Positions 1-64,000 of a stretch of 64,000 nt of DNA are shown one piece after another; positions within the stretch are counted from its first letter, which is position 1, and each line of letters begins with the position of its first letter. The notes under the pieces are model-generated. The model ran no database searches. It had not been told where the DNA came from and saw only the letters and a program-made list of their open reading frames with translations. Origin of the DNA: Candidatus Dormiibacterota bacterium (GTDB taxonomy: Bacteria; Chloroflexota; Dormibacteria; CF-121); contig DASZZN010000028.1 of the NCBI GenBank assembly GCA_035544955.1, forward strand, positions 1-64,000. Direction: 5' to 3'. A program made the position numbers and the translations under genes.

Positions 1-481
1 GGTGGTGGACCCTGAACCCTCGCGTGAACCAGCGGCCGATGGCGAGATCGGCGATGGCCTCCATTCCGTTCTCGCGTACGGTCCGCGCCCGCTCGGCAAA
101 GTCATCAGGGCGCGGCATCCGCGCCGCGGTGCAGCAGAGCACCAGGCGATCGATGCGCTCCGGCGCAGCCGACGCGATCCACATGCCGACCATCCCGCCC
201 AGCGAGAGCCCGCAGAAAGACACGCGGTCGAGCCCCAGACGGTCGAGCAGATTGACCGTGTCCCGGCCCAGCTCTTCGATCGTGTAAGGGCCGGGCGGCA
301 CCGGTGATCCGCCGTGGCCGCGATGGTCGTAGCGAACCACTCGGAACGCTTGCGAAAGGGGCGCGACTTGCGGGTCCCATTGCGCCAGCGACAGGCCGAG
401 CGCATGCGAGAGCACGAGCACGGGCGCACCCGGCGGCCCGTCGACGCTGTAGTTGAGATCAATCGCCTTCGGTGCGGCCAT
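1..481 (-). CDS. pcaD: 3-oxoadipate enol-lactonase (PcaD-type alpha/beta hydrolase), 3' end off the window
   Basis: Cytoplasmic alpha/beta hydrolase expected to hydrolyse 3-oxoadipate enol-lactone to 3-oxoadipate, the last ring-derived step before CoA activation. 160 codons are visible from the ATG at 481; the C-terminus with the catalytic Asp and His lies off the left edge. Seen directly: the nucleophile elbow GLSLGG with Ser93, a HALG segment at residues 26-29 beside the oxyanion hole, and a YDHRGHG strand at 51-57. The start lies 23 bp inside the upstream CoA-ligase gene, so it is the distal visible gene of the liv-pca operon. The fold is certain; the lactonase assignment rests partly on the pcaHGBC neighbours. 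Confidence 0.8.
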   Translation of the reverse strand, partial: MAAPKAIDLNYSVDGPPGAPVLVLSHALGLSLAQWDPQVAPLSQAFRVVRYDHRGHGGSPVPPGPYTIEELGRDTVNLLDRLGLDRVSFCGLSLGGMVGMWIASAAPERIDRLVLCCTAARMPRPDDFAERARTVRENGMEAIADLAIGRWFTRGFRVHH

Positions 482-1913
482 ACTCCTTGCGCAGGCGGTC
501 CTTTGCTACGCGATGCGTGGCGGTTGTCGGCAAGGCATCACGAAAGTGGATGCGATTCGGCACTTTGTAGGCGGCGAGCCGGGTCGCCGCCCAGGCCTTG
601 AGTGCGGCCTCGTTTGACTCTACCCCGTCGCGCAGAACCACGACGGCAACGACTTCATCTTCCAGCAATCCGGCCGGCACGCCGAAGACGGCGGCCGCCC
701 GGACAGTCGGATGGGCCAGCAGGGCATCCTCCACCTCGGCGGGCGCAATGTTCTCGCCCCGCCGCCGGATCATGTCCTTGAAGCGCGCGGTCAGGAACAC
801 GTCGCCGTCCTTGTCGCGGAAGCCGGCATCGCCCGTGTGCAGCCAGCCGTCCCTGATGGTGGCCGCGGTGACCTCGGGCGCGTGCCAGTACCCGGGCGTC
901 ATCACTGGGTTGCGGAAGCAGAGCTCGCCAACCTCGCCCGGTCCGACATCGCCGCCCTTCGGGTGGACGATGCGCAGCTCGTTTTCGAAGGCACGCGACG
1001 CCGGCTGCCGCGGACGCCCGATGCTGCCGGCCTTCATGCGCGAAGTCGGGCTCTCGGCACAGCCGAAGGGGTTCTCGCTCATCCCGTAGCCGGTCAGGAT
1101 GCGGACCTGGAAGCGGGCCTCGAGCTGATCACGCTGCGCCGGGCGCGGCCCAGGCGCGGCGTAGATTGTGCGCAGCGGCGATTCGACCCAGGTGTTTTCC
1201 GGCTGTGCCGCCAGGAACTCGAGCATCGCGCCCACGACGTTGACGGAGGTCACCTGGAGCGCCTGCGCGTCGCGCCAGAACGTCGAGGCGTGGAACTTCG
1301 GTGTGAGCGCCACGGCGAAGCCATGCGCCAGCGCGGTCATCAGCGAGTAGGCCTGGGCGTTGATGTGAAACAGCGGCAAGCAGGCCCATAGCCGTTGCGG
1401 GGGTTTGAGACCGATCCAGCCCGGAAAGGATGCGCCGGTTTCCGTGTAGGCGGCGTGTCTGACCATCACCCCCTTGGGGCGGCTGGTGGTTCCGGAGGTA
1501 TAGACGATGGCGGCGATCTCGAGCGGCTTCGCGGCGTAGGCCGGCGTGTCGGACTCGATAAACGCGGCATCCAACGCACTGACGTCTTCCTTCATAAGGG
1601 TGACCGCCGGCTGCAGGTCGCCCCGCACGTAGTCGACCTCGGCGCTGGTCAGCTCGGGGTTGACGGCCGCCGGGATCCCGCCCGCATGAATCGTGCCGAG
1701 CCAGGCATGCACCAGCGACGGCGAGTTGGATGCCGCCATCAACACCCGGTCGCCCGGGTGCAGACCGCGACGGCGCAGTTGCTCAGCGGCCGAGCGCGTG
1801 GACCGCGCCAGCTCGCGGAACGATTCGGACCCCTCGGTCGTGACGATGGCGGGCGCGTCGCCGAAGCGCTGTTCGGCCGAAGCGAGCAGCTCCGGCACCG
1901 TGGCGAAGCTCAA
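459..1913 (-). CDS. AMP-forming acyl-CoA synthetase in the pca operon
   Basis: Member of the ANL adenylating family (484 aa, slightly short for the family). It would activate a carboxylic acid to its CoA thioester through an acyl-adenylate. Motifs seen: the P-loop YTSGTTSRPKG near residue 140, the aromatic motif TGYGMSEN near 275, LHTGDAG near 360, and the C-terminal KDMIRRRGENI hinge region with the late lysine in YKVPNRIHF. It overlaps pcaC by ATGA and pcaD by 23 bp, so it is translationally embedded in the protocatechuate operon. The substrate cannot be read from sequence. Its position just before pcaD suggests 3-oxoadipate or an upstream aromatic acid. No PcaIJ CoA-transferase is seen in the window. 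Confidence 0.85.
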   Translation of the reverse strand: MSFATVPELLASAEQRFGDAPAIVTTEGSESFRELARSTRSAAEQLRRRGLHPGDRVLMAASNSPSLVHAWLGTIHAGGIPAAVNPELTSAEVDYVRGDLQPAVTLMKEDVSALDAAFIESDTPAYAAKPLEIAAIVYTSGTTSRPKGVMVRHAAYTETGASFPGWIGLKPPQRLWACLPLFHINAQAYSLMTALAHGFAVALTPKFHASTFWRDAQALQVTSVNVVGAMLEFLAAQPENTWVESPLRTIYAAPGPRPAQRDQLEARFQVRILTGYGMSENPFGCAESPTSRMKAGSIGRPRQPASRAFENELRIVHPKGGDVGPGEVGELCFRNPVMTPGYWHAPEVTAATIRDGWLHTGDAGFRDKDGDVFLTARFKDMIRRRGENIAPAEVEDALLAHPTVRAAAVFGVPAGLLEDEVVAVVVLRDGVESNEAALKAWAATRLAAYKVPNRIHFRDALPTTATHRVAKDRLRKEYGRTEGD

Positions 1914-2290
1914 TCAGCGTCCGAGCCCAGAACCTCTCGGGCGACCTTGAATGCGGTGTGCGCCGCCGGGATGCCACAATAAACGACCGTCTGCAGTAAC
2001 ACCTCGCGCAACTCCGCGACCGTCACCCCGTTTCGGATGGCGCCGCGCAGGTGGAGGGCCAGCTCGTCCGGCTTATTGAGCGCCACGGTCATGGCGACAG
2101 TGATACAGCTTCGGGTTTTGCGGTCGAGTCCAGGCCGGTCCCAGATCTCTCCCCACGCGTACCGGGTCATGAGGTCCTGGAAATCCTTCGTCAACGGTGT
2201 GGTTCCTGCCTGGGCTCGATCGACATAGTCGTCGCCCAGTACCTCGCGCCGATTTTTCATCCCGCGCTCACGACGCTCCTCGTCGTTCAT
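1910..2290 (-). CDS. pcaC: 4-carboxymuconolactone decarboxylase
   Basis: Small (126 aa) carboxymuconolactone decarboxylase of the AhpD-like helical fold. It decarboxylates 4-carboxymuconolactone to 3-oxoadipate enol-lactone. The whole length matches stand-alone PcaC proteins: an N-terminal VLGDDYVDRA segment, the conserved WGEIWDRPGLDRKTRS stretch in the middle, the ELALHLRGAIRNG helix and the C-terminal YCGIPAAHTAF motif. It is joined to pcaB and to the CoA-ligase gene by ATGA overlaps, so all three are translationally coupled. Here pcaC is separate from pcaD, unlike the PcaL fusions of some actinobacteria. Confidence 0.93.
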   Translation of the reverse strand: MNDEERRERGMKNRREVLGDDYVDRAQAGTTPLTKDFQDLMTRYAWGEIWDRPGLDRKTRSCITVAMTVALNKPDELALHLRGAIRNGVTVAELREVLLQTVVYCGIPAAHTAFKVAREVLGSDAD

Positions 2291-3648
2291 TCCACTCCTT
2301 TGTACTTCCGCGTAGCCCGGTAATACCCCAGTGCGCCGTCGATCAGCCGTGAAGACGCGCCGATGGCATTTGACGGCTCGAGCGCTTGCGCCAAATCGTC
2401 GCCGCTGAGGTGGGCAGTTATGGCCGGATCCACCCGGAGCACCTCTGCGAATGGCCGCCGGGATTCCGACGCTTTCGCGATGGCGGCCTCGACCAGTCGT
2501 CGCGCGGTTAGCGTATCGGTTCGCTCGGCCAGCGCCATCATCACCTGTTCCGACATGATCAGGCCGCCGCTGACATCGAGGTTCTTTCGCATGCGCTCCT
2601 CATCGACCTCCAGGGAGGCCAGCAGCCGAGCGAGGCGCGATGTCGCACCGCCGGCCAGGCTGAACAGCTCGGAGACAGCGTGCCATTCCGCCTGCCACGC
2701 CCCTGCCGCGCGTTCGTGCTCCTGGAGCATCGTGCCCAGCAACACGCCGGCCTGGGCGTTGAGACCTCGAACCGCTGCGAGGATCTCGACGGCGGCCACC
2801 GGATTCTTCTTGTGCGGCATCGCCGACGACCCGCCTCGACCGGCAACCGGGCGTTCGCGGGCTTCATCGACCTCCGTCTGGGACAGCAGGACGGCGTCGA
2901 GCGCGATCTTTCCGGCAACACCGCCGGCGATCGCCACCACGGAGCCGAGGTGCGCGACCCGCGTCCGGTCCGTGTGCCAGGGCAAACGCGGACTGACCAG
3001 GTTGAGATCGGCGGCCAGATTGCGCATGACCTTCAGCCCGCTGTCCGACAGGGCCGCGAGCGTTCCGACGGATCCTCCCAATTGGACGGCAAGGGAAAAG
3101 TCCCGCATGCCGATAAGCGTGTCCCGGGCTTCCAAGATCGCGATCAACCAACCCGCGGCTTTTAGCCCCAGCGTCGTCACCGACGCGTGTTGCAGCAACG
3201 TCCGGCCCGCCATGACGGTGGCCCGGTGACGATCGGCCAGCCACGCCGCTAATGCAGCCGCTTCGACGAGGTCCTTCAGCAGGACGTCGATCGCGCGTCG
3301 CGCGATCACCATCATCGCGGTGTCGAGAATGTCCTGACTCGTGGCGCCACGGTGGACGTGGGGCACGGCTTCTTTCGAGACTCGTGCTCGCAACGCCTTG
3401 ATGAGAGGCACCACCGGGCTGGCACTGTCCACCGCCTCGCGACCGATTTGGTCGACGTCGAACTCGCCGACCCGGGAATGCGCCGCGATGTCCTCGGCAA
3501 CCTCCACCGGGATCAGGCCTTCTTTCGCTAGAGCCCTGGCCAGCGCCGCCTCGACGTCGAGCATCGCCTGCACCCAGGCGCGGTCCGAGACGGTGGCCAT
3601 CATCAACTCCGTGCTGAGGCTCGGCCCGAAGAGCGCGTCAGATGGCAA
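2287..3648 (-). CDS. pcaB: 3-carboxy-cis,cis-muconate cycloisomerase
   Basis: Fumarase/argininosuccinate-lyase superfamily enzyme (453 aa) that lactonises 3-carboxymuconate to 4-carboxymuconolactone. The superfamily signature GSSAMPHKKNP is present near residue 260, and the N-terminal segment LFGPSLSTELM...SDRAWVQ aligns with the beginning of known PcaB proteins. I chose the TTG at 3648 because it lies just before that conserved N-terminus and has GGGAG about 10 bases upstream. An ATG further upstream would add 18 residues that are out of keeping with the family. The start overlaps the pcaG stop by 11 bp. Length agrees with typical PcaB (about 450 aa). Confidence 0.92.
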   Translation of the reverse strand: MPSDALFGPSLSTELMMATVSDRAWVQAMLDVEAALARALAKEGLIPVEVAEDIAAHSRVGEFDVDQIGREAVDSASPVVPLIKALRARVSKEAVPHVHRGATSQDILDTAMMVIARRAIDVLLKDLVEAAALAAWLADRHRATVMAGRTLLQHASVTTLGLKAAGWLIAILEARDTLIGMRDFSLAVQLGGSVGTLAALSDSGLKVMRNLAADLNLVSPRLPWHTDRTRVAHLGSVVAIAGGVAGKIALDAVLLSQTEVDEARERPVAGRGGSSAMPHKKNPVAAVEILAAVRGLNAQAGVLLGTMLQEHERAAGAWQAEWHAVSELFSLAGGATSRLARLLASLEVDEERMRKNLDVSGGLIMSEQVMMALAERTDTLTARRLVEAAIAKASESRRPFAEVLRVDPAITAHLSGDDLAQALEPSNAIGASSRLIDGALGYYRATRKYKGVE

Positions 3649-4177
3649 AGAACACCGTCTCCCGCTCGCCCTGCAGCCTGATGTCGAAGTGCAGCACGCC
3701 ACCGCAACTCTTCGCGATGAGCGTCTCGCGGCGCGCCGGCCCGACCAGGTTGAGAACTGGATCGGTCGCGTTGGCCTCGGTCTCGTCGGGAAAATACATC
3801 CGCGTCACCAGGTGACGGAGCAAGCCTCTCGCGAACACGGTGACGTTGAGGTGCGGCGCCTGCATGCGTCCGTCGGGCGCCGGCGTTGCGCCGGGCTTGA
3901 CGGTCAGGAAGCCGAACGCGCCTTCGGAGTCCGTCCGGCTCCGCCCAAATCCCGGCGTCTCGCCATCGCCGGCTCGGCCGTAGCGGCCTCGCCCGTCCGG
4001 CTGCCAGATTTCGAGGAGCGCGTCGGGGACCGGTTGGCCATTTCCGTCGAGGACCTGGCCCTCGATGCGCATCACGCCGGCCGATCCCGGCGTGACGATC
4101 TGCTCCCCTTTTTCGAACGGCAGTCCGACACCGAAGAACGGCCCGACCGTCTGCGACGGTGTCAACGGACCGTTCAT
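3638..4177 (-). CDS. pcaG: Protocatechuate 3,4-dioxygenase, alpha subunit
   Basis: Non-catalytic alpha subunit (179 aa) of the intradiol dioxygenase that cleaves protocatechuate between the two hydroxylated carbons. The N-terminal TPSQTVGPFF motif is the hallmark of PcaG. Further matches are VPDALLEIWQPDG, HLNVTVFARGLLRHLVTRMYFPDE and the C-terminal FDIRLQGE...VFF segment. As in other alpha chains, the iron ligands of the beta chain are not conserved. The ATG at 4177 overlaps the pcaH stop (ATGA), the usual coupled H-G order. A longer upstream reading in the same frame runs back through pcaH and is not needed. Confidence 0.93.
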   Translation of the reverse strand: MNGPLTPSQTVGPFFGVGLPFEKGEQIVTPGSAGVMRIEGQVLDGNGQPVPDALLEIWQPDGRGRYGRAGDGETPGFGRSRTDSEGAFGFLTVKPGATPAPDGRMQAPHLNVTVFARGLLRHLVTRMYFPDETEANATDPVLNLVGPARRETLIAKSCGGVLHFDIRLQGERETVFFAI

Positions 4178-4857
4178 GGCTCGTCCTCGAAGGGCGTCGC
4201 GGCCCGGCCGCGCAGCACGATGTCCCATCGATAGGCGAGCGCCCACTCGGGCACGGTCGTCTCCGGGTCGAACTGCGACACCAGGCGCTCGCGGCCGGCT
4301 TGATCCGGGATCGATTGCAGGATCGGGTCCCGCGGCATCAGCGGGTCGCCGGGGAAGTACATCTGCGTCACCAGCCGGCTTCGGAACTCGCTGCCGAAAA
4401 GCGAGAAATGGATGTGCGCCGGACGCCAGGCGTTGCGATGGTTCTTCCAGGGGTACGCGCCCGGCTTGATCGTGATGAAGCGGTAGCGACCGTCGTTGTC
4501 CGTCAGGCATCGACCCGCCCCACTGAAGTTGGGGTCGAGCGGCGCCGGGTGCTGGTCGTCCTGGTCAAGGTAGCGGCCGGCCGCGTTCGCCTGCCAGACT
4601 TCCACGATCGTGTTGCGTATCGGTCTTCCATCGCTATCGAGCACCCGGCCGGTGACGATGATCCGTTCGCCGATTGGTTCACCGGCGTGCTGCCGCGTGA
4701 GGTCGTGGTCCAGCTCGGCGATCGTCCGTGGAAACAATGGCGCGGGGAAATCGTGGAACCCCTCGGGAAGGCTGACCAGCGGCTTCGCCGGCGCGCGCAG
4801 GCGGGTCCCGACGTAGTCGGGATAGAGATACGGGGGTTCGCGCTCGTCTTCGTTCAT
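4174..4857 (-). CDS. pcaH: Protocatechuate 3,4-dioxygenase, beta subunit
   Basis: Catalytic beta subunit (227 aa) carrying the Fe(III) site. Seen: the IVVTGRVLDSDGRPI Greek-key strand, IVEVWQANAAGRY, and the iron-ligand region with the Tyr of GAYPW and the two histidines of RPAHIHFSLFG, then LVTQMYFPGDPL. These match intradiol dioxygenases well. The product is 3-carboxy-cis,cis-muconate. The ATG at 4857 overlaps the upstream permease stop by four bases, so the ABC transporter and the catabolic genes form one transcription unit. The start is consistent with the DEREPPYLYPDY N-terminus typical of PcaH. Confidence 0.94.
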   Translation of the reverse strand: MNEDEREPPYLYPDYVGTRLRAPAKPLVSLPEGFHDFPAPLFPRTIAELDHDLTRQHAGEPIGERIIVTGRVLDSDGRPIRNTIVEVWQANAAGRYLDQDDQHPAPLDPNFSGAGRCLTDNDGRYRFITIKPGAYPWKNHRNAWRPAHIHFSLFGSEFRSRLVTQMYFPGDPLMPRDPILQSIPDQAGRERLVSQFDPETTVPEWALAYRWDIVLRGRAATPFEDEP

Positions 4858-5873
4858 CGATGTAACCAATAGCCGACGGGAAAGACCTGCAGGTGCAGGC
4901 GGCTGCTGACAAGGCCCCAGATCCCCTTGGGCAAGAACATGGCGACAGCGACCGCCAGAGACCCGAGCAGGATCAGGTACCAGGCGCCGTACTGGGCCAG
5001 CACCTGCTGGATGATAGTGAAGATCGCGGTGCCGACGATCGGCCCCTCGATGCTGCCTACACCTCCGATCAGCGCCACAAAAATCATCTTCGCCGACCAC
5101 CCTACGCTGAAGATCGAACTGGCGAGGACGTTGAGCTGGCTGATGATCAGCAGCGCCCCGCCCGCCCCGCACCCTGCGGCGGACACGACGTAGACGACCC
5201 GCTTCGCCCAGGTGACGCGCACACCGGCGCTGCGCGCCGCCACCTCGTTGTCGCGTATCGCGGTCAGGTCCAATCCCATCCGGCTCGAGAGAAGCAGGTA
5301 GGTGGCGAGGAGCGCCGCCGCGGCCACCGCGAGCGCGCTCCAGTAGGTCAACGCCTCACGGAACACCGGGTCCATCAGCGCCAGGCCCGGGAGGCTGGTC
5401 CCGGTGCCGCCACCCAGCGAGCGGACGCGCACCAGGACGAGGAAGAAGACTTCCGCCACGACCCAGGTGCCGATCGCGAAATACTCCGCGCGGAGGCGGA
5501 AGACGAGGAACGACACCGGCACCGCGATCGCGCCCGAGACGAGAACCGCGAAGGGGATCGCGAGGTAGGGGTTGACCCCGTTCTGCGCCAGCACCAGCAC
5601 GGTGTAAGCGCCGACGCCGATGTAGGCCTGCTGTCCGACCGAGATCAGCCCGCAGTAGCCGGCGAGCAGGTTCCACATGCTGGCCAGCACCAGCAGGATG
5701 AGGGCGTTGACGAGGAGATCGGTCACGTCCGCGTAGACGACGTAGGGGAGGGTCGCGAGCAGGATGACCACGACCACCGCGCCGATCAGCCCCCACAGCG
5801 CGGTTCGGCGGGACCGCGTGACGCGCACGGCCGCCGTCCCGCTCGCAGGGCCGGCCGTGGTGGGCGAGATCAT
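4854..5873 (-). CDS. livM: Branched-chain-amino-acid-type ABC transporter permease (LivM-like)
   Basis: Inner-membrane permease (339 aa) of the HAAT/LivM family with about nine hydrophobic segments. Family motifs include LLAGYCGLISVGQQAYIGVGAY near residue 70 and the coupling-loop region LTAIRDNEVAARSAGV near 200, which contacts the ATPase. LivM domains take amino acids, urea, amides and, in many soil bacteria, aromatic acids. The gene sits directly before pcaH with a 4-bp overlap and after livH with a 4-bp overlap. The imported substrate is therefore more likely an aromatic acid than leucine; that is inference from context. Confidence 0.88.
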   Translation of the reverse strand: MISPTTAGPASGTAAVRVTRSRRTALWGLIGAVVVVILLATLPYVVYADVTDLLVNALILLVLASMWNLLAGYCGLISVGQQAYIGVGAYTVLVLAQNGVNPYLAIPFAVLVSGAIAVPVSFLVFRLRAEYFAIGTWVVAEVFFLVLVRVRSLGGGTGTSLPGLALMDPVFREALTYWSALAVAAAALLATYLLLSSRMGLDLTAIRDNEVAARSAGVRVTWAKRVVYVVSAAGCGAGGALLIISQLNVLASSIFSVGWSAKMIFVALIGGVGSIEGPIVGTAIFTIIQQVLAQYGAWYLILLGSLAVAVAMFLPKGIWGLVSSRLHLQVFPVGYWLHR

Positions 5874-6739
5874 GTGGCCAGCCGAGCCCGGATCAAACCC
5901 TGCGGACGCAGCGCGAGCACCGCGAGGAAGACGAGGTGGCCGGCGAGCACGCCATAGCTCGGATCGATCTGGCCGCCGATCGCCTGCGCCACGCCGAGGA
6001 TGATGCCGCCGACGAGCGTCCCCCAGAGCGAGCCGACGCCGCCGATGATGACCGCCTCGAAGGCGAAGATCAGCCGGGCCGGGCCGGCGCTCGGATCAAA
6101 TGAGGTCGAGCTTCCCAGCGCGAGGCCGGCGAGGGCGACGGTGGCAAAGGCGATCGCGGCGGCGATCCCGAACACATGGCGTGTGTTGACGCCCGCGATC
6201 CCCGCCGCCTCCTGGTCATCGGCCGACGCCCGAATGGCGCGACCCATCGCGGTGCGCGAGAGAAAGAGCTGCAGGCCGGTAAGGACAACGACCGCCGTCA
6301 GGAAGATCATCAAAGGCACATAGCCGATAGAAAGCTCGGGGCTTACGCGCAGCGCGGCCGAGATCAGGCTGCCGAGATCGAACGAGTGACTGTCGGCGGA
6401 TGCGATGACCAGCAACAGGTTCTGGATGACGACGGAGAGCCCAAAGGTCACGAGCAACGTCGTCAAGGGCGAGACGTCGAGGCTCTTCTGGATGATCAGC
6501 CGCTGCACCACGTAGCCGAAGACGGCGAAGAGGGGCGCGACGATGACAAATGTGAGCAGCGCGGGCACGTGCGTTGTCGAGATCACGACCAGCGCGAGGT
6601 AGGCCGCCAGCACCGCGAAGTCGCCGTGCGCGAGGTTGACGACGCGCACCACCCCGAAGAGTAGGGACAGACCGCAGGCGAAGAGCGCGTACAGGCCCCC
6701 AATGAGGATCCCCTGGACGATGGCGTTGACCCAGTTCAT
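5870..6739 (-). CDS. livH: Branched-chain-amino-acid-type ABC transporter permease (LivH-like)
   Basis: Second inner-membrane permease (289 aa) of the same importer. The N-terminus GILIGGLYALFACGLSLLFGV, the NLAHGDFAVLAAY segment near residue 40 and the coupling-helix sequence GRAIRASADDQEAAGIAGV near 195 are classic LivH features. About eight membrane segments are visible. I use the ATG at 6739 (overlapping the livF stop as ATGA), because the in-frame sequence further upstream is charged and Arg-rich and does not look like a membrane-protein N-terminus. It pairs with the LivM-like protein as a heterodimeric channel. Confidence 0.88.
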   Translation of the reverse strand: MNWVNAIVQGILIGGLYALFACGLSLLFGVVRVVNLAHGDFAVLAAYLALVVISTTHVPALLTFVIVAPLFAVFGYVVQRLIIQKSLDVSPLTTLLVTFGLSVVIQNLLLVIASADSHSFDLGSLISAALRVSPELSIGYVPLMIFLTAVVVLTGLQLFLSRTAMGRAIRASADDQEAAGIAGVNTRHVFGIAAAIAFATVALAGLALGSSTSFDPSAGPARLIFAFEAVIIGGVGSLWGTLVGGIILGVAQAIGGQIDPSYGVLAGHLVFLAVLALRPQGLIRARLAT

Positions 6740-7458
6740 CCGGCGCTCCGGGGGCCAGAGCGTGCTACCAGACCGAAGTAGGCGGCTTCGATCGTTGCCG
6801 TGGTCGCCGCCGCCGGCGTGCCCTCGAGTGTCGTGCGACCCTCGAGCAAGCACTGAAATCGATTCGCGACCCGCAGTGCCTGGGCGACGTCCTGTTCCAC
6901 GAGCAGGACCGCCATACCGTCCTGAACCAGCCCGGGCAGCACGCCGTAGATGCGCCGAACCATCATGGGCGCCAGCCCGAGGGACAGCTCGTCGAGGAGC
7001 AGCACGCGCGGGTTCGCCATCAGGGCGCGTCCAATGGCAACCGCCTGCTGCTCGCCTCCGGAGAGGTGAACGGTCGGCTCGCGCCGTCGATCGCTCATCC
7101 AAGAAAAGAGTTGAAAGACCCGGTCTAGAGTCCACGAGCCGGGCCGTCCCGCTGATCGGCCAACCAGTAGCGTCTCCTCGATGCTGAGCGACGGAAACAG
7201 ACGGCGGCCTTCGGGGACGAGCGCGATCCCCTCGCGGACCCGGGCATGCGGCGGCAATGCGGTGATATCCCGGCCGTCGAGCCGGATCGAGCCGGCGCTC
7301 GGCCGATGCAGGCCGATAACGGTGCGAAGGAGCGTCGACTTGCCCGCGCCGTTGGCGCCGATGATCGCGAGGGTCTCGCCCGACGCCACCGTGAGGCTGA
7401 TATCGGTGACCGCTTGCAGGAACCCATGTCGGACGGTCAGGTTGCGAACCTCAAGCAT
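6736..7458 (-). CDS. livF: ABC transporter ATP-binding protein (LivF-like)
   Basis: Cytoplasmic ATPase (240 aa) of the HAAT importer. Walker A is GANGAGKSTL (about residues 33-42), the signature is LSGGEQQAVAIGRAL near 133, and Walker B is VLLLDELSLGLAP near 155, where Glu is the catalytic base. The LivF-typical PEGRRLFPSLSIEETL stretch is present. It overlaps livG by 8 bp and livH by 4 bp. It works with the LivG-like ATPase to drive the two permeases. Confidence 0.9.
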   Translation of the reverse strand: MLEVRNLTVRHGFLQAVTDISLTVASGETLAIIGANGAGKSTLLRTVIGLHRPSAGSIRLDGRDITALPPHARVREGIALVPEGRRLFPSLSIEETLLVGRSAGRPGSWTLDRVFQLFSWMSDRRREPTVHLSGGEQQAVAIGRALMANPRVLLLDELSLGLAPMMVRRIYGVLPGLVQDGMAVLLVEQDVAQALRVANRFQCLLEGRTTLEGTPAAATTATIEAAYFGLVARSGPRSAG

Positions 7459-8188
7459 CGATATCGACCCCCAGGTACACCTCCTTCACCTCCGGGTTGG
7501 CCAGGACCTCGTCCGGTTTTCCTTCGGCGATCAGCCGGCCGCCGGCGATACAGATGATGCGGCTGACGGCGCTGGTCAGCGCATGCACCACATGCTCTAC
7601 CCAGACGATCGCCACCGATCGCTGCCGCACCCGCTCGACGATCTCGACCAGCCCCGCCACTTCGGGGTCGGTCAGGCCGCCGGCAACTTCGTCCAGCAAG
7701 AGGATGCGCGGTTGGGTCGCCAGCCCGCGGGCCAGCTCGAGGCGTTTCCGTTGCACCAGCCCGAGGCGTCCGGCCGGATGGTTCGCCTCCTGTGACAACC
7801 CGGTCTCCTCGAGGATCCGGGCTGCGGCGGCGTAGCCCTGAAGGCGAGAGAGCTGGCCACCGCCATAGGCCGCCACCAGCAGGTTCTCGAAGACGGTCAT
7901 GTTCTCGAATGGACGCGGCACCTGGTACGTTCGCGCGATTCCCATGCGACACCGACTCGCGGGATCGAGCCGAAGGACGGATCGCCCATCCAGGCGGACG
8001 TCACCGGCGTCGGGCTTCAGGTCGCCGGCGATCATCGCGAACAGCGAGCTCTTCCCGGCGCCGTTCGGCCCCACGATTCCAACCGTCTCCCCCGCCGTGA
8101 AGCGGAGCGAGAGGCTCTCCGCGACCGTGATCTGACCGAAGCGCTTGCTGACGCCGGCCAGCTCGAGAAGGGCCGCCTCCGCCGTCAT
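7451..8188 (-). CDS. livG: ABC transporter ATP-binding protein (LivG-like)
   Basis: Second ATPase (245 aa). Walker A is GPNGAGKSS near residue 40. The LivG-type degenerate signature GLVQRKRLELARGLA stands in place of canonical LSGGQ, and Walker B is ILLLDEVAGGLTDPE near 168. The ARTYQVPRPFENMTVFENLLVA block is diagnostic of LivG. Its start overlaps the livK stop (ATGA) and its stop overlaps livF. An unusual Val follows the Walker B Glu where Pro is usual (DEVAGG against DEPAAG), a tolerated substitution in this family. Confidence 0.9.
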   Translation of the reverse strand: MTAEAALLELAGVSKRFGQITVAESLSLRFTAGETVGIVGPNGAGKSSLFAMIAGDLKPDAGDVRLDGRSVLRLDPASRCRMGIARTYQVPRPFENMTVFENLLVAAYGGGQLSRLQGYAAAARILEETGLSQEANHPAGRLGLVQRKRLELARGLATQPRILLLDEVAGGLTDPEVAGLVEIVERVRQRSVAIVWVEHVVHALTSAVSRIICIAGGRLIAEGKPDEVLANPEVKEVYLGVDIDA

Positions 8189-9513
8189 GGATTGGTCGGG
8201 ACGAGGTCTCCGTTCACGGGAACGTTCTTGTTCGCGCTGTTGTCCACCACGACCATGCTGTACGGGAACTTACTCCCCTTCTTCCACTGCACCCCGACCG
8301 GCTTCTGGATCGCAATACCCGGCATCGGCCCCTTGGTGAAGTCGAGCGGACCGCTGATCCCCGTGTAGTTCATGGTCTTGAGCTGCGTCGCCACCGCGGT
8401 GCGGTTGTGCGGATCGTCGACGGCGGTGAACGCCTTGTGGGCGATCTCGAAGAGGGAGTGCACGGACCCGATGCTCTGCACCCACTGCTTGCCGGTGGAC
8501 GCCTCGAAGGCATCGGCGAACTGCTTGGCGGTCTGCCCGGTGAGGGTCGAGGAGTAGGGATGGTACGGCGTCCACCAGGCATCGGTTGCGACATTGTTGA
8601 CGAGGTCGCCGATGGCGACCGTATCCGCCGGAAAGAGCAGCACCTTCGCCACCGTCGCAAGCTTCGGCTTGAAGCCGGCCGTGGCCGCCTGCTTCCACAT
8701 CGTGTTGAAGTCGGGCGGGATGGGCGCGTTCGTGAACAGACTGGCGCCCGCGCTCTTGAACTTCGAGATCTGGCTGCTATAGTCGGTCGTCCCGTCGGTG
8801 TAGGCGCCACCGTCGACGTTGCGGTAGCCCGCCTGCGCGGAGTAGAACTCGAGACCGGTCTTATTGTCGCGAAACGCGTCGCCGTCGGCGTCGTGCGGGT
8901 AGGTGAAGGCGACCACCTTGTTGGTGTTCATCCGATCCCACATCGGGATGAAGCATTCTCCGAACTGCTGCATGCCGAAAAAGAACATCGTGGTGAAGTT
9001 GAAGCCGGTCCCGGGCTTCCCGCCGCGGGCGAAAAACCATGCTTCCCACGGCACGATCGTCGAGACGCACGGAATGCCTTGCGCCTCACACACATCCGCC
9101 ACCGGGTTGGTCGTCTCCGGGGTCGAGGACGTCAGGATGAGGTCGGCTTTGTCCGTCAAGATCAGCTCACGAGCCACCTGCGACGCCCGGGCCGGGTCGG
9201 ACTGCGTGTCTTTCACGACAATCTTTACGTCGAAGGTCTTGCTGCCGAGCTTGAATCCGTTCTTATAGGTGGACGTGCCTCGCACCTGGTTGAGGACGAA
9301 GTTATCCCCCGAGGCAAACCCGGCCAGTGCGCCGGTTTGCGGGCTGACGTAGCCGATCACGATGGTGCCGGCGCTCGGGGTGCTGGCGCCCTTGATCTCG
9401 CCACAGGCGGCGAGCAGGTCGGCCGAGCCGAGCATCAGCGCGCCCCCTCCGATCGTCTTCAAGACCTGCCGGCGGCTGACTCGCCGCTCGAATGACAACC
9501 CCTGGTCGGCCAT
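8185..9513 (-). CDS. livK: ABC transporter substrate-binding lipoprotein (LivK-like)
   Basis: Extracytoplasmic type I solute receptor (442 aa). The N-terminus carries a twin-arginine-like SRRQVLK motif, a hydrophobic stretch and a lipobox LLAAC near residue 36, so it is probably a membrane-anchored lipoprotein that may be Tat-exported. The mature part begins with IVIGYVSPQTGALAGFASGD, typical of Leu/Ile/Val-binding-fold receptors, and continues with FDVKIVVKDTQSDPARASQVARELI. It is the first gene of the liv-pca operon and has a strong GGGAGGGAGA ribosome site in its about 40-base leader. The ligand is inferred to be an aromatic acid from the downstream pca genes. Confidence 0.87.
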   Translation of the reverse strand: MADQGLSFERRVSRRQVLKTIGGGALMLGSADLLAACGEIKGASTPSAGTIVIGYVSPQTGALAGFASGDNFVLNQVRGTSTYKNGFKLGSKTFDVKIVVKDTQSDPARASQVARELILTDKADLILTSSTPETTNPVADVCEAQGIPCVSTIVPWEAWFFARGGKPGTGFNFTTMFFFGMQQFGECFIPMWDRMNTNKVVAFTYPHDADGDAFRDNKTGLEFYSAQAGYRNVDGGAYTDGTTDYSSQISKFKSAGASLFTNAPIPPDFNTMWKQAATAGFKPKLATVAKVLLFPADTVAIGDLVNNVATDAWWTPYHPYSSTLTGQTAKQFADAFEASTGKQWVQSIGSVHSLFEIAHKAFTAVDDPHNRTAVATQLKTMNYTGISGPLDFTKGPMPGIAIQKPVGVQWKKGSKFPYSMVVVDNSANKNVPVNGDLVPTNP

Positions 9514-9540
9514 GTCCGCTCTCCCTCCCTTCTTCAGGGC

Positions 9541-9590
9541 TTCAAATTCGTCAGTACACGGAATATAGTTTCAGAACCGGCCTATGTCAA
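9541..9590. promoter_or_regulatory. Overlapping divergent promoters between livK-pca and marR-pobA
   Basis: Two sigma70-like promoters face each other. On the minus strand, TTGACA (9590-9585), a 17-base spacer and TATATT (9567-9562) form a near-consensus promoter for the liv-pca operon. Its -35 lies inside the first codons of marR. On the plus strand, TTCAAA (9541-9546), 17 bases and TATAGT (9564-9569) would drive marR-pobA and leave a leader of only about eight bases. The two -10 boxes share bases, so both directions probably compete, and a regulator bound here would affect both. Confidence 0.65.
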
Positions 9591-10084
9591 CCTCGCATGA
9601 AGACCTGCGCCGCCACCCCGGTCACCTGATTCGGCGCGCCCAGCAGGTCCACTACTGGCTCTGGAACGCCGAGGTCTCGCCCGAGGTGACCTCGCCCCAG
9701 TTCGCTGTCCTCTACGCGCTGCGGGCAGAGAAGAACATCGACCAGAAAACGCTGGGCGAACGGGTTTCACTGGACCGCTCGACGACGGCCGAAGTCGTCG
9801 CCCGCCTCAAAGCCCGCGGGATGATCCAGCGCATCCGGGACCCGCGGGACGCACGACGCAACCTGCTTCGATTGACGGCGGCGGGTCAGCGCACCACCGA
9901 GCGCTTGATCCCGAAGGCCGTCCGCATGAACCGGCTGCTGGTCTCGGCGCTGTCCGAGCGCGAGCGCGCGGAGCTGCTGCGGATGCTCAACCTCGTGGTC
10001 GACGCCGACGAGCGCCTCCGCAATGAGCGCTCGCTCCCGCTGAGGGAGGGCCGGAGTGGGGGCGAAATTTCTGAGGCCGGATGA
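9584..10084 (+). CDS. MarR family transcriptional regulator
   Basis: Winged-helix regulator (166 aa), divergent from the liv-pca operon and overlapping pobA by ATGA. The core matches MarR proteins: TSPQFAVLYAL, the recognition helix region LGERVSLDRSTTAEVVARL (about residues 58-76), the wing with RDPRDARRNLLRLT near 85-98, and a long C-terminal dimerisation helix. It probably responds to an aromatic acid or its CoA ester and controls the shared promoter region. The last 17 residues (SLPLREG...) are encoded by a GC-rich palindromic element, so the protein tail and the pobA start are shaped by a repeat insertion. Confidence 0.9.
   Translation: MSTSHEDLRRHPGHLIRRAQQVHYWLWNAEVSPEVTSPQFAVLYALRAEKNIDQKTLGERVSLDRSTTAEVVARLKARGMIQRIRDPRDARRNLLRLTAAGQRTTERLIPKAVRMNRLLVSALSERERAELLRMLNLVVDADERLRNERSLPLREGRSGGEISEAG
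10033..10065 (+). repeat. GC-rich palindromic element, coding copy at the 3' end of marR
   Basis: Degenerate copy of the recurrent element: short arms around GCTGAG followed by GGGAGGGCC and a GTGGGGG tail. It encodes about the last dozen residues of the MarR protein, in frame. Confidence 0.6.
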
Positions 10085-11265
10085 CTCAGGTCGGCATCAT
10101 CGGCGCCGGTCCGGCCGGGCTCATGCTCTCCCATCTCCTGCACCGGCAGGGCATCACCTCCCTTGTGCTCGAGCGGCGCAGCCGCGATTACGTCGAACGC
10201 CGGGTACGGGCGGGTGTCCTCGAACAGGGATCGACCGATCTCCTCGCCTCGACCGGCGTTGGCGGTCGCATGCAACGGGAGGGCCTCGCCCACGATGGCA
10301 TCAAGCTTCGCTTCGCTGGGGAGGAGCACCGCATCGACTTCCGCCGGCTCACCGGTCGGGGCATCACCGTTTACGGCCAGCAGGAAGTGGTCAAGGACCT
10401 GATCCAGCAACGCCTGGCGGACGGTGGCGAGATCTGGTTCGAGACCGAGGCAACCGCCATCGAGGACATCGATGGTGACCATCCGCGCATCGCGTACCGC
10501 CGAAACGGCGAAGAGGCAACCCTCAGCTGCGAGTTCGTGGCGGGCTGCGATGGCTCACACGGCGTCGCACATGACGCTTTCCCTGCCCCGCTTACGGGGG
10601 AGGGTCAGGGTGGGGGCCCCCGCATCTACGAACGCTCCTACCCCTTTGCGTGGCTCGGCATCCTCGCGAAGACACCGCCCGCATCAAATGAGCTCATCTA
10701 CGCCTACCACGAGCGCGGCTTCGCCCTGCACAGCATGCGATCGCCCGAGATCAGTCGCCTCTATCTGCAGGTCGACGCCAACGACACAATGGACGCCTGG
10801 CCGGAAGCGCGAATCTGGGACGAGCTTCGCCTTCGCCTCGCCGAGCCGAAGCTCCAACCCGGCGAGATCATCGAGGATGGCATCACGCCGATGCGCAGCA
10901 TGGTGATGGAGCCGATGCAGTGCGGCCGCCTCTTCCTCGCCGGCGACGCCGCCCACATCGTCCCCGCGACAGGGGCCAAGGGTATGAACCTCGCGCTCGC
11001 CGACGTCAGGGTGCTCGCGGACGCCCTGACCGCGTGGTATCGATCAAAGTCACGCGACCTGCTCGACCACTACTCCGAGCTCTGCCTGCGGCGCGTCTGG
11101 CGCGCGGAGCATTTCTCGGCGTGGATGACGGCGCTGCTCCACCGCGACCCCGCCGGCGATCCCTTCGATCACAAACTGCGACTGTCCTACCTGCGGTACA
11201 TCGTCACGTCTGAGGCGGCGGCGACCACGCTGGCTGAAAACTACGTCGGTTTCGAGGGTGCGTAG
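10081..11265 (+). CDS. pobA: 4-hydroxybenzoate 3-monooxygenase
   Basis: FAD-dependent class A hydroxylase (394 aa) converting 4-hydroxybenzoate plus NAD(P)H and O2 to protocatechuate, which feeds the pca genes. Seen: the N-terminal Rossmann motif GAGPAG (residues 8-13), RVRAGVLEQG (about 41-50), the central DG motif CDGSHG near 157-162, YPFAWLGILA near 184, and the FAD-binding AGDAAHIVPATGAKGMNLALAD block near 288-309. A palindromic element adds about eight residues (PLTGEGQGGGP) just after the DG motif, relative to my memory of the Pseudomonas enzyme. The start overlaps the marR stop, so the two are coupled. Confidence 0.93.
   Translation: MTQVGIIGAGPAGLMLSHLLHRQGITSLVLERRSRDYVERRVRAGVLEQGSTDLLASTGVGGRMQREGLAHDGIKLRFAGEEHRIDFRRLTGRGITVYGQQEVVKDLIQQRLADGGEIWFETEATAIEDIDGDHPRIAYRRNGEEATLSCEFVAGCDGSHGVAHDAFPAPLTGEGQGGGPRIYERSYPFAWLGILAKTPPASNELIYAYHERGFALHSMRSPEISRLYLQVDANDTMDAWPEARIWDELRLRLAEPKLQPGEIIEDGITPMRSMVMEPMQCGRLFLAGDAAHIVPATGAKGMNLALADVRVLADALTAWYRSKSRDLLDHYSELCLRRVWRAEHFSAWMTALLHRDPAGDPFDHKLRLSYLRYIVTSEAAATTLAENYVGFEGA
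10579..10617 (+). repeat. GC-rich palindromic element inserted in frame in pobA
   Basis: CCCTGCCCCG...CGGGGGAGGG hairpin followed by the TCAGGGTGGGGG tail. It is read in frame as APLTGEGQGGGP at residues 168-179 of PobA, between the DG motif and the next conserved strand. Confidence 0.8.
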
Positions 11266-11303
11266 CCAGTGCTACGCTTCAAGCGAAACAAGGAGGAGGC
11301 GCG

Positions 11304-12806
11304 ATGAGCACAGTCGTATCTGATGAGAAGGCGACGGCGAAGACGGCCCCCAAGGAATACAAGCAGTTCATCGGCGGCGAATGGGTTGGAGCGTCGAAGG
11401 GCGCCACTTACCAGGACCGTAATCCGTTCACCGGCGAGCCGATGGCGACCATCCCGGCCTCAACTCGCGAGGATGCCAAGCGCGCGGTGAAGGCGGCGGC
11501 GGACGCGTTTCCTGCCTGGTGGAAGACCCCGCCCGGCGCCAAGCAGCGCCTCTTCCTGAAGGCGGCGGACATCCTCGAGCGGCGTCAGATGGAGGTTGTC
11601 GGCCTGCTCGCCGCCGAGACCGGCTGCACCTTCGGCTTCGGCATGTTCCAGACGATCTTTACGCCCAACCTGCTGCGCCAGGTCGCCGGCCTCGTCTACC
11701 AGCCGATCGGCGAGATCCTCCCGGCCGACTTGCCGGGCGCCTTCTACATGGGGGTGCGCCAGCCCGTCGGCGTCGTCGCCGGCCTCGCGCCCTGGAACGC
11801 GCCGCTGATCCTCTCGCTCCGATCGATCGCGACACCGCTCGCCTTCGGCAACACCGTCGTGCTGAAGCCGTCGGAAGAGTCACCCATCACCGGCGGCATC
11901 CTCTACGCGGAGATCTTCGAGGAGGCCGGCTTCCCACCAGGCGTGGTCAACGTGATCACCCACGCGCCCGGCCAGGCCGAGCCGGTCGTCGACGAGTTCA
12001 TGGAAAACCCGAAGGTTCGCCGCATCAGCTTCACCGGCTCGACGAAAACCGGCCGGATCCTGGCGGAGAAGGCGGCCCGCCAGCTCAAGCGCATGGTCCT
12101 CGAGCTGGGCGGGCAGAACCCGCTGATCGTGCTCGCCGACGCCGATTTGGAGTACGCCGTCAACGCGACGGCCTTCGGCACCTTCCTGCACCAGGGGCAG
12201 ATCTGCATGTCCGCGCGACGGATCATCGTTGAGCGCCCGGTCGCGAAGGAGTTCACCGAGCGGCTGATCGCCAAGACGAAGGGCCTCAAAGTCGGTAGTC
12301 CGACCGAAATGGACACCATCATCGGGCCGCTGATCAACAAGCAAGCGCTGGACAATGTGCGAGCGCGCGTTGACGAGGCGGTCAGCCACGGCGCCAAGGT
12401 CCTGACGGGTGGCAAGGCGCAGGGTGCCTGTTACGAGCCAACGCTGCTCACGGACGTTCCCGCCGATGTCGCGATGAGCCGGGAGGAGACCTTCGGTCCG
12501 GTCGCCACCATCACGATCGTCGAGAATGCCGACGAGGCCGTCCGGGTTGCGAACGAAACATCCTATGGCCTATCCGCCGGAATACTGACGCGCGACGCGG
12601 ATCGCGGGATGGCGCTGGCGGAGCGGATCGAGGCCGGCATCGTCCACATCAACGACCAGCCGGTCAACGACGAACCGCAGGTCCCCTTCGGCGGAGTGAA
12701 GGACAGCGGCTACGGCCGGTTCGGCGGCGGTGAGGCGATGCACGAGTTCACCGAGATGCGCTGGGTGACGGTGCAGGGCCAGGGAGGACGGCCCTTCCCC
12801 TTCTAA
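11304..12806 (+). CDS. Aldehyde dehydrogenase (aromatic-aldehyde type likely)
   Basis: NAD(P)-dependent aldehyde dehydrogenase (500 aa). Catalytic Cys301 lies in GQICMSA and the general base Glu267 in LELGG. The coenzyme loop APWNAP and FTGSTKTGR are also visible. The family is closest in style to vanillin/benzaldehyde dehydrogenases (GQICMSARRIIVE), so it may oxidise an aromatic aldehyde to the acid used by PobA; that is inference from family resemblance and position. An excellent AAGGAGGA ribosome site precedes the ATG. The 38-base gap after pobA suggests co-transcription. Confidence 0.9.
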   Translation: MSTVVSDEKATAKTAPKEYKQFIGGEWVGASKGATYQDRNPFTGEPMATIPASTREDAKRAVKAAADAFPAWWKTPPGAKQRLFLKAADILERRQMEVVGLLAAETGCTFGFGMFQTIFTPNLLRQVAGLVYQPIGEILPADLPGAFYMGVRQPVGVVAGLAPWNAPLILSLRSIATPLAFGNTVVLKPSEESPITGGILYAEIFEEAGFPPGVVNVITHAPGQAEPVVDEFMENPKVRRISFTGSTKTGRILAEKAARQLKRMVLELGGQNPLIVLADADLEYAVNATAFGTFLHQGQICMSARRIIVERPVAKEFTERLIAKTKGLKVGSPTEMDTIIGPLINKQALDNVRARVDEAVSHGAKVLTGGKAQGACYEPTLLTDVPADVAMSREETFGPVATITIVENADEAVRVANETSYGLSAGILTRDADRGMALAERIEAGIVHINDQPVNDEPQVPFGGVKDSGYGRFGGGEAMHEFTEMRWVTVQGQGGRPFPF

Positions 12807-12818
12807 CGACCTGCGCCC

Positions 12819-13070
12819 CTAGTTAGTGCGGGTTCTACTGCCCGCCGCCGCGGCGAGCCTGGGATTGTCGTCCGGACGGGTCAATCCCAGTGTCTGGTGC
12901 AAGCGCGCCATGCGGCTGCTGACCTCGCCCTCGCTGATGCCCAGGTAACTCGCAATGCCCTTGTTGGGTAGGTCGCGCTCAATCAGCCGAAGCAGCTGGA
13001 GCTCGGCGCCCATCAGACGGCTCCGCAGCTCACCGTCTGTGAAGCGATGCACCCAGGCTGACCTTGTCAC
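12819..13070 (-). CDS. Stand-alone LuxR/GerE-type HTH protein
   Basis: Small protein (83 aa) consisting almost only of a GerE-like helix-turn-helix: ELQLLRLIERDLPNKGIASYL then GISEGEVSSRMARLHQTLGL. No receiver or ligand-binding domain is seen. The frame opens with GTG at 13070 and ends 12 bases from the aldehyde dehydrogenase stop, so the genes converge. It could be a small DNA-binding regulator or the C-terminal remnant of a larger response regulator. I see no upstream coding continuation in this frame beyond 13070. Confidence 0.6.
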   Translation of the reverse strand: MTRSAWVHRFTDGELRSRLMGAELQLLRLIERDLPNKGIASYLGISEGEVSSRMARLHQTLGLTRPDDNPRLAAAAGSRTRTN

Positions 13071-13108
13071 TCACCTCAGTCTGTCACACTTCGGCATTCT
13101 TCGTGTGT

Positions 13109-13786
13109 TCACTTAGCGTGAAGTGCGCCGACCACCTCGGCGGCCGTGCTCACCCAGCCGAAGAAGGTGGTCACGTTATAGACGGTCGCCCGCTGGATTT
13201 CTGGCGACCCGGCAGGCATGGTCGCGTCCTCGATCATCACCGGCCAGTACTCGTGGAAGTAGGCGTCGCGCAACGTCGACTCGACGCACACGTTGGAGGC
13301 GATCCCCGCCATCAACAGGGTACGGATGCCGCGGCTCCGAAGCAGTGCGTCAAGCGGTGTCCCGGCAAAACCGCTGTAGCGCGACTTGGTGATCACCGGG
13401 TCCGATCGCGCCGGCGCCAGCGCGTCGACGATCTGGAAATCCCAGGTGCCGATGGTCAGCAGTTTGCCGCGCAGCTCGGGACGCTCGCGCATCAGGCACA
13501 GGGCGAGCTCCTTGCGCGGGTTTGGCGAATCCTCGCCGCCAGCGGTCGATTCATCAGGCGGGTAACCCATGACCAGGTAGATGACCGGGACGCCGGCGGC
13601 ACGCGCCGCATCGACGACGAGCCGGGCGTTCGCCACCGCCTCAGCCGCCGGTTTGACGTCGATGCCGGCCAGATCCAGCATCCCGCCGGGGCTCGCGAAG
13701 GCATTCTGCATGTCGACCAGGAGGACGGCGGTGTGCTCCCGGTCGATTTCGATCGGCTCTGGCCGCGCCGGCAAGGCGATCTTCAC
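13109..13786 (-). CDS. Isochorismatase-family cysteine hydrolase, RutB-like
   Basis: Cysteine hydrolase (225 aa) with the full catalytic triad: Asp in AVLLVDMQNAF, Lys in VITKSRYSGF and Cys in GIASNVCVESTLRDA. Many blocks (GTWDFQIVDAL, SGFAGTPLDALLRSRGIR, NVTTFFGWVS) resemble RutB, the ureidoacrylate amidohydrolase of pyrimidine breakdown. No other rut genes are seen, so the substrate could be another amide. It starts at GTG 13786, only 23 bp from a divergent CoA-ligase gene. Confidence 0.82.
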   Translation of the reverse strand: MKIALPARPEPIEIDREHTAVLLVDMQNAFASPGGMLDLAGIDVKPAAEAVANARLVVDAARAAGVPVIYLVMGYPPDESTAGGEDSPNPRKELALCLMRERPELRGKLLTIGTWDFQIVDALAPARSDPVITKSRYSGFAGTPLDALLRSRGIRTLLMAGIASNVCVESTLRDAYFHEYWPVMIEDATMPAGSPEIQRATVYNVTTFFGWVSTAAEVVGALHAK

Positions 13787-13794
13787 GCTGGCAG

Positions 13795-13800
13795 GATAAT
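13795..13800 (+). promoter_or_regulatory. Candidate -10 box for a leaderless transcript
   Basis: GATAAT lies nine bases before the ATG at 13810 in a 23-bp divergent gap. There is no room for a ribosome site, so transcription would begin at or next to the start codon. No convincing -35 box is seen. Confidence 0.35.
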
Positions 13801-13809
13801 CTCACGTCG

Positions 13810-15048
13810 ATGACGCGAGGCTCGCAGCTCGAGCGACTCGGCGCCGGGATCCACGGATTGCTGACGAGCAACCGCTTCTACCGTGAACGACTCCATCCCG
13901 TCCGCACCCGGGATGATTTCGAGCGACTGCCGCTCACGACGAAAGACGAGATCACGGCCGACCAGCAGGCGAATCCGCCGTTTGGCACCAACCTCACCTT
14001 CCCCATCGACCGCTACAGCCGACTGCACCAGACGTCGGGCACGAGCGGCACGACGCCGCTGCGCTGGCTCGACACCTCCGAATCCTGGGATTGGTGGGTT
14101 CGGATCTGGGCCGATGAGGTCTACCGATCGGCCGGGGTGCAGCTGCACGACCGGATCTTCTTCGCCTTCTCCTTTGGCCCGTTCATCGGTTTCTGGTCAG
14201 CGTTCTCCGGCGCCGAGCGCCTCGGCGCGCTCGTTATCCCCGGCGGCGCGATGACCACCGAACAGCGACTGCGGACCATGCTCGAACTGCGCGCAACCGT
14301 CCTTTGCTCGACGCCGACCTACGCGATCCGGATGGCCGAGGCGGCGCACGCCGCCGGCATCGACCTTGCCTCGAGCGACATTCGGATCACGGTTCATGCC
14401 GGCGAGCCCGGCGCAAGCGTGCCCGCCACTCGCGACTTGATCGAGCGATCGTTCGGCGCACGGAGCTTCGACCACACCGGCATGACCGAACTCGGTCCGA
14501 CCGGCGTCTCGTGCGAGGCCCGCGACGGTGTCCACCTGATCGAGTCGGAGTTCATCTTCGAGGTCCGAGACGATGCCGGCGCGGTGCATTCGTTGCCGGA
14601 GACGGGAACGATCACCGGGGAGCTGGTGGCGACGAACCTCGGCCGCTGGGGATCGCCGCTGATCCGTTATCGCACCGGTGACCGCGTCGAGGTGACGCGA
14701 GCCGCATGCGAATGCGGCAGCCCGTTCGCCAAGATGCTCGGAGGGATCCGCGGCCGCGTCGACGACATGTTCACGGTGCGCGGCGTGAACCTCTATCCGT
14801 CGCAAGTCGAGGACCTGGTCCGGCGGCATCCGGTCATCGGAGAGTTCTGCATCGAGGTCCGCTCCGTCCGCGGCATGGAAGAGGTAACCATCCTCTGCGA
14901 GTGCGACGGCAATGACGGCGAGGCGGTGGTCGCGCGGCTTGCCAACGACCTGCGCCTGGCACTTGGCGCCCGGATCGAGTGCCGGCAGGTGGCGGCGGGC
15001 TCGCTGCCTCGGTCAGACCTCAAGTCCCGCCGCCTCCGCCGGGTCTAA
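13810..15048 (+). CDS. Phenylacetate-CoA ligase-like (PaaK family) adenylating enzyme
   Basis: ANL-family ligase of the PaaK branch (412 aa). Seen: the P-loop-like QTSGTSGTTPLRW near residue 75, IPGGAMTTEQRL near 147, the aromatic motif FDHTGMTELGPTGVSCE near 220, LIRYRTGDRV near 283, and the C-terminal GRVDDMFTVRGVNLYPSQVED hinge. It would form a CoA thioester of an aromatic or aryl-acetic acid. Its length matches PaaK (about 430 aa). It stands alone, divergent from the RutB-like gene, without phenylacetate-pathway neighbours, so the substrate is open. Confidence 0.83.
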   Translation: MTRGSQLERLGAGIHGLLTSNRFYRERLHPVRTRDDFERLPLTTKDEITADQQANPPFGTNLTFPIDRYSRLHQTSGTSGTTPLRWLDTSESWDWWVRIWADEVYRSAGVQLHDRIFFAFSFGPFIGFWSAFSGAERLGALVIPGGAMTTEQRLRTMLELRATVLCSTPTYAIRMAEAAHAAGIDLASSDIRITVHAGEPGASVPATRDLIERSFGARSFDHTGMTELGPTGVSCEARDGVHLIESEFIFEVRDDAGAVHSLPETGTITGELVATNLGRWGSPLIRYRTGDRVEVTRAACECGSPFAKMLGGIRGRVDDMFTVRGVNLYPSQVEDLVRRHPVIGEFCIEVRSVRGMEEVTILCECDGNDGEAVVARLANDLRLALGARIECRQVAAGSLPRSDLKSRRLRRV

Positions 15049-15059
15049 AGCTCGACCGC

Positions 15060-15302
15060 CTACATATTCGGGCAGTTCATGTTGCCCGAGCCACTGCCAG
15101 GGCTCGGCGTGGTCGGTGATGCGCCGGTCGACGGCGACGTGCTAGGCGAAGCACCCGTCGATGGGCCGACGTCCGGGGAAACCGTCGGCGCCGGTGTCGT
15201 CGCCGCGTGCACCGCGATCGTGCCGAACCCGCCGGCAAGCCCAACTGACGCAGCGACCACCATCTTCGCTATCGGACCCCGAAGCCATCCGATGTTGTTC
15301 AT
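15060..15302 (-). CDS. Small secreted Ser/Thr/Pro-rich protein ending in a Met/Cys tail
   Basis: 80-aa protein. The start at 15302 is supported by a strong GGGAGGTGATC ribosome site; an earlier in-frame ATG lacks one. Residues 1-34 form a signal peptide or membrane anchor (hydrophobic VVAASVGLAGGFGTIAVHAA). Then comes a low-complexity linker of repeated SPSTGAS-type units, and a tail GSGSGNMNCPNM. The C-terminal Met-x-Cys-x-x-Met could bind a soft metal such as copper; that is speculation. It converges with the CoA-ligase gene and is divergent from a membrane-protein gene. Function unknown. Confidence 0.6.
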   Translation of the reverse strand: MNNIGWLRGPIAKMVVAASVGLAGGFGTIAVHAATTPAPTVSPDVGPSTGASPSTSPSTGASPTTPSPGSGSGNMNCPNM

Positions 15303-15473
15303 CGCGTGATCACCTCCCTGGTGACAATGCGATGGCCGATCGCCACCGGGTCGAGCATGGAGAGGGGCGCCTTTCAGATCCATGACGAATTGGTGAGGAC
15401 ATCCTTATATAAGGGCGCTTCTCATCAAGCCGTCATCGAACTGAAAGGTCTGGACGTACAGCATGTCGGCACG

Positions 15474-16424
15474 GTGCGTGCTGCACTTCCCTCCCGAACC
15501 GATCTCGAATCATCAGAGACGCACGATCACTCGCAAAGCCCTGCCAACGCGAATCTCCTCTGGGTGGTCGCGGGCAGCGCCCTCCTCGGCGTCGGGCTCG
15601 CGATCGTGTGGTCGCCCAGCTTCGTCGATCAGACCATTGGCGAGAACGGTGCGACGACGATCCTCGGCTACGACGTCACGGCGACACCCATCGGCGGCGT
15701 GCTCATGGCGATCGGCTTCGCCTTTATCTCCGGTTTGACCGGTACCTTCACGGCCTGTAACGTGGCGGGCTTGTCCGCGATCGCGCCACTCTCTGCCGGC
15801 CAGCAACTATCGTTCGCGTCCGCCCTGCGGTCGCTCGGCTGGCTGGCGCTTGGCACCAGCCTGGTGGCCGGTCTCTACGGGGCGATCGGCGCGCTGGTCG
15901 GTCCGAACATCCCGCAGCTCTCCCACGCCCTGATCGGCCGTTTCCCGATCCGGCTCATCCAATCGAGTGTGGTCTTTGGAATCCTCGGGCTGGTGCTTTT
16001 GGCCATGGGGCTCGCCGCGCTGGGCGTAATCAGAGTTCGGGCCCCGCGGCTTGGCGGCCGCTATGCCTCGACGCGACTGATTCTCATCGGCGGGCTGATC
16101 GGCGCCTTTCTCATCGGACGTCCGTTTGCTCTCTTCGTCAAGATCTTTCAGTACGCGGCGGCGACCCGCAACCCGGGGCTCGGCGCACTTGTCTTCGTGC
16201 TCCAGAGCCTCGGCAATATCGCCGTGCTCGCGCTTGTCTTCGTCGCCATTGCGGCGGTGGGCCGCGGGCGGCTCTTACGCTGGCTCGCCGCGCGGCCCGA
16301 TCGACTCGCTCGCTTCAATGCCATCGCCCTGCTCGCGGCCGGCACGTTCCTCATCGCCTACTGGTGCGTGCGGCTTCCCGCCGCGTTTGGGATCGGCTGG
16401 TGGCCGAGAGTCCCGTGGTCATAG
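15474..16424 (+). CDS. Multi-pass membrane protein, possible CcdA/DsbD-like transporter
   Basis: About seven hydrophobic segments are visible in roughly 316 aa. Notable are SGLTGTFTACNVAGLSAIAPL near residue 90, with a single Cys in a membrane segment, and RPFALFVKIFQYAAATRNPG followed by another membrane helix near 220. The arrangement faintly recalls CcdA/DsbD thiol-disulfide carriers, but no CxxC pair is seen, so the family is not assigned. The start is uncertain: the frame is open from 15306, but that region holds the leader of the divergent secreted gene. I take the GTG at 15474 as a conservative start. Its 3' end overlaps the next convergent gene by 67 bp. Confidence 0.55.
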   Translation: MRAALPSRTDLESSETHDHSQSPANANLLWVVAGSALLGVGLAIVWSPSFVDQTIGENGATTILGYDVTATPIGGVLMAIGFAFISGLTGTFTACNVAGLSAIAPLSAGQQLSFASALRSLGWLALGTSLVAGLYGAIGALVGPNIPQLSHALIGRFPIRLIQSSVVFGILGLVLLAMGLAALGVIRVRAPRLGGRYASTRLILIGGLIGAFLIGRPFALFVKIFQYAAATRNPGLGALVFVLQSLGNIAVLALVFVAIAAVGRGRLLRWLAARPDRLARFNAIALLAAGTFLIAYWCVRLPAAFGIGWWPRVPWS

Positions 16425-16786
16425 GATTCAGCGAGCCAGGCGGAAAAACGAAGCACGACGTTCACTCGCGCGACCAGCTCGGCGGCCGGTAGCCAGGCGT
16501 CGATGTAGTAGTCGGCGCCGGCGTTGAGGAGCCTGATGCACTCCTGGCTATTCGGCGACCCGCTGACCGCCACGATCCAGCGGTAGCCCTGACGGTGCAA
16601 GTTCCAGCAGGTGGCGGTCGGGTTGCGATCGGCGATTCGTAGGAGAACGACCTCGGCTGGTGCGACGTCGCCCAACTCGGCGGCCGAAGCGGTGCGAACA
16701 CGGAAGCCGGCCTCGCGCAAGACCTGGGCCATCCAGGGAGCGGCGCCCTCCAACCTATCGCGGACGAGCAGCAGTTCGGTTTTCAC
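16358..16786 (-). CDS. Pseudo-receiver (CheY-like) domain protein lacking phosphorylation residues
   Basis: Stand-alone receiver-fold protein (142 aa) that follows the response-regulator pattern: an N-terminal LLLVRD strand, helix VLREAGFRVRTA, strand AEVVLLRI, strand WIVAVSG, the NAGADYYID turn and a final ELVARVNVVLR helix. The usual acidic pair is replaced (VRDR), the phospho-acceptor Asp position reads Arg (LLRI), and the conserved Lys is absent (YIDAW instead of a KP motif). It therefore cannot be phosphorylated in the normal way. No DNA-binding domain follows. Its ATG overlaps the HtrA-type protease stop (ATGA), so it may act with that protease. Confidence 0.7.
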   Translation of the reverse strand: MKTELLLVRDRLEGAAPWMAQVLREAGFRVRTASAAELGDVAPAEVVLLRIADRNPTATCWNLHRQGYRWIVAVSGSPNSQECIRLLNAGADYYIDAWLPAAELVARVNVVLRFSAWLAESYDHGTLGHQPIPNAAGSRTHQ

Positions 16787-17619
16787 AGGCTCACCCCTCC
16801 GTCGATCGACGGCAGGATTAGCTTGACCTGGTCGATCGGGATGGCGAAGCCGACGCCGACGTTGCCGTCAACCGGGCTTTCGATCGAGTTGTTGATACCG
16901 ATCACCTGGCCCTGCGCATTGACGAGTGGCCCGCCAGAGTTGCCTGGATTGATCGCGGCGTCGGTCTGAATCAGACTGCTACCCGCTGCCGACCCGCTCT
17001 GGCTGAGGTTGGACACGATCCCTTCGGTCAACGATCCGGACAATCCGAATGGTGAACCGATGGCAAAGACGGTGTCACCGACCTTCACGCTTGCAGAGCT
17101 GCCAAGTGTGAGCGGATGGAGCGTGGACGCGGCGACTGACACCCGAATGACCGCCAGGTCAGCACTGGTGTTCGAGCCAACCAGCGTCCCTGTCGCGGTT
17201 GTTCCATCGCTAAAGGCGACCTGGATCTGCTGAGCACCCGAGAGTACGTGGGCGTTGGTCAGGATATCGCCCTTGGTATCGAGCACGATCCCCGAGCCAA
17301 TGGCCTGGCCATTGCCCAGGTTTACGGTGATCGTCACGACTCCAGGCGAGTCCAACGCGTAAACGGCTGTCGCCGTGGTTGACGCGGAGCCCGTCGACGT
17401 CAAATTCGTTGGCAGCGCGGTGCTCGCCGACGCTGTAGCTGCACCGTGACCGATAAGCGCCGCCGCGGCGGCGCCTGCGCCCGCGCCACTGGCAACGGTG
17501 ACGGCGGCAAGCGCGACGAGAAAGCCACGCCGAAAGGATCGCTTTGGCGGTGGCGTGGTTGGCGGTGCGGCCGGTGCCGCTGATTGCGAAGGGCTCTCGA
17601 AGTATTGATGGGCGACCAT
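16783..17619 (-). CDS. HtrA/DegP-type trypsin-like serine protease without a PDZ domain
   Basis: Membrane-anchored protease (278 aa). A Pro-rich cytoplasmic N-terminus is followed by one transmembrane segment (FLVALAAVTVASGAGAGAAAAAL, split here by 20-residue limits) near residues 33-55, a low-complexity linker and an S1C catalytic domain. The triad is His124 in TNAHVLSG, Asp154 in SADLAVIRV and Ser228 in GNSGGPL. The chain ends right after the protease core, so the usual PDZ domain is missing. It should degrade or process proteins outside the membrane. AGAGGTGA precedes the ATG; the downstream pseudo-receiver gene is coupled. Confidence 0.87.
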   Translation of the reverse strand: MVAHQYFESPSQSAAPAAPPTTPPPKRSFRRGFLVALAAVTVASGAGAGAAAAALIGHGAATASASTALPTNLTSTGSASTTATAVYALDSPGVVTITVNLGNGQAIGSGIVLDTKGDILTNAHVLSGAQQIQVAFSDGTTATGTLVGSNTSADLAVIRVSVAASTLHPLTLGSSASVKVGDTVFAIGSPFGLSGSLTEGIVSNLSQSGSAAGSSLIQTDAAINPGNSGGPLVNAQGQVIGINNSIESPVDGNVGVGFAIPIDQVKLILPSIDGGVSL

Positions 17620-17684
17620 TGTGATTCACCTCTGATGGTTTGTTGATGTGCACTCATCGTCGGCGTGTTGACCTTGCGATTCCG

Positions 17685-17699
17685 TGACGGCATTCGTCA
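17685..17699. promoter_or_regulatory. Short inverted repeat between the divergent protease and C39-like genes
   Basis: TGACG-5-CGTCA, a perfect 5-bp palindrome, lies in the 98-bp divergent gap. It could be an operator, but such short repeats occur by chance in high-GC DNA. Confidence 0.2.
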
Positions 17700-17717
17700 T
17701 CGTTTCGAAAGGTCGCC

Positions 17718-18581
17718 GTGCCGAAGATGGTCTACATGCGATCCGCAGTGGCGACAAGACGACGATTCCTAGCCGTTGGCGGAGTGGCCCTTGCCGGCGC
17801 GGTGCTCAGCCGTAACGTTGGCGCCGAAATCATCAAGGACGTGAGCGCGGGCTTTGGTGCTGCCGCCCCCACCCTGCCCTCTTCCGGCGGGGGAGGGATA
17901 AATTCCACGGGCGTTACGACCGCCACATCGGCCCCCACAGCGACTCCAACCCCGACGCCGACGCCGACACCGGCACCGACACCGGCGACGGTCACCATTC
18001 CGGTGCCGGTCTTCCAGCAGAGCATGGTGCTCGATTGCGAGACGGCCGCGCTGCAGCAGGGCCTTGCCTATTACGGGATCACCGTCAGCCAGTCCCAGCT
18101 GTTCGCCGGTGAGTTCGCCGACGTCCGGCCACCGGTGATGGGCCCGAACCACACGGTTCTTCGCTGGGGCAATCCTTATACGAACTTCGTCGGCTACGTC
18201 AACGGCAGCGACTGGACGCCCACCGGCTTCGGCGTTTACTGGCCGGTCATCTTGCGGCTCGCCCATACCTACGGCCTACCGAACGCGATTGGCGGCGAGG
18301 GCTTTGCGCCGAGCCGGATTTACAGCGAGCTGGCTGCCGGGCATCCCGTGCAAATCTGGATTCAGACGCGATTCGCCCGCGTCCCGCTTGGCACCTGGAC
18401 CGCCTGGGATGGCACCCAGGTCCGCTATTCGTACGCCGAGCATTCGGTGACCTTGAGCGGGGTTTCCCCCACCCAGGTGCGAGTCAATGATGTCCTCAAC
18501 GCCAGCCAGTACTGGGTCGACAAGGCGCTCTTCGAGGCCAACTTCGCCGACTTCAACAATATGGCCGTGATCTTCCAGTAG
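17718..18581 (+). CDS. Tat-exported C39-like (papain-fold) peptidase domain protein
   Basis: 287-aa protein starting at GTG 17718 with GAAAGG upstream. The N-terminus has a twin-arginine motif (TRRRFLAVGG) and a hydrophobic segment, then a linker containing a palindromic-element insertion and a TPTPTP run. The C-terminal domain begins VPVFQQSMVLDCETAALQQGL. It has Cys107, His242 (YAEHSVTLSG) and Asp258 (VNDVLN), placed as in C39-like peptidases (Peptidase_C39_2). It could cleave peptides outside the cell or be an inactive binding domain. It is divergent from the HtrA-type protease, so two extracytoplasmic proteases sit side by side. Confidence 0.75.
   Translation: MPKMVYMRSAVATRRRFLAVGGVALAGAVLSRNVGAEIIKDVSAGFGAAAPTLPSSGGGGINSTGVTTATSAPTATPTPTPTPTPAPTPATVTIPVPVFQQSMVLDCETAALQQGLAYYGITVSQSQLFAGEFADVRPPVMGPNHTVLRWGNPYTNFVGYVNGSDWTPTGFGVYWPVILRLAHTYGLPNAIGGEGFAPSRIYSELAAGHPVQIWIQTRFARVPLGTWTAWDGTQVRYSYAEHSVTLSGVSPTQVRVNDVLNASQYWVDKALFEANFADFNNMAVIFQ
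17865..17898 (-). repeat. GC-rich palindromic element, reverse copy inside the C39-like gene
   Basis: On the minus strand it reads CCCTCCCCCGCC...GAGGGCAGGGTGGGGG. It is read in frame on the other strand as PTLPSSGGGG at about residues 50-60, in the linker between signal peptide and catalytic domain. Confidence 0.75.
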
Positions 18582-18595
18582 GTATCCTTCATTTG

Positions 18596-19573
18596 ATGGC
18601 CGAAGCGACAGCAGCGATGGTCGTTCCCACCTTCAACGACGTGCTCGCGGCGCGCGAGCGCATCAGCCCGTACCTGCAACCCACCGCGCTGCACCGCTAT
18701 CCGGCACTCGATGCGCTGGTCGGCACCGAGACCTGGGTCAAACACGAGAACCACCAGCCCATCTGCGCCTTCAAGATCCGGGGCGGGATCAACCTCGTGT
18801 CGCAGCTATCCGACGACGAGCGGCGCCGCGGCGTGATCACCGCGTCCACGGGGAACCATGGGCAATCGATCGCCTACGCGGCGCGACTCTTCGGGGTCCG
18901 CGCCATCGTCTGCGTGCCCGAGGGGGCGAATCCGGTCAAGGTCGCCTCGATCCGCGGCCTCGGCGCCGAGATCGTGACCCACGGCGTCGATTTCGATGAG
19001 GCTCGGGTGCAGGCCGCCCGTCTGGCCGAGGAGCACGGCTACCGCTACATCCATTCCGGCAACGAGCCGCACCTGATCGCCGGCGTCGGTACGCAAGCGC
19101 TGGAGATCCTCGAGAAGCAGCCTGACATCGAGGCGATCATCGTCCCAATCGGCGGCGGCAGTGGCGCCACGGGCACATGCATCGTCGCCAAGGCGATCAA
19201 CCCGAAGATCCAGGTGATCGGCGTGCAGTCAGCCGAGGCGCCGGCCGCCTATAAGTCGTGGAAAGCGCACCAAATGCTCGAGGACCGGATGGGCACATTC
19301 GCGGAGGGCCTCGCGACGCGCAGCGCGTTTGAGTTGCCCCAGCGCATCCTCTGGGAGACGCTCGATGAATTCGTCCTGGTTCCAGACGCCGAAATCCGCC
19401 CAGCGGTTCGACTCATGATCGAAACGACGCGCAACCTGACTGAGCCCGCAGGCGCGGCGCCACTGGCAGCCGCGCTCCAACTCAAGGAGCGGCTCAAAGG
19501 CAAGCGGGTAGCGCTGATTCTGAGCGGCTCCAACATCACGCCGGCACAGCTCCGCGAGCTGCTCGCCGGCTAG
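18596..19573 (+). CDS. Threonine/serine dehydratase-type PLP enzyme
   Basis: Fold-type II pyridoxal-phosphate enzyme (325 aa) of the threonine ammonia-lyase group. Seen: the Schiff-base lysine in CAFKIRGG near residue 60, TASTGNHGQSIAYAA near 83, the phosphate-binding loop VPIGGGSGATGT near 183, and a final ALILSGSNITPAQL. There is no C-terminal ACT regulatory domain, as in the short catabolic type (TdcB-like). The probable reaction is L-threonine to 2-oxobutyrate and ammonia, or L-serine to pyruvate; related enzymes of other specificity look alike. Its stop overlaps the convergent F420-type oxidoreductase gene. Confidence 0.83.
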   Translation: MAEATAAMVVPTFNDVLAARERISPYLQPTALHRYPALDALVGTETWVKHENHQPICAFKIRGGINLVSQLSDDERRRGVITASTGNHGQSIAYAARLFGVRAIVCVPEGANPVKVASIRGLGAEIVTHGVDFDEARVQAARLAEEHGYRYIHSGNEPHLIAGVGTQALEILEKQPDIEAIIVPIGGGSGATGTCIVAKAINPKIQVIGVQSAEAPAAYKSWKAHQMLEDRMGTFAEGLATRSAFELPQRILWETLDEFVLVPDAEIRPAVRLMIETTRNLTEPAGAAPLAAALQLKERLKGKRVALILSGSNITPAQLRELLAG

Positions 19574-20013
19574 CTGCGCTCCAAGACGACGATCGGAATC
19601 TCCCGCTTCGTCAGCGTCTGTTGCTGCTCGATGTACGGCACCAACGGCGCGAGCTTCTCCCGCTCCTCGGGCCCAGCCGTCCGCGCACGCACCTTGAACT
19701 TGTCCGGACCAACCTCGAGGGTCGCGATCGGGCGCGCGAGCAAGTTCTGGTACCAGGCCGGGTGCGACGGCGCGCCGTTGTTGGAAGCGATGACGACGTA
19801 GCGATCGCCATCCTTCCCGAAGCCAAGCACCGCCGTACGTTCCTTGCCAGACTTTGCCCCGGTCGTGGTCAACAGGATCAGGGTGCGGCCCGCCAACGGG
19901 CCCGTGAGCTTCCCCCGATTGGCACGGAAGTCTTCGATCACATTGCGGTTGAACACGTTCATATCCGATGGGATTTGTGGACGCGCTGACCGTTGCGGTT
20001 GTTCTTGACTCAT
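19570..20013 (-). CDS. Deazaflavin (F420)-dependent nitroreductase family protein
   Basis: 147-aa split-beta-barrel protein of the DDN/F420H2-dependent reductase family. The blocks LTGPLAGRTLILLTTTGAKS, GKERTAVLGFGKDGDRYVVI, ASNNGAPSHPAWYQNLLA and the tail are typical. F420 itself is made mainly by Actinomycetota, Chloroflexota and some others, which informs the taxonomic guess. I use the ATG at 20013; the frame is open further upstream but there it overlaps natB coding sequence. The substrate is unknown. Its stop overlaps the dehydratase stop region. Confidence 0.82.
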   Translation of the reverse strand: MSQEQPQRSARPQIPSDMNVFNRNVIEDFRANRGKLTGPLAGRTLILLTTTGAKSGKERTAVLGFGKDGDRYVVIASNNGAPSHPAWYQNLLARPIATLEVGPDKFKVRARTAGPEEREKLAPLVPYIEQQQTLTKREIPIVVLERS

Positions 20014-20039
20014 CTCTTTTGACCTTACCGTGGGTTTCG

Positions 20040-21272
20040 CTAGCGGCGCAAGAGCGCATCTCGTAATTTCACCCGGGCGCCGAGTCGGAGCACCGAGTTG
20101 GAGTAGATCCGTGCGGCGATCCAGGTCGCCGCCGCGCTCGTCACCAGCGTCAGCCCAACCGACAGGGCTGCCTGCCACGGCGCAATGTCCCCTGTGGCCA
20201 TCCCGGTTGGGAGGATCACGGGTGCGAAGAAGGGAACGAAACCGAGGGCGACGCCCGTGCTCGACATCGGCGTTCCGTCGAACATCGGGGTCAATACCCC
20301 GATGGCGACAAACCACGAGAGGATCGCAAGCATCGTGATCGGCAGGACAACGCTCTGGACCTCTTCCTGACGGGAAACAAGCGAACCCGCGGCGGCGAAC
20401 AGAATGGCGTAGAGGAAGAAGCCCAGGATGAACCAGAGCAATCCGGCGAGGATGACGCCCGCCCCGGCCGCCGGCGCGGTGAAGACGCCGCCCACGGTGG
20501 CCGCGATGAAGGCAAAGACACCGATCACCGTGAACTGAAACAGCCCCACCAGCCCGATGCCGATTACCTTGCCGATCAGTAAGTGGATGGGCTTCACCGT
20601 CGACAACAAGATCTCGACGATGCGGTTCGCTTTCTCCTCGACGACACCCTGGGCAATGAATGCGCCGTAGGTCAGCATCGCGATATAGAGGAAGAGGGCG
20701 ACAATGAAGCCGGCGGCGACCAGCTCGAGACGTTGCCCGCTCGCGGGTTTGAGCGATTGCACATGGACGGTTGCACTGGCGAGATTGGCCTCGACAGTCG
20801 CCGGATTGAGGCCGGCCGCGGTTAATTGACTCTCGAGTGCTCGCTGCCGAACCAGCGCCTGGAGCAAACTCTGGAGGGTCGTGCTCAACTGGTCAGGGAC
20901 CAGCACCTCCGGGGAGGTTGCAGCGCCGCGCACAAGCGCATCGAGGGTGCCCTTACGGACCTGGCCCTCGGCCTGGGTTTCATCAGTTACCGGAGCTCGC
21001 TCGACTGCGATCCCGAGCGCCTTGGCGGAGGCGGTCAGCGGGTCCGCGAGGCTCTGCGCCTCACCGAAATAGGCGAACTCGTAGGTTTTGCTGGGGCCCT
21101 GCTTGCTCAGGACCAGATTTTGAAAGACGAGATAGCCGACGATCGCGACCAACACGAGGGCGGTCCCGATGATGAAGACGCGGGTTCGCACGCGGGTTAC
21201 GAACTCTCGGCGCGCGATCAAGGCGACGGCCCTGGCCGAGCTGCGCGGATGGCGGTCGAGCGGGTCGTTCAC
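20040..21272 (-). CDS. natB: ABC-2 type permease (NatB-like)
   Basis: 410-aa membrane protein with one N-terminal helix, a large extracytoplasmic domain (about residues 60-190) and five or six clustered C-terminal helices, the NatB/YhaP plan. Motifs include ARREFVTRVRTRVFIIG at the N-terminus and GVVEEKANRIVEILLSTVKP near 230, diagnostic of ABC-2 exporters of the sodium-efflux/NatB group. It is coupled to the ATPase gene by an ATGA overlap. The exported substrate is not known; NatAB of Bacillus extrudes sodium. Confidence 0.83.
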   Translation of the reverse strand: MNDPLDRHPRSSARAVALIARREFVTRVRTRVFIIGTALVLVAIVGYLVFQNLVLSKQGPSKTYEFAYFGEAQSLADPLTASAKALGIAVERAPVTDETQAEGQVRKGTLDALVRGAATSPEVLVPDQLSTTLQSLLQALVRQRALESQLTAAGLNPATVEANLASATVHVQSLKPASGQRLELVAAGFIVALFLYIAMLTYGAFIAQGVVEEKANRIVEILLSTVKPIHLLIGKVIGIGLVGLFQFTVIGVFAFIAATVGGVFTAPAAGAGVILAGLLWFILGFFLYAILFAAAGSLVSRQEEVQSVVLPITMLAILSWFVAIGVLTPMFDGTPMSSTGVALGFVPFFAPVILPTGMATGDIAPWQAALSVGLTLVTSAAATWIAARIYSNSVLRLGARVKLRDALLRR

Positions 21273-22180
21273 GCGGCTCGGGTCTCGGCGATGACGTGGC
21301 GGAACAGCTCGCTCAGGGGCGGAATGTCCCGCCGGAATTCGTGCACGGGTCCCGTCGTGAGGGCGGCGCGCAGCACCGCCTGGTCGTCTGTCCCGTCGGC
21401 GAGCTCAAGCAAAGAGCGTGAGCCGTCGCGCCGCACCAGCTTCACGCCAGTCAGGCGCGCGGTCCAATCGTCCGCCGCCATTGGCGCGTCGACCCAGTAG
21501 CGCGCGGGTCCGCTGCTGCGCAGCTCGGTTACGGTGCCCGTCACCACCATCTGGCCAGCCTTGATGATTCCGACACGATCGCAGAGCCGCTCGACGATGT
21601 CGAGCTGATGGCTGGAAAAGATCACCGGGATGCCGCCGGTCGCCCGCTCCCGCAGAACCTCGCTCATCACGTCGACGGCGACCGGGTCCAGCCCGGCGAA
21701 CGGCTCGTCGAGCACCAGGAGCTCTGGTTCGTAGACGAGCGCCGCGGCAAGCTGCACCCGTTGCTGATTGCCTCGGCTCAGCTTCTAGACTTCATCGTTG
21801 CGCCGCTCGCTCAAGCCGAGGCGATCGAGCCAGGCTATCGCCGAGCGACCCGCGGCTGCGGGTTCGACGCCGTGAAGCTGGGCGAGATAGACCAGCTGCT
21901 CCAGGACTCGCATCTTTGGATAAAGACCGCGCTCTTCCGGCATATAGCCGAAGCGGCGGTGGGTTTCGAAAGTGACCGGCGCGCCACCCCAGCGCACCTC
22001 GCCGGAGTCGGCGGCGAGGACCCCCATCACGATCCGCATGGTTGTCGTCTTCCCGGCACCGTTGGCGCCTACGAATCCGAACAGCTCACCGGTGGCAACC
22101 TGCAAGCTCAGATCTCGCAGGGCGACGAGATCACCGTATCGCCGAACGAGTCGTTCGACCTGGAGCCTACCCTCTGCCAA
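21269..22180 (-). pseudogene. natA: ABC transporter ATPase (NatA-like) interrupted by an in-frame amber codon
   Basis: The complete reading frame would give 303 aa of a NatA/CcmA-type ATPase. Walker A is GANGAGKTTT near residue 38. Walker B is LLVLDEPFAGLDP after the break. A TAG at 21787-21785 falls exactly in the signature region, which otherwise reads V-stop-KLSRGNQQRVQ. Homologues normally carry Glu there (VEKLS...), so one base change GAG to TAG explains it. The frame is unbroken on both sides. It could be a recent nonsense mutation, a sequencing error, or readthrough. The start is TTG 22180. If the stop is real the natB permease would lack its engine. Confidence 0.8.
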
Positions 22181-22223
22181 GATTCCGAGCGTAACCGATC
22201 GAGCGCGAGTTAGGATCGGTGCA

Positions 22224-22427
22224 ATGAAGACTAAGCCTGTTAATGCGGCGGCGCAGGCCTTAATCGAGGCCGGGGAGGCCCTTCAGCGCTTGGCATCTGG
22301 TCCCCTTGGATTGGGCCCCAGCTTCCTCACAACGGGGAAGTACGCCCGCGAAGCCGGAGAAAAGTTGGTTACCGCGGGCGAGCAGTTGAAGCTGGTGGCA
22401 GATGAGCCAACCGCAAACGACCGTTAG
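22224..22427 (+). CDS. Small conserved-looking hypothetical protein
   Basis: 67-aa helical, soluble protein with a repeated Ala-Gly-Glu-rich pattern (ALIEAGEALQRLASGP, then REAGEKLVTAGEQLKLVAD). AGGATCGGT precedes the ATG. It lies between the natA-like gene (divergent) and a VOC-family gene (convergent, 2 bases apart). I do not recognise the family. Confidence 0.45.
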   Translation: MKTKPVNAAAQALIEAGEALQRLASGPLGLGPSFLTTGKYAREAGEKLVTAGEQLKLVADEPTANDR

Positions 22428-22429
22428 TC

Positions 22430-22807
22430 CTATTTGACCTGGATTATTCCGACGCAGTTCTTGCCCGGGTCGATGAACCAGGCCATCAAGGCAAAGCCGA
22501 CGTCGGCAATGCCGTCGACGGTCTTGAGGCCAGGCGTGTCGTAATCCTCGATCTTCACGCCGCGCCTTCGGAGCTCCGCGACTTCGGCCCGGACATCTTT
22601 CACGCGAAAGCCCGCCTGAGTCTGATCGTCTTTGGTGCCGACGGTGCTCTTGCTAAGAGTCAAGTCACTATCGCCGCCGCATTTGAAGACCACCGCTGCC
22701 GGACTGTCATTGATGATCTTCAAACCAATCTTGTTGGCCCAAAAATCTTTGGAAGCCTCCAGATCTGGCGCCAGCAAAACGACGTTGACCGGATAATCGC
22801 CGAGCAC
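22430..22807 (-). CDS. VOC/glyoxalase-fold protein
   Basis: 125-aa protein with the two beta-alpha-beta-beta-beta modules of the vicinal-oxygen-chelate fold. The N-terminal module reads VNVVLLAPDLEASKDFWANKIGL and the second GFRVKDVRAEVAELRRRGVKI, ending FALMAWFIDPGKNCVGIIQ. A metal-binding Glu near the C-terminus is replaced by Gly (NCVGIIQ), so metal-dependent catalysis is doubtful. It may be a dioxygenase-like or resistance-type binding protein. It lies just downstream of the DUF2157-like gene and may be co-transcribed. Confidence 0.72.
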   Translation of the reverse strand: MLGDYPVNVVLLAPDLEASKDFWANKIGLKIINDSPAAVVFKCGGDSDLTLSKSTVGTKDDQTQAGFRVKDVRAEVAELRRRGVKIEDYDTPGLKTVDGIADVGFALMAWFIDPGKNCVGIIQVK

Positions 22808-22816
22808 GATTCGATA

Positions 22817-23816
22817 CTAGCGCCTCAGGCGCGGAAGCAGCCTCGCTAGGAGCAGCGCGATGCCAAGCAGCACCAGCCCCGAGATCACGAGACTCACGGC
22901 GAAATTGAGGCTGCTCTGGAAATAGCGGAACTCGATGTCGAGCACGAACGCGAACAAGCCGACGCCACCAGCGAACGCGTAGCCGGCACTGCCCCGGATG
23001 ACAGACGCAGCAAAGGCGGCCCCGGCGAGCAGGGCGCCGAAGATCTCGAGCGGAAGGTTGCCGTCCTGGGCCGTGATGAAGGCGGTGACAATCGCCATCG
23101 AAGGCCCGGCGAACGCCAGCACCTCCCGTCGCCCATATCACTTTTTCCTGCCGGCCGTATTCTGCGGTCGCCACCAGGATGGCGGCGGTCGCGAGGAAGA
23201 CCAACTCGACCGCCCATCCATGCTCGAGCTGCAGCCACGCGATGGATGCAATGGTGGCGATGAGTAGGGACAGACTGAGCGCCGCGGCCAGCAGCCCTGA
23301 GCGCAGGCGTACCAGGGAGACCGCGGCGAGAACCGCCGCCACCGATGCCGAAACCAGGAGGATGCGATATCCGGTGTGCGGAGGGATCGAGCCATTAGGA
23401 CCGCCGAGAAGCTCGGCCTGGAGCTGCCCGGTGAACAGGCCGATGGCCGCGACCGCGAGTGTCACAAGACTGGTTTGCGCCCGACGGGCACGCGCCCGCT
23501 CGCCCGGAAGCGCGCGTGCCACCAGGAGAGCAGCGATCGCAACCAGACCCGGGATAGCCAACCGGCCGACGACGCCCAGTGACCGGTATTGCGTGCCGAG
23601 AAGGGTGCCCAGGCCGGCAAGCGTCACCAGCGCGCCGGCGTACGTGATGACCTCCGTAGCGGTGATCGAGCCATCCGCACCCTTCCCTCCCCCAGGTGGT
23701 GAGGGGACATCTCGGCCCGCTGTTGCTTCGAACTTGGCGATCGCCTCTGCTTGGCGGGCGTCGATCAGACCGGCGGATTGCCAGCGCGCGAGTTGACCTT
23801 TGAGGTCTTGACTCAG
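22817..23816 (-). pseudogene. DUF2157-like multi-pass membrane protein with a single-base frameshift
   Basis: The N-terminal part (QLARWQSAGLIDARQAEAIAKFE) is the cytoplasmic DUF2157 helical domain. It is followed by about seven membrane helices in one frame to about 23125, then continues in another frame as VLAFAGPSMAIVTAFITAQDG and further helices to 22817. Removing one G from the GGGAGG run near 23122-23127 restores one continuous membrane protein. This is either an assembly error or a decayed gene. The start may be the CTG at 23816, which overlaps the DUF6457 stop; no better start codon is seen. A palindromic element encodes PSPPGGGKGADG in the linker. Confidence 0.65.
23676..23709 (-). 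repeat. GC-rich palindromic element inside the DUF2157-like gene
   Basis: Read on the minus strand: CCCCTCACCACCTGGGGGAGGG followed by AAGGGTGCGG in two parts. It encodes VPSPPGGGKGA in frame between the soluble domain and the first membrane helix. Confidence 0.65.
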
Positions 23817-24091
23817 GGCTCGGCCTCGACCGCCTCGCGGATGCCGCGCAGATACGCCGCCTCGTCCGCCGCGGAAAGTGCGCCTGCTTGCCGAAGGCGC
23901 TCGACAGCGATCCCGGCCATGAAGCAGGCCAGCGGGGCGAAGCGACGCTCCTTGGTATGCGCCGCGACGCGCGCCAGCTCGAGGACTTCGTCGGCTACCT
24001 GTGGATCCAGCTCCGGTGGGGCAACCGCGGTCCCGCGATCCCGAGCGGACTGCGCGAACTGACGGCCGAGCGCCTCGAACCAGGCGTTCAT
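23813..24091 (-). CDS. DUF6457 protein, probably linked to molybdenum cofactor maturation
   Basis: 92-aa helical protein beginning MNAWFEALGRQFAQ and containing LDPQVADEVLELARVAAHTKER and FAPLACFMAGIAVERL. This pattern matches DUF6457, a domain that in actinobacteria and relatives is found beside or fused to MobA-like proteins. Here it is divergent from a molybdenum/tungsten formate dehydrogenase gene, 105 bp away, which supports a role in cofactor supply. The exact function is unknown. It overlaps the DUF2157-like gene by a few bases. Confidence 0.65.
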   Translation of the reverse strand: MNAWFEALGRQFAQSARDRGTAVAPPELDPQVADEVLELARVAAHTKERRFAPLACFMAGIAVERLRQAGALSAADEAAYLRGIREAVEAEP

Positions 24092-24108
24092 CTCGTCGCA
24101 ACGGTATC

Positions 24109-24154
24109 ACCAACTACAATATTGGTTGACACCACCCGGGCCGGTGAGTACGCT
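24109..24154 (+). promoter_or_regulatory. Promoter of the formate dehydrogenase operon with a possible operator
   Basis: TTGACA (24126-24131), a 17-base spacer and TACGCT (24149-24154) form a recognisable sigma70-type promoter. It would place the transcript start about 36 bases before the GTG of fdhG, which has GGAGGAAT as ribosome site. An inverted repeat ACCAA-8-TTGGT (24109-24126) touches the -35 box and could be a regulator site. Reading is by eye. Confidence 0.5.
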
Positions 24155-24196
24155 GGCGTTTAGTCGCCTGCAAAACCGTTCCCGCGGAGGAATTCG

Positions 24197-27100
24197 GTGC
24201 CACAGGTCACGCGCCGCGACTTTCTGAAAATCAGCGCCGCCGGGACCGGTGCGGCCGGCCTTACAGCCCTCGGCTTCGACGTGGCCCGGGCCGCTCAGGT
24301 CAGGCAGAGCTTTCACATCGCTGGCGCTACAGAGTCGCATTCGGTCTGTCCATACTGCGCGGTGGGCTGTGCCCTGGTCGCCCATACGAAAAAAAACGCC
24401 GACGGCTCTACCCAACTGCTGCAGATCGAGGGCAATCCGGACAGCCCGGTCAACGAGGGACGGCTCTGTCCGAAGGGTGCCACCGCCATGCAGCTCGCGA
24501 CCAGCGCCCGCCGCGTCGAAAACCCGTTGTATCGCGCGCCGGGATCGGACCACTGGCAGCAGATCACATGGGACGACATGCTCAACAAGTTGGCCCAGCG
24601 CATCAAAGACGCCCGCGATTCCAGCTTCGTGGCGACGGATGCGTCCGGAAACACGGTCAACCGCACGGAGGGGATTGCATTCGCCGGCGGCGCCGCCTTC
24701 AGCAGCGAGGAAGGGTACTTCGCCGCGAAGGTAATGCGCGGCCTCGGCCTGGTGCATCTAGAACAGCAGGCACGGGTTTGACACGGCCCCACGGTGGTCA
24801 GTTTGGCCGCCACATTCGGGAGAGGGGCTATGACCAACCACTGGCGCGACATCAAGAACGCCGACCTCATCATGATCAACGGCGCCAACCCGGCCGAGGC
24901 GCACCCAGTCGGATTCCAGTGGTTCCTCGCCGCTAAGAACGACCCCAAGCGCGGACCCGGCTCGGGCGGGGGCGCCAAGATCATCCACGCCGACCCGCGA
25001 TTCACCCGGACCTCGGCAATGGCCGACATCTATGCCCGTATCCGAACCGGCACCGATGTCGCCTACTTCGGCGGGCTGATCAATTACGTCTTGCAGAACA
25101 ACCTCTACCACGACGAATACGTGAAGAACTACACGAATGCCTCCTTCCTCGTGAAGCCGGCCTACGGTTTCAAAGACGGCCTATTCAGCGGCTACGATGC
25201 GGCGAACCGCAAGTACGACACCTCGTCTTGGGGCTACCAGATCGATACCGCCGCCAGTGACGCCTACAACGCGGCGCATCCGCCGGCTGGCGGAGCGATT
25301 GCCACCATCGCCAAACGCGATGTGACGCTGCAGGACCCGCAGACTGTTTTGCAGCTGATGAAGCAGCACTATTCGCGCTACACGCCAGAGATGGTTTCGC
25401 GGATCACGGGTATTCCCCAGGATCAGTTCATGCGGATCGCCCAGCTGGTCGGTCAGATGGGCACGCCCGACAAGGTGATGACGATCGTCTACGCCGTCGG
25501 CCTGACCCATCACACCACCGGTGGCGAGCTGATCCGCTCCGGCGCCGTCCTGCAGTTGCTGTTAGGGAACATGGGCCGCGCGGGCGGGGGCATGAACGCC
25601 GAGCGCGGTCACGCCAACATCCAGGGCAACACCGACCACGCCATATCCTGGGAAATTCTCCCCGGTTACCTGCAGATCCCGGCGCCGCAACGGACGACCA
25701 TCGACCAGTACGTCGCGGCCCAGGCGCCCAAGAAGCTGGACCCCCATTCGTGGAACTTCTTTGGTACCAACTACAAAAAATTCCTGGTCAGCCTGCTCAA
25801 GGCCTGGTACGGCGACGCCGCGACCAAGGCCAACGACTTCGCCTTCAACTTCATCCCCAAGCCGGGGCAGAACTCCTCCTGGATGTCCATCTATGACCAG
25901 GCGCTCAAGGGCAAGATGCAGGGGCTGATCCTGAGCGGGATGACCGCCACCAGTATCGGTCCCGATTCGAACCGCGTGATGCAGGCGCTGGCGAATCTCA
26001 AGTGGCTGGTGGTGATGGATCCGCTTCCCACGACCAGCTCAGAGTTCTGGCGTCGCCCGGGCGTCGATGCGAAGTCGATCCAGACTGAAGTCTTCATGGT
26101 CCCGACCACGCACTGGATCGAGAAAGACGGGTCGTTCGTCAACAGCGGCCGCTGGTCGCAGTGGAAGGAGCAGGTGATCCCGCCGCAAGGCAACGCCCGG
26201 CACGACCACTGGGTCCTGGCCGACCTTTTGACGCGGGTCAAGGCCCTCTACCAACAGCAGGGCGGCAAGTTCCCCGACCCGGTGATGGCCCTGACCATGA
26301 ATTACGCCAATCCGAAGCAGCCCACCCTGGACGAGCTCGCCCAGGAAGTCAACGGCTTCGACCTGACGACGAAAACGCGGCTGAGCTCGTTCGCCAACCT
26401 CAAGGACGACGGCACCACCACCGCCGGCGACTGGATCTACACCGGCAGCTACCCGGCGAGCGGCAACCTGATGAAGCGGACCGCCGGCGTGCAGGACGTG
26501 GCCAAGAATGACCCGACCGGGATGGGATTCTTCCCGAACTGGGCATGGTCCTGGCCGCTGAACCGGCGCATCATGTACAACCGCGCCTCCGCCGATCTGG
26601 CCGGCAATCCCTGGGACCCCACGCGTGCGGCCATCAAGTGGGACGCAACGCAGGCCAAGTGGGTGGGCGACGTCCCCGACTATCCAGCAACGATGAAGCC
26701 GTATACCCAGGACCCGAACGCCTGGCTGCCCTTCATCATGACCGGCGAAGGCACTGGTCGCCTCTTCTCGAATTCCATGCTCGATGGTCCCTTGCCCGAG
26801 CACTACGAGCCGATGGAGGCCCCGGTCAAGAATCCGCTGCATCCAAGCCAGTCGGAATCGCCAGTCGCCTTCATCTTTACGGGTGGCGGCGGCAAGTACG
26901 CAAAGGTAACGGACAGTTTCGGCACCGTCGCCGACTATCCGTATGTCGCCACCAGCTACCGGCTCACCGAGCACGAGCACTACGTCACGCAGCACGTCCC
27001 CCTACTGGCCGGTCTGCAGCCGTCCCCGTTCGTGGAGATCCCGGAGGAGCTCGCTGCCCAGAAGAGCATCAAGAGCGGCGACCGCGTGCGGGTGCGCTCA

Positions 27101-27343
27101 AAGCGCGGCAAGATCGAGGTCCTCGCGCTGGTGACGAAGCGGCTCGCGCCGACGATGATCGACGGCCAGAAGATCTTCCAGGTCGGGCTACCGATTCACT
27201 GGGGCTTCGTCGGCGTCTCGGCCGACGCGGACCCGAACAAGGGAGCGAACTGGCTGGTCAACTCGCTGACGCCGTTCGTTGGCGACGCCAATGCCTACAC
27301 GCCGGAGTTCAAAGCCTTCCTCGTGAATCTGGAGAAGATCTGA
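24197..27343 (+). CDS. fdhG: Formate dehydrogenase major subunit, selenocysteine-containing, Tat-exported (FDH-N type)
   Basis: Catalytic subunit oxidising formate to CO2 with a bis-MGD Mo or W site. GTG start with GGAGGAAT upstream; 1048 residues when the in-frame TGA at 24779-24781 is read as selenocysteine (residue 195). The context QARV-Sec-HGPTV is the same as in FdnG/FdoG. Seen also: a twin-arginine signal (TRRDFLKIS), the [4Fe-4S] motif CPYCAVGC...CPKGA at about 52-91, FGRGAMTNHW after the Sec, and the C-terminal SMLDGPLPEHYEP and LPIHWGF blocks. Length and plan match membrane-linked, outward-facing FDH-N. A conventional gene caller would split it into two pieces at the UGA. Confidence 0.95.
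24779..24811 (+). promoter_or_regulatory. Selenocysteine UGA codon and SECIS-like hairpin
   Basis: TGA at 24779-24781 is followed after 11 bases by a hairpin with arms GGTGGTC (24793-24799) and GGCCGCC (24805-24811) and loop AGTTT; all seven positions pair when G-U pairs are allowed. Eleven bases from UGA to the upper stem equals my recollection of the E. coli fdhF/fdnG SECIS spacing. It would bind SelB with tRNA-Sec; neither sel genes nor tRNA-Sec are in the window. Confidence 0.8.
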
Positions 27344-28122
27344 TGCAGGTGCTGGAAGCCGCAGTCGCCTCGAATCCGTGGCCGCTCCGTCGGGAGCGCG
27401 CGGCAGAACTCGCCGAGCGCTATCCGCACGCGGCGGAGATGCTCCATCTGTACCAGGCCCTCACGGTCGTCCAGGAGGCCGCCAGTAGAATTCCCTCCCC
27501 TCACAACATTGCCTCCTTCGCGGTAGACCACGTTCTCCCGGGAGTCATCGACGTCACCGTCGAACGTGGACCGCGGGCGCTGCGCGACGGCGTGGTCGCG
27601 GTATACGCGTCGGCCAACCTCGAGGAGTTGATCCAGCGCTGGTTGGACCAGGAAACCTTGAATCCCGTCGAGACCTATCTTGCTCGCGCTTCGGCCTCTC
27701 CCCTTCTTGAATCCTTGGCTGCATCTCCTTCCAACTCTGGCGGAGGCTCTTCACTCCAGTGTCCGGCATGCGGAGGTCTCCCGCAGCTGTCGTACTTCGC
27801 CGTCTCCGGCGAGGCGCTGGTCAGCGGCCCGCGTTACCTCGTCTGCTCCCGGTGCGCCACTAACTGGATCTTCTCCCGGATGACCTGCGCCGGATGCGGT
27901 GAATCGACCGGCACCAAGCTTCCGATCTTCCAGGAACAGGAACGGTTCCCCCACGTCCGCGTCGACGGCTGCCAGACTTGCGGGAAGTACCTCCTAACGT
28001 TTGACCTGCGTCGTGACACTCGCGCTGTGCCGGTCGTGGACGAGATCGCCGCGCTACCGCTCGACCTGTACGCACGCGACCAGGGGTTGACCAAAATCAC
28101 GCCGAACCTGATGGGGAACTGA
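27343..28122 (+). CDS. fdhE: FdhE-like formate dehydrogenase maturation protein
   Basis: 259-aa cytoplasmic chaperone-like protein with the rubredoxin-like four-pair cysteine set of FdhE: CPACGG, CSRCATNW, CAGCGEST and CQTCGKYLLTFD near residues 144-210. The C-terminus DEIAALPLDLYARDQGLTKITPNL is the conserved FdhE ending. FdhE binds iron and helps assemble formate dehydrogenase. The ATG overlaps the fdhG stop (TGATG), showing coupling. An Asn/Ser/Gly-rich stretch just before the first Cys pair may be an old repeat remnant but is not clearly palindromic. Confidence 0.88.
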   Translation: MQVLEAAVASNPWPLRRERAAELAERYPHAAEMLHLYQALTVVQEAASRIPSPHNIASFAVDHVLPGVIDVTVERGPRALRDGVVAVYASANLEELIQRWLDQETLNPVETYLARASASPLLESLAASPSNSGGGSSLQCPACGGLPQLSYFAVSGEALVSGPRYLVCSRCATNWIFSRMTCAGCGESTGTKLPIFQEQERFPHVRVDGCQTCGKYLLTFDLRRDTRAVPVVDEIAALPLDLYARDQGLTKITPNLMGN

Positions 28123-28125
28123 GGC

Positions 28126-28899
28126 ATGGCACAACCGGTCGGATTCTTCACGGACACAACGCTCTGCATCGGATGCAAGGCCTGCGAGGTGGCGTGCAAG
28201 GAATGGAATGGCCTGCCCGACAACCCGCTCGAGTTTCGCGGCAGCTACGACAACACCGGCCAGCTCGACCACGCCAACTGGCGCCACGTTCGCTTCGTCG
28301 AACAAACGACCAAGAGTCCCGATAAGCCGATCGCCTGGTCGATGATGTCGGACGTTTGCAAGCACTGCGCCAACGCCAGCTGCCTGGAAGTCTGTCCGAC
28401 CAATGCCATCGTCCGAACCGAGTTCGACACGGTCTTCATCCAGCAGGACGTCTGTAATGGGTGCCGCGACTGCATCTCGGCCTGCCCCTACGGCGTCATC
28501 GGTTTCAACAGCAACACCGGGACGGCGCAAAAGTGCACGTTCTGCTATGACCGCCTGCAAAACAACCTCAAGCCGGCCTGCGCGACCGCATGCCCGACGC
28601 AGTCGATCAAATTCGGCCCGCTCGATGAGATGCGCCAGACTGCGGCGACACGGCTCGCCACTCTGCATGCGCAGGGCATGAGCGAGGCTCGCATCTACGG
28701 CGACAAGGAGTACGGTGGCTTGCACGCCTTCTTCCTGCTGACAGACAAACCGGAGACATATAGCCTGCCCAGTACCGAAAGCGCGGTATTGCCCAGCCGC
28801 AACAACATTCCCGGCTACCTGGGCGCCGTGGTCACCGCCGTCGTAGCGGCCGTGGCGGGTCTGATCGCCTTCCGCCGCCGCGGGGAGGCAAAGCCCTGA
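28126..28899 (+). CDS. fdhB: Formate dehydrogenase iron-sulfur subunit (FdnH-like)
   Basis: 257-aa electron-transfer subunit with four [4Fe-4S] motifs: CIGCKACEVACKEW, CKHCANASCLEVCP, CNGCRDCISACPYG and CTFCYDRLQNNLKPACATACP. The C-terminus has one transmembrane helix (AVVTAVVAAVAGLIAF) as in FdnH/FdoH, which anchors the dimer on the outer face. Electrons pass from FdhG to the NrfD-type protein. It starts three bases after fdhE and its stop overlaps the next start. Confidence 0.92.
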   Translation: MAQPVGFFTDTTLCIGCKACEVACKEWNGLPDNPLEFRGSYDNTGQLDHANWRHVRFVEQTTKSPDKPIAWSMMSDVCKHCANASCLEVCPTNAIVRTEFDTVFIQQDVCNGCRDCISACPYGVIGFNSNTGTAQKCTFCYDRLQNNLKPACATACPTQSIKFGPLDEMRQTAATRLATLHAQGMSEARIYGDKEYGGLHAFFLLTDKPETYSLPSTESAVLPSRNNIPGYLGAVVTAVVAAVAGLIAFRRRGEAKP

Positions 28900-29792
28900 T
28901 GCCCGGCGAGCATTTCGTCGTGGCGCCGGGCTGGGCCTGGTACATCCTTCTGTACTTCTTCTTCGCCGGGATCTCCGGCGGTGCCTTTGTCATCGGCACC
29001 ATGCTGCGGCTCTGGGGCAGTGCGGCAGACGCCGCGGCCTCGCGACTCGCCTTCATCATCAGCTTCCCGCTGCTGCTGCTCTGCCCCATCCTCCTCACCC
29101 TTGACCTGGGCCAGCCGTTCCGCTTCTGGCACATGCTGGTCGATGTCGGGACAGGCGTACCGGCGTTCAAGGCGTACTCGCCGATCTCGGTGGGGTCGTG
29201 GGGGCTCCTGATCTTCGGGCTCTTCTCGTTCGTGATGTTCCTGGCCGCCGTCGGTGAGGGCGGGTACCTGCGCTGGCGCGTGCTCGCGGGCGCTGGCCGC
29301 GTCATGGGCAGCGCTTTGGGGAAGGCGTTTATGGTGATCGGCGCGATCGTCGGCTTCTTCATCGCGTCGTACACGGGTGTGCTTCTCGCCGTGAGCAATC
29401 AGCCGGTGTGGAGCGATACGTGGACGCTCGGCGCCCTATTTCTCGCGTCGGGGCTGAGCGGCGCCGCCGCTACCATCTTGCTGCTGAGCCACGGCCGGCG
29501 CGACGCCGCGGTCACGGACGGCAAGTTGATGCTGGCGGACCGGTACTTCATCATCCTCGAGTTGGTCTTGATCGCCCTGTTCTTGATCACGCTGGGCGGC
29601 GTTGTGTCGAAGGTGCTGGGCGGTGGCTGGATCCTCCTCTGGTTGGTGGTCCTGATCGGCACCCTGGTGCCGCTTGTCGCCGAGTGGCGTCCGGCGCTGC
29701 TGCGCCAGCTTCCACCCGTGGTGGTGCCGGTGCTGGTGCTGGTCGGCGTGCTTGCCCTGCGCGCCGTCATCATTTTCAGCGCCCAGGCCTAG
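28899..29792 (+). CDS. nrfD: NrfD/PsrC-type membrane quinone-linked subunit
   Basis: 297-aa protein with eight or nine transmembrane segments and the NrfD beginning WAWYILLYFFFAGISGGAF, then PLLLLCPILLTLDLGQPFRFWHM and SPISVGSWGLLIFGLFSF. It replaces the cytochrome b (FdnI) of E. coli FDH-N and would hand electrons to the quinone pool without haem. It shares a TGATG junction with the Fe-S subunit gene. Membrane anchor of the FdhGB dimer by context. Confidence 0.88.
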   Translation: MPGEHFVVAPGWAWYILLYFFFAGISGGAFVIGTMLRLWGSAADAAASRLAFIISFPLLLLCPILLTLDLGQPFRFWHMLVDVGTGVPAFKAYSPISVGSWGLLIFGLFSFVMFLAAVGEGGYLRWRVLAGAGRVMGSALGKAFMVIGAIVGFFIASYTGVLLAVSNQPVWSDTWTLGALFLASGLSGAAATILLLSHGRRDAAVTDGKLMLADRYFIILELVLIALFLITLGGVVSKVLGGGWILLWLVVLIGTLVPLVAEWRPALLRQLPPVVVPVLVLVGVLALRAVIIFSAQA

Positions 29793-30293
29793 ATGAAGGT
29801 TGGGGTCCTCCTGCCCTCCCGGTTCGAGGACCCGGGCGAGTTCCTCGCCGACGCGCGCGCGATGGAGGCGGCCGGCGCGGACAGCATCTGGCTGGAGGAA
29901 GGCGATGGCTACGATCCGATGCTGGCGCTGGCGGCGATCGCCGCGGTAACTGGCCGGCTGCGCCTTGGGCTGATCACGCTCAATACTCCCTCCCCCGCGG
30001 GGGGAGGGTCGGCGAGGGGGTTTGAGACCCTCCAGCACCTTTCCCGCCAGCGCGTCATCACTCTTATCCCCTCCCCCGCACGCGGGGGAGGGCAGGGTGG
30101 GGGTCTTTCAGGATCAGAGCGCTGGCGGCGGGTCGGGGTTCCCGCCGATCGAGAGGCGTGGGCGCGAACCCTCGAGGAGGCCCGGCCCGACTTCGACGGT
30201 GTGCTGGTCCCGCTCGACCCGAGACTGCTCGACATCTTGAGGCATCCCGAAGACGCGATCGACCGTTCCGACCTGATGCTGGCGCAAGGCTAA
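29793..30293 (+). CDS. Short luciferase-like (LLM) flavin/F420 protein with two repeat insertions
   Basis: 166-aa protein. The N-terminus MKVGVLLPSRFEDPGEFLADARAMEAAGADSIWLEEGDG (given in 20-residue limit as MKVGVLLPSRF and AGADSIWLEEG) matches luciferase-like monooxygenases of the F420 type, but the usual barrel of about 300 aa is missing after the first four strands. Two palindromic elements in frame encode TPSPAGGGSARG (about 65-76) and IPSPARGGGQGGGL (about 91-104). Without them only about 140 residues remain. It directly abuts the nrfD stop, so it is in the fdh operon. It may be a degraded LLM protein or a small binding protein. Confidence 0.6.
   Translation: MKVGVLLPSRFEDPGEFLADARAMEAAGADSIWLEEGDGYDPMLALAAIAAVTGRLRLGLITLNTPSPAGGGSARGFETLQHLSRQRVITLIPSPARGGGQGGGLSGSERWRRVGVPADREAWARTLEEARPDFDGVLVPLDPRLLDILRHPEDAIDRSDLMLAQG
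29986..30023 (+). repeat. GC-rich palindromic element, first copy in the LLM-like gene
   Basis: CTCCCTCCCCC-GC-GGGGGGAGGG core with the tail GTCGGCGAGGGGG. It is read as TPSPAGGGSARG in frame. Confidence 0.8.
30067..30103 (+). repeat. GC-rich palindromic element, second copy in the LLM-like gene
   Basis: Best-preserved copy: arms CCCTCCCCCGC and GCGGGGGAGGG around CAC, with tail CAGGGTGGGGG. It is read as PSPARGGGQGGG in frame. It starts 43 bases after the end of the preceding copy. Confidence 0.85.
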
Positions 30294-30300
30294 GGGTCGC

Positions 30301-31017
30301 ATGGCGCCTGGCGCTCGATTGGATCTCAAGGTGCTCGCCTTCGACGTCTTTGGCACCGTCGTCGACTGGCGCGGCGGGGTCGCCGCAGAAATGTCCAGCA
30401 TCGCGAAGGAGCGCCAGATAACGGTCGACGCGCCGGCATTCGCCGACGGATGGCGGAGCAAGTATCTGCCGTACCTCAGCCGCATCCGCAGCGGCGAGAT
30501 GCCCTGGCAGGTGCTCGACGGGGTTCATCGCGCGTCACTGCGTGAGCTCATCGGCGAACTGTCGATCCAGTCGCTGACCGAGGCAGACCTCGACCGCCTG
30601 GTTTTCGCCTGGCACCACCTGCCGCCATGGCCGGATGCCGTTGGCGGGATGTCCCGCTTGCGTTCGCGCTACGTTCTGACCACGCTCTCGAACGGCGGCA
30701 TGGCGCACCTGGTCGACCTCAACCGGGCGGCTCAGCTCCCCTTCGACTGCGTCCTCTCGGTCGAGCTGGTGCGGACCTATAAGCCGGATCCCCGCGTTTA
30801 TCGCCTGGTGCCCGATCTGCTTGTCGTTCGGCCCGAAGAGTCGATGATGGTGGCCTCCCACACCTATGACCTGGCCGCCGCCGCCGGCCAGGGGATGCGG
30901 ACAGCATTCGTGCGGCGCCCTCAGGAATGGGGCGCCGGCAAGCCGGAAAAGCTCGACATCTCGGTCGACATCGTGGCCGACGACTTCCTCGATCTGGCGT
31001 CCCAACTCGGCGCCTGA
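30301..31017 (+). CDS. HAD-superfamily haloacid dehalogenase type II-like hydrolase
   Basis: 238-aa HAD hydrolase. Motif I is AFDVFGTVVDW with the nucleophile Asp near residue 14, motif II is LTTLSNGGMAHL near 120, and motif III Lys lies in RTYKPDPRVYRL near 160. Motif IV is degenerate (MMVASHTYDLAAAAGQGMRT) as in L-2-haloacid dehalogenases. It would hydrolyse a 2-halo acid or a phosphate ester; the substrate is not evident. AAGGG lies before the ATG, and it follows the LLM-like gene by 7 bases. Confidence 0.82.
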   Translation: MAPGARLDLKVLAFDVFGTVVDWRGGVAAEMSSIAKERQITVDAPAFADGWRSKYLPYLSRIRSGEMPWQVLDGVHRASLRELIGELSIQSLTEADLDRLVFAWHHLPPWPDAVGGMSRLRSRYVLTTLSNGGMAHLVDLNRAAQLPFDCVLSVELVRTYKPDPRVYRLVPDLLVVRPEESMMVASHTYDLAAAAGQGMRTAFVRRPQEWGAGKPEKLDISVDIVADDFLDLASQLGA

Positions 31018-31039
31018 CGACCGTGCGATCCTAGTAGCG

Positions 31040-32596
31040 ATGGCTATGCGCGTGAAGCCGGCCTGGGCGGTTCACCTGCAGCCCGGTAGCGAGATCCCGC
31101 TCGAGGACGAGGCCGCCCGTCGCTACCTTCGTCGCGGCAACCTGCCTGAGGCATTGCTGCGAGGGGGCGCACATCCAGCACTCGTCGCCGGCGAGATCGC
31201 CCTCTCCCACGACGAACTCCGGGCGGCTACTGGCCGCGCCGCGAGTCGCCTCCAGAAGGCGGGCGTCACTCAGGGAACCCACGCGGCCATGTTTGCCGAG
31301 AATTCGGGCGCCTGGATTATTTCCTACCTCGGGCTGCAGGTGCTGGGCGCGACCGTCGTTGGCATGAATCCGGCCTTTAAGGCCGCCGAGGCCGAGCAGA
31401 TCTTGGGCGATAGCCAAGCCGCCGTAGCGGTGGTCGATGCCGGACGGCAAGCCCTGGTCGAGGCGCTCCGCCCGCGACTGGCTGCCCTTCGAGCGACCGT
31501 CCGCGTTGAAGAAATCGGCTCCTCGGACCCAGGGACAATTCCCTCCCCCCTCGCAGGCACAGCTACTCCCTCCCCGGCTCGCGGGGGAGGGGAGGGTGGG
31601 GGCCTCAACGCCGATAGTCCCGCGCTCCTCCTCTACACCTCTGGCACGACGGGCCGGCCTAAGGGCGCGTTGCTCGATCACGGGAACCTCCTCGCGCAAG
31701 GGCGCGGCGTGGTCGAGGCGTGGCGATGGACGAAGACGGACCGGCTCGTGCTGGCGCTGCCGCTGTTCCATGTTCATGGGCTTGCGATCGCGCTCAACGG
31801 CTCTTTGATCGCCGGCGGCTGTGCCGTCCTTGTGCCGTTCACCCCGGAGAACGTCATTCGCGAGCTCCAGGCCGGCGGCACCATGTTCTTCGGCGTACCC
31901 GCGATGTACCAGCGCCTCTGCGATTACCTCGAGAAAAACCCGGCTGATCTGCGTCACATTCGGCTCTTCGTCGCTGGCTCCGCTCCCCTACCCACGACCC
32001 TGTTTGCGCGCTGCGAGCGAATCCTCGGACAACCGGTTCTGGAGCGTTATGGCATCACCGAAGGCGGGATCGTCGTCTCCAACCCGTACGATGGGCCGCG
32101 CCAGCCGGGCCGCGTGGGTTTCCCCTTGCCAGGCGTTGAGGTGCGGCTCGGTGACCAGGACGAAGTCCAGTTGAAGGGCGGCCAGGTCTTCAAGGGCTAT
32201 TGGCGGAATACCGCGGCCTCGGCCGACGCCTTCACCGATGGCTGGTTTCGCACTGGCGACGTCGGCGAGATCGGCGAGGACGGAACGCTCGCGATTCGCG
32301 GGCGTATCAAGGAACTCATTATCTCCGGCGGCTACAACGTCTACCCACGCGAGGTCGAAATGGTCCTCGAGCAGCATCCGGCAGTGGCGGAGGTGGCGGT
32401 GGCCGGGCTGCCGTCTGAACGCTGGGGCGAAGAGGTCACCGCGTTCGTGGTCGTGCGCTCTCCGGTGGATGCGCAGGAGCTGATCGCCTACGCGCGCGAG
32501 CGGCTATCGACCTACAAGTGCCCGCGCGCGGTGCGCTTCATCGACGCTCTCCCGCGCAACGCGATGGGAAAGGTCGCCCGCTCACAGCTCAGGTAG
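31040..32596 (+). CDS. AMP-forming CoA ligase, MatB-like (malonyl-CoA synthetase group)
   Basis: 518-aa ANL ligase. P-loop LLYTSGTTGRPKGALLDH near residue 195, the FHVHGLAIAL block near 237 that is common in malonyl-CoA synthetases, ERYGITEGGIV near 335, GWFRTGDVGEI near 395 and the catalytic C-terminal Lys region NAMGKVARSQL. A double palindromic insertion (about residues 167-189) sits in the loop just before the P-loop. MatB activity is a guess from these blocks; other dicarboxylate or fatty-acyl specificities are possible. It starts at ATG 31040, 22 bases after the HAD gene. Confidence 0.8.
   Translation: MAMRVKPAWAVHLQPGSEIPLEDEAARRYLRRGNLPEALLRGGAHPALVAGEIALSHDELRAATGRAASRLQKAGVTQGTHAAMFAENSGAWIISYLGLQVLGATVVGMNPAFKAAEAEQILGDSQAAVAVVDAGRQALVEALRPRLAALRATVRVEEIGSSDPGTIPSPLAGTATPSPARGGGEGGGLNADSPALLLYTSGTTGRPKGALLDHGNLLAQGRGVVEAWRWTKTDRLVLALPLFHVHGLAIALNGSLIAGGCAVLVPFTPENVIRELQAGGTMFFGVPAMYQRLCDYLEKNPADLRHIRLFVAGSAPLPTTLFARCERILGQPVLERYGITEGGIVVSNPYDGPRQPGRVGFPLPGVEVRLGDQDEVQLKGGQVFKGYWRNTAASADAFTDGWFRTGDVGEIGEDGTLAIRGRIKELIISGGYNVYPREVEMVLEQHPAVAEVAVAGLPSERWGEEVTAFVVVRSPVDAQELIAYARERLSTYKCPRAVRFIDALPRNAMGKVARSQLR
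31540..31606 (+). repeat. Tandem GC-rich palindromic elements in the CoA-ligase gene
   Basis: A partial copy (CCCTCCCCCCTCGC at 31541 onwards) precedes a full copy (31566-31602: CCCTCCCCGGCTCGCGGGGG with the GGGTGGGGG tail). Together they encode PSPLAGTATPSPARGGG and GEGGG in frame. Confidence 0.75.
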
Positions 32597-32640
32597 CCCC
32601 CACCCCGCCCTCCCCCGCGAGCGGGGGAGGAAAAGGTGTG
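32597..32640 (-). repeat. Intergenic GC-rich palindromic element between convergent genes
   Basis: Perfect arms CCCTCCCCCGC / GCGGGGGAGG with the tail on the plus-strand 5' side (CCCCCACCCC), so the element points left. It lies directly after the ligase stop and before the convergent MHS-transporter stop. It could stop transcription from both sides, but no T-run follows. Confidence 0.75.
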
Positions 32641-32656
32641 GAAGGCTCAGAGTGCG

Positions 32657-34054
32657 CTACGCGCGAGACGGCTGCTGCGCCGGTCGCTGCCCGGCGCCGA
32701 CCATCTCCGCGGCCGGTTGATCGTCGTACTCGACCGAGATGTCCTGCTTCGAACGCTCCTTGACCATCGCCACGGCGATAAAGGAGATCACGGCACAGAC
32801 CAGGATGTAAAGGGCAACGGCGAGGCTGGTCTTGTAGGCGCCGATGCCCAAGAACTTCGGCCCGCTATACAACGTCACCGCAATCAGGGGCGCCGGCCCG
32901 CCGGCGATGACCGACGCGAGCTGGTAGCCGAGCGATGCGCCGCTGTAGCGCAATCGTCCCGTGAAGCTCTCCGCGATGAGCGCCGCCTGCGGGCCATATT
33001 GCGCGTCGTGCGGAATCAGCGAGAGGAAGATGGCGATGAACATCAGGGCCGCAACCTTCGTGTCCAGCAGACCGAAATAGATGAAGCCCCAAACGCCCAT
33101 CGCGGCGACGCCGGCCATGTACACCCGCTTCCGGCCAATGCGGTCGGACAGGTACCCGAACAGCGGGATGGAGAAGAAGGAGAGGACTGAGGCGGCAAGC
33201 ACCGCGTACAGCACAAAGTTACGCGGCTGCTTGAGAACCGTCGTCCCGTAGGTGAAGACGTAGGCCGTGAAGATGTAGAACGGCGCTTGCTCTGACAGCC
33301 GCAGGAAGGCGGATTGCAGAATCTCCTTCCAGTTTCGACGAATGACCTGCGTGACCGGAGCCGATTCGATTCGTTTCGAGTCCAGCAGTTTCTGGAAAAG
33401 CGGCGTCTCGAAGACCTGCAACCGAACATAGAGGCCAACCGCGACCAGGACGATGCTGAAGTAGAAGGGAACTCGCCAGCCCCAGTTCGCAAAGCCGGTT
33501 GGGCCGGCGATGTTGCTCATGATGAGCAACGCGCCGTTGGCGAGGAACAGACCGACAGGGACGCCGAACTGCGGCCAGCTCGCGACTAAGCCGCGTCTCC
33601 CCCCCTTATGGCCCCATTCCATCGACAGCAGCACCGAGCCGCCCCACTCGCCACCGACGCCGACCCCCTGGACGAAGCGCAGGACGACCAGGAGGACTGC
33701 ACCCCAGATGCCAATCGATGCATAGCTGGGCACAAAACCGACAAGGAACGTAGCGATGCCCATCAGCAGAAGAGTCGCGATCAGGGTCGTCTTGCGCCCA
33801 ATGCGGTCTCCGTAGTGGCCGAAGATCGCCGCCCCGATCGGCCGGGCGATGAACCCCACCGCGTAGATCAAGAAGACGTTGAGGGTCCCCACCACGGGAT
33901 TGGAATTGGGAAAGAACAGCTTCGCAAAAACGAGACCGGTCGCGGTGGAGTAGAGGAAGAAGTCATACCACTCGATCGATGTTCCGACCGTGCTGGCGAC
34001 GACCGCCCGCCTGAGCTGTTTTCGTTCGTCAGCCGAAGCCGCTGTCACTGCCAC
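32657..34054 (-). CDS. MFS transporter, metabolite:H+ symporter (MHS) family
   Basis: 465-aa permease with 12 membrane segments. The N-terminus ASTVGTSIEWYDFFLYSTATG, ARPIGAAIFGHYGDRIGRK in loop 2-3 and RFVQGVGVGGEWGGSVLL are diagnostic of the MHS family (ShiA, KgtP, ProP relatives), which import organic acids or osmolytes with protons. I choose the GTG at 34054 because AGGAGG ends nine bases before it; the TTG at 34060 is too close to that site. It converges with the CoA-ligase gene, so an organic acid is a reasonable but unproven substrate. Confidence 0.87.
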   Translation of the reverse strand: MAVTAASADERKQLRRAVVASTVGTSIEWYDFFLYSTATGLVFAKLFFPNSNPVVGTLNVFLIYAVGFIARPIGAAIFGHYGDRIGRKTTLIATLLLMGIATFLVGFVPSYASIGIWGAVLLVVLRFVQGVGVGGEWGGSVLLSMEWGHKGGRRGLVASWPQFGVPVGLFLANGALLIMSNIAGPTGFANWGWRVPFYFSIVLVAVGLYVRLQVFETPLFQKLLDSKRIESAPVTQVIRRNWKEILQSAFLRLSEQAPFYIFTAYVFTYGTTVLKQPRNFVLYAVLAASVLSFFSIPLFGYLSDRIGRKRVYMAGVAAMGVWGFIYFGLLDTKVAALMFIAIFLSLIPHDAQYGPQAALIAESFTGRLRYSGASLGYQLASVIAGGPAPLIAVTLYSGPKFLGIGAYKTSLAVALYILVCAVISFIAVAMVKERSKQDISVEYDDQPAAEMVGAGQRPAQQPSRA

Positions 34055-34092
34055 GCGCAATCACCTCCTGAAATGGGATAAACCCCCGTATG

Positions 34093-34118
34093 GTCCCCTC
34101 CTCGGAGGAGGGACAAGT
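34093..34118 (+). repeat. Divergent copy of the GC-rich palindrome
   Basis: TCCCCTCCTC-GGAGGAGGGA palindrome followed by CAAGTGG in the 193-bp gap between the MHS transporter start and vapC stop. Weaker match than other copies. Confidence 0.45.
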
Positions 34119-34247
34119 GGCGTCAAGCGTGTCCCAGCCGCCTCGCGCTGGGCGCGTCACCACCTCCCTTCCCGCCCTCTCCCCTGCTAAGAATGCACGA
34201 TGAGCCGCCTCTTGTGAAGGGGGTATTACGGGTTCGCGCGAGGTTCT

Positions 34248-34628
34248 CTAGACCCTTTGAACCTGAACCTGCGGGATGTCGTCGAAATCAGCATCCTGCG
34301 TGAAGACTACGAGGCCGTGTCGGACACCGGTAGCCGCAATCCACACATCCATCACCCGGGGACGACGGCCGGCGGCTCGCGCTTCCCCAACGATCGAGGC
34401 GAAGATTCGTGCGACTTCTGCATCGATGGGGATCGCGTCGTATTCGCGCTCAACCCTGCTGACAGTGCGAAGGCGGCGGGCCCGGGTCTGGGCGTCTCTG
34501 GCACGTAGCACGCCAAGGTGCAGCTCGGCCAGCGTGACGACGGATACTGCGGGTTCGTCGGGCAGGCTATCAAGCGGGCGACCGGCTTCCCTAGCGATGA
34601 AGACCGACGTGTCGACTAACCCTTTCAT
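34248..34628 (-). CDS. vapC: VapC-type PIN-domain toxin
   Basis: 126-aa PIN ribonuclease. Conserved acidic residues are visible: Asp6 in GLVDTSVFIA, Glu in VVTLAELHLGVL near 35, Asp in VMDVWIAATG near 93, and Asp in FTQDADFDDI near 111. It should cleave RNA when not bound by its antitoxin. Its ATG overlaps the antitoxin stop (ATGA), the standard order antitoxin-toxin. Confidence 0.88.
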   Translation of the reverse strand: MKGLVDTSVFIAREAGRPLDSLPDEPAVSVVTLAELHLGVLRARDAQTRARRLRTVSRVEREYDAIPIDAEVARIFASIVGEARAAGRRPRVMDVWIAATGVRHGLVVFTQDADFDDIPQVQVQRV

Positions 34629-35065
34629 AGCTCGTCGATGCGTTCGCCGACCACGTCGTTGACATCGCGCATGAACTGGTCGTCAAGCGGGGCCTCTCGG
34701 ATAATCGCTTCGAGGGCGGACTTCGATCCGAATCTGGATCGCGAGGGAACGGGCCCCAACTCCGCGACTTCGCGTCCGGCCACCGTAATGAGAAAAGTGC
34801 GCCCCGCTTCGACCTGACGGAGGATGCCCGCGCTATCGTTCCGCAGATCTCGAACAGGAATCCGGATAGGCCCTGAGCCGGGTGACTCGGGTGCGACAGT
34901 TCGAACGACTTTTCTCGGCTTGCCGTGCCTGGCGTCATATTCGTGGCCTAACTGCTTGGCCTCCGCGTACGGAATTCCGAGTTGCTTTTCGATCAGCGCG
35001 TAGGTGAAGCCCTTTTCTCGAAGCTGGAACGCGCGCCGCCTGATCCCGGCCGCCGACTTCTCCAT
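34625..35065 (-). CDS. vapB: Phd/YefM-type antitoxin with an extra N-terminal helix-turn-helix
   Basis: 146-aa antitoxin, longer than the usual 70-90 aa. The C-terminal half is Phd/YefM-like: IRIPVRDLRNDSAGILRQVE, GRTFLITVAGREVAELGPV, then an acidic C-terminal tail for toxin binding. The N-terminal 60 residues (RAFQLREKGFTYALIEKQLG followed by IPYAEAKQLGHEYDARHGK) look like a second helix-turn-helix of the type found in resolvase or transposon-like proteins. It is coupled to vapC and has a palindromic operator across its -10 box. The fusion is unusual for this family. Confidence 0.8.
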   Translation of the reverse strand: MEKSAAGIRRRAFQLREKGFTYALIEKQLGIPYAEAKQLGHEYDARHGKPRKVVRTVAPESPGSGPIRIPVRDLRNDSAGILRQVEAGRTFLITVAGREVAELGPVPSRSRFGSKSALEAIIREAPLDDQFMRDVNDVVGERIDEL

Positions 35066-35080
35066 AATGCTGCGAAATCT

Positions 35081-35099
35081 ATTGTAGCATCTCTGCTAC
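35081..35099 (-). promoter_or_regulatory. vapBC promoter with overlapping palindromic operator
   Basis: TACAAT on the minus strand (35086-35081) lies 15 bases before the vapB start, and a perfect inverted repeat GTAGCA-TCTC-TGCTAC (35084-35099) overlaps it. This is the arrangement expected for autorepression by the VapB-VapC complex. No clear -35 box is recognised. Confidence 0.6.
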
Positions 35100-35127
35100 G
35101 CCACCCGATATCGGTAAACTGAAGGTC

Positions 35128-36741
35128 TTGACGAGCGACGCGCAACCCAGCCCGCCGTCACCGACGCGGACTCAGCCAGTCTTCACCAACCAGATTCCGG
35201 CCGATCGCCGGTATTGGGTGCTGGGTGCCATCATGCTGGTCCAGTTCACCTCGGTCCTGACCAGCACGATCGTGTCGACCGCAGCGCCGACGATCGTCGA
35301 CGAGCTTCACGGGCTCGATCTCTACGCCTGGCTCTTCTCCTCATACCTGCTGGCGTCATCCGTGACGGTGCCGGTTGTGGGGAAGCTCTCCGACCTCTTC
35401 GGACGCCGGCCCTTTTACATCGCCGGGCTTTCGCTCTTCCTGTTTGGGTCCGCTATCTCCGGGCTCTCCCAGAACATGGGTGAGCTGATCGCGGCTCGGG
35501 CCCTCACCGGAATCGGGGGCGGGGCGATGATGGCGCTGGCCGTGACCACCATCGGCGACATCTTTTCTCCTCGTCAGCGTGGTCGCTGGACGGGCCTGAT
35601 CGTGAGCGTCTTTGGCCTGGGAAGCGTCATCGGCCCGCTGGTCGGCGGATTCATCACCGATCATTTCGGCTGGCGTTGGGTCTTCCTGGTCAACCTGCCG
35701 CTCGGGCTGATTGGGCTTGTCCTGATTGCCGTTCTCCTGCCGAAGGTCGTGGGTCGCGGCCGGGTCCGCGTCGACTGGCTCGGCATCATCCTCCTCGTGA
35801 GCGGCGTCGTCCCGATCTTGACCGCGCTCACCTGGGCCGGCATCACCTATCCCTGGGACTCGGTCCAGGTGATCACTGCACTGGCCGGCGGCGCGGTCCT
35901 GCTGGTCGTATTCGCCGTGTGGGAAAACCGCGTCGCCGAGCCCATCCTGAGCCTGCATCTTTTCGAGAGTCGGGCCTTCACCGTGGCGGTCATCCTGAGT
36001 TTTGTGGTCGGTATGGCCCTCTTGGGCGCGCTGACGTTTCTGCCGCTGTATGCCCAGGGCGTGCAGGGGTATAGCGCGCAGGACGCCGGCCTCGTGCTTT
36101 CGCCCTTGATGGTCGGCTTCGTTCTCGGCAGCCTGGTCGGGGGCCAGCTGACGACTCGGACCGGTCGATACCGAACGCAGACGCACATCGGCCTTGCCCT
36201 CGCGGTGATCGGCACGTTCCTACTGTCACGTCTGTCGGCGGACTCGTCGTTCAGCCAGGCCGCTATCGCCATGGTCGTGACCGGGGCTGGCGTTGGGGCT
36301 GTCTTCCCCACTCTGTCGGTCGTCGTCCAGAGCGCCTTCCCGTACCGGATGCTCGGGACCGCCAATGCGGCGCGCCAGTTCTTCAACAACCTCGGCGCTG
36401 TGATGGGCATTCCGATCATGGCAACGATCGTCATCGAGACGTTAAAGAACGAGCTGCCCGGGCACCTGCCCGCGGGCAGTGGCGCGCAGCTGGCGAAAGC
36501 CGCGACCTCGGGTGCCCAGGGACTGATTGCGGGTCAGAACCAGGGACTGACGGAAGCGTTCGGCAAGCTCCCGCCCGCACTGGCGCACCAGGTGCTGACC
36601 GCGATCCGGGTGAGCCTGTCGATCGGCGTCGAACGGGCGTTCATCCTGGCCACCGTACTGATGACCCTGGGATTGCTGACGAGCTTCTTCCTTCCCGAGA
36701 TTCCACTGCGAGGAACGATTCAGGACCACCCGACCGGCTGA
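35128..36741 (+). CDS. MFS drug/multidrug exporter, DHA2 family (14 TMS)
   Basis: 537-aa permease with about 14 membrane segments. The DHA2 signature blocks are LDLYAWLFSSYLLASSVTVP, GKLSDLFGRRPFYIAGLSLF, RALTGIGGGAMMALAVTTIG and the motif C region GLGSVIGPLVGGFI. It exports lipophilic drugs or metabolites with proton antiport. The start is TTG 35128 with GAAGG very close; no better start is visible. It is divergent from vapB, with a TAAACT hexamer seven bases upstream that could be a -10. Confidence 0.87.
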   Translation: MTSDAQPSPPSPTRTQPVFTNQIPADRRYWVLGAIMLVQFTSVLTSTIVSTAAPTIVDELHGLDLYAWLFSSYLLASSVTVPVVGKLSDLFGRRPFYIAGLSLFLFGSAISGLSQNMGELIAARALTGIGGGAMMALAVTTIGDIFSPRQRGRWTGLIVSVFGLGSVIGPLVGGFITDHFGWRWVFLVNLPLGLIGLVLIAVLLPKVVGRGRVRVDWLGIILLVSGVVPILTALTWAGITYPWDSVQVITALAGGAVLLVVFAVWENRVAEPILSLHLFESRAFTVAVILSFVVGMALLGALTFLPLYAQGVQGYSAQDAGLVLSPLMVGFVLGSLVGGQLTTRTGRYRTQTHIGLALAVIGTFLLSRLSADSSFSQAAIAMVVTGAGVGAVFPTLSVVVQSAFPYRMLGTANAARQFFNNLGAVMGIPIMATIVIETLKNELPGHLPAGSGAQLAKAATSGAQGLIAGQNQGLTEAFGKLPPALAHQVLTAIRVSLSIGVERAFILATVLMTLGLLTSFFLPEIPLRGTIQDHPTG

Positions 36742-36777
36742 ACTCCGGAGCGGCCTCAGGTATTGCCAAGACAAGTA

Positions 36778-36805
36778 TTGACACCCTGAGTGACCGGCGT
36801 ATCGT
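36778..36805 (+). promoter_or_regulatory. Putative promoter of the Tat-exported protein gene
   Basis: TTGACA (36778-36783), a 16-base spacer and TATCGT (36800-36805). The transcript would have a leader of about 90 bases that carries a GC-rich palindromic hairpin before the ribosome site. Confidence 0.45.
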
Positions 36806-36848
36806 CGCCTAGGTAGGGATCTCTGCTTGTTGGGGAAAGCAGGGACTC

Positions 36849-36883
36849 AATCCCTCCCCATCTGGGGGAGGGCAGGGTCGGGG
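36849..36883 (+). repeat. GC-rich palindromic element in a 5' leader
   Basis: CCCTCCCCATCTGGGGGAGGG core and the CAGGGTCGGGG tail, between a TTGACA promoter and an AAGGAGG ribosome site. The hairpin ends about a dozen bases before the Shine-Dalgarno, so it would be part of the mRNA leader. Confidence 0.75.
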
Positions 36884-36904
36884 TTTGGCCTTCAAGGAGG
36901 GGAA

Positions 36905-37855
36905 ATGGGCGACAGCATGTGGCAGGCAGTGGCCCGCCGTCCCTATGTGGGACACGATCATTTCTGGCAGCGCGCGATGTCGCGGCGGCAGTTTCTCGGG
37001 ACAACGGCCGTCGCTACGGCCGCGGTCGCAACCTCGCCGATGTGGTTCCCGGTGCTCGCCGACGCGTCCGGCCGGGATCCGGTTCCGATTCCGGGCGGAT
37101 TCTTTCCCGGCTACCATGCGTTTCTCGGTCCCGGGGTGGAGCCGAGCACGATCTTCAACTACCGGGGAACCACCGGGGTCGCGGCGGTGCAGGGCACCGG
37201 CACCGCCTGGAATACGCGAACGGGAGACTCGAAGACCGTCAACTTCGACAGCGACAACCGGTTCATGCGCGGCGAATACATCGGGATGGATGGCGAGGAG
37301 CACGAAGGAACTTTCGGCTTCATATGACTCGACATCTATGAGGGTCCGGTGGATCCTCTGGCGCCCGATACTCACCAGAAACACGACCTGAGCCCGGGCA
37401 TCGCGCCCAGCGGCCTTTTCTGGACGGTCCGGATCCCCGATAGCTGGGTCCACGTCGACGCGGACGAACTCGACGATGGCGCGCGCTACCAAGTCCACAA
37501 CCTCCGCCTCAAGGACTATCGACAGCTGGCGAACTCGCTGCCGGCCCTCCCGCCAGGAACGACGCAGACGCCGCCCGATGCCGCCACCGCATCGTTTGAC
37601 ATGCACTGGAAGGGCAATACCGGCAAGGCAGAGGCGACCGATTCAGGTCCCAACCGGTTCACCTTTAAGGGGATCCTGACCCACGCCACGATGGCTTGGT
37701 CGTGCAAGGTACCCAGCAAGCACTTCAAATTCCAGTCGGCGGCCGCCAGCACGTCGCACGAGACATTCGCGGAGCTCGTCAATGAGCGCAACGGCAGCTT
37801 TTTCGCCGGCGAGGATAACGAACAGTCAGGAGGAAGCGGCCAGCAAGGCTCCTGA
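36905..37855 (+). pseudogene. Tat-exported protein of unknown function interrupted by an in-frame UGA
   Basis: AAGGAGG ribosome site and ATG 36905 define a 316-codon frame. A twin-arginine signal (SRRQFLGTTAVATAAV) is followed by a secreted domain, IPGGFFPGYHAFLGPGVEPS and so on. TGA at 37325-37327 (codon 141) interrupts it as GTFGFI-stop-LDIYEGPVDP. The same frame continues with normal protein composition to 37855, ending in a Gly/Ser-rich tail. The family is not recognised. The interruption may be a point mutation, a sequencing error, or recoding; a hairpin with GGGTCC/GGATCC arms lies 14 bases downstream. Confidence 0.6.
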
Positions 37856-37876
37856 GTTAGTCGGCGTCAAGCCCTG

Positions 37877-39589
37877 TCAGCCCAATCGTCGGCCAGCGGG
37901 CAGCGTCAGCGCCTCGGTCAGGTCGGCTGTCGGGGCGGATACTTCGCTCGGATCGTCGGGGACTGTCAGGACCGGGGTTGGCGCCATCACCGAGAGCGGG
38001 AGGGCGAGAGCGAAGACTGTCCCATCACGTCGCGTGCTGCTTTCGATCACGAGGCTGCCTCCGTGACCTTGGGCAAGCTGCCGACTGATATACAGTCCGA
38101 GCCCCGTGCCCGGAATGCTGCGGAAGGCAGGTTCGTTGGTCCGATGGAAGCGCTCGAAGACCCGCTCCCGTTCGTCCTCAGGAATGCCGACCCCGTTGTC
38201 CGCGACCCGCACGACGGCCCGATCCCCCTCGGCCGACAGACTGATCGACAGCCGCGCCGGCTGGAGGCTGTACGACAGGCCGTTGTTGATGAGATTGTCC
38301 AGGATGCGACCGACCTGGCTTGCATCAGCCTCCACGACAACCGGATCGTCGGTCGTGCCGTTTGTAATCTCCGCGCCGACCAGAACGGCCCGGGGCAGAG
38401 CGCGTTCCCTGGCATCGCGGACAACCTTCCGCAGGTCGATCTGGCTCGGATTGCGTGACAACGCGTTCGCCTCGATTCGCGAGGCTTCGAGGAGATCGGC
38501 CACGATTCGGTTCAACTCCCGAGTCTTGCCAATCAGGATATCGAGCGACTTTTTCCATCCGTCGGGGACAGCACCGAGGGTGCCATCGGACATCAACGAC
38601 AAATAGCCGGTCAAGACCGTGATCGGGGTCCGCAACTCGTGCGCGGCCAGGTGGAGAAAGCGAGTCTTGGCCTCGCTGGCGTACTTGGCAGACTCGTAAA
38701 GGCGGGACATCTCTTCCTCACGCTCGTGCGTGTCCACAAAGGCGGCGAGGAGGAACGATGCCACCGCCACGCTGACGTTGAAGACCTGGAGGGTAACCAT
38801 CTTCTGGAGCAGCGTCTCGCCAAAGAAGGGGCCGACCCCCTGGAGGGCTGACCAGATGGCGACTCCCGACGCGATCAGCGCCGCGGGTGCGGCACCTCGT
38901 AGGCGGAACCGCCAGGCCGTGGTCATGATCAGAAGAAGAACCAGGTATTCGAGCCGCAGCCGATTCTGGAAAAGCACGTAGGTCACGACGGCCGTGCCGG
39001 CCAGCAGACCCGCCAGCTCCAGACGCCGTCGCCAACTGAGGACTGGTTCGGAAGGGCGCGCGAGAATACTCAAGAGGAGTGGCGCCACAAGCAGGATGCC
39101 CATCGCGTCTCCGGTCCACCAGACCGCCCACGTCGGCCCGAATTCGGTCGCCGGAACGGCACCTGAGAGGACGAGCACGACACTCCCGATGGTCGCGCTG
39201 ATCATCATGCCGGCTAGAGCCGCAATCACGATGAGGGCGATCGCATCGCGCAGCCGGTCCAGTTCGCGGTGGAAGCCGACTCGCCGGAGCAGCTCGACTG
39301 AAACGAGGGGAGCCAGCGTGTTGCCGAGGGCAATGAGGGCCGCAGCCAGTGGTGAGGGGCTAATTGGAAGGTTGACCGCGAACGCGGCAATGGCGATAGC
39401 CGGCCAGGCCCGGCGGCCCATCAGGAGCATCGCTACCAGCGCGATCCCCGTCGGAGGCCAGACAGGTGTTACCTGGCCATGCACCAGCGCCAGGTTCAAG
39501 CTCAGGCGAGCCGCCAGCCAATAGGCCAGGGCAACCAGCGCTAGCCCGAGAAATGCCCTACCTGTTCGTTCGAAGGGTCTCATCGGCAC
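37877..39589 (-). CDS. Sensor histidine kinase with MASE1 membrane sensor
   Basis: 570-aa kinase. An N-terminal MASE1-type integral membrane domain (about residues 15-285; WPPTGIALVAMLLMGRRAWP is characteristic) is followed by a short linker, a HisKA dimerisation domain with the phospho-acceptor His in LAAHELRTPI near 316, and an HATPase domain with ILDNLINNGLSYS (N box), VRVADNGVGIPEDE (G1), FERFHR and GTGLGLYISRQL (G2). No response regulator gene is adjacent, so it is an orphan. The signal is unknown. Confidence 0.9.
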   Translation of the reverse strand: MPMRPFERTGRAFLGLALVALAYWLAARLSLNLALVHGQVTPVWPPTGIALVAMLLMGRRAWPAIAIAAFAVNLPISPSPLAAALIALGNTLAPLVSVELLRRVGFHRELDRLRDAIALIVIAALAGMMISATIGSVVLVLSGAVPATEFGPTWAVWWTGDAMGILLVAPLLLSILARPSEPVLSWRRRLELAGLLAGTAVVTYVLFQNRLRLEYLVLLLIMTTAWRFRLRGAAPAALIASGVAIWSALQGVGPFFGETLLQKMVTLQVFNVSVAVASFLLAAFVDTHEREEEMSRLYESAKYASEAKTRFLHLAAHELRTPITVLTGYLSLMSDGTLGAVPDGWKKSLDILIGKTRELNRIVADLLEASRIEANALSRNPSQIDLRKVVRDARERALPRAVLVGAEITNGTTDDPVVVEADASQVGRILDNLINNGLSYSLQPARLSISLSAEGDRAVVRVADNGVGIPEDERERVFERFHRTNEPAFRSIPGTGLGLYISRQLAQGHGGSLVIESSTRRDGTVFALALPLSVMAPTPVLTVPDDPSEVSAPTADLTEALTLPAGRRLG

Positions 39590-39696
39590 TGATGCCTAGG
39601 TGGTAGCAGATTGCCCAAATTTAATCAAGTAACTGGACGCATCGTGGTTTTTCGGCTTCCCGTGGGCCGAGCCGTGCGACGTCCGCTGCCCGGCGG

Positions 39697-40875
39697 TTAC
39701 CGGGAGAGCACAGGCGCCGTGCGGTCCACCGACGCCCAGGAACCCTGGCGGGCGCTGCGCGCGACCGCTTCGCAGACGAGCATCGAGTCGTGCCCATCGA
39801 CAAATGTCGGATAGTCGGGCTCGGCCGCGCCATCCCCGGCCACCGCGCGGTAGACCGCTCGATACAGCGCCTTGAACGTGTCCGCGAAGCCCTCGTTATG
39901 TCCGGCCGGCAAGCTAGCCGCATCACGTCCTTCCGGGTTCAGCAGGGCCGGGTCGCGTGGCAGGAGCTCGTTCGGCTTTCCGCGATTGCCGATCCACAGG
40001 TCGTCGGGACGCTCGGAGTTCCAGGCTGCGGCGGAGGTGGATCCATCGATTTCGAACTCGAGCGTGTTCCTGCGTCCGGCGCTGATCTGCGAAATGGTCA
40101 GGTTGCCGATCGCCCCGTTCTCGTAGCGGAGCAGGATGGTCGCGCAGTCCTCGGTCGTGATCGTTCGGGCGGTTGTCGCACCGGACGGCTTATCGGAGAA
40201 GGTTTCAACCGGCCCGATGGGCTGGCGGCGGACCGGGATAAAGGTCTTCAAGTCGGCCATCACGGAGACGATCCGCTGCCCGGCGACGTGGCTGGTCAGG
40301 TCCATCCAGTGTGAGCCGATGTCGGCAACGGCTCGCAGGCTCCCGCCCAGTCCTGGCTCGAGCCGCCAATTCCAATCGGTGTCGAGGAGCAGCCAGTCCT
40401 GCAGGTAATGGCCAGACACGAGGCGGACGTCACCGAGCCCGCCTTCGCGCACCAGCTGATGTAGATGGCGGTTAATCGGATAGAAGCGGATGTTGAAGTT
40501 GACAGCATGGACGAGGCCGCTCGCCCGCGCGAGCCGAACGAGCTCCCCCGTTTCAGCCGACGTCATCGCGAGCGGCTTCTCGCAAACGACATGCTTGCCC
40601 GCAGCCAAGGCCGCTGCGGCCTGCCGGTAGTGAAGGTGATTCGGCGACGTTATGTGTACGACATCGACCCGCGGGTCAGCGAGCATGGCCTCGAAGCTCT
40701 CGTACGCGGACGGCAGCCCGAGCGCAGCGGCGCGTTCCGCGGCCCGGACTTGGCTGGATCCAACCACGCCATGCACCTGCACGCCCAGCCGGCGCAAGGC
40801 CTCGACATGCACCACGCCGATAAAGCCCGTTCCGACGACGGCGGCGCCGACTTCGGTGAACGGCCGTGTACTCAC
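39697..40875 (-). CDS. Gfo/Idh/MocA-family NAD(P)-dependent oxidoreductase
   Basis: 392-aa dehydrogenase. The Rossmann motif GTGFIGVVHVEALRRLG lies near residue 16, VDVVHITSPNHLHYRQAAAAL near 70, and the family motif HVVCEKPLAMTSAE near 94 carries the catalytic Lys. The C-terminal alpha/beta domain includes VADIGSHWMDL with the conserved His near 187. The substrate would be a sugar, inositol or similar polyol; the sequence does not decide. It starts at GTG 40875, overlapping the DUF1801 stop. Confidence 0.88.
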   Translation of the reverse strand: MSTRPFTEVGAAVVGTGFIGVVHVEALRRLGVQVHGVVGSSQVRAAERAAALGLPSAYESFEAMLADPRVDVVHITSPNHLHYRQAAAALAAGKHVVCEKPLAMTSAETGELVRLARASGLVHAVNFNIRFYPINRHLHQLVREGGLGDVRLVSGHYLQDWLLLDTDWNWRLEPGLGGSLRAVADIGSHWMDLTSHVAGQRIVSVMADLKTFIPVRRQPIGPVETFSDKPSGATTARTITTEDCATILLRYENGAIGNLTISQISAGRRNTLEFEIDGSTSAAAWNSERPDDLWIGNRGKPNELLPRDPALLNPEGRDAASLPAGHNEGFADTFKALYRAVYRAVAGDGAAEPDYPTFVDGHDSMLVCEAVARSARQGSWASVDRTAPVLSR

Positions 40876-41259
40876 GCCTTCTTAGCGGAACCCCGCTCGG
40901 CCGGAGTGAGCGAGCACCAGGCAACAACGATCTTGCCGAGCTCAGCGGGGCGCGCCTGTGCCTCGGCCGGGTCGGCGAAGCGCATGAAGCGCGCGCTCGG
41001 GCCCGTCCCCTCGAGATGGGCGAACTTTCCTGGAATCCGCGCTCCGCGATTAAACATCAATGACACCTGCTTCTCGTTGGTCACCTGGACGAAGGTGGCA
41101 AAGTCGCCGTCGTAGCCGAAGGTTTGCGTCCCGTACTTCACGAACTCGGTCATCCGGCGGTCAGCGCGGAGGATGATCTCGCGCACGCGTCGGATTGGTG
41201 GCCTCGGCGGAGAGCTTCTTTTCTGCGAACCAGCGCTCGACCTCTGGGCTACTCTTCAT
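40872..41259 (-). pseudogene. DUF1801 protein with a single-base frameshift
   Basis: The first 21 residues (MKSSPEVERWFAEKKLSAEA) run in one frame from the ATG at 41259, and the rest (VREIILRADRRMTEFVKYGT...) in another. Deleting one T at 41195-41196 joins them as EATIRRVREIILR, the pattern of DUF1801 proteins. The C-terminal part QVSLMFNRGARIPGKFAHLEG is also typical. This is either a sequencing insertion in a short run or real decay. DUF1801 proteins are small soluble proteins of unknown function. It is coupled to the Gfo/Idh/MocA gene. Confidence 0.7.
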
Positions 41260-41398
41260 TCAGCGCCTTAGCCTAGCCGAAGCGGCCCGGCGCAATCTGG
41301 GCGCTACCGCTGGAACCGCGTGAGCTAATGGTTGCCCAAAGAGCTTGTGATGAAGCCTGTTGAATCGTATGTCGAGATGATCGGCGCGTCGCCCGTGG

Positions 41399-41731
41399 TC
41401 AATCGGCTCTCAAATGTTCGGGTCGCACGCAGCGAGGCTCGCCGCAGACGTTGTTGAGATCCGCGTCAGGCAGGGCAAACCCAGCTTCATACCACATGGC
41501 CCGCGCTCCCCGAAATGGCTCTGGCTTTTCTGCACCATTCTCGTGAACGACAGGAAGAATGATCTCAGCGCCTTGCCAGCCACTGATTTTCGGGTCACGC
41601 CATCTTGCTTTATTGGCGTCCCATTGTTCAGTTGGAGCGATCCACATGTAGTGGCCGTCCTTCTCGACCCAAGACTTCCGTAGGCGTTCACGATCTTTGC
41701 GAGTCAGTTTTCCAAGCCTGCGGTAGTTCAT
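41399..41731 (-). CDS. Small HNH-type endonuclease-like protein
   Basis: 110-aa protein with a C-terminal ending CGEPRCVRPEHLRAD that resembles the zinc/HNH motif (CxxxxC...P.HL) of small homing-type endonucleases. N-terminal to it are basic helices (RRLGKLTRKDRERLRKSW) and an aromatic segment (WDANKARWRDPKISGW). The first His of HNH is not obvious, so activity is uncertain. It lies downstream of the mrr gene on the same strand with a 70-bp gap and may close the restriction operon. Confidence 0.5.
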   Translation of the reverse strand: MNYRRLGKLTRKDRERLRKSWVEKDGHYMWIAPTEQWDANKARWRDPKISGWQGAEIILPVVHENGAEKPEPFRGARAMWYEAGFALPDADLNNVCGEPRCVRPEHLRAD

Positions 41732-41801
41732 GCTGGCCTACCCTCTGATGTCGTCCAGACGCAAAATAGTCACCGATGCCGGCCTGAGTCTCGGTGCTGC
41801 G

Positions 41802-42683
41802 TTAACTTGGCGCAAGGAAGTACACAGCGCGGATCGGCAGGAGTTGTTTATCTGACTCCGCAACCTTGTCAAAGTGCTTGATCCAAAGTCGGACGAGATC
41901 ATCGAGATGAATCACGGTGATATGGCGCTTCTCGTGACGAGCTTCCTCCTGGGCGTCACTGGTAAAGCCACCCGTCGAAACGAAGATTCCGACGTCGGTT
42001 TCTCCGATTGTGGACAGGAACGAACGGAGCTTATCGGCTGGCACTGGCGATTCTTGACGTTTTACCTGCACTTTGATGCGTGGCACCCTTGTTCCAAGTG
42101 GGTCACTAAAGGCGATAATGTCAACCCCTCGATCTGGCCCGGGCGGAGCCACGTGGAAAACGAAATAGTCCATGGCCCTCAAGAGCGCGGCAACCAAATT
42201 CTGAAAATCGTACGGTGGCATTTTCTCCACGTATTCGCGGATTTGGGTTCGCGCGCTTTCCTCAGCCTCTTCAAGCACGACGGACGTCTCCACTTCGTCC
42301 GCTTCCGTTTCCTCGACATCGGGCGCTTTCGGCTGGGCTCCCTTCCAGGCCCGATACAAGCGCCAAGCCTCGTCGATGAATGCTTCTGGGGACGAGAATT
42401 TCGCGTATGCCTCCTTACCTAGCGGGGTTACGGACCATCTCCCGTCGCCTTTCGCCAACCAGCCCGCCTTCACTGACGTAATGGTGCTGAAGCGGATGAC
42501 TTTTTCAAATCGACGTTGGCCAGGATTCTTTGGGTAGTCACTCTGTTCGAATGGAGTTGGGGGACGGACCGCTTCGACTCGGCGGAGGGCTTCCTGCGCC
42601 TGGAGGCCATTTGGTTCATCCAGCAGTACCTCAAAGACTGCTCGAACAAGCTCACCCTTGCGTCGTTTAGTGATTTCAGCCAT
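41802..42683 (-). CDS. mrr: Mrr-family restriction endonuclease
   Basis: 293-aa modification-dependent restriction enzyme. The N-terminal winged-helix domain (about 1-115) includes RRFEKVIRFSTITSVKAGWL. A spacer rich in Glu follows. The C-terminal Mrr_cat domain (about 155-280) has FQNLVAALLRAMDYFVFHV and the nuclease motif D-(x)n-QVK: GPDRGVDIIAFSD...RIKVQVKRQ. Its N-terminal domain is clearly similar to that of the McrB-like protein at 59784. It follows hsdR by 25 bases on the same strand, so it is probably expressed with the type I system. Confidence 0.88.
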   Translation of the reverse strand: MAEITKRRKGELVRAVFEVLLDEPNGLQAQEALRRVEAVRPPTPFEQSDYPKNPGQRRFEKVIRFSTITSVKAGWLAKGDGRWSVTPLGKEAYAKFSSPEAFIDEAWRLYRAWKGAQPKAPDVEETEADEVETSVVLEEAEESARTQIREYVEKMPPYDFQNLVAALLRAMDYFVFHVAPPGPDRGVDIIAFSDPLGTRVPRIKVQVKRQESPVPADKLRSFLSTIGETDVGIFVSTGGFTSDAQEEARHEKRHITVIHLDDLVRLWIKHFDKVAESDKQLLPIRAVYFLAPS

Positions 42684-42708
42684 ACGATGCCCTCCTAAGC
42701 AGGGATCG

Positions 42709-45700
42709 TCACGCCGCCTCGGCGGACGAGCGGACGCGGTCTAAGATCGCGACAAGTTCCTCAACCTCTGCTTCGCTAAAGATTCCCTGCGGCCCCAATG
42801 GCGCGATGTCCGTGAAGGGCGACTCGTAGAACCGTGCCGCGCTCACCACGCCCTGATTGGTGAGGTGCTCGATGATGAGGTTAACGAACTCAATCTGATT
42901 TGCTGTGAGCGTTCGGCCTGCGATGAAATCTGCGAAGGCCTCATTAGCGGCGCCCTTGTCGAGTCCCACCAATCCTCGCACGAAGAGGCCAAGTCCGTGA
43001 CTGTCTTCCTTGGCCTTTGCGATGAGTTTGTAATCACCAATGCTACTCAGCGCCAACAAGGCCTCGAGGGACTGCAGATCCTTAGTCGTCAGTGGCTTAT
43101 TCATCCGGAGCCGGTGGATGGCGATGTTGTCATCGTGTTGGCGGACGAAGGCTCTCGCTTTCTCCCGGAAAGCGTCCATCGACAGCGTAGGAACGGCGTC
43201 CATTAGGACCAGTTCTATCGCCTCTCCAATTTCATCCTGGAAATCGGTGTAAATGGGCTTACGTCTGCTCTTCTCGATGAGACGGACAAGCGAGCGGAGC
43301 TTCTTGCGCGCATCCTCCAACATGGCGACGGTCGTGTCTTGCCACCATTCATCAGACTGCAGCTCCGAAATTAGCGGCAACTGCTCCCGGATCATCGGAA
43401 TGTTCCCCTGCTCTTCAAGCAGGCCGGCGATCTCGATGACCATCGTGCGCAGTCGGTCAAATGAGGGCTCGTGCCGAAGCACAGATAGCTGCAGTCGCAG
43501 CATCAACATGTCGAACCGCTTCGCCTCTTCGTCCTCGGGCTCAAGCTGGGAGGGTAAGCCGGCGATCTCCGTCGCAAGGATGTGGTGGTCTTCCTTGTCG
43601 AGCGTCTCCCAGGCCCCCGCGTTGGCGTACTTTTCGACAAGGCGTCGCTTCGGACGGACGATGAAGTTGTCAACATTCATCGCCGCCACCTGAGCGTGAA
43701 GAGAGACAGCGGTCTCCTGCCGCAGCGCCGGGTCAGCGCTGTCCCCATCGAGGGCGGCGATCAGTTCAAGACGGGTGGTGAATAGCTGTTTGCTGAGCGA
43801 ATCACTGAGCCGCCCCTCGGTAGCAGGAAGGTTCTGGTGGAAAAATTCAAAATTAGCGCAGAAATCGAACACGTAAAAGCAGGTCTTGCTGTCTCCGGGA
43901 CCGAAAAGGTCGGGCCGCAAGCGGGTGCCTCTGCCCATCATCTGCCAAAACTTTGTCTTGGAATACACAGGCTTGAAAAACACCAGGTTAATGACATCGG
44001 GAATGTCGATGCCCGTGTCGAGCATGTCGACAGAGACAGCGATATGTGGCATCTTCCCCGTGGCCGAGAAGTCGTCGATGATTGTCTGTGCGTAGGTCAC
44101 GCCGTGGTGGATGGTGCGAGCGAAGGCACCCTTGTACTGCGGATAGTTGGCATCGAACCGCTCGATGATGAACTCCGCGTGGGCTTGATTCTTAGCAAAG
44201 ATAATCGTTTTACCAAGGCGATCGCCTCCATTCACAGCGAGGCCGTTCAGCATGAGGTGCGCAAGGACCTTATCGACGGTGTCCTCGTTGAAGAGCCAAG
44301 CATTGAGCGCCGCCGGCTCCACGCGCGTTGGGATGTTGCCGTCCTCATCCCACTCCATAGCATCCCAGAGCTCCTTGTCCTCTTCGCTGAGATCCTTATA
44401 TTCGATGCCTTGTCTCTGGAACTTGACCGGAACGCTTACAGCCCGCGGTGGTACAAGGAAACCGTCGTTGACTGCCTCCTCTAGTGAATAAGCGTCCGTC
44501 GGCACGCCGCGCTCGAGGTCAAACAGGCCGTAGGTGTTGACGTCTACCTCATCCTTGGGCGTTGCCGTCAGCCCCACGAGGAGACTGTCAAAGTATTCGA
44601 AAATTGCCCTGTACTTTTGGTAAACGGAGCGGTGCGCCTCGTCGATGACTACAAGGTCGAAATAGCCTGGACCAAAGCGCCGCCTTCCCTCCCGGATTTC
44701 GTTGATCAGACCCATCATCGAGGGATAGGTGGAGATATAGACCCGACCATCCTCGTTCTTATCCGTGACGAGATTGACAGGAACTGAAGACGGCAGATGA
44801 TTCTTAAACGCCCCGACAGCCTGGTTCACCAAGGCGATGCGATCGGCCAAGAAGAGCGCCCTCTTTGCCCAATTGCACCGGATCAGCAGGTCCACCAGGG
44901 CAATGATGGTGCGCGTTTTCCCCGCGCCTGTGGCCATAACCAGCAGCGCCTTGCGTTCACGGTCTCGTTCGAAGCTCTCCCCTATTCTGCGGATCGCCCG
45001 CTGCTGGTAGTAACGTTCGACGATCGCCCGGTTGATGTCCGCCGTTGCCAATGACCGCCGCGTCGAGCGTCGCTGGATCATGAGCTCCAGCTCGTCCTTG
45101 GTATAGAAGCCTTGGACCGAACGCGGCGCGTACATGACGTCGTCCCAGAGCCAATGCTCGTACCCGTTCGTGTAGAAGATCACAGGCCGCTGCCCAAATT
45201 GAGACTCCAGGCAATCGGCGTAAAGCTTGGCTTGCTGCCGCCCGATCTTGGGATCCTTCCTAGTCCGCTTTGCCTCGACCAGCCCAAGCGGCCTTCCGTC
45301 GTCCCCCCAAAGAAGGTAGTCAACGAAGCCTCGCCCGCCCTTGGTTGGCATTCCGGTGACTTCGAACTCGCGGTCGCGAGGTTGGTCGAGCGGCCAACCA
45401 GCTTCGTGCAGCAGCAGGTCGATGAAGCGGTCACGGGTGTCGGCCTCTGAGTAGTCGTGGTCATCGGGCCGCTGCTCGTTCTTGCGCTTTGCCTCCACTA
45501 TCTCCGCACGCAGCTGCCTCAGCTCCGCATCGAGGTCTGTCTTGTCGGTAAGAAGCACGGTGAGCTTCTCGTCGCGCTCGGCGAGAGCCGCTTCTAGCGC
45601 CTGCAGCCTCACAGTGGTCTGGACGGGAATCGCGCTGCCCGAAGCTGGTAAAAGCGCCGGATCGAACGTCAGGCGAGGATCGGGCGTGGCACCGCGGGCA

Positions 45701-46068
45701 TAGGTGTGCGCCAGCCAATAGCAGACGTGGAAGAGCTCCTCGACAACTGCCATCGAAAGCGCCTCGGGAATACGACGGTGCTCGTGTACAGCCCGGTTCC
45801 CGATCTGTGCTATATAGCGAGCTTTTGTGAAGACCGCACCGCCGGCAATCTTCTTGAAGCTAGGGTCATGTATAAGAGCGCTGAGGTTGTCCTGATACGG
45901 CAGGTGCAGAGAGCTGTCCGCCTTGTAGGCCCAATGGACGACCAACTCAAGGGCGCGGCGGGCGTAGAAGCACGAGGTACGCGGATCGCGGCGCGCGTTT
46001 TCCTCGGCCTTGACGGCGGCCTCCTGGATGTCGGGCCACTCATGCACCAGGAAGGAGTAGTTGGTCAC
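42709..46068 (-). CDS. hsdR: Type I restriction enzyme, R subunit
   Basis: 1119-aa motor/nuclease subunit. An N-terminal DUF4145-like domain ([18 protein letters not shown]) is followed by the PD-(D/E)xK nuclease motif ([13 protein letters not shown]...LVEAKRT) near 250-275. The SF2 translocase carries Walker [11 protein letters not shown] near 380, DEAH box VVIDEAHRS near 474, and GLTATPKD near 500. The helicase second domain has [12 protein letters not shown] and [12 protein letters not shown]. The GTG at 46068 overlaps the hsdS stop (GTGA). Cleavage depends on HsdM and HsdS. An upstream in-frame stretch from 46377 is hsdS coding sequence in another frame and is excluded. Confidence 0.92.
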
Positions 46069-47252
46069 AGCTGTCCCACGAAGGCGCCGCGCTGGAGGGA
46101 ATAAAAGAGAGAATCGAGCTGGATCATGCTTCTGCTGCCGAGAGCGCGTATGCGCTCTGTCTGCGCAGTCCGATCGACAAAGGCTGACTGCCAGTGCATC
46201 GGCGGAAGCCGTAGCCGCATGCTTCGCAATTGGCCGAGGCTGAGATTCGTCACTGTGGCCGTGACCTGTGCGCCCCGCATTTGTCTCTGCGCGCTCGCAC
46301 TCATCAACCAGTACGCAAGAAATTCCCCAAGCACTCTGTCGCCGTTCGTGCGAATGATTGCAACCGCCTGATTGCAATTCATTTCGGCATATCTGTTCCC
46401 GACCAAGCCCACCCGGCCAACAGTGCCAGCAATGGAAATCAGAACGTCACCCGGCTTGATTATTGATCGCGCGAGTGTGAGATGCACATCGCGAGAAATG
46501 TACCGGGCGTCGATCTTCTCGTCGACGCCACCTCCAAAGAGGTTGAGAACTCGGATGAACGGAATGCCTCGTGGCGCGAACGCGAATCCGAGAGTTGTTG
46601 GAGTGGTCCCCTTCGTGATAGTAGTTGCGAACTCCCCAACCGTGACGAGCGGCCATGAACCATGCTCGTACTTCTCGCCCCCAAACATCGTCCGGAAGAG
46701 TGAATGGTTTAGTCCGTCTAGCTGAACGAGACTCTTCCGACGCTTGGCCCGGAGGGCATCGGCTCGGTCGAGAATGTCGGCGATACGTCGCTGCTTCGGA
46801 AGGTCCGGTAGCGGCACCTCCAGCGAACGAAGTTTCTCTATCGGGAAATTGTCAGCTGTCGTGGCTCGAACCCACGTGAGGATGGTTGGCGCTGCTGCCC
46901 GCAGGAAGTGCGCGAGGTACTCGGGATCAACTTTTGGTCCGGCCGTCAATGCTTTCATATCCTGGTTCAGAGCCACTGGTACCCGATTGATGGCCACCGG
47001 GATGGAATGCTTCAACACACCCGAGCGAACGACGATCAGCACCGAGTTGGCCGGGACTAGCTTGGTCGCGCTTTCGCGTAGTCCAAGGTCCGTAATGCGG
47101 ATCTGGCTGCCACTCAGGTGTGACGTCTTCATGTCCTTTGGCGTAACCCACGGGATGTCTCCCCCGAAATACGATGGGTTATCTCGTTGAGGGGTGCCGC
47201 CTCCGGCAATTGTCACGAGCTGACCCAGTGGGACCCAAGCCAAGTCGGTCAC
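46065..47252 (-). CDS. hsdS: Type I restriction-modification specificity subunit
   Basis: 395-aa DNA-recognition subunit with two target-recognition domains. The first TRD spans about 5-160 ([20 protein letters not shown], then helix [20 protein letters not shown]) and the second about 200-360 ([21 protein letters not shown], then [15 protein letters not shown]). The two spacer helices set the bipartite target site, which cannot be predicted here. GTG start at 47252 overlaps the hsdM stop; its stop overlaps hsdR. Confidence 0.9.
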
Positions 47253-48787
47253 CCTACCATCGCTTCTAGCTCGCTGAGGCCAGCCTGGATCTCCCCTTCA
47301 AGCTCCTGCAATTCGGCGATGATCTCGTTGGGCGGTCGGTGTTTCACCTCCTCTGGGATGACCTCTCGGTAGCGATTCACGCTTAGGTCGTATCCCTGCA
47401 AGGCGATCTGCGCCTTGGCCACGCAAAAACTCTGCTCGGCGCGAGTCCGCTCTACCTCTGTAGAGTCCCTCTTCCGCCATCGGGCTACCACGTCAGGCAG
47501 ATTATTCTGGGCGTGCTCCTCAGCGGTAAGCGGCTGCCTGGGCGCAACGCCTAGTTTCTCCTCCGGAAGCAGGGGCGCTCGCTTGTCATCGAGAGACCAG
47601 CCGTCTGAACCAAGGTCGTAAAACCAGACATGGTCCGTACCGCCCGAGTCGGTCTTGGTGAACACCAGCACCGCGGTCGACACGCCTGCATATGGTCGGA
47701 ACACGCCGCTAGGCAGCGAAATCACCGCCTCGAGCTTTTGATCCTCGACCAAGATTTTTTTTAGCGCCGTGTGCGCATTGCTGGACCCAAATAAGACCCC
47801 CTCGGGAACGATCACGGCGGCTCGTCCGCCTGGTTTGAGCAGTCGAAGGAATAAAGCGAGGAAGAGCAGCTCGGTCTTCCTGGTCTTGACGACAGCGAGC
47901 AGATCCTTGGCCGTGTTCTCGTAATCGAGCGATCCGGCGAAGGGCGGATTGGCGAGAACCAGCGTGTATTTCTCCTCCTCGCCGGCATGGTCCTGCGCCA
48001 GTGAATCCCGGTAGCGGATGTCCGGATTCTCGATCCCGTGGAGCAACATGTTCATGCTTCCGATCCGCAGCATCGTGTTGTCGAAATCGAAGCCGTGGAA
48101 CATGGTCTCGTGGAAGTGGGATCGCGGTTTCGCGTCCTGCAACATCTTCGGGTAAGCACGGCGCAGATACTCCCCGGCCGAGATCAGGAATCCGGCAGTG
48201 CCGCAGGCAGGATCGCAAATGATGTCCTTTGGCGTCGGCGCCACCAGTTCCACCATTAGCTGAATGATGTGTCGCGGCGTGCGGAACTGCCCGTTTTGCC
48301 CCGCCGTGGCGATCTTGCTAAGCATGTACTCGTACAGATCGCCCTTGGTGTCCCTATCCTCCATCGGGATGTCCGCGATGAGGTCAACCACCTTGGCCAG
48401 TAGTCCCGGCGTCGGGATGGTAAACCTGGCGTCCTTCATGTGTTGCGCGTAAGTCGAACCCTCGCCGCCCAAACCCCGAAGAAAGGGAAAGACGTGCTCG
48501 CCGACGATCGCGAACATCTCCTCGGGCGCTACGTGGCGAAATCGCGACCATCTGAGGTCGTTGTAGGAGCGCCCCCTCGGATCGTTCCCTTCGGAGAAGA
48601 TCCGCCTCTCTATCGGCTTCTTGAGCGTCCGCGCCTTGTTCTCCTCCAGAGTCTGTAGATCATCGAGACGCCGGAAGAAGAGCAGATAGGTGATTTGCTC
48701 GATGACCTCCAAGGGGTTTGAGATGCCGCCGGACCAGAAGGCGTCCCACAGCTTGTCGACCTGGCCCTTAAGCGGTCCGCCGATCAT
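47249..48787 (-). CDS. hsdM: Type I restriction-modification methyltransferase subunit
   Basis: 512-aa N6-adenine methyltransferase. The N-terminal HsdM helical domain (LWDAFWSGGISNPLEVIEQI) is followed by the SAM-binding motif DPACGTAGFLISAGEYL near 190 and the catalytic motif NPPF in LVLANPPFAGSLDY near 285. It methylates adenine in the HsdS-defined site to protect the host. It is the first RM gene after two small membrane-protein genes (28 bases apart), and an ATGA/GTGA-type overlap joins it to hsdS. Confidence 0.92.
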   Translation of the reverse strand: MIGGPLKGQVDKLWDAFWSGGISNPLEVIEQITYLLFFRRLDDLQTLEENKARTLKKPIERRIFSEGNDPRGRSYNDLRWSRFRHVAPEEMFAIVGEHVFPFLRGLGGEGSTYAQHMKDARFTIPTPGLLAKVVDLIADIPMEDRDTKGDLYEYMLSKIATAGQNGQFRTPRHIIQLMVELVAPTPKDIICDPACGTAGFLISAGEYLRRAYPKMLQDAKPRSHFHETMFHGFDFDNTMLRIGSMNMLLHGIENPDIRYRDSLAQDHAGEEEKYTLVLANPPFAGSLDYENTAKDLLAVVKTRKTELLFLALFLRLLKPGGRAAVIVPEGVLFGSSNAHTALKKILVEDQKLEAVISLPSGVFRPYAGVSTAVLVFTKTDSGGTDHVWFYDLGSDGWSLDDKRAPLLPEEKLGVAPRQPLTAEEHAQNNLPDVVARWRKRDSTEVERTRAEQSFCVAKAQIALQGYDLSVNRYREVIPEEVKHRPPNEIIAELQELEGEIQAGLSELEAMVG

Positions 48788-48815
48788 CGGCGCTTCCTTC
48801 CCATAATGACTTCAA

Positions 48816-49784
48816 TCATCGGTAGCGATTATGCCCGGGAGCGGCGAGAGCCTCAACTTGAGTCCCTTTTGCAAGGTATTGTTGGACGGCGCCACGGATG
48901 TCCTCGTCTCGTACTATCGCAAGAAGCTCGATGACAGACTGCGCTGACTCAAAGTGCCTGTACGGCAGATGCCAGTCATTGAGGAAGATTGAGCACGCCT
49001 GGTATAAGATCAAAAGTCGGGCGAGCTTGTAGGATGTAACGCGATCGACCTGGTCAGGGTTTGATAGTAATGGCTCGATCTCCGCGATGGGCTCGCGCTC
49101 GCGCAGACTGCCAAGTTGGTCGCGAAATTCGCTCGCACTCATGCAAATCTCACCGCCCGAACTTCCGACAATGAGTAACTCAGCCCCTTCACGGAGGTTT
49201 CCGGCAAAGGCATGCGCCGTTGAATGCGTGTCGTCATATCCGGTGCCTGCAAAAGCTGCAGCATCAGTTAAGGACTTCTCGATCTGATGGCAATCGCGCA
49301 GAAAAGCGTATTCGTCCAACACTAGATCAGACAGGCTCTGATCTAAGTACGTCGTGCGTCGGCGCAGTAACTCGCGCCAGGTGAATGGTCTGAGTACCAA
49401 CCATATGAACGTCTGTTGGTAGTACCCGTGACGGGACGTCCAGCCTGGAGCTTGAGGATTCCCAAATAGGCTTCGAAGGCGATCGTTCAGGTCGTGCACC
49501 GCTTCGATAATCTGGCCCTTTGCCGGCCCAACGTCGGCCCGGAAACGCTTAATTGCTTCCAGTTCGTACTGGCGCTTAGCCGTCTCACGCGCCTGTTCTC
49601 CCTCGGCACCAGTTTGTTTAAGGCGCGCTTTCAGATCCTGACGAGACTGCCGTACAGCCAAAACGTAGCTAGCGATACTTGAAATCAACGCGACAGAAAT
49701 AGCAGCCACCGCTCCGATGATCGCTGGAGCAATTCCACTGTCGCTGCCCGAGGTAGTCGCCGCTGATGCCGCCGCACCAATCAT
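48816..49784 (-). CDS. Membrane-anchored protein of unknown function upstream of hsdM
   Basis: 322-aa protein. From ATG 49784 it has one N-terminal membrane helix (IIGAVAAISVALISSIASYVL) followed by a Gln/Arg/Lys-rich coiled stretch (RQSRQDLKARLKQTGAEGEQ) and an alpha-helical cytoplasmic domain of about 250 residues. The frame is open further upstream, but the earlier residues have no membrane-protein character. I do not recognise the family. It lies between the 157-aa membrane protein and hsdM, all on the same strand, so it may belong to the restriction operon. Confidence 0.6.
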   Translation of the reverse strand: MIGAAASAATTSGSDSGIAPAIIGAVAAISVALISSIASYVLAVRQSRQDLKARLKQTGAEGEQARETAKRQYELEAIKRFRADVGPAKGQIIEAVHDLNDRLRSLFGNPQAPGWTSRHGYYQQTFIWLVLRPFTWRELLRRRTTYLDQSLSDLVLDEYAFLRDCHQIEKSLTDAAAFAGTGYDDTHSTAHAFAGNLREGAELLIVGSSGGEICMSASEFRDQLGSLREREPIAEIEPLLSNPDQVDRVTSYKLARLLILYQACSIFLNDWHLPYRHFESAQSVIELLAIVRDEDIRGAVQQYLAKGTQVEALAAPGHNRYR

Positions 49785-49824
49785 GACTGATAACGTCGAG
49801 CTGCGTGCGGTCGGGAAAGCAGCA

Positions 49825-50298
49825 TTATGGGAGGCCTCGGAGCAGCTCGCCGAGCCGCTCGTTCGCCGCGTCGAATGCTGCCCGCCTAGCATCGCTCGCG
49901 GGGACTGCCTGGTCAGCAGACTCCGGATGTGCCGCGGTCATGGCGGCTTCTTCGAATGCGGCAAGGAGGGTCCGCATCTTGTCGTCTGCGACACGCACCC
50001 GAACCATCTTCATGCCGATGACCGCATCCTCGAGTGCTTGGTCTTCCCGGAACAGCGTCTGCACGACGGGATGGGCTAGTGGCTGCAGCTGCATCGGATT
50101 TGCTCGATAAGCAGCAGCAGATGCCCGCTCCAACTGCAGCATGCTGCCCTGGGCCGCAACTAGCGTCTCTCTCTCGGAGTCAGCTTGTCGGCGCAGGCGC
50201 TCCTTGCGACCGATCCGCACGTCATGAAACCAATCACCGAGCGGCCTTAGAAAGTAGCCAGCAACTGCCCCGAGCAGAGCACCTAGGCCCGTATCCAC
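49825..50298 (-). CDS. Small membrane protein of unknown function upstream of hsdM
   Basis: 157-aa protein with a short N-terminal membrane segment (LGALLGAVAGYFLRPLGDWF) and then a basic and helical cytoplasmic part. Its ATG at 50298 directly abuts the stop codon of the HTH gene, so the two are coupled. The membrane-helix-then-coil plan resembles that of the neighbouring 322-aa protein. Function unknown; the context suggests a role with the HTH/HsdMSR operon. Confidence 0.6.
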   Translation of the reverse strand: MDTGLGALLGAVAGYFLRPLGDWFHDVRIGRKERLRRQADSERETLVAAQGSMLQLERASAAAYRANPMQLQPLAHPVVQTLFREDQALEDAVIGMKMVRVRVADDKMRTLLAAFEEAAMTAAHPESADQAVPASDARRAAFDAANERLGELLRGLP

Positions 50299-50931
50299 CT
50301 AGGCTTTGGCAGCTGGTTTGCGCACGTACCTGTTGAGCAGCAGCGGACCGGCGATGCGCACAAGGCGCCCCTGCTCAGTGTCCGGTGGGTTGCTAGCCTC
50401 GGCCTTGAGGAGCCACTGCCTAATCGCCTGCACGGATGATGCGGAGGAGCGGTCCCCAATGGCGTCTCGAACCATGATGGCCACAACCTGAAAATCTTCA
50501 TTCGCTGAGTTGTAGACCTGAGCCGCCGACATGAACGGTTGGAGCTCTTGAAGCGTTCCCGGACTAGTAGCAGGCCTGTAGAAGCCTTGGACGTCGCGAA
50601 AATGCTCCGCTTCCTGAAACAGCCGGGTTGCTTCTTCACCTAATTCAACGCTCCGCTTCGCCATAGCCGCGTTGCTGAATCGGTCGCCATAATCCCTCGC
50701 TGCCTCCGCTGCTTGCGAGACTGCAACGGCCGCCCGGCTGAGGTGAGCCTTCAGCCCGCCGTACTCGGTCCAAAGGAAGGCCTCCACCTCTGCGCCGCGG
50801 ACGCGGTACCCAGAGGTCCCACCCAGGTTGACGGCCGGTAGCTTTTGGTTCTTGATCCAGCGAAGGACCGTCACCTTGGTCAGCTTGAGTTTTTCGGCGA
50901 CCTCCTCGACCGTGAAAAATCGCTCGCTCAT
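50299..50931 (-). CDS. Excisionase/MerR-type helix-turn-helix protein heading the restriction operon
   Basis: 210-aa protein. The first 55 residues are a classic winged helix of the excisionase/MerR type: FTVEEVAEKLKLTKVTVLRW then IKNQKLPAVNLGGTSGYRV. The remaining 150 residues are alpha-helical, with AVSQAAEAARDYGDRFSNAA and MAKRSVELGEEATRLFQEAE. It could autoregulate the operon or assist excision of an integrated element. A perfect 11-bp inverted repeat overlaps its own promoter. The transcript seems nearly leaderless, since TAAGAT lies eight bases before the ATG and no ribosome site is seen. Confidence 0.75.
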   Translation of the reverse strand: MSERFFTVEEVAEKLKLTKVTVLRWIKNQKLPAVNLGGTSGYRVRGAEVEAFLWTEYGGLKAHLSRAAVAVSQAAEAARDYGDRFSNAAMAKRSVELGEEATRLFQEAEHFRDVQGFYRPATSPGTLQELQPFMSAAQVYNSANEDFQVVAIMVRDAIGDRSSASSVQAIRQWLLKAEASNPPDTEQGRLVRIAGPLLLNRYVRKPAAKA

Positions 50932-50938
50932 AGGGAAA

Positions 50939-50995
50939 GATCTTACCTAAAAGGACGACTAATCACAACAGGTAGATGCGATTGTTTAGGTAAGA
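50939..50995 (-). promoter_or_regulatory. Promoter and paired inverted repeat controlling the HTH-RM operon
   Basis: Minus strand: TTGTGA, 17 bases, TAAGAT (50944-50939), then ATG after eight bases. An 11-bp perfect inverted repeat, TCTTACCTAAA at 50941-50951 and TTTAGGTAAGA at 50985-50995, is separated by 33 bases. The proximal arm covers the -10 box. The pattern fits autorepression by the HTH protein bound at both arms. Confidence 0.6.
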
Positions 50996-51090
50996 GCTTG
51001 TTGATCCACCAATTCTCAAACAGCTTGCATGGGCCGCCGCGCGACGCAGGTCTAGGCCATGGGTGGTCGGCTTATCGGAAGCCGCCGCCG

Positions 51091-51531
51091 TCACTCGGCG
51101 CGCGGATTGTCCAGCCTCTCGAGCAGCTGGGCCGGGGACACTGATGTAATGCCACGTTCGGTCGCCCACTTCAGTACGCGACCCTTTTCGCAGGTCACGA
51201 AGAAATGCCGGCCACTGGCCTTGTGCGCCTCCAGGTGATCGGAGTCGATCTGGTCGGTTGATGGGTTTGGACTTGACGGAGCGGCCCAGGTATCGCCGCC
51301 ATCCCACTTGCTGACACCCCAGCGGAATGGGGCACCGACCACGGGACGTGTGCGGAGGAACTCAGCAAGCTCGCCGACGGGCTCGGTCTTGGTGAGCTCG
51401 TGCTCCAGGCGCGTGGTTACCGCGACATCGAGTTCACCCTTCCGGGCACGCTCAAACAGCTCCCCCGCCATCGGGCAGTCTCCTTTCACCGCTCCGATCA
51501 CGACCGACGTATCGACGGTAATGGTGGTCAC
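51091..51531 (-). CDS. PIN-domain-like protein
   Basis: 146-aa protein starting at GTG 51531 with the PIN beginning TTITVDTSVVIGAVKGDCPM, an acidic residue in RLEHELTK near 52, and a later stretch DSDHLEAHKASGRHFFVTCEKGRVLKWA in which the Asp and Glu/Lys set resembles a PIN active site. It could be an RNase. No antitoxin gene is adjacent; instead two small membrane-protein genes precede it at 16-17 base spacing. Family assignment is by motif only. Confidence 0.65.
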   Translation of the reverse strand: MTTITVDTSVVIGAVKGDCPMAGELFERARKGELDVAVTTRLEHELTKTEPVGELAEFLRTRPVVGAPFRWGVSKWDGGDTWAAPSSPNPSTDQIDSDHLEAHKASGRHFFVTCEKGRVLKWATERGITSVSPAQLLERLDNPRAE

Positions 51532-51547
51532 CCTGGTCCGGACGCTG

Positions 51548-52108
51548 TCACAGGTTTCTGTACCCACCGGGCAACTCGTTCGCCACCCAGCCCAGGACAA
51601 CAATGGCCCGTTCGGTCTTTGCCCGAGCGGCCTCGACGTTCTGCTGAGCGGGCTCTGGCGCAAAGTTCCCCCTTTGGGCAAACACTCGTGGCGCCCGCGC
51701 GTAAACGTATGCGGCCCGCACGTCGTCGCGGTCCGCTGGCTTGAGATGAAGTGCCAACAGCAGTTGATGGTCCCTGTACGTCTCGAATGCAAGCGATGCC
51801 GGGATCTCGTTGGTCATCTTCGCGATTTCGAGGATTGAGAGGTTCCCGCGGAGCTCGTCAAGAGCGAGAAGGGCAGCAGTCCTGAACCGCCGGTCTTCGG
51901 CCGCTTCCTCCCGACTCCGCTGACGCTCCTCGACGGCGTCGGCCGCTCGCTGCGCCTCTCGGGGTGACAACCACCCGGCGATGAGGACGGCGACGGCCGC
52001 CGCTGCCACGGCCCCAATCGCCGATATCAGGGTGCCCCAGGCGGTGACGACGTCTGTCCACTTGATGTCTTCAGCAACGAGCAGAGTCGAAGTCACGAAT
52101 GCTCTCAT
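51548..52108 (-). CDS. Small membrane protein with a cytoplasmic coil, cassette gene
   Basis: 186-aa protein from ATG 52108. One membrane helix (LISAIGAVAAAAVAVLIAGW) is followed by a strongly charged coiled-coil (REAQRAADAVEERQRSREEA) and a helical domain. The plan is the same as in the 322- and 157-aa membrane proteins upstream of hsdM. Function unknown. The frame is open further upstream, but there it would overlap the next gene. Confidence 0.55.
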   Translation of the reverse strand: MRAFVTSTLLVAEDIKWTDVVTAWGTLISAIGAVAAAAVAVLIAGWLSPREAQRAADAVEERQRSREEAAEDRRFRTAALLALDELRGNLSILEIAKMTNEIPASLAFETYRDHQLLLALHLKPADRDDVRAAYVYARAPRVFAQRGNFAPEPAQQNVEAARAKTERAIVVLGWVANELPGGYRNL

Positions 52109-52124
52109 CAGGTAATCTGTTGCG

Positions 52125-52766
52125 TTACCCGAGACTCCGTAGAGCGGTACGAAGCTGCTCACCGAACGCCTTGGCATTGGCATTGAGTGCGCTTTCCAGG
52201 GTCAGGAGCTTGGCTGCGTCGGCCCTGTCGGCTAGCGCATTGTTCCAGTCCCAAAAACTGTCGCGGAGAGTACGCCAGACCTTGAATGTCGTCCCCTCGG
52301 GTCCCTCGTCCAGGATGAGGTCGCGCTCACCCTCGCGATAGAGGCGACGCCACTCTTGCTCGAGCTCGTAGGCCCTGTCGAAGTTGCCTAGCTTGACCGG
52401 TCCCTGTTCTGGAATCGGCAGTTGGGGCCGTCCCTTTGGGAAGTGCTTCAACTCTCGCTGCAGCTCGAGCAGCGTCTGTACCGCAGCCATGAGCAATCCG
52501 GATGCGTTCCGGCGGAGGTCATAGCGTCGCTCGAGCCGACCTCGGGTTGTCTGGAGGGTGAAAACGAACAGGCCGAAGAAGCCAGATCCAAACAGAGGTA
52601 GAGCGGCCTCGCGAAGCTTGCCTGTTGTCTGGCTGGCGTTGCTCGGCACCGGCAGGAAGACATCGGCGATGACCGCCGCAAGCAGCACGACGTTGAGAAC
52701 CCAGAGGACGAGCAGCAGCCAGGATCCCAGGAGCCATCTGAGAGAGACCTCCGCCTTTTGCTTCAT
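52125..52766 (-). CDS. Two-helix membrane protein with cytoplasmic domain, cassette gene
   Basis: 213-aa protein with two N-terminal hydrophobic helices (LGSWLLLVLWVLNVVLLAAV and LPLFGSGFFGLFVFTLQT) and a cytoplasmic helical part rich in Arg/Glu (YELEQEWRRLYREGERDL). It is the first gene of a tight three-gene set, with 16-base gaps to the next membrane protein and then to the PIN protein. It lies 70 bp left of the tRNA-Cys fragment. No family recognised. Confidence 0.6.
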   Translation of the reverse strand: MKQKAEVSLRWLLGSWLLLVLWVLNVVLLAAVIADVFLPVPSNASQTTGKLREAALPLFGSGFFGLFVFTLQTTRGRLERRYDLRRNASGLLMAAVQTLLELQRELKHFPKGRPQLPIPEQGPVKLGNFDRAYELEQEWRRLYREGERDLILDEGPEGTTFKVWRTLRDSFWDWNNALADRADAAKLLTLESALNANAKAFGEQLRTALRSLG

Positions 52767-52836
52767 GAATTGTGGTCAAATTTCGCCGCCGTCGGCCAAT
52801 ACCGCTTGTCGCCGCCTAACTTCGTCTTGAAAAAAC

Positions 52837-52885
52837 TGGAGGCGAGTGCGGGATTCGAACCCGTGGTGGAGGTTTTGCAGACCTC
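52837..52885 (-). other. 3' half of tRNA-Cys(GCA), probable integration (att) scar
   Basis: On the minus strand the sequence has an intact anticodon arm (GAGGT-CTGCAAA-ACCTC, anticodon GCA), variable bases, the T-arm with TTCGAAT loop, the 3' acceptor strand ACTCGCC, and TCCA at the end (52837-52840). The 5' half (GGCGAGT, D-arm) is absent to the right. This is exactly the segment that tRNA-targeting integrases duplicate. It cannot be a working tRNA. By the orientation, an element would extend to the right of this point, with the complete tRNA-Cys at its far end outside the window. Confidence 0.75.
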
Positions 52886-52965
52886 TTCATTATTTTGGGT
52901 TCCAACCGATCTGGGCAGGGCATCTCCACACGCTCGGTCTTGCCAGATCGGCCTTAGGCACGGCT

Positions 52966-55900
52966 TCATCCGGGTGTTGCAAACTCAACCAGCCTGCAGA
53001 GGGCACCCGCGAGTCGCATCTGGTCGGGCGTGCGGCAACGGGCCTTGAGCAACTCGGGGCTGCACATCAAGATCACCAATCCTTGAGCCCTAGAAGCCGC
53101 CACGTTTAGGCGGTTTAGGCTGAACAGGAAATCCATGCCGCGAGGGGCGTCGTCGACCGTCGAGGTTGCCATCGAGTAGATGAGGACGGGCGCTTCCTGG
53201 CCCTGGAACTTGTCGACGGTGCCGACCCGCGCTCCGCCCGGAAGTGTCTCGATAAGCCGGCGGACCTGGGCGTTGTACGGCGCGACGACCAACACATCAT
53301 CAACAGCGAGCGGGCGTGTGGCCCCTTCGCGATCGGTCCACGGTAGGCCAAGAAGTGATCGGAAGGTTTGGTTAACTCGGTCGGCCTCTTCCGGCGACAG
53401 CGTCCGATTGCCGCTGTGGTCAACGGATAGATACCGCAACCCAAGCCCGCCAGTGCCGTTGCTTACCGCGAGGTTCTGGCGTTTAGTCGATTCGTCCGGC
53501 TCGAGCTTGCGGTCGTAGAAGGCCTCGGATACGAAAGCGCAGACCGTGGGGTGTAAACGGTAGGTTGTCTCAAGGAAGAGCCCGTAGGCGGTCGGCATCG
53601 TCGGCTGGTCCTGGATGACGTGATCGAGTACGGATCGGTCGACGCCTTCCGGATGGATCCCGTGGGAAGGCTGCCTTAGCTGGTTCGGATCGCCCAACAA
53701 TATAAGGTTGTGTGCTGCGCCAGCGATTGCAAGAACGTTCGCCAACGCCATCTGCCCAGCCTCGTCGACGACCAGGTAATCCAGCTTCGCGGGAAAGCTG
53801 GCGCGGGCGAAGAGCCAGGGCGTTCCGGCGACGACCTCAACCTCATCCGCGGCTAACGCAGCTTCGACGGTCGATGAGCTGTTGGTGCATTGAACATCTT
53901 GTGAAGCGCATCGATCGCGCTCGTCGGCCTTCTGCATGGCGCGGACTACCTTTCCTCTGCGCCTCGCCTCCCCCATCGTTTTGTCGAGCAGGTTGCCAAT
54001 GACCTTGTGACTATTCGCCGTTATCCCAACGCGCTTGCCGCGTCTGACCAGGTCGACGATCAACTCGGCGCCGATCGTTGTCTTCCCGGAGCCCGGCGGC
54101 CCCTGAATCGCCAGGCAGGTGTTGTCGAGCCGAGGCGCTAACAGCAACGCCACGTCCTTTGCTCGTTCGCCCGCCTGCACCAGCGGCGCCCCTTCGATGA
54201 CACCCTCGATCCTCGGCGGCTCGAGGCAGAGCAGATCGCGGGCCGCCTGGTAGGGGCCCGTCCCAGCAAAGCCGAGGTCGGCGACGCGTTGGCCCAGTCG
54301 CATCAGAGCATCGCGTTGCTCCTTAGTCGGGATCGGACTGGCTGGGATGAGCGACGTCGGATACGGTGACTCCGACTTCACGCCGCGACTCAGCTCGATC
54401 CACCCCGCGATCGGATCCATTGCCACCACTTCGCCGGCGCCTGATTCTGTCCGTGGGTCGTGCGGTTGGTCGCCAACCCCGATCTTGTACTCCTGGTTCG
54501 GATCGAACCAATAGCGAAAGACGTTCGAACGGTGCTCCGGCCGCACCTCGCCGCGAAACTCGATCGCGCCAATCGCTTCCCGATCCTCCACCAACTGCTC
54601 GTCGGTCAAGGAACACTTGCGGTAGTACTCCCACCACTCGGATTTTCCCTCGCGGCGGTGCCAGTTGAGGCTGTGAGCCATCAGGTAGCGCGCCTGCTGC
54701 GCGGTCGACCGATCGTCCTCGTTTTCGGGGACGCCCTCGAGCAGTCGATCGACGAGCACAGCTGTCCGCTCATCGATGTCGCGTAGGGTTTCGCTCGGTT
54801 CGACTTCCTCGGGCCCGGGCCGTGGAATCTCGCCGTATAGAGCAATCGCCTCAAGGCGCCGCGCCTCCAGCCACTGGCGCAGTTGCGCCGTCGAGAGGCA
54901 GTCGTCCTCGTTGTACCGGGCGATCTCGTCGAGCAGCCGCTGGTCGTGCGACTCGAGCCAGTCCTCGTAAGCAACGATGCTGCCCGCGGCGTCGACGATC
55001 TCGGTCGACCTCTTGCCTCGATAGAGCGACTCGAGTTCCTTCAACGAATACGACTCGGTCCCGATCCGAACGGACTGCCGGACTATCCGATACAGGTCGA
55101 CGAGCACCCGGCCGCGCAGGAGCTGGTCGACCTCAGCTTCCCGGGTCGCATAGGTACTCGCCAGATACTTGAGCGCGTTCGGCTCGTAAGGCGCGTAGTG
55201 ATAGACGTGCAGATCGGGATTGCGGTTGAGTCGCTCGACAAGGAAGTCGACGACCTGCTCGAAGGCACGCTTCTCTTCATCGGGATCGTGGCCCCAGAAC
55301 GCATGGTGCATCATCACCCCCCTCCCCGACCCTCCCCCTTGAGGGGGGAGGGAAGTGGCGGAGTTGAGTTCGAGGATGCCGAAGAGGTACTCGAGGCCGT
55401 TGTCGCCGACGAAGGGATCGCCCTCCATGTCGAAGAAGAGGTCGTCCAGGGTTGGCGCGGGGAGCGACTGGAAGCCCAGCTGCTCGCCGAGCGGCGGTAG
55501 GACCTCGAACGGCAGCGTGTCTCTATGCCGCTGCTCCACCTGGAGCCGAGCCTGCTGTCGGAGCCGAGTGAGCGCCATTTCGTTAATTCCCTGGATGGAC
55601 TGATCGACGGGGCTCGCGCCGAGCTCGGTGACGGTCTTGATGCCTGCGAGGTTCAGGCGGCGGGTTTGGTCGCGACGCATGCCCGCAACGAGGCAGAGGT
55701 GGTCGTCCTGGCGACGGCGGACCTCGCAGACATCGATCCAACGGCAGATGCGGCAGTGGTCAACCGGATCTGGATAGGTCGCTATCGCCGGCGCAAACAC
55801 CGTTTCCTCGAACTGCCGCTTGACGCTCCGGTAGTAGGCCCCATAGTCCTTCAGGCGCAGCAACTCCTCACTGCCATCGCCGAGGATTAGCCGAATCCGC

Positions 55901-56403
55901 TCTGGCTCGACTCCTTGGACGGCAGCAACCTGCTCGGCGTAGACACAGCATTGGAGGACAGCCGCGGCTTTGGCCTTGCGCGCGAGCTTCGCGTCAGCAA
56001 CCTCGTAGCTGTAGGCGCCGAGCTTGCTGGGGCGGTCGACCCGCAGCAGGAAGTCGGGATGGCATCGCCAGCGGCCATCGAAGAAGGTGCCCTGGTAGAT
56101 GACGTCGGCACCTTCGTGCATGGCGGCGACGGTCTGGGCGTGCGCTTGGGCCAGGCCGGCAATGGTTCCGTCGGGGAACGGGAACTCGACGACTCGCCGG
56201 TGGCTGGTTCTCAATTCAGCCAGCTGCCGAGCTTCATGCTCAAGGCCTCGCCTCGCCAGAACCTCGAGTTCGGGGTCCTTCCGCTCCGGCCGCTCGATGT
56301 CACCGCGAGCGGCGGCCAGCTCCTGCTGGGTGAGGTGCTCGCACTCCAAAAAGCCCGTCAAATCGGACGGGCTAACGATCAGCCGACCATCCAGGAATTG
56401 CAT
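52966..56403 (-). CDS. TM0106-type RecB-like nuclease fused to RNase H-like and SF1 helicase domains
   Basis: 1145-aa multi-domain protein. Residues 1-240: Cas4/RecB-like nuclease with DFLLRVDRP, EVADAKLARK and an Fe-S cysteine set (FLECEH near 20; DHCRICRWIDVC near 219-230). Residues about 310-520: RNase H-fold exonuclease with LDDLFFDMEGDPF, SYSLKELESLY and YNEDDCLST. Residues about 740-1140: SF1 helicase with Walker A GPPGSGKTT near 773, VVDEAGQM, LGDPNQLRQP and SRAQGLVILM. Likely a DNA end-processing defence or repair enzyme. A palindromic element encodes SLPPQGGGSGRG in frame near residue 350. It is divergent from the PLD-helicase gene. Confidence 0.88.
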   Translation of the reverse strand: MQFLDGRLIVSPSDLTGFLECEHLTQQELAAARGDIERPERKDPELEVLARRGLEHEARQLAELRTSHRRVVEFPFPDGTIAGLAQAHAQTVAAMHEGADVIYQGTFFDGRWRCHPDFLLRVDRPSKLGAYSYEVADAKLARKAKAAAVLQCCVYAEQVAAVQGVEPERIRLILGDGSEELLRLKDYGAYYRSVKRQFEETVFAPAIATYPDPVDHCRICRWIDVCEVRRRQDDHLCLVAGMRRDQTRRLNLAGIKTVTELGASPVDQSIQGINEMALTRLRQQARLQVEQRHRDTLPFEVLPPLGEQLGFQSLPAPTLDDLFFDMEGDPFVGDNGLEYLFGILELNSATSLPPQGGGSGRGVMMHHAFWGHDPDEEKRAFEQVVDFLVERLNRNPDLHVYHYAPYEPNALKYLASTYATREAEVDQLLRGRVLVDLYRIVRQSVRIGTESYSLKELESLYRGKRSTEIVDAAGSIVAYEDWLESHDQRLLDEIARYNEDDCLSTAQLRQWLEARRLEAIALYGEIPRPGPEEVEPSETLRDIDERTAVLVDRLLEGVPENEDDRSTAQQARYLMAHSLNWHRREGKSEWWEYYRKCSLTDEQLVEDREAIGAIEFRGEVRPEHRSNVFRYWFDPNQEYKIGVGDQPHDPRTESGAGEVVAMDPIAGWIELSRGVKSESPYPTSLIPASPIPTKEQRDALMRLGQRVADLGFAGTGPYQAARDLLCLEPPRIEGVIEGAPLVQAGERAKDVALLLAPRLDNTCLAIQGPPGSGKTTIGAELIVDLVRRGKRVGITANSHKVIGNLLDKTMGEARRRGKVVRAMQKADERDRCASQDVQCTNSSSTVEAALAADEVEVVAGTPWLFARASFPAKLDYLVVDEAGQMALANVLAIAGAAHNLILLGDPNQLRQPSHGIHPEGVDRSVLDHVIQDQPTMPTAYGLFLETTYRLHPTVCAFVSEAFYDRKLEPDESTKRQNLAVSNGTGGLGLRYLSVDHSGNRTLSPEEADRVNQTFRSLLGLPWTDREGATRPLAVDDVLVVAPYNAQVRRLIETLPGGARVGTVDKFQGQEAPVLIYSMATSTVDDAPRGMDFLFSLNRLNVAASRAQGLVILMCSPELLKARCRTPDQMRLAGALCRLVEFATPG
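55316..55363 (-). repeat. GC-rich palindromic element inside the nuclease-helicase gene
   Basis: On the minus strand it reads CCCTCCCCCCTCAAGGGGGA followed by GGGTCGGGGAGGGGGG. It is read in frame as LPPQGGGSGRG between two strands of the RNase H-like domain. Confidence 0.75.
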
Positions 56404-56489
56404 TTGGCCCTTCTACTCCAAAGTCACTCTAGGGCCGGGTTGCGACAGCTGTGTGTCGCAAGACCGTTTGCACCCGATACTGTGTGCGA

Positions 56490-59400
56490 ATGGCAAAACC
56501 TGCCCCCAGCCGGGAGCTGGCCCCAGGCCTCTATGAGGCCATCCTTACAGACTTTTTGCAGGCGAGACTCCCGACCGACGAGAAGCTGTTTCGCCTAGAC
56601 AAGGTCGATCGCGCTGACATCGCTCGCATTTTGGCGAGCCATGTCGGGTCATTGGTGGAAAAAGTCCTGATGGCTCCTCACATTCAGGCCGACGCTGGGC
56701 GTCAGGTCGCGATGGTTAACGATCTTATCCAAAACCTTGTGGCAGCCGCCCCGGAACTGGGTGTCTTTGGCGATCAGACCGTCGACAAGGATGGCCGGCA
56801 ACTGATCGAGCTGCTTCGAGTACTCGACGGAGGGTTAGGAGGCCTCATTTCCTTAGAGCGGCCGGACATCCCGCTAAGCCAAAACGCACTGCTCGTTGCA
56901 GCGAAGCAAGAGCCCGCATTTGGCTCCTCGATCAAGAAGGAACTGGAGTCGGCGGATAGGGTCGACCTCCTCTGCGCCTTTGTCGTCTGGAGCGGCATTC
57001 GGATATTCATGGACCAGCTTCGTCGACTCCGCGATAGAGGGGTTCCAGTTCGCCTGATAACGACGACCTATACGGGGACCACCGACGTTCGGGCCCTCGA
57101 GGAACTTGCGAAGATCGGCGTGCAAATCAAGGTCTCGTACGACACTGGGTTTACTCGCCTGCATGCGAAGGCATGGCTCTTCACCCGGGATAGCGGCTTT
57201 TCGACGGCCTATATCGGTTCGTCCAATTTGACGCATACGGCGTTACATGAGGGCCTCGAGTGGAACGTCCGCCTAACTCAGGCCAGCTCGCCCGAGCTCC
57301 TGGACCGGTTCAGCTCGGTATTTACGACCTATTGGGAGGACCCCCGGTTCGAGGACTACAACAGGGACGCGTTCGTTGCCGCCATTGCTCGGGAGACCCG
57401 TGATTCGACGACGGAACTCCTCCCCTTCGAGCTGCAGCCATATCCCTTTCAGCGAGAGATGCTCTACCGGCTAGAAGTCGAGCGGACTGTTCATAACCGC
57501 TGGAAGAACCTCATCGTAGCGGCCACCGGCAGCGGGAAGACCGTCGTTTCTGCCTTTGATTACAAGCAGATCTGTCGAGACTGGCCTAACGCTTCGCTCC
57601 TCTTTGTCGCCCACCGCCAGGAGATTTTGAAGCAAAGTCTCGTGACTTATCGCAACGTACTGCATGACGGAGACTTTGGCGAGCTTATGGTGGCCGGTGA
57701 GAAGCCTCGCGATGGCAAGCATGTCTTCGCGTCGATTCAATCCCTCCATCACACAAACCTGGCGGATCTGGCGCCCGATTTTTACGATGTCGTGATCGTC
57801 GACGAGTTCCATCACGCGGAAGCCCCGACCTACACACGGCTGCTTGACCATCTGAAGCCGCGGCTGCTAGTTGGGATGACAGCCACTCCGGAGCGGACCG
57901 ATGGGCTCGATATCAAGCGCTGGTTCGACGGGCACATCGCGGTGGAGCTGCGCCTATGGGATGCATTAGAGCAAGGCCTGCTTTGTCCGTTCCAATACTT
58001 CGGGGTTTCGGACGGCGTCGACTTGTCCGAACTCACGTGGGCGCGAGGCGGCTACGACACAAGACAACTCGGCCAAATTTATACGGGCAACGACATTCGC
58101 GTCCGGAAGATCCTTGACGCAGTGCAGGAAGTGGTTGAGGCGCCTACGCGCATGAAGGCTCTGGGATTCTGCGTCAGCGTGGAACATGCAAAGTACATGG
58201 CCGAGCGCTTTTCCATGGCGGGCATCCCGTCCTTGGCCGTTTCGGGAATCTCAAGCGACGCCGATCGATCGCAAGCGCTTCGCGACCTGCGCACCGGAAA
58301 GACCAATGTCCTATTTTCCGTCGACCTATTTAACGAAGGCTTGGACATTCCGGACGTCGACACCGTGATGCTTCTCCGCCCAACGGAGAGCCCGGTTGTC
58401 TTTCTTCAACAGCTAGGCCGGGGGCTTAGGCATGCGGAGGGGAAAGCCGGTCTTACCGTGCTCGACTTCATCGGCCAGCAGCACAGGCGGTTCAGGTTCG
58501 AGGAGCGGTTCAAGGCTCTGCTCGGTATGAATCGGAAGGAGGTCCTGGATCAGGTCGAAGACGGCTTCCCCTATCTACCTGCCGGGTGCTCGATAACCCT
58601 CGACCGTCAGTCCCAGAAAGTGATTCTCGACAACATCAAGGGTTCGGTTGCCAAGCTCAGGGCCGAGTTGGCCGAAAAGCTCCAGGAATTGGGTGACGTG
58701 TCACTAGAAGATTTCTTGGCGCGCACAGGCGTCGAACTTGCCGATGTGTACTCCGGCGGCAATCCTGGTTGGACGGTCATCCGCCGGCAAGCTGGCTTTG
58801 CTGGGGATCCGACGGCGGACGAGGCTCTGCTGAGTAAAGCCGTGAGTCGGATGCTGCATATCGACGATCCTTTGCGCGTCGCAACCTATACAGAAAGGTT
58901 GTCCCAGCCAGGCCGCGGCGTCGATGGAATTGACGAGATGACCCGGCGTCTATTGGGCATGCTCCATTTCGATCTCTGGTCGAGCGACAACTCGTCTATC
59001 GGACTTCGAGAATCGCTTGCCAGACTGTTTAGAAGCCCGAATATTGTTAACGAGCTCCGCGAGCTCCTGGCCATCCTTGGTGCCAACTCGACCCACCTCA
59101 TCAAGGACGCGGACCTTCCTAAGGAAGTTCCGCTCAAGCTACACGCTCGATATACGCGAAACGAAATTCTCGCTGCCTTTGGTGAGGCCACGCCCGAAAA
59201 GCCTCCTCAATGGCGAGAGGGCGTCCGTTGGGTCGAGAGATATATGACTGACCTCTTCCTTGTAACTCTGAATAAGTCGGAACGGCGATTCTCGCCAAGC
59301 ACACGGTATCGCGATTATCCGATCTCTCCCGGACTGTTTCATTGGGAATCGCAGTCCACAACCTCTGCTGCCTCGCCCACCGGGCAGCGGTACATCAACC

Positions 59401-59597
59401 ATGCGGCACGCGGCACCACGGTCCTTCTGTTTGTGCGCGAAAACTCGGCCGGCGAGTCTTTGGGGGCTTCGCCTTTCATTTTTCTCGGGAAAGCTGCCTA
59501 CGTAAGTCATGAGCGAGACCGGCCAATGGCCATAACCTGGCGGCTGGAGAACGAAATGCCTCCCGATTTCTTTCAGATCGCAAAGGCCGCTGTCTAA
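56490..59597 (+). CDS. PLD nuclease-SF2 helicase-DUF3427 protein
   Basis: 1035-aa defence-type protein. An N-terminal region contains a phospholipase D-like nuclease with LHAKAWLFTRDSGFSTAYIG and SSNLTHTALHEGLEW (HxK and GSxN motifs near 230-255). An SF2 helicase follows, with Walker A AATGSGKTVV near 345, DEFH box IVDEFHHAEAP near 440, GMTATPERTDGLD, VDLFNEGLDIPDVDTVM and QQLGRGLRH. The C-terminal DUF3427 domain (about 850-1035) carries FLGKAAYVSHERDRPMAITW. It probably translocates and cuts DNA or RNA with the PLD module. I choose ATG 56490; 13 residues upstream are Cys/Arg-rich and unlikely. Confidence 0.87.
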   Translation: MAKPAPSRELAPGLYEAILTDFLQARLPTDEKLFRLDKVDRADIARILASHVGSLVEKVLMAPHIQADAGRQVAMVNDLIQNLVAAAPELGVFGDQTVDKDGRQLIELLRVLDGGLGGLISLERPDIPLSQNALLVAAKQEPAFGSSIKKELESADRVDLLCAFVVWSGIRIFMDQLRRLRDRGVPVRLITTTYTGTTDVRALEELAKIGVQIKVSYDTGFTRLHAKAWLFTRDSGFSTAYIGSSNLTHTALHEGLEWNVRLTQASSPELLDRFSSVFTTYWEDPRFEDYNRDAFVAAIARETRDSTTELLPFELQPYPFQREMLYRLEVERTVHNRWKNLIVAATGSGKTVVSAFDYKQICRDWPNASLLFVAHRQEILKQSLVTYRNVLHDGDFGELMVAGEKPRDGKHVFASIQSLHHTNLADLAPDFYDVVIVDEFHHAEAPTYTRLLDHLKPRLLVGMTATPERTDGLDIKRWFDGHIAVELRLWDALEQGLLCPFQYFGVSDGVDLSELTWARGGYDTRQLGQIYTGNDIRVRKILDAVQEVVEAPTRMKALGFCVSVEHAKYMAERFSMAGIPSLAVSGISSDADRSQALRDLRTGKTNVLFSVDLFNEGLDIPDVDTVMLLRPTESPVVFLQQLGRGLRHAEGKAGLTVLDFIGQQHRRFRFEERFKALLGMNRKEVLDQVEDGFPYLPAGCSITLDRQSQKVILDNIKGSVAKLRAELAEKLQELGDVSLEDFLARTGVELADVYSGGNPGWTVIRRQAGFAGDPTADEALLSKAVSRMLHIDDPLRVATYTERLSQPGRGVDGIDEMTRRLLGMLHFDLWSSDNSSIGLRESLARLFRSPNIVNELRELLAILGANSTHLIKDADLPKEVPLKLHARYTRNEILAAFGEATPEKPPQWREGVRWVERYMTDLFLVTLNKSERRFSPSTRYRDYPISPGLFHWESQSTTSAASPTGQRYINHAARGTTVLLFVRENSAGESLGASPFIFLGKAAYVSHERDRPMAITWRLENEMPPDFFQIAKAAV

Positions 59598-59783
59598 GCC
59601 TGGTCTCGCTACCTGCTGCTCGCCAGTAGCGGTGCTACAAATGGGAATACAGGGAATGCCCGGCCGGGTTTCGGCTGGCGCTTGACAGGCGAATCGAGCG
59701 CGATCACCATACTAAAAGCTGACGGCTACGGAAAGTTGGATGTGATGGGGGCTCAGGTTGAGGCGTGATCGGGTTGATGGTAA

Positions 59784-62700
59784 GTGAGCGATTCTAAGCT
59801 AGCCTCCTCCACCACCTCCAACTCGCTGACTCCCCGAGCCACGCTGATGCGAGCCGCGTGCGAAGCCACCGCCGCGGATCCGATTGGGATTCCGCTAGCG
59901 AGCGTCTTCGATAAGGTCGCCACGATGCTTCCCCTGACTGCGGCCGATTTGGAACCGATACCGGATTACCCAAAAGAAAGACGCTTTGAAAGTAATCTAC
60001 GCTTCACCTCGATCAACGAGGCCAAGGCCGGCTGGCTGACAAAGATCAAGGGCATCTGGTCAATAACCAACGCCGGACGCCGCGCCCTTGCGGATTACCC
60101 AGACCCATCAGTTTTTCATAAGGAGGCTCAGCGCCTCTATAAGATGTGGAGCGCTAACCAAGAGCCTCGTGTCGAGGCCAAGTCGACAGGCGAACTTGAC
60201 CGCACAAGTGCTGACACTGCGCGTGCGCTTATGAGGCTCTTCTATCCCGATCAAGCGGTACGGGAATACTGTGAGGAACGGTTGGCAGCCAGTATCAGAT
60301 GGTCGGATGAAGCTCGCCCTGGCAGTTGGTCAGTGTCTATGCATGACACTCGCTTTCGGCTTATTGCCGGAAGAGTCTTCGTGTTTGACCTGGTTCCGTC
60401 TGAGGTCAACGTGGTCGTGGCGGGGGTGGGCATGGACGATAAAGAATTGGCTGCACTCGGAGAAGCCGGTGCCGTAGAGCCGTGGAAGACAGGACTTATG
60501 CCGGATTTCCAGACAGTGACAGTTAAGGCCGAAAAACTCGCTACTGCTTGGCCTGAGCTTGAGGATGCTCATCGGGACGCAATTCTGCGAGCTGCAAAAA
60601 CAGCCAGCCGATCACCCTACATGAGCGCCCACTCGCGTGGCATCACCGCGATGCTCAGAGAGGACGTCGGCCTGGATGTCGCGGAGCCGCATGGACCCGA
60701 ATTGGCCCCAGAAAAGATCTCAACAAGCCTCCAGGTTCGCACGCTGGCCGAGGCCTTAGCGGATTGGAATCGGGACAGCGCCTCGAGCCAGGTAGAGGCA
60801 GCCGAATTGGAACGAAAAGCGATCGTCGAGAAGTATCCGTTATCGGATTGGCCGACGATGACTCTTCAGCAATTCGCGCTGGGCCAAGACAAGGACGGCG
60901 ACACCTTCTGTTATGTGATGGAGTTTGGCTCTCCTAGGTTGGGTAGCATTCGTGGTGGGTCAGCCCGGAAGCTAATCATCTATAAGCACGCTACCCAACC
61001 CGGCTGGTACTTCGACCCCAAGTATTCCAGCGAAGAAACCGCGTGGAATGCAGTTAGGGACGCTTTCGTCCAGGCGTTTGAACTGGGGGAAAAGTACGAT
61101 TTCTCAGCGATTGAGGCGCTCGGCCCCCTCCGTCCGGGGCCTGCGCTCCGTACAAAGAGTATTTTCACCTACTTTCCGGATCGTTTGCTGCCCATATATT
61201 CATCGGCCCATCTGGAGCACTTCACGCGCTTGTTGGATGGCCCGCCAGCTACGCTCACCGCTGTCGCGGCAAATCGGCGACTCTTCGATTTGATCTACGC
61301 GAGGCCGGAGTTCAAGGGATGGTCGACTTTCGAAGTCGGCCTATTCCTTTATCAGTGGGCCCACCCCCGTCAGACTAAGCGCATAGTCAAAATCGCCCCG
61401 GGCCGGGATGCGATCCTGTGGGATGAGTGTCGAGAGGGCGGCTTCATCTGCGTCGGCTGGGATAAGGTTGGTGACCTCGGCCGGTTTGGGTCCGAGGGCG
61501 AATTTAAAGAAGAGTTCACAGCTCAGTACCTTGATGAATACAAGGGCTCACAGGCTGCCACGAGTCTCAAGGCGGGAGAAGTATGGACGCTCCGGGAGCT
61601 CGAGCCTGGTGATCTAGTCATCGCTAACAAAGGTATCTCCCATGTCCTCGCAATAGGCACCGTCGTTGAGCCCGGGTATGTTTGGCGACCGGAGCGGCCC
61701 GAATACAAGCACACCGTCAGCGTCAAATGGGACGTGTCGGCCGAGACTGATATCGAACCCGTCCCTCAGTGGGCAATGAAGACGGTTGCCAACGTATCGC
61801 AAGAGCTTTATGGACGAATCATGCATGCTGCACCCGCCGGGTCGAAGTCCGAGACGCCTCCGAGCGATCTTCTGGAAATGCTCGGGCACGAACTCGACCG
61901 CCGAGGCCAGGCCATCCTCTACGGACCTCCGGGAACGGGCAAAACATACAACGCTCGACGATTTTCCGTTTGGTGGTTGCGAAGCGCCTGGAAGAAGGAA
62001 GACGCCAAGTGGGTACTCGGCGACAAGGATCTTTTCCAAGACGTCGAGGAAGAACTCACCTTGGTTCCGAACAATGACCCGAAACGCGCTGCCATCCTAA
62101 CCCGGGTCACCTTTCACCCTTCATATTCATACGAGGATTTCATCGAGGGATATAAACCACGACCAACAGAGGGAAAGGGTGGCCTGGAGCTCGAGCTCAG
62201 ACAAGGTGCGTTCATGCGAGTCTGCCGCGAGGCTGCTGCGGATCCGGAAGGCCGGCCTTACCTTATCGTCATCGATGAAGTGAATCGGGGTAACATCCCA
62301 AAAATCTTTGGGGAGCTCATCACGCTCCTAGAAAAGGACAAGCGAGCCTTTCAAGTCCTACTACCGCAGAGCGGAGAGCGGTTCGGGGTGCCGAGCAACG
62401 TGTTCATGATCGGCACCATGAACACTGCTGATCGCAGCATCAGGCTATTAGATGCCGCCTTGCGGCGCCGGTTTTCGTTCATCGAGCTCATGCCGAACGC
62501 TGACTTACTTTCCGGCGGGAGCGTCGAGGGTCGGTTGTCATTAGACCTCTTCCTTCGACAGCTGAATGAGCGGATTGCGAAGGAAGTTGGGCGCGAAAAG
62601 CAGATTGGGCACTCCTATTTCTTAGACGATCAGGGAGCGCCCGTAACGACAGCCGAGGCGTTCGCCCCACGCTTCCTGAGGGAAGTGGTGCCTCTCATTC

Positions 62701-62870
62701 AAGAGTATGCATACGACGACTTCGACATCTTCACTGAAATTCTGGGCCCCGGCTTAGTGGATGCTGTGAGGCAACGCCTGAAACAGGAGGTTCTGGATGA
62801 CCCGCAGGCGCTTGTCGAGGCACTAGCAGCAGAATTCAAGTCCGGGGAAGTTGATGCCGACGAAAGTTAA
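59784..62870 (+). CDS. mcrB: McrB-like AAA+ GTPase with winged helix, DUF3578-like and EVE-like domains
   Basis: 1028-aa modification-dependent restriction motor. Residues 1-120: winged helix (RRFESNLRFTSINEAKAGWL) closely similar to the N-terminus of Mrr at 41802. About 350-480: DUF3578/MrcB-N-like domain (CYVMEFGSPRLGSIRGGSAR). About 535-650: EVE/PUA-like domain (FICVGWDKVGDLGRF, GDLVIANKGISHVLAIGTVV) that would read modified bases. About 700-1000: McrB AAA+ with Walker A GPPGTGKTY near 712, Walker B LIVIDEVNRGNIPKIFGEL near 826 and MIGTMNTADRSIRLLDAALR. GTG start at 59784. It overlaps mcrC and would form the McrBC restriction complex. Confidence 0.9.
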   Translation: MSDSKLASSTTSNSLTPRATLMRAACEATAADPIGIPLASVFDKVATMLPLTAADLEPIPDYPKERRFESNLRFTSINEAKAGWLTKIKGIWSITNAGRRALADYPDPSVFHKEAQRLYKMWSANQEPRVEAKSTGELDRTSADTARALMRLFYPDQAVREYCEERLAASIRWSDEARPGSWSVSMHDTRFRLIAGRVFVFDLVPSEVNVVVAGVGMDDKELAALGEAGAVEPWKTGLMPDFQTVTVKAEKLATAWPELEDAHRDAILRAAKTASRSPYMSAHSRGITAMLREDVGLDVAEPHGPELAPEKISTSLQVRTLAEALADWNRDSASSQVEAAELERKAIVEKYPLSDWPTMTLQQFALGQDKDGDTFCYVMEFGSPRLGSIRGGSARKLIIYKHATQPGWYFDPKYSSEETAWNAVRDAFVQAFELGEKYDFSAIEALGPLRPGPALRTKSIFTYFPDRLLPIYSSAHLEHFTRLLDGPPATLTAVAANRRLFDLIYARPEFKGWSTFEVGLFLYQWAHPRQTKRIVKIAPGRDAILWDECREGGFICVGWDKVGDLGRFGSEGEFKEEFTAQYLDEYKGSQAATSLKAGEVWTLRELEPGDLVIANKGISHVLAIGTVVEPGYVWRPERPEYKHTVSVKWDVSAETDIEPVPQWAMKTVANVSQELYGRIMHAAPAGSKSETPPSDLLEMLGHELDRRGQAILYGPPGTGKTYNARRFSVWWLRSAWKKEDAKWVLGDKDLFQDVEEELTLVPNNDPKRAAILTRVTFHPSYSYEDFIEGYKPRPTEGKGGLELELRQGAFMRVCREAAADPEGRPYLIVIDEVNRGNIPKIFGELITLLEKDKRAFQVLLPQSGERFGVPSNVFMIGTMNTADRSIRLLDAALRRRFSFIELMPNADLLSGGSVEGRLSLDLFLRQLNERIAKEVGREKQIGHSYFLDDQGAPVTTAEAFAPRFLREVVPLIQEYAYDDFDIFTEILGPGLVDAVRQRLKQEVLDDPQALVEALAAEFKSGEVDADES

Positions 62871-64000
62871 GGCATTACCCCCTCCTGTTGTGATGTATGA
62901 GTGGCAAACCGTTGAGGTGCCTGACGTACGTCAGACGAAATTTGATGCGGCGCTAACCCGCAGCCTGCATGAGCAGAACGACCTCATGCTTGACGTTCAA
63001 TGGCTTCAAGGCGACCGTGCACGAATCACAAGTCGCTCCTGGGTAGGCGTCGTTCGGTTCGAGACCTTCGAGGTCAGAGTTGTCCCCAAATTCGTTGGCG
63101 GGAACCTCGGCATCTTGCAGATGCTGGATTACACTCACGGCCTCGACTCGATTCGCAGGCTGGAGGCTCTGCAGCACCTCGAGGGGGACGGCGACAGCCT
63201 GGTGGATTTGGTTTGCTGGCTGCTGGCGGACCAATGTGAGTATGTACTTCGCCATGGCCTGCTAAGCGATTACGTGACCCATGAAGAGACCCTCAGCGCA
63301 CCGCGAGGGCGTCTTCAGATCGACCGGCAAATCCGTCTCCACTATGGTCAGGTCGATAGACTCGAATGCCGATTTGACGAATACGAGTCCGACATTCTCG
63401 AAAATCGGATCTTAGCCGTTGCCCTTCGTAAGGCTCGTGCGGTTTGCAGGAACGAGCGGGTACGAGCGATGGTCAGGCACATCGAGCCACTGTTTTCCGA
63501 AGTGTGTCCCACGGATAACCTCGATCTTCAAACGACGCGTCAGCAACTCGCCTACCATCGTCGAAACGCGCATTACAAACGAGGGCACCATTGGGCTTTT
63601 CTACTTCTCGGAGGCGGTGCCATCAAGGATGTTTACACGGCCGGCCTGGCGGAGGCCTTCGCTTTCATGTTTGATATGAACCGCCTGTTCGAGGAATTTG
63701 TGGAAAGGCTCTTGCAGAATGCCTTTCAGGGCACGGAGCACCGCGTCAGCCCACAGAGCCGTACGCACTCGATCGTTGTGGACGAGAAAGGCAAGAACTA
63801 TTCCACGGTGATCCCAGACCTATTGCTCAAGTCCGGTATGGGTAGTGCGGCGCGAATCGTACCGATCGATAGCAAGTACAAGCTTTACTCGGACCATAAG
63901 GTGTCGCCAAGCGACATTTACCAGGCATTTCTATACGCGTACGCCTTCGCCGCCCCGGGAAGCTTGCCAACCGCTGGCATCATCTTTCCAGCCGTTGAAG
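62854..64000 (+). CDS. mcrC: McrC-like nuclease subunit, 3' end off the window
   Basis: At least 382 residues from ATG 62854, which lies 17 bases inside mcrB and has GGGGAAG upstream; a second ATG at 62893 is possible. N-terminal McrC blocks are present: VGVVRFETFEVRVVPKFVGG, then LDYTHGL and RGRLQIDRQIR. The PD-(D/E)xK nuclease follows as VIPDLLLKS...RIVPIDSKYKLY with DIYQAFLYAYAF near the edge. McrC supplies the cutting activity to the McrB ring. The last residues are outside the window. Confidence 0.9.
   Translation, partial: MPTKVKALPPPVVMYEWQTVEVPDVRQTKFDAALTRSLHEQNDLMLDVQWLQGDRARITSRSWVGVVRFETFEVRVVPKFVGGNLGILQMLDYTHGLDSIRRLEALQHLEGDGDSLVDLVCWLLADQCEYVLRHGLLSDYVTHEETLSAPRGRLQIDRQIRLHYGQVDRLECRFDEYESDILENRILAVALRKARAVCRNERVRAMVRHIEPLFSEVCPTDNLDLQTTRQQLAYHRRNAHYKRGHHWAFLLLGGGAIKDVYTAGLAEAFAFMFDMNRLFEEFVERLLQNAFQGTEHRVSPQSRTHSIVVDEKGKNYSTVIPDLLLKSGMGSAARIVPIDSKYKLYSDHKVSPSDIYQAFLYAYAFAAPGSLPTAGIIFPAVE

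Follow-up and report, generated by a model that had tools for sequence, protein, structure and literature searches.

An amplified and partly protein-coding family of probable intrastrand triplex motifs in a family of Chloroflexota

A short palindrome with a G-rich tail recurs between and inside genes of a 64,000-nt stretch of DNA (hereafter the window) from a Chloroflexota genome, which raises the questions of what this element is and how it came to be dispersed. The host is a soil bacterium. The initial annotation had described a dispersed hairpin family with at least 11 copies in the window. A covariance model (R1), trained on 7 aligned copies of one loop class, gave 19 matches in the window; merged, they make 10 element places, and a 12-nt fragment (E 1.1) is left at 20736. 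Eight of these places are clear and two are weak (Table 1). With a partial copy that retains an exact C arm, the total is 11 (8 clear and 3 weak or partial copies), as first proposed. The search was extended to the whole genome, as the initial annotation had suggested, and returned at least 115 non-overlapping places, a lower bound with 150 of 1586 candidates scored. For location counts, we used the 102 copies of at least 28 bits (the 13 others being omitted) and a home-made gene caller trained on the window. Perfect hairpins number 51 genome-wide vs. 0 for a reversed-pattern control, and the C arm CCCTCCCCC is found 13 times in the window for 1.05 expected, a number reached in 0 of 100 shuffles. 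Chance G/C-rich sequence, which the initial annotation had itself raised and which would be favoured by the 63% G+C of the window, is excluded by these counts and by the presence or absence of the element at fixed sites in related genomes.

Table 1. Copies of the element in the window, with scores of the covariance model (clear: E ≤0.00043) and their state in related genomes
Position	Strand	Rating	Score	Location	Same place in related genomes
10022..10062	+	weak, degenerate	17.7 bits, E 0.039	C-terminus of MarR-family gene (Pfam) 9584-10084	better copies in G001, G014, G002; none in G004
10571..10616	+	clear	55.7 bits	in frame in p-hydroxybenzoate hydroxylase (PHBH) gene 10081-11265; hairpin 10581-10604, third strand 10608-10616	element in G001, G003, G013; absent from G002, G004, G014
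17865..17907	-	clear, damaged hairpin	26.3 bits, E 0.00043	C39-peptidase-like gene (Pfam C39_2) 17718-18581	
23674..23715	-	weak, decayed candidate	10.3 bits, E 1.9 (alone not significant)	ORF 22707-24113 (DUF2157-like)	
29978..30020	+	clear	37.1 bits	first copy in luciferase-like gene 29793-30293; hairpin 29988-30008	elements in G002, G004, G007, G014; none clear in G001, G003, G005
30059..30103	+	clear	58.5 bits	second copy in luciferase-like gene; hairpin 30069-30092, third strand 30095-30103	no copy in seven aligning congeners
31541..31566	+	partial	exact CCCTCCCCC at 31541	C arm and remnant, directly upstream of the 31558 copy	paired partial copy in G014
31558..31603	+	clear	57.4 bits	in frame in AMP-ligase gene 31040-32596, just before YTSGTTG motif; hairpin 31568-31591	elements in 5/5 readable species (own included), one in opposite orientation
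32596..32641	-	clear	58.7 bits	intergenic, starts at ligase stop codon	copies in G002, G003, G008, G014; different hairpin in G004, G005, G006
36842..36883	+	clear	28.4 bits, E 0.00014	intergenic or leader (called intergenic), between gene ending 36741 and gene starting 36905	
55318..55362	-	clear	42.4 bits	in frame in RNase H_2/AAA gene (Pfam) 52966-56403	no orthologue by DNA search within genus, element matches only

The element is about 38-40 nt long and reads [A]TTT-CCCTCCCCC-N3-6-GGGGGAGGG-N2-3-GGGTGGGGG-C. Its borders are sharp: over the 102 copies, the information content has dropped to background by about -7 on one side and +4 on the other, with mainly TTT or TCT on the 5' side and mainly C on the 3' side. 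Read in mirror order and with T facing A, the tail GGGTGGGGG repeats the purine arm GGGGGAGGG; judged from the sequence, it would serve as third strand in an intrastrand triplex of the purine motif. All three blocks of such a motif are present, namely a C arm, its complementary purine arm and a second G block with mirror symmetry. Among 101 parsed copies (1 of the 102 being unparseable), the third strand fits the purine-motif rule at 8 or more of 9 positions in 87, with loop lengths chosen for best fit; the stem is 9/9 in 63 (G-T counted as a pair), and both stem and third strand are perfect in 40. As the arms hardly vary in this lineage, the covariation of the third strand comes from other organisms. 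In 143 elements from 120 viral-contig stretches, the free stem position and its mirror partner in the tail are A-A in 102, G-G in 32 and another combination in 9, a result matched by 0 of 5000 shuffles, which ignore relatedness; a control pair (0.13 bits vs. 0.63 bits) was likewise above all shuffles, and the free stem pair was Watson-Crick in only 120 of the 143. The loci gathered before this viral scan are uninformative on the point because 201 of their 239 elements have one form, with which most loci had been selected. Hairpin energies of eight window copies are modestly better than those of equal-composition shuffles (z -0.2 to -3.6), and no clear difference in loop length was seen between coding and intergenic copies. 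The fit of the third strand supports a triplex geometry of the element, which we infer would also form in the cell.

Intrastrand triplex motifs have been published as a class for Proteobacteria (Holder et al. 2015, PMC4666352). There, the motif TM_ECO/PIT has the pattern CCCTCNCCC-N3-6-GGGNGAGGG-N3-GGGNGAGGG; TM_ECO was shown to fold as a triplex in vitro, with a negative in vivo footprint. Our element shares with it a 9-nt C arm, a loop of 3-6 nt, a 9-nt G arm, a short second loop and a 9-nt second G block, as well as many copies whose numbers differ among relatives; no linked mobility genes are reported there for TM_ECO/PIT. It differs in its C:G free stem position, in its third strand (G where TM_ECO has A) and in its Chloroflexota host. 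Because the usual third block is GGGTGGGGG and not GGGNGAGGG, and because the second loop often has 2 nt, we classify the element on its letters as a C:G variant of the published motif rather than TM_ECO itself. The repeats CCCTCTCCC-XX(X)-GGGAGAGGG of Enterobacter sp. 638 belong to the same hairpin class in a T:A version and are described as often lying at a gene 3' end (PMC2869309), whereas 11 genomes of the host family each have 0-1 copies of the T:A version. Among the matches listed in our literature search, there was no bacterial report on coding triplex repeats. What is new here is an amplified, partly protein-coding population of the triplex motif in a family of Chloroflexota.

The initial annotation had likened the family to Rickettsia palindromic elements (RPEs) and to REPs. 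The likeness holds for the palindromic copies in frame within unrelated genes, as in Rickettsia, but membership of either class is not supported. Neither a GTAG nor a CGTC end tag appears in the flank profile of the 102 copies, in which G is at 0% at position -1 (the 0% of G at +1 is by construction, the tail having been extended over the G run), and we rejected GTAG/CGTC REP membership on this basis. RPE-4 and RPE-6 are CGTC REPs according to PMC3733652; compared at the level of end tag and block layout, the element differs from Rickettsia RPEs by the lack of a CGTC end and by the third-strand block after the hairpin. GTAG-tagged REPs with RAYT transposases, too, are palindromes of 20-40 nt that lie close to gene 3' ends and in part within genes (PMC3733652), but they differ from the element in their GTAG end. 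We also looked for a RAYT-like transposase, as the initial annotation had advised. No Y1/RAYT match (PF01797) was found in our genome or in the 18 genomes of its family, all of them carriers, in a search that covers the Y1 family in assemblies 75-95% complete and that was positive in 5 of 14 known control genomes; a RAYT link is unsupported. We thus consider it rather unlikely that the element is a REP/RPE-like miniature transposon moved in trans by a RAYT or another HUH/DDE enzyme with the G tail as recognition end: its discrete borders, its dispersal, its filled and empty sites, its nearness to gene 3' ends as for REPs (PMC3733652) and its in-frame copies would agree with this, but the absent Y1 matches and end tags, and a net insert that falls short of the element's length at one site, argue against it.

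Filled and empty sites were found among congeners. At each of three sites, the empty alleles have a single exact length (31, 101 and 146 nt, in 3, 3 and 4 species, respectively). At the second DPP-IV-like peptidase site, the core measures about 36 nt and the net gain 15-18 nt (two genomes, G002 and G004, being excluded from the count as their contigs end before the site); the short gain could be a replacement of target bases, with later trimming as an alternative. Gains and losses are not polarised because the PHBH gene tree is unresolved, 3 of its 4 inner forks being unsupported.

Whereas the motif of E. coli MG1655 is reported as always intergenic (PMC4666352), 27 of the 102 copies lie deep inside genes here, and 24 of these 27 keep one open frame across both 150-nt flanks. 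Two of the three exceptions are in the window, and orthologues support their frame: one flank of the 29978 copy, which has a second copy close by, is not scored as coding, and the two flanks of the 31558 copy score best on opposite strands. At five coding sites, all 33 measured sequences (own included) are equal in length modulo 3 despite at least 20 length changes, some congeners being without the element. These counts leave out, for the ligase, L173 (a stretch of N at the site) and L174 (which begins beyond the site); for the luciferase-like gene, L176 (anchors misplaced) and L174 (not found); and for MarR, L298 (not found) and L299 (mis-anchored). The C-terminal MarR lengths (68, 80, 19, 79 and 79), which are not all equal modulo 3, were left out of the frame tests because the measured span runs past the stop codon into the start of the next gene. 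The element is stop-poor and open in most frames, although a TA variant of the second loop gives TAG in one frame. Coding copies add about 5-21 Gly/Pro-rich residues, and would thus insert a short loop without breaking the protein.

Of the seven unrelated genes first said to carry in-frame copies, the PHBH, C39-peptidase, luciferase-like (two copies), AMP-ligase and RNase H/AAA genes are solid cases, and the MarR and DUF2157-like genes have weak matches only. The PHBH copy corresponds to 8 extra residues in the three listed alignments to solved PHBH chains, and 7 of 7 lengths at this site are in frame. Both the 30059 and the 55318 copies have a single open frame through both flanks. For the 17865 copy, the DNA fold is no better than shuffles (z -0.19), the score is below the 28-bit line, and poor alignment of orthologues makes frame conservation unmeasurable at this site. 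The DUF2157 match is below the Pfam cut-off, and 23123-23812 was left uncalled by the gene caller. Three intergenic or leader copies had also been announced, of which we found two clear non-coding ones (32596 and 36842).

Between 8 and 120 perfect hairpins are carried by each of the 18 genomes of the host family, while 17 of 23 genomes from elsewhere in the class have none. The same 35-nt core recurs with loops and flanks particular to each lineage: it is found in Chloroflexi, in alpha- and gammaproteobacteria and in other groups. A further count took in 109 of 120 loci, the 11 of mixed taxonomy being omitted, and 9 copies too near a locus end were dropped from it. This spread across phyla, together with the hairpin and mirror symmetry that such a process would perfect, might suggest that the motif re-arises by local template-switch correction of G/C-rich quasi-palindromes and that the cross-phylum likeness reflects convergence on a stable structure, not descent. 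We judge this unlikely, as TTT and C flanks and the loop types GCTTGC, GCTCGC and TCT recur within the genome, which points to copied masters, the hairpin is lacking in most class relatives and its T:A version is nearly absent from the family.

Then, we considered the position of the non-internal copies relative to gene ends (a distance is negative where the called gene extends across the copy). Among adjoining gene 3' ends, 61 of 80 are within 20 nt (median 9), vs. 23 of 66 for 5' ends (median 52), and divergent gaps hold 8 of 73 copies vs. 4211 of 15,098 background intergenic bases. A function at 3' ends, as terminator or as mRNA stabiliser, with coding copies as by-products, could produce this bias; a different hairpin stands behind the ligase stop codon in the three element-free genomes, and the related Enterobacter repeat has been suggested to act as a terminator (PMC2869309). 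But both orientations are used, more than a quarter of the copies are inside genes, and the E. coli motif had no promoter or terminator activity in earlier work summarised in PMC4666352. Purifying selection against damage to promoters would also leave a largely similar pattern. A 3'-end function appears quite unlikely to account for the family.

We consider it probable that the family is an amplified, dispersed intrastrand triplex motif, copied without a Y1/RAYT transposase by replication or repair, whose survivors stand behind stop codons or in tolerant loops. The G-rich strand would become single-stranded during replication, repair or transcription, letting the C arm and the first G arm pair as a hairpin; the second G block would then turn back and lie antiparallel along the purine arm, placing G over G:C and T or A over A:T. 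The element might thus be copied as a discrete unit, most likely when replication or repair switches template or captures a strand at the structure, an event that may sometimes replace target bases. Copies in promoters or out of frame within genes would be lost, and those directly after a stop codon or in protein loops that tolerate them would survive. A bolder version, which we hold to be rather doubtful, is that the non-B DNA structure acts as the replicator. In this view, the triplex motif would multiply free of any transposase by inducing its own copying where forks stall or DNA breaks, and would routinely write new in-frame protein loops in Chloroflexota and in several Alphaproteobacteria. 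If true, this would be a transposase-free source of protein insertions common to several phyla.

The family joins two separate literatures, on in-frame palindromic insertions in Rickettsia and on intergenic triplex repeats in E. coli. The filled and empty allele series of known enzymes (PHBH and the DPP-IV-like peptidase) make loop cost and the spread of the triplex motif testable. Annotators should bear in mind that a Gly/Pro-rich loop, for instance PSPxxGGGQGGG, can derive from a repeat in genomes of this kind.

In the window, whose G+C content is 63%, the arm CCCTCCCCC occurs 12-fold above its expected count. In the whole genome (3.67 Mb, 52 contigs), we found 51 copies of the full hairpin CCCTCCCCC-N2-8-GGGGGAGGG vs. 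0 for the backwards-read pattern used as a control, which confirms the dispersed hairpin family reported by the initial annotation. A covariance model built from seven copies gave 146 matches in the genome, i.e. at least 115 places once overlaps were merged, a minimum because scoring covered only 150 of the 1586 candidates. The same model detected 10 element places in the window, 8 of them with E ≤0.00043. In addition, a contig of the soil "Chloroflexi" MAG CF_63 matches the window at 83% across 1561 nt, from which we assume a soil-dwelling Chloroflexota host.

We then profiled the borders of the 102 copies scoring at least 28 bits. Both are sharp: positions -3 to -1 are rich in T, +1 is usually C, and conservation has dropped to background at about -7 on one side and +4 on the other. 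The unit therefore measures about 38-40 nt. Set in mirror order against the purine arm GGGGGAGGG, the commonest tail, GGGTGGGGG, places G opposite G throughout and T opposite A; the tail is thus predicted to supply the third strand in an antiparallel triplex of the purine-motif type. Among 101 parsed copies, the 9-pair stem is complete in 63 and, with loop lengths chosen by best fit, the triad rule holds at 8 or 9 of the 9 positions in 87, stem and third strand both being perfect in 40. Coding-internal and intergenic copies have similar mean scores for the stem (8.52 vs. 8.51) and the third strand (8.33 vs. 8.32). Folding energies of the eight window copies as DNA hairpins are better than those of composition-matched shuffles by z of -0.2 to -3.6, so that folding energy alone is weak evidence.

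Viral contigs were scanned with a pattern that allowed any base at two tail positions and at one stem pair, which yielded at least 120 stretches (loci L305-L424) with triplex motifs, representing 143 distinct elements. Of these, 120 have a Watson-Crick match at the free stem pair, and comparison of the stem base with its mirror counterpart in the tail gives A-A in 102, G-G in 32 and other in 9. This association amounts to 0.63 bits and was reached by none of 5000 shuffles; a control pair gave 0.13 bits, likewise above every shuffle. The co-variation supports the triplex geometry but falls short of proof, as relatedness among these elements is uncorrected. The T:A hairpin CCCTCTCCC-GGGAGAGGG is the commonest form in this sample (88/143), and has 0-1 copies per genome in our genome and 10 relatives. 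PMC2869309 reports the T:A hairpin from Enterobacter.

Genes were called with a codon-usage caller trained on the window: 52 of the 102 copies lie inside called genes, 38 are intergenic and 12 span gene ends. Of the 27 copies at least 90 nt from either gene end, which occupy all six frames (8, 8, 7, 2, 1 and 1), 24 have coding 150-nt flanks on both sides and a single open frame, so this part of the RPE-like reading stands. Two of the three exceptions are window copies, 29978 and 31558; for both, orthologues support the frame. Overall, a single open frame was found for 25 of the 102 copies vs. 67.5% of 3000 random points at the same loci: genes are therefore avoided, yet not closed to copies.

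Locations of genes and sites discussed
Feature	Location	Elements	Basis
p-Hydroxybenzoate hydroxylase (PHBH) gene	window 10081-11265		Pfam FAD_binding_3; alignment to solved PHBH chains
End (28899) of a gene	window 28880-28900	none in own copy	
Element site behind the ligase stop codon	window 32596-32641		
Two sites in the DPP-IV-like S9 peptidase gene	own genome (G000), C44:58848 and 59420	two separate elements in one gene	Pfam

Five coding sites were compared across species. The PHBH site is filled in our genome and in congeners G001, G003 and G013 (64, 61, 58 and 55 nt), and empty in G002, G004 and G014 (31 nt each), all lengths being congruent modulo 3. In three alignments to solved PHBH, the element contributes eight residues at a single place. 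The PHBH of G014 (L296, G014:C180), with no internal element, has an element-encoded C-terminal tail, FPSPARGGGRGGGVGE. Lengths at the AMP ligase site are also congruent modulo 3 (109, 103, 94, 73 and 70), and no empty allele was found among the five readable species. In one species the element is reversed, which suggests a tolerant loop struck repeatedly by elements. The luciferase-like site (seven species, 113-185, congruent modulo 3) contains, in L178 (G007:C17), three in-frame tandem copies of a 36-nt unit with the element arm. Both peptidase sites are likewise congruent modulo 3: 137, 104, 146, 131, 164, 101, 101 and 101 at the first (eight species), where the element is doubled in G013 and a short apparent remnant occurs in G012, and 161, 164 and four times 146 at the second (six species). 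Thus, length modulo 3 was kept in 33 out of 33 sequences, ours included, through at least 20 changes in length (counting, for each site, one fewer than its distinct lengths), and the coding copies are genuinely coding. Filled alleles exceed the empty one by a net 3 nt (the apparent G012 remnant) to 63 nt. At the second peptidase site, the net gain is only 15-18 nt for an element core of about 36 nt, which suggests replacement of target bases, or trimming at a later stage.

Non-internal copies sit tight against stop codons: 61 of 80 adjoining 3' ends are within 20 nt (median 9), vs. 23 of 66 adjoining 5' ends (median 52). The element might act at gene 3' ends, and behind the ligase stop codon a different hairpin, of the GGGAGCCC...GGGCTCCC type, replaces it in G004, G005 and G006 (L171, L176 and L177). 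For the gene whose end lies at 28899, the orthologues of three congeners (L171, L175 and L178) have C-terminal elements and partial elements.

The RAYT-like transposase proposed as a check was not found: Pfam PF01797 (Y1, RAYT domain) had no match in the 18 carrier genomes, the control search being positive in 5 of 14 known genomes. Moreover, GTAG and CGTC tags were not found at element ends in the 102-copy profile. GTAG and CGTC REPs are defined in PMC3733652, which classes RPE-4 and RPE-6 as CGTC REPs; RPE/REP membership is thus not retained. Movement by a transposase of another family is possible. Given these ends and the negative Y1/RAYT search, we favour transposase-free copying, which would be tied to replication or repair of the structured strand, with selection retaining in-frame and 3'-end copies. 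In place of the RPE-like reading, we interpret the elements as a population of intrastrand triplex motifs, some of which are protein-coding. The triplex motif TM_ECO is defined in PMC4666352, which gives 3610 occurrences in 262 proteobacterial genomes, intergenic without exception in E. coli MG1655, with no link to mobility genes, and a triplex stable in vitro and unsupported by in vivo footprinting. In the literature covered, mostly outside subscription journals, we found no report of triplex motifs in frame within genes or in the present lineage.

Perfect hairpins number 8-120 per genome in all 18 family genomes searched, and none occurs in 17 of 23 other genomes of the class. Phylum-wide, 31 of 301 genomes have hairpin plus tail, with lineage-specific first loops among the matches listed. 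Distinct amplified versions occur in other Chloroflexota families (G235 and G299 of f15, G277 and G319 of f75), where most loops are AGC or 8 nt long. The exact 35-nt form was also found in records of alpha- and gammaproteobacteria, Troglogloeales and Omnitrophota (at least 120 stretches), its loops and flanks differing by lineage; all 13 such genomes picked as carriers of this form have 8-155 hairpins each. Among 109 of these at least 120 loci, a single open frame spans both flanks in 6/33 copies of CF_ MAGs, 7/19 of Rhizobium sp. Q54 records, 4/16 of Xanthobacteraceae and other Hyphomicrobiales, 4/14 of other alphaproteobacteria and 2/13 of Acetobacteraceae, and none of 39 copies in Luteimonas and relatives (including Lysobacteraceae) is in frame inside a gene. 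Coding copies therefore look like a trait of certain lineages, absent from others. The Luteimonas/Lysobacteraceae copies share a common 3' extension near CGAACCGTC, and their second loop is mostly TT.

Follow-up and report, generated by a model that had tools for sequence, protein, structure and literature searches.

A tRNA-Cys 3' half, probably an orphan attachment core, within a defence island of a Candidatus Dormiibacterota bacterium

CIME/ICE accretion and tycheposons are comparison systems for tandem arrays of islands at a single tRNA gene. Islands in tRNA genes, including tandem arrays and a crossover centred on the anticodon, have been catalogued (PMC4383910), and Islander, under a definition stricter than the one used here, lists only four tandems of at least three in 2168 genomes (PMC4383910). 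Integration away from the primary site also has precedents: secondary attachment sites have been described for archaeal integrases (PMC8371274), and integration of SGI1 at secondary sites has been described as well (PMC2297512). A literature search combining Chloroflexi, tRNA-Cys and integrase returned no papers.

The partial tRNA gene considered here lies in a 64,000-nucleotide stretch of DNA (the window), which corresponds to bases 1-64000 of contig C28 (80499 bases). The assembly to which it belongs (G000) is 95% complete and consists of 52 contigs, and the fragment has 27.6 kb of C28 on its right.

The tRNA-Cys fragment and the island around it

Read on the minus strand from 52885 down to 52837, the fragment is GAGGTCTGCAAAACCTCCACCACGGGTTCGAATCCCGCACTCGCCTCCA, which comprises the anticodon arm with its GCA anticodon, the variable loop, the T arm, the 3' acceptor strand and CCA; the 5' half is missing. 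The first-pass annotation had called it a tRNA-Cys 3' half running from the anticodon arm to CCA, and both the sequence and its alignment to the intact gene agree with this. Identity to the intact tRNA-Cys of the same genome is 95-98% (E about 1e-19): with the intact gene as query, the window copy covers tRNA positions 22 to 77 at 95% (E 5.6e-19), and comparison of the gene with the 52837-52885 stretch gives E 6e-22. The single mismatch within the half is CCACGGG in the window copy for CCGCGGG. ARAGORN reports no tRNA in the window, Rfam yields nothing above threshold and only chance-level matches in the fragment region, and searches of all of C28 for the T arm, the anticodon core and the arm motifs return the known fragment as the sole tRNA match. 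When the whole genome was searched with a tRNA model, 49 full tRNAs were found along with eight matches below the cut-off, six of which are tRNA-Cys halves, the window copy among them. Given this recurrence and the E value of 6e-22, the fragment is confirmed as real, far beyond chance. As a 3' end that begins in the anticodon arm, it is also a terminal tRNA fragment of the sort that Islander uses.

The fragment and its neighbours are arranged as follows.

41802..42683, minus strand: Mrr-type restriction endonuclease
42709..48787, minus strand: type I restriction-modification set HsdR, HsdS, HsdM
50299..50931, minus strand: HTH_17 protein, left block
52125..52766, minus strand: 213-aa ORF of unknown family
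52767..52836, minus strand: 3' flank in the tRNA sense, with a T run after CCA; 70 bp up to the 213-aa ORF
52837..52885, minus strand: tRNA-Cys(GCA) 3' half, probable orphan att core; weaker identity extends to 52892
52886..52965, minus strand: 5' flank in the tRNA sense, 80 bp from the fragment to the nuclease-helicase stop codon
52966..56403, minus strand: nuclease-helicase (RNase_H_2 and AAA_11/AAA_12)
56451..59597, plus strand: PLD-helicase (PLDc_2, ResIII, DUF3427; PADLOC mREase_IV)
59784..62870, plus strand: McrB-like AAA_5 protein
62851..64000, plus strand: McrC (McrBC component), continuing past the window to C28:64224

Sequence common to same-genus relatives stops at ~41.26 kb and resumes at ~68.02 kb on C28; contigs of these relatives match to about 41.3 kb and from about 68.0 kb, and none bridges both sides. 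The intervening ~27 kb (41260 to C28:68020) is rich in defence genes and has no match in the same-genus relatives. To the left of the fragment are the Mrr-type nuclease, the type I restriction-modification set and small ORFs, and to the right are the nuclease-helicase, the PLD-helicase, McrB and McrC, followed by a UDG-family gene. The GC content is 0.587 and 0.600 on the two sides of the fragment, as against about 0.654 in host stretches, and because both sides are about equally low, the contrast across the fragment gives no direction. For HsdM and the neighbouring 213-aa ORF, no match turned up in any other of 110 class genomes. Relatives of the nuclease-helicase do occur in G020 and G022, from another family of the class, and no tRNA fragment lies beside them in either genome. 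It had been proposed that the fragment splits the island into at least two accretion events: a composite island is indeed plausible, but the fragment by itself neither dates nor bounds its parts.

tRNA-Cys copies and integrases elsewhere in the lineage

The genome contains seven tRNA-Cys 3' halves: besides the window copy there are two on C5 and four on contig C33, of which one is badly decayed. The only intact tRNA-Cys detected is at C33:114795-114868. The partial copies on C33, at 112090, 110718, 106896 and, strongly decayed, 105225, share a common orientation behind the tRNA and are 1.3-3.8 kb apart. The region C33:105225-114868 is thus an array of three clear 3' halves and one decayed one behind the intact gene; its units have one or two genes each, among them those for a molybdopterin oxidoreductase, a glycoside phosphorylase-like protein and an alpha/beta hydrolase. 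No complete integrase is present in this array. A truncated tyrosine integrase, an ORF that comprises the N-terminal part of such a protein and is then cut off, begins ~115 bp behind the C33:112090 fragment.

Most copies in G000 are accompanied, in the tRNA sense, by a pair of TGACGGCAA repeats together with others resembling GAACTCTGGYGAACT, which stand 5', 3' or on both sides of the core, where integrase arm sites are expected; judging from this placement, we regard these direct repeats as putative integrase-binding arm sites. Among random C28 stretches of equal length, only 0.1-0.2% contain at least two such sites. In the family member G015, a nearly full-length Phage_integrase protein (E 1.7e-24), with an apparent frameshift close to its start, directly follows the intact tRNA-Cys. 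Relatives share the gene order 5' of the intact tRNA-Cys and vary on its 3' side, and the block shared among the tRNA-Cys copies begins in the anticodon arm. From the integrase remnants, the arm repeats and the variable 3' side it follows that tRNA-Cys is a genuine integration hot spot in the lineage, and the fragments come from a family of tyrosine-integrase elements that recombine in the anticodon loop of tRNA-Cys. The remnants and repeats at the other copies also uphold the earlier description of the window sequence as the kind of 3' half left by tRNA-targeting tyrosine integrases.

A gene beginning MEPIVLFGIQF... follows tRNA-Cys fragments in G002, G007, G011 and G014; in G007 the order is clpX, arm repeats, the tRNA-Cys 3' half and then this gene. 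It has no match in G000, so no clean empty site can be read there. At G014:C43, about 914-951, the upstream region of the tRNA-Cys apparently runs straight into the T arm, with all of the intervening sequence missing through either a deletion or an assembly collapse.

The two C5 copies, at 139632 and 140804, lie inside an insertion (C5:139468-146930, to about 146.9 kb) between the threonine dehydratase gene and the next gene, a place that is empty or different in relatives. The insertion contains a Na/Ca exchanger gene and genes reading as extra copies of clpC and clpX. In G007, matching clpC/clpX cargo stands next to a tRNA-Cys fragment. In G008 the threonine dehydratase gene is joined directly to the gene at C5:147.9 kb, G007 is similar, and neither has a tRNA fragment at the equivalent locus; the exact junction of the C5 insertion with the relatives could not be read. 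On C5, a tRNA-Cys half without 5' arms comes after the resident gene, and the arm sites and cargo are 3' of it. This genome therefore does have DNA bearing a tRNA-Cys 3' half at a locus other than a tRNA gene, either by off-target integration or by later recombination, and as a consequence orientation alone does not give the side on which an element lies.

The same arm signature is found at tRNA-Ser, where the intact gene (C14:188518) has arms behind it and 3' halves with longer arm arrays are located on C38 near 9.0 and 15.7 kb and on C14 near 274.6 kb. In this tRNA-Ser(TGA) family, the 3' halves are preceded by TGACGGCAAC-CG-TGACGGCAAC and by clustered GAACGTTGGC repeats of 10 bp, and a broken integrase is present with the family on C38 (7853-15890). 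Matches to PF00589 (Phage_integrase) in G000 are confined to C51, C14 and C38. An intact tyrosine integrase of 381 aa is encoded at C14 17039-18181 (minus strand), and just upstream of it is a small helix-turn-helix gene that looks excisionase-like by eye.

Origin of the window fragment

Beside the window core we counted no arm-type direct repeats on either flank, and other close direct repeats are likewise missing from both, in contrast to the C33 copies under the same examination; the 5' flank contains a perfect 9-bp inverted repeat (52906-52914/52943-52951). Missing arm sites are not proof of decay, since the same count also gives zero at C33:106909 and at the intact genes of G011, G012 and G015. 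The flanks do not match those of the C33 and C5 copies past the tRNA core, no second core that could mark the matching junction of an insert was found on C28, and repeats, direct or inverted, joining 52.8 kb to the island edges (~41.3 and ~68.0 kb) are of chance length only.

We consider the window fragment to be, more likely than not, an orphan and degraded att core in a composite low-GC defence island. Tyrosine-integrase elements would recombine with tRNA-Cys in the anticodon loop, each would as a result carry a copy of the tRNA-Cys 3' half, and tandem or off-target insertions would scatter these halves. One of them may have ended in the present C28 defence island, beside the nuclease-helicase gene, while its integrase, its arm-type binding sites and its partner att site would have been lost or left elsewhere. 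With these gone, the window copy would be a scar rather than one end of an element able to excise; it presumably arrived by the same route as the other copies and is probably inert. What speaks against an orphan core is that its 49 bp are well conserved, so that it need not be old. In addition, with C28 stopping 27.6 kb to the right of the fragment and with 52 contigs giving 95% completeness, a gap in the assembly may hide a second tRNA-Cys or a partner site.

The first-pass annotation instead took the fragment as the limit of an intact mobile element, acting as attR, the distal att site of a right-hand element with the nuclease-helicase, the PLD-helicase and McrBC that ends at an intact tRNA-Cys. 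The orientation is canonical for a right-hand element (a principle laid out in PMC4383910), and the right block, with its low GC, looks foreign. However, the fragment is one of seven scars and lacks arm sites on both flanks, including the 5' one that matters for a right-hand element, and over the 27.6 kb to the contig end there is no tRNA, let alone the intact cognate that Islander places 5' of the fragment on the same replicon at a distance of 2-200 kb. Nor is there a tyrosine integrase gene in the interval: C28 has no match to PF00589 or to the integrase stump. The only intact tRNA-Cys detected is the one on C33, whose 3' side has its own, different array and continues unbroken for 114 kb; to span the distance from this gene to C28, an element would need >142 kb and would include genes that, judged by eye, resemble those of histidine biosynthesis. 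Finally, no att-like repeat is seen at ~68.0 kb, where the same-genus shared sequence resumes, and we regard this origin as improbable.

The mirror image of that model, in which an element with a tRNA-Cys 3' half of its own inserted off target behind the nuclease-helicase gene and now lies on the left, deserves somewhat more credence, unlikely as we judge it to be. The fragment would then be attL and the element would be the block of type I restriction-modification and Mrr genes at about 41.3-52.8 kb. Such an arrangement would parallel C5, where the half comes after a resident gene, arms and cargo are 3' and the locus is tRNA-free in relatives; it is also consistent with HsdM and its 213-aa neighbour not having been found in any other of the 110 class genomes and with nuclease-helicase relatives existing in another family of the class. 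On the other side, the 3' flank has no arm sites, the left block has no integrase, its left edge has no second core, and GC is just as low in the right block. Were one side to be preferred, the parallel with C5 would point, with low confidence, to the left block as having come with the fragment, contrary to the earlier annotation. It is highly improbable that the fragment and its flanking DNA moved from the C33 array by chromosomal rearrangement or by homologous recombination between copies, with no integration on C28: seven near-identical short repeats at three loci would be substrates, and the tRNA-Cys surroundings are shuffled among relatives, but neither window flank matches the C33 or C5 flanks beyond the tRNA core. 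A broader proposal, for which we see little likelihood, is that in this lineage the 3' halves of tRNA-Cys and tRNA-Ser, together with their conserved arm repeats, would act as a portable att site for very small integrase-less cargo units of 1-4 kb, which a shared tyrosine integrase would mobilise in trans and deposit at loci other than tRNA genes, and that such cassette-like traffic also brought in one half of the defence island.

Relationship to described islands

The orphan-core reading of the window copy cautions against letting a single tRNA 3' fragment define where an island ends, as orientation alone can misplace the element when several dispersed copies exist. The copies also suggest that integration at tRNA-Cys and tRNA-Ser has been frequent in a little-studied family of soil Chloroflexi, and its arm-repeat signatures may be of use in mapping elements with decayed integrases.

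In kind, the window fragment is known and ordinary biology. It shares with Islander islands (PMC4383910) the displaced 3' tRNA half and the anticodon-centred crossover, and integrases and arm repeats of such a kind exist at tRNA-Cys in the lineage; unlike those islands, the window copy lacks a linked intact tRNA, an integrase and a definable element interval, and the Islander filters would discard it. The C33 region, where four 3' halves succeed one another behind the tRNA, resembles the tandem island arrays (PMC4383910), although its units are tiny and without a complete integrase, and the window copy lies outside it. The C5 insertion is like the secondary-site islands of archaeal integrases (PMC8371274) and of SGI1 (PMC2297512), in that an element-borne att core is found off the primary site at a locus empty in relatives; it differs, as does the window copy, in that no exact empty-site junction could be shown.
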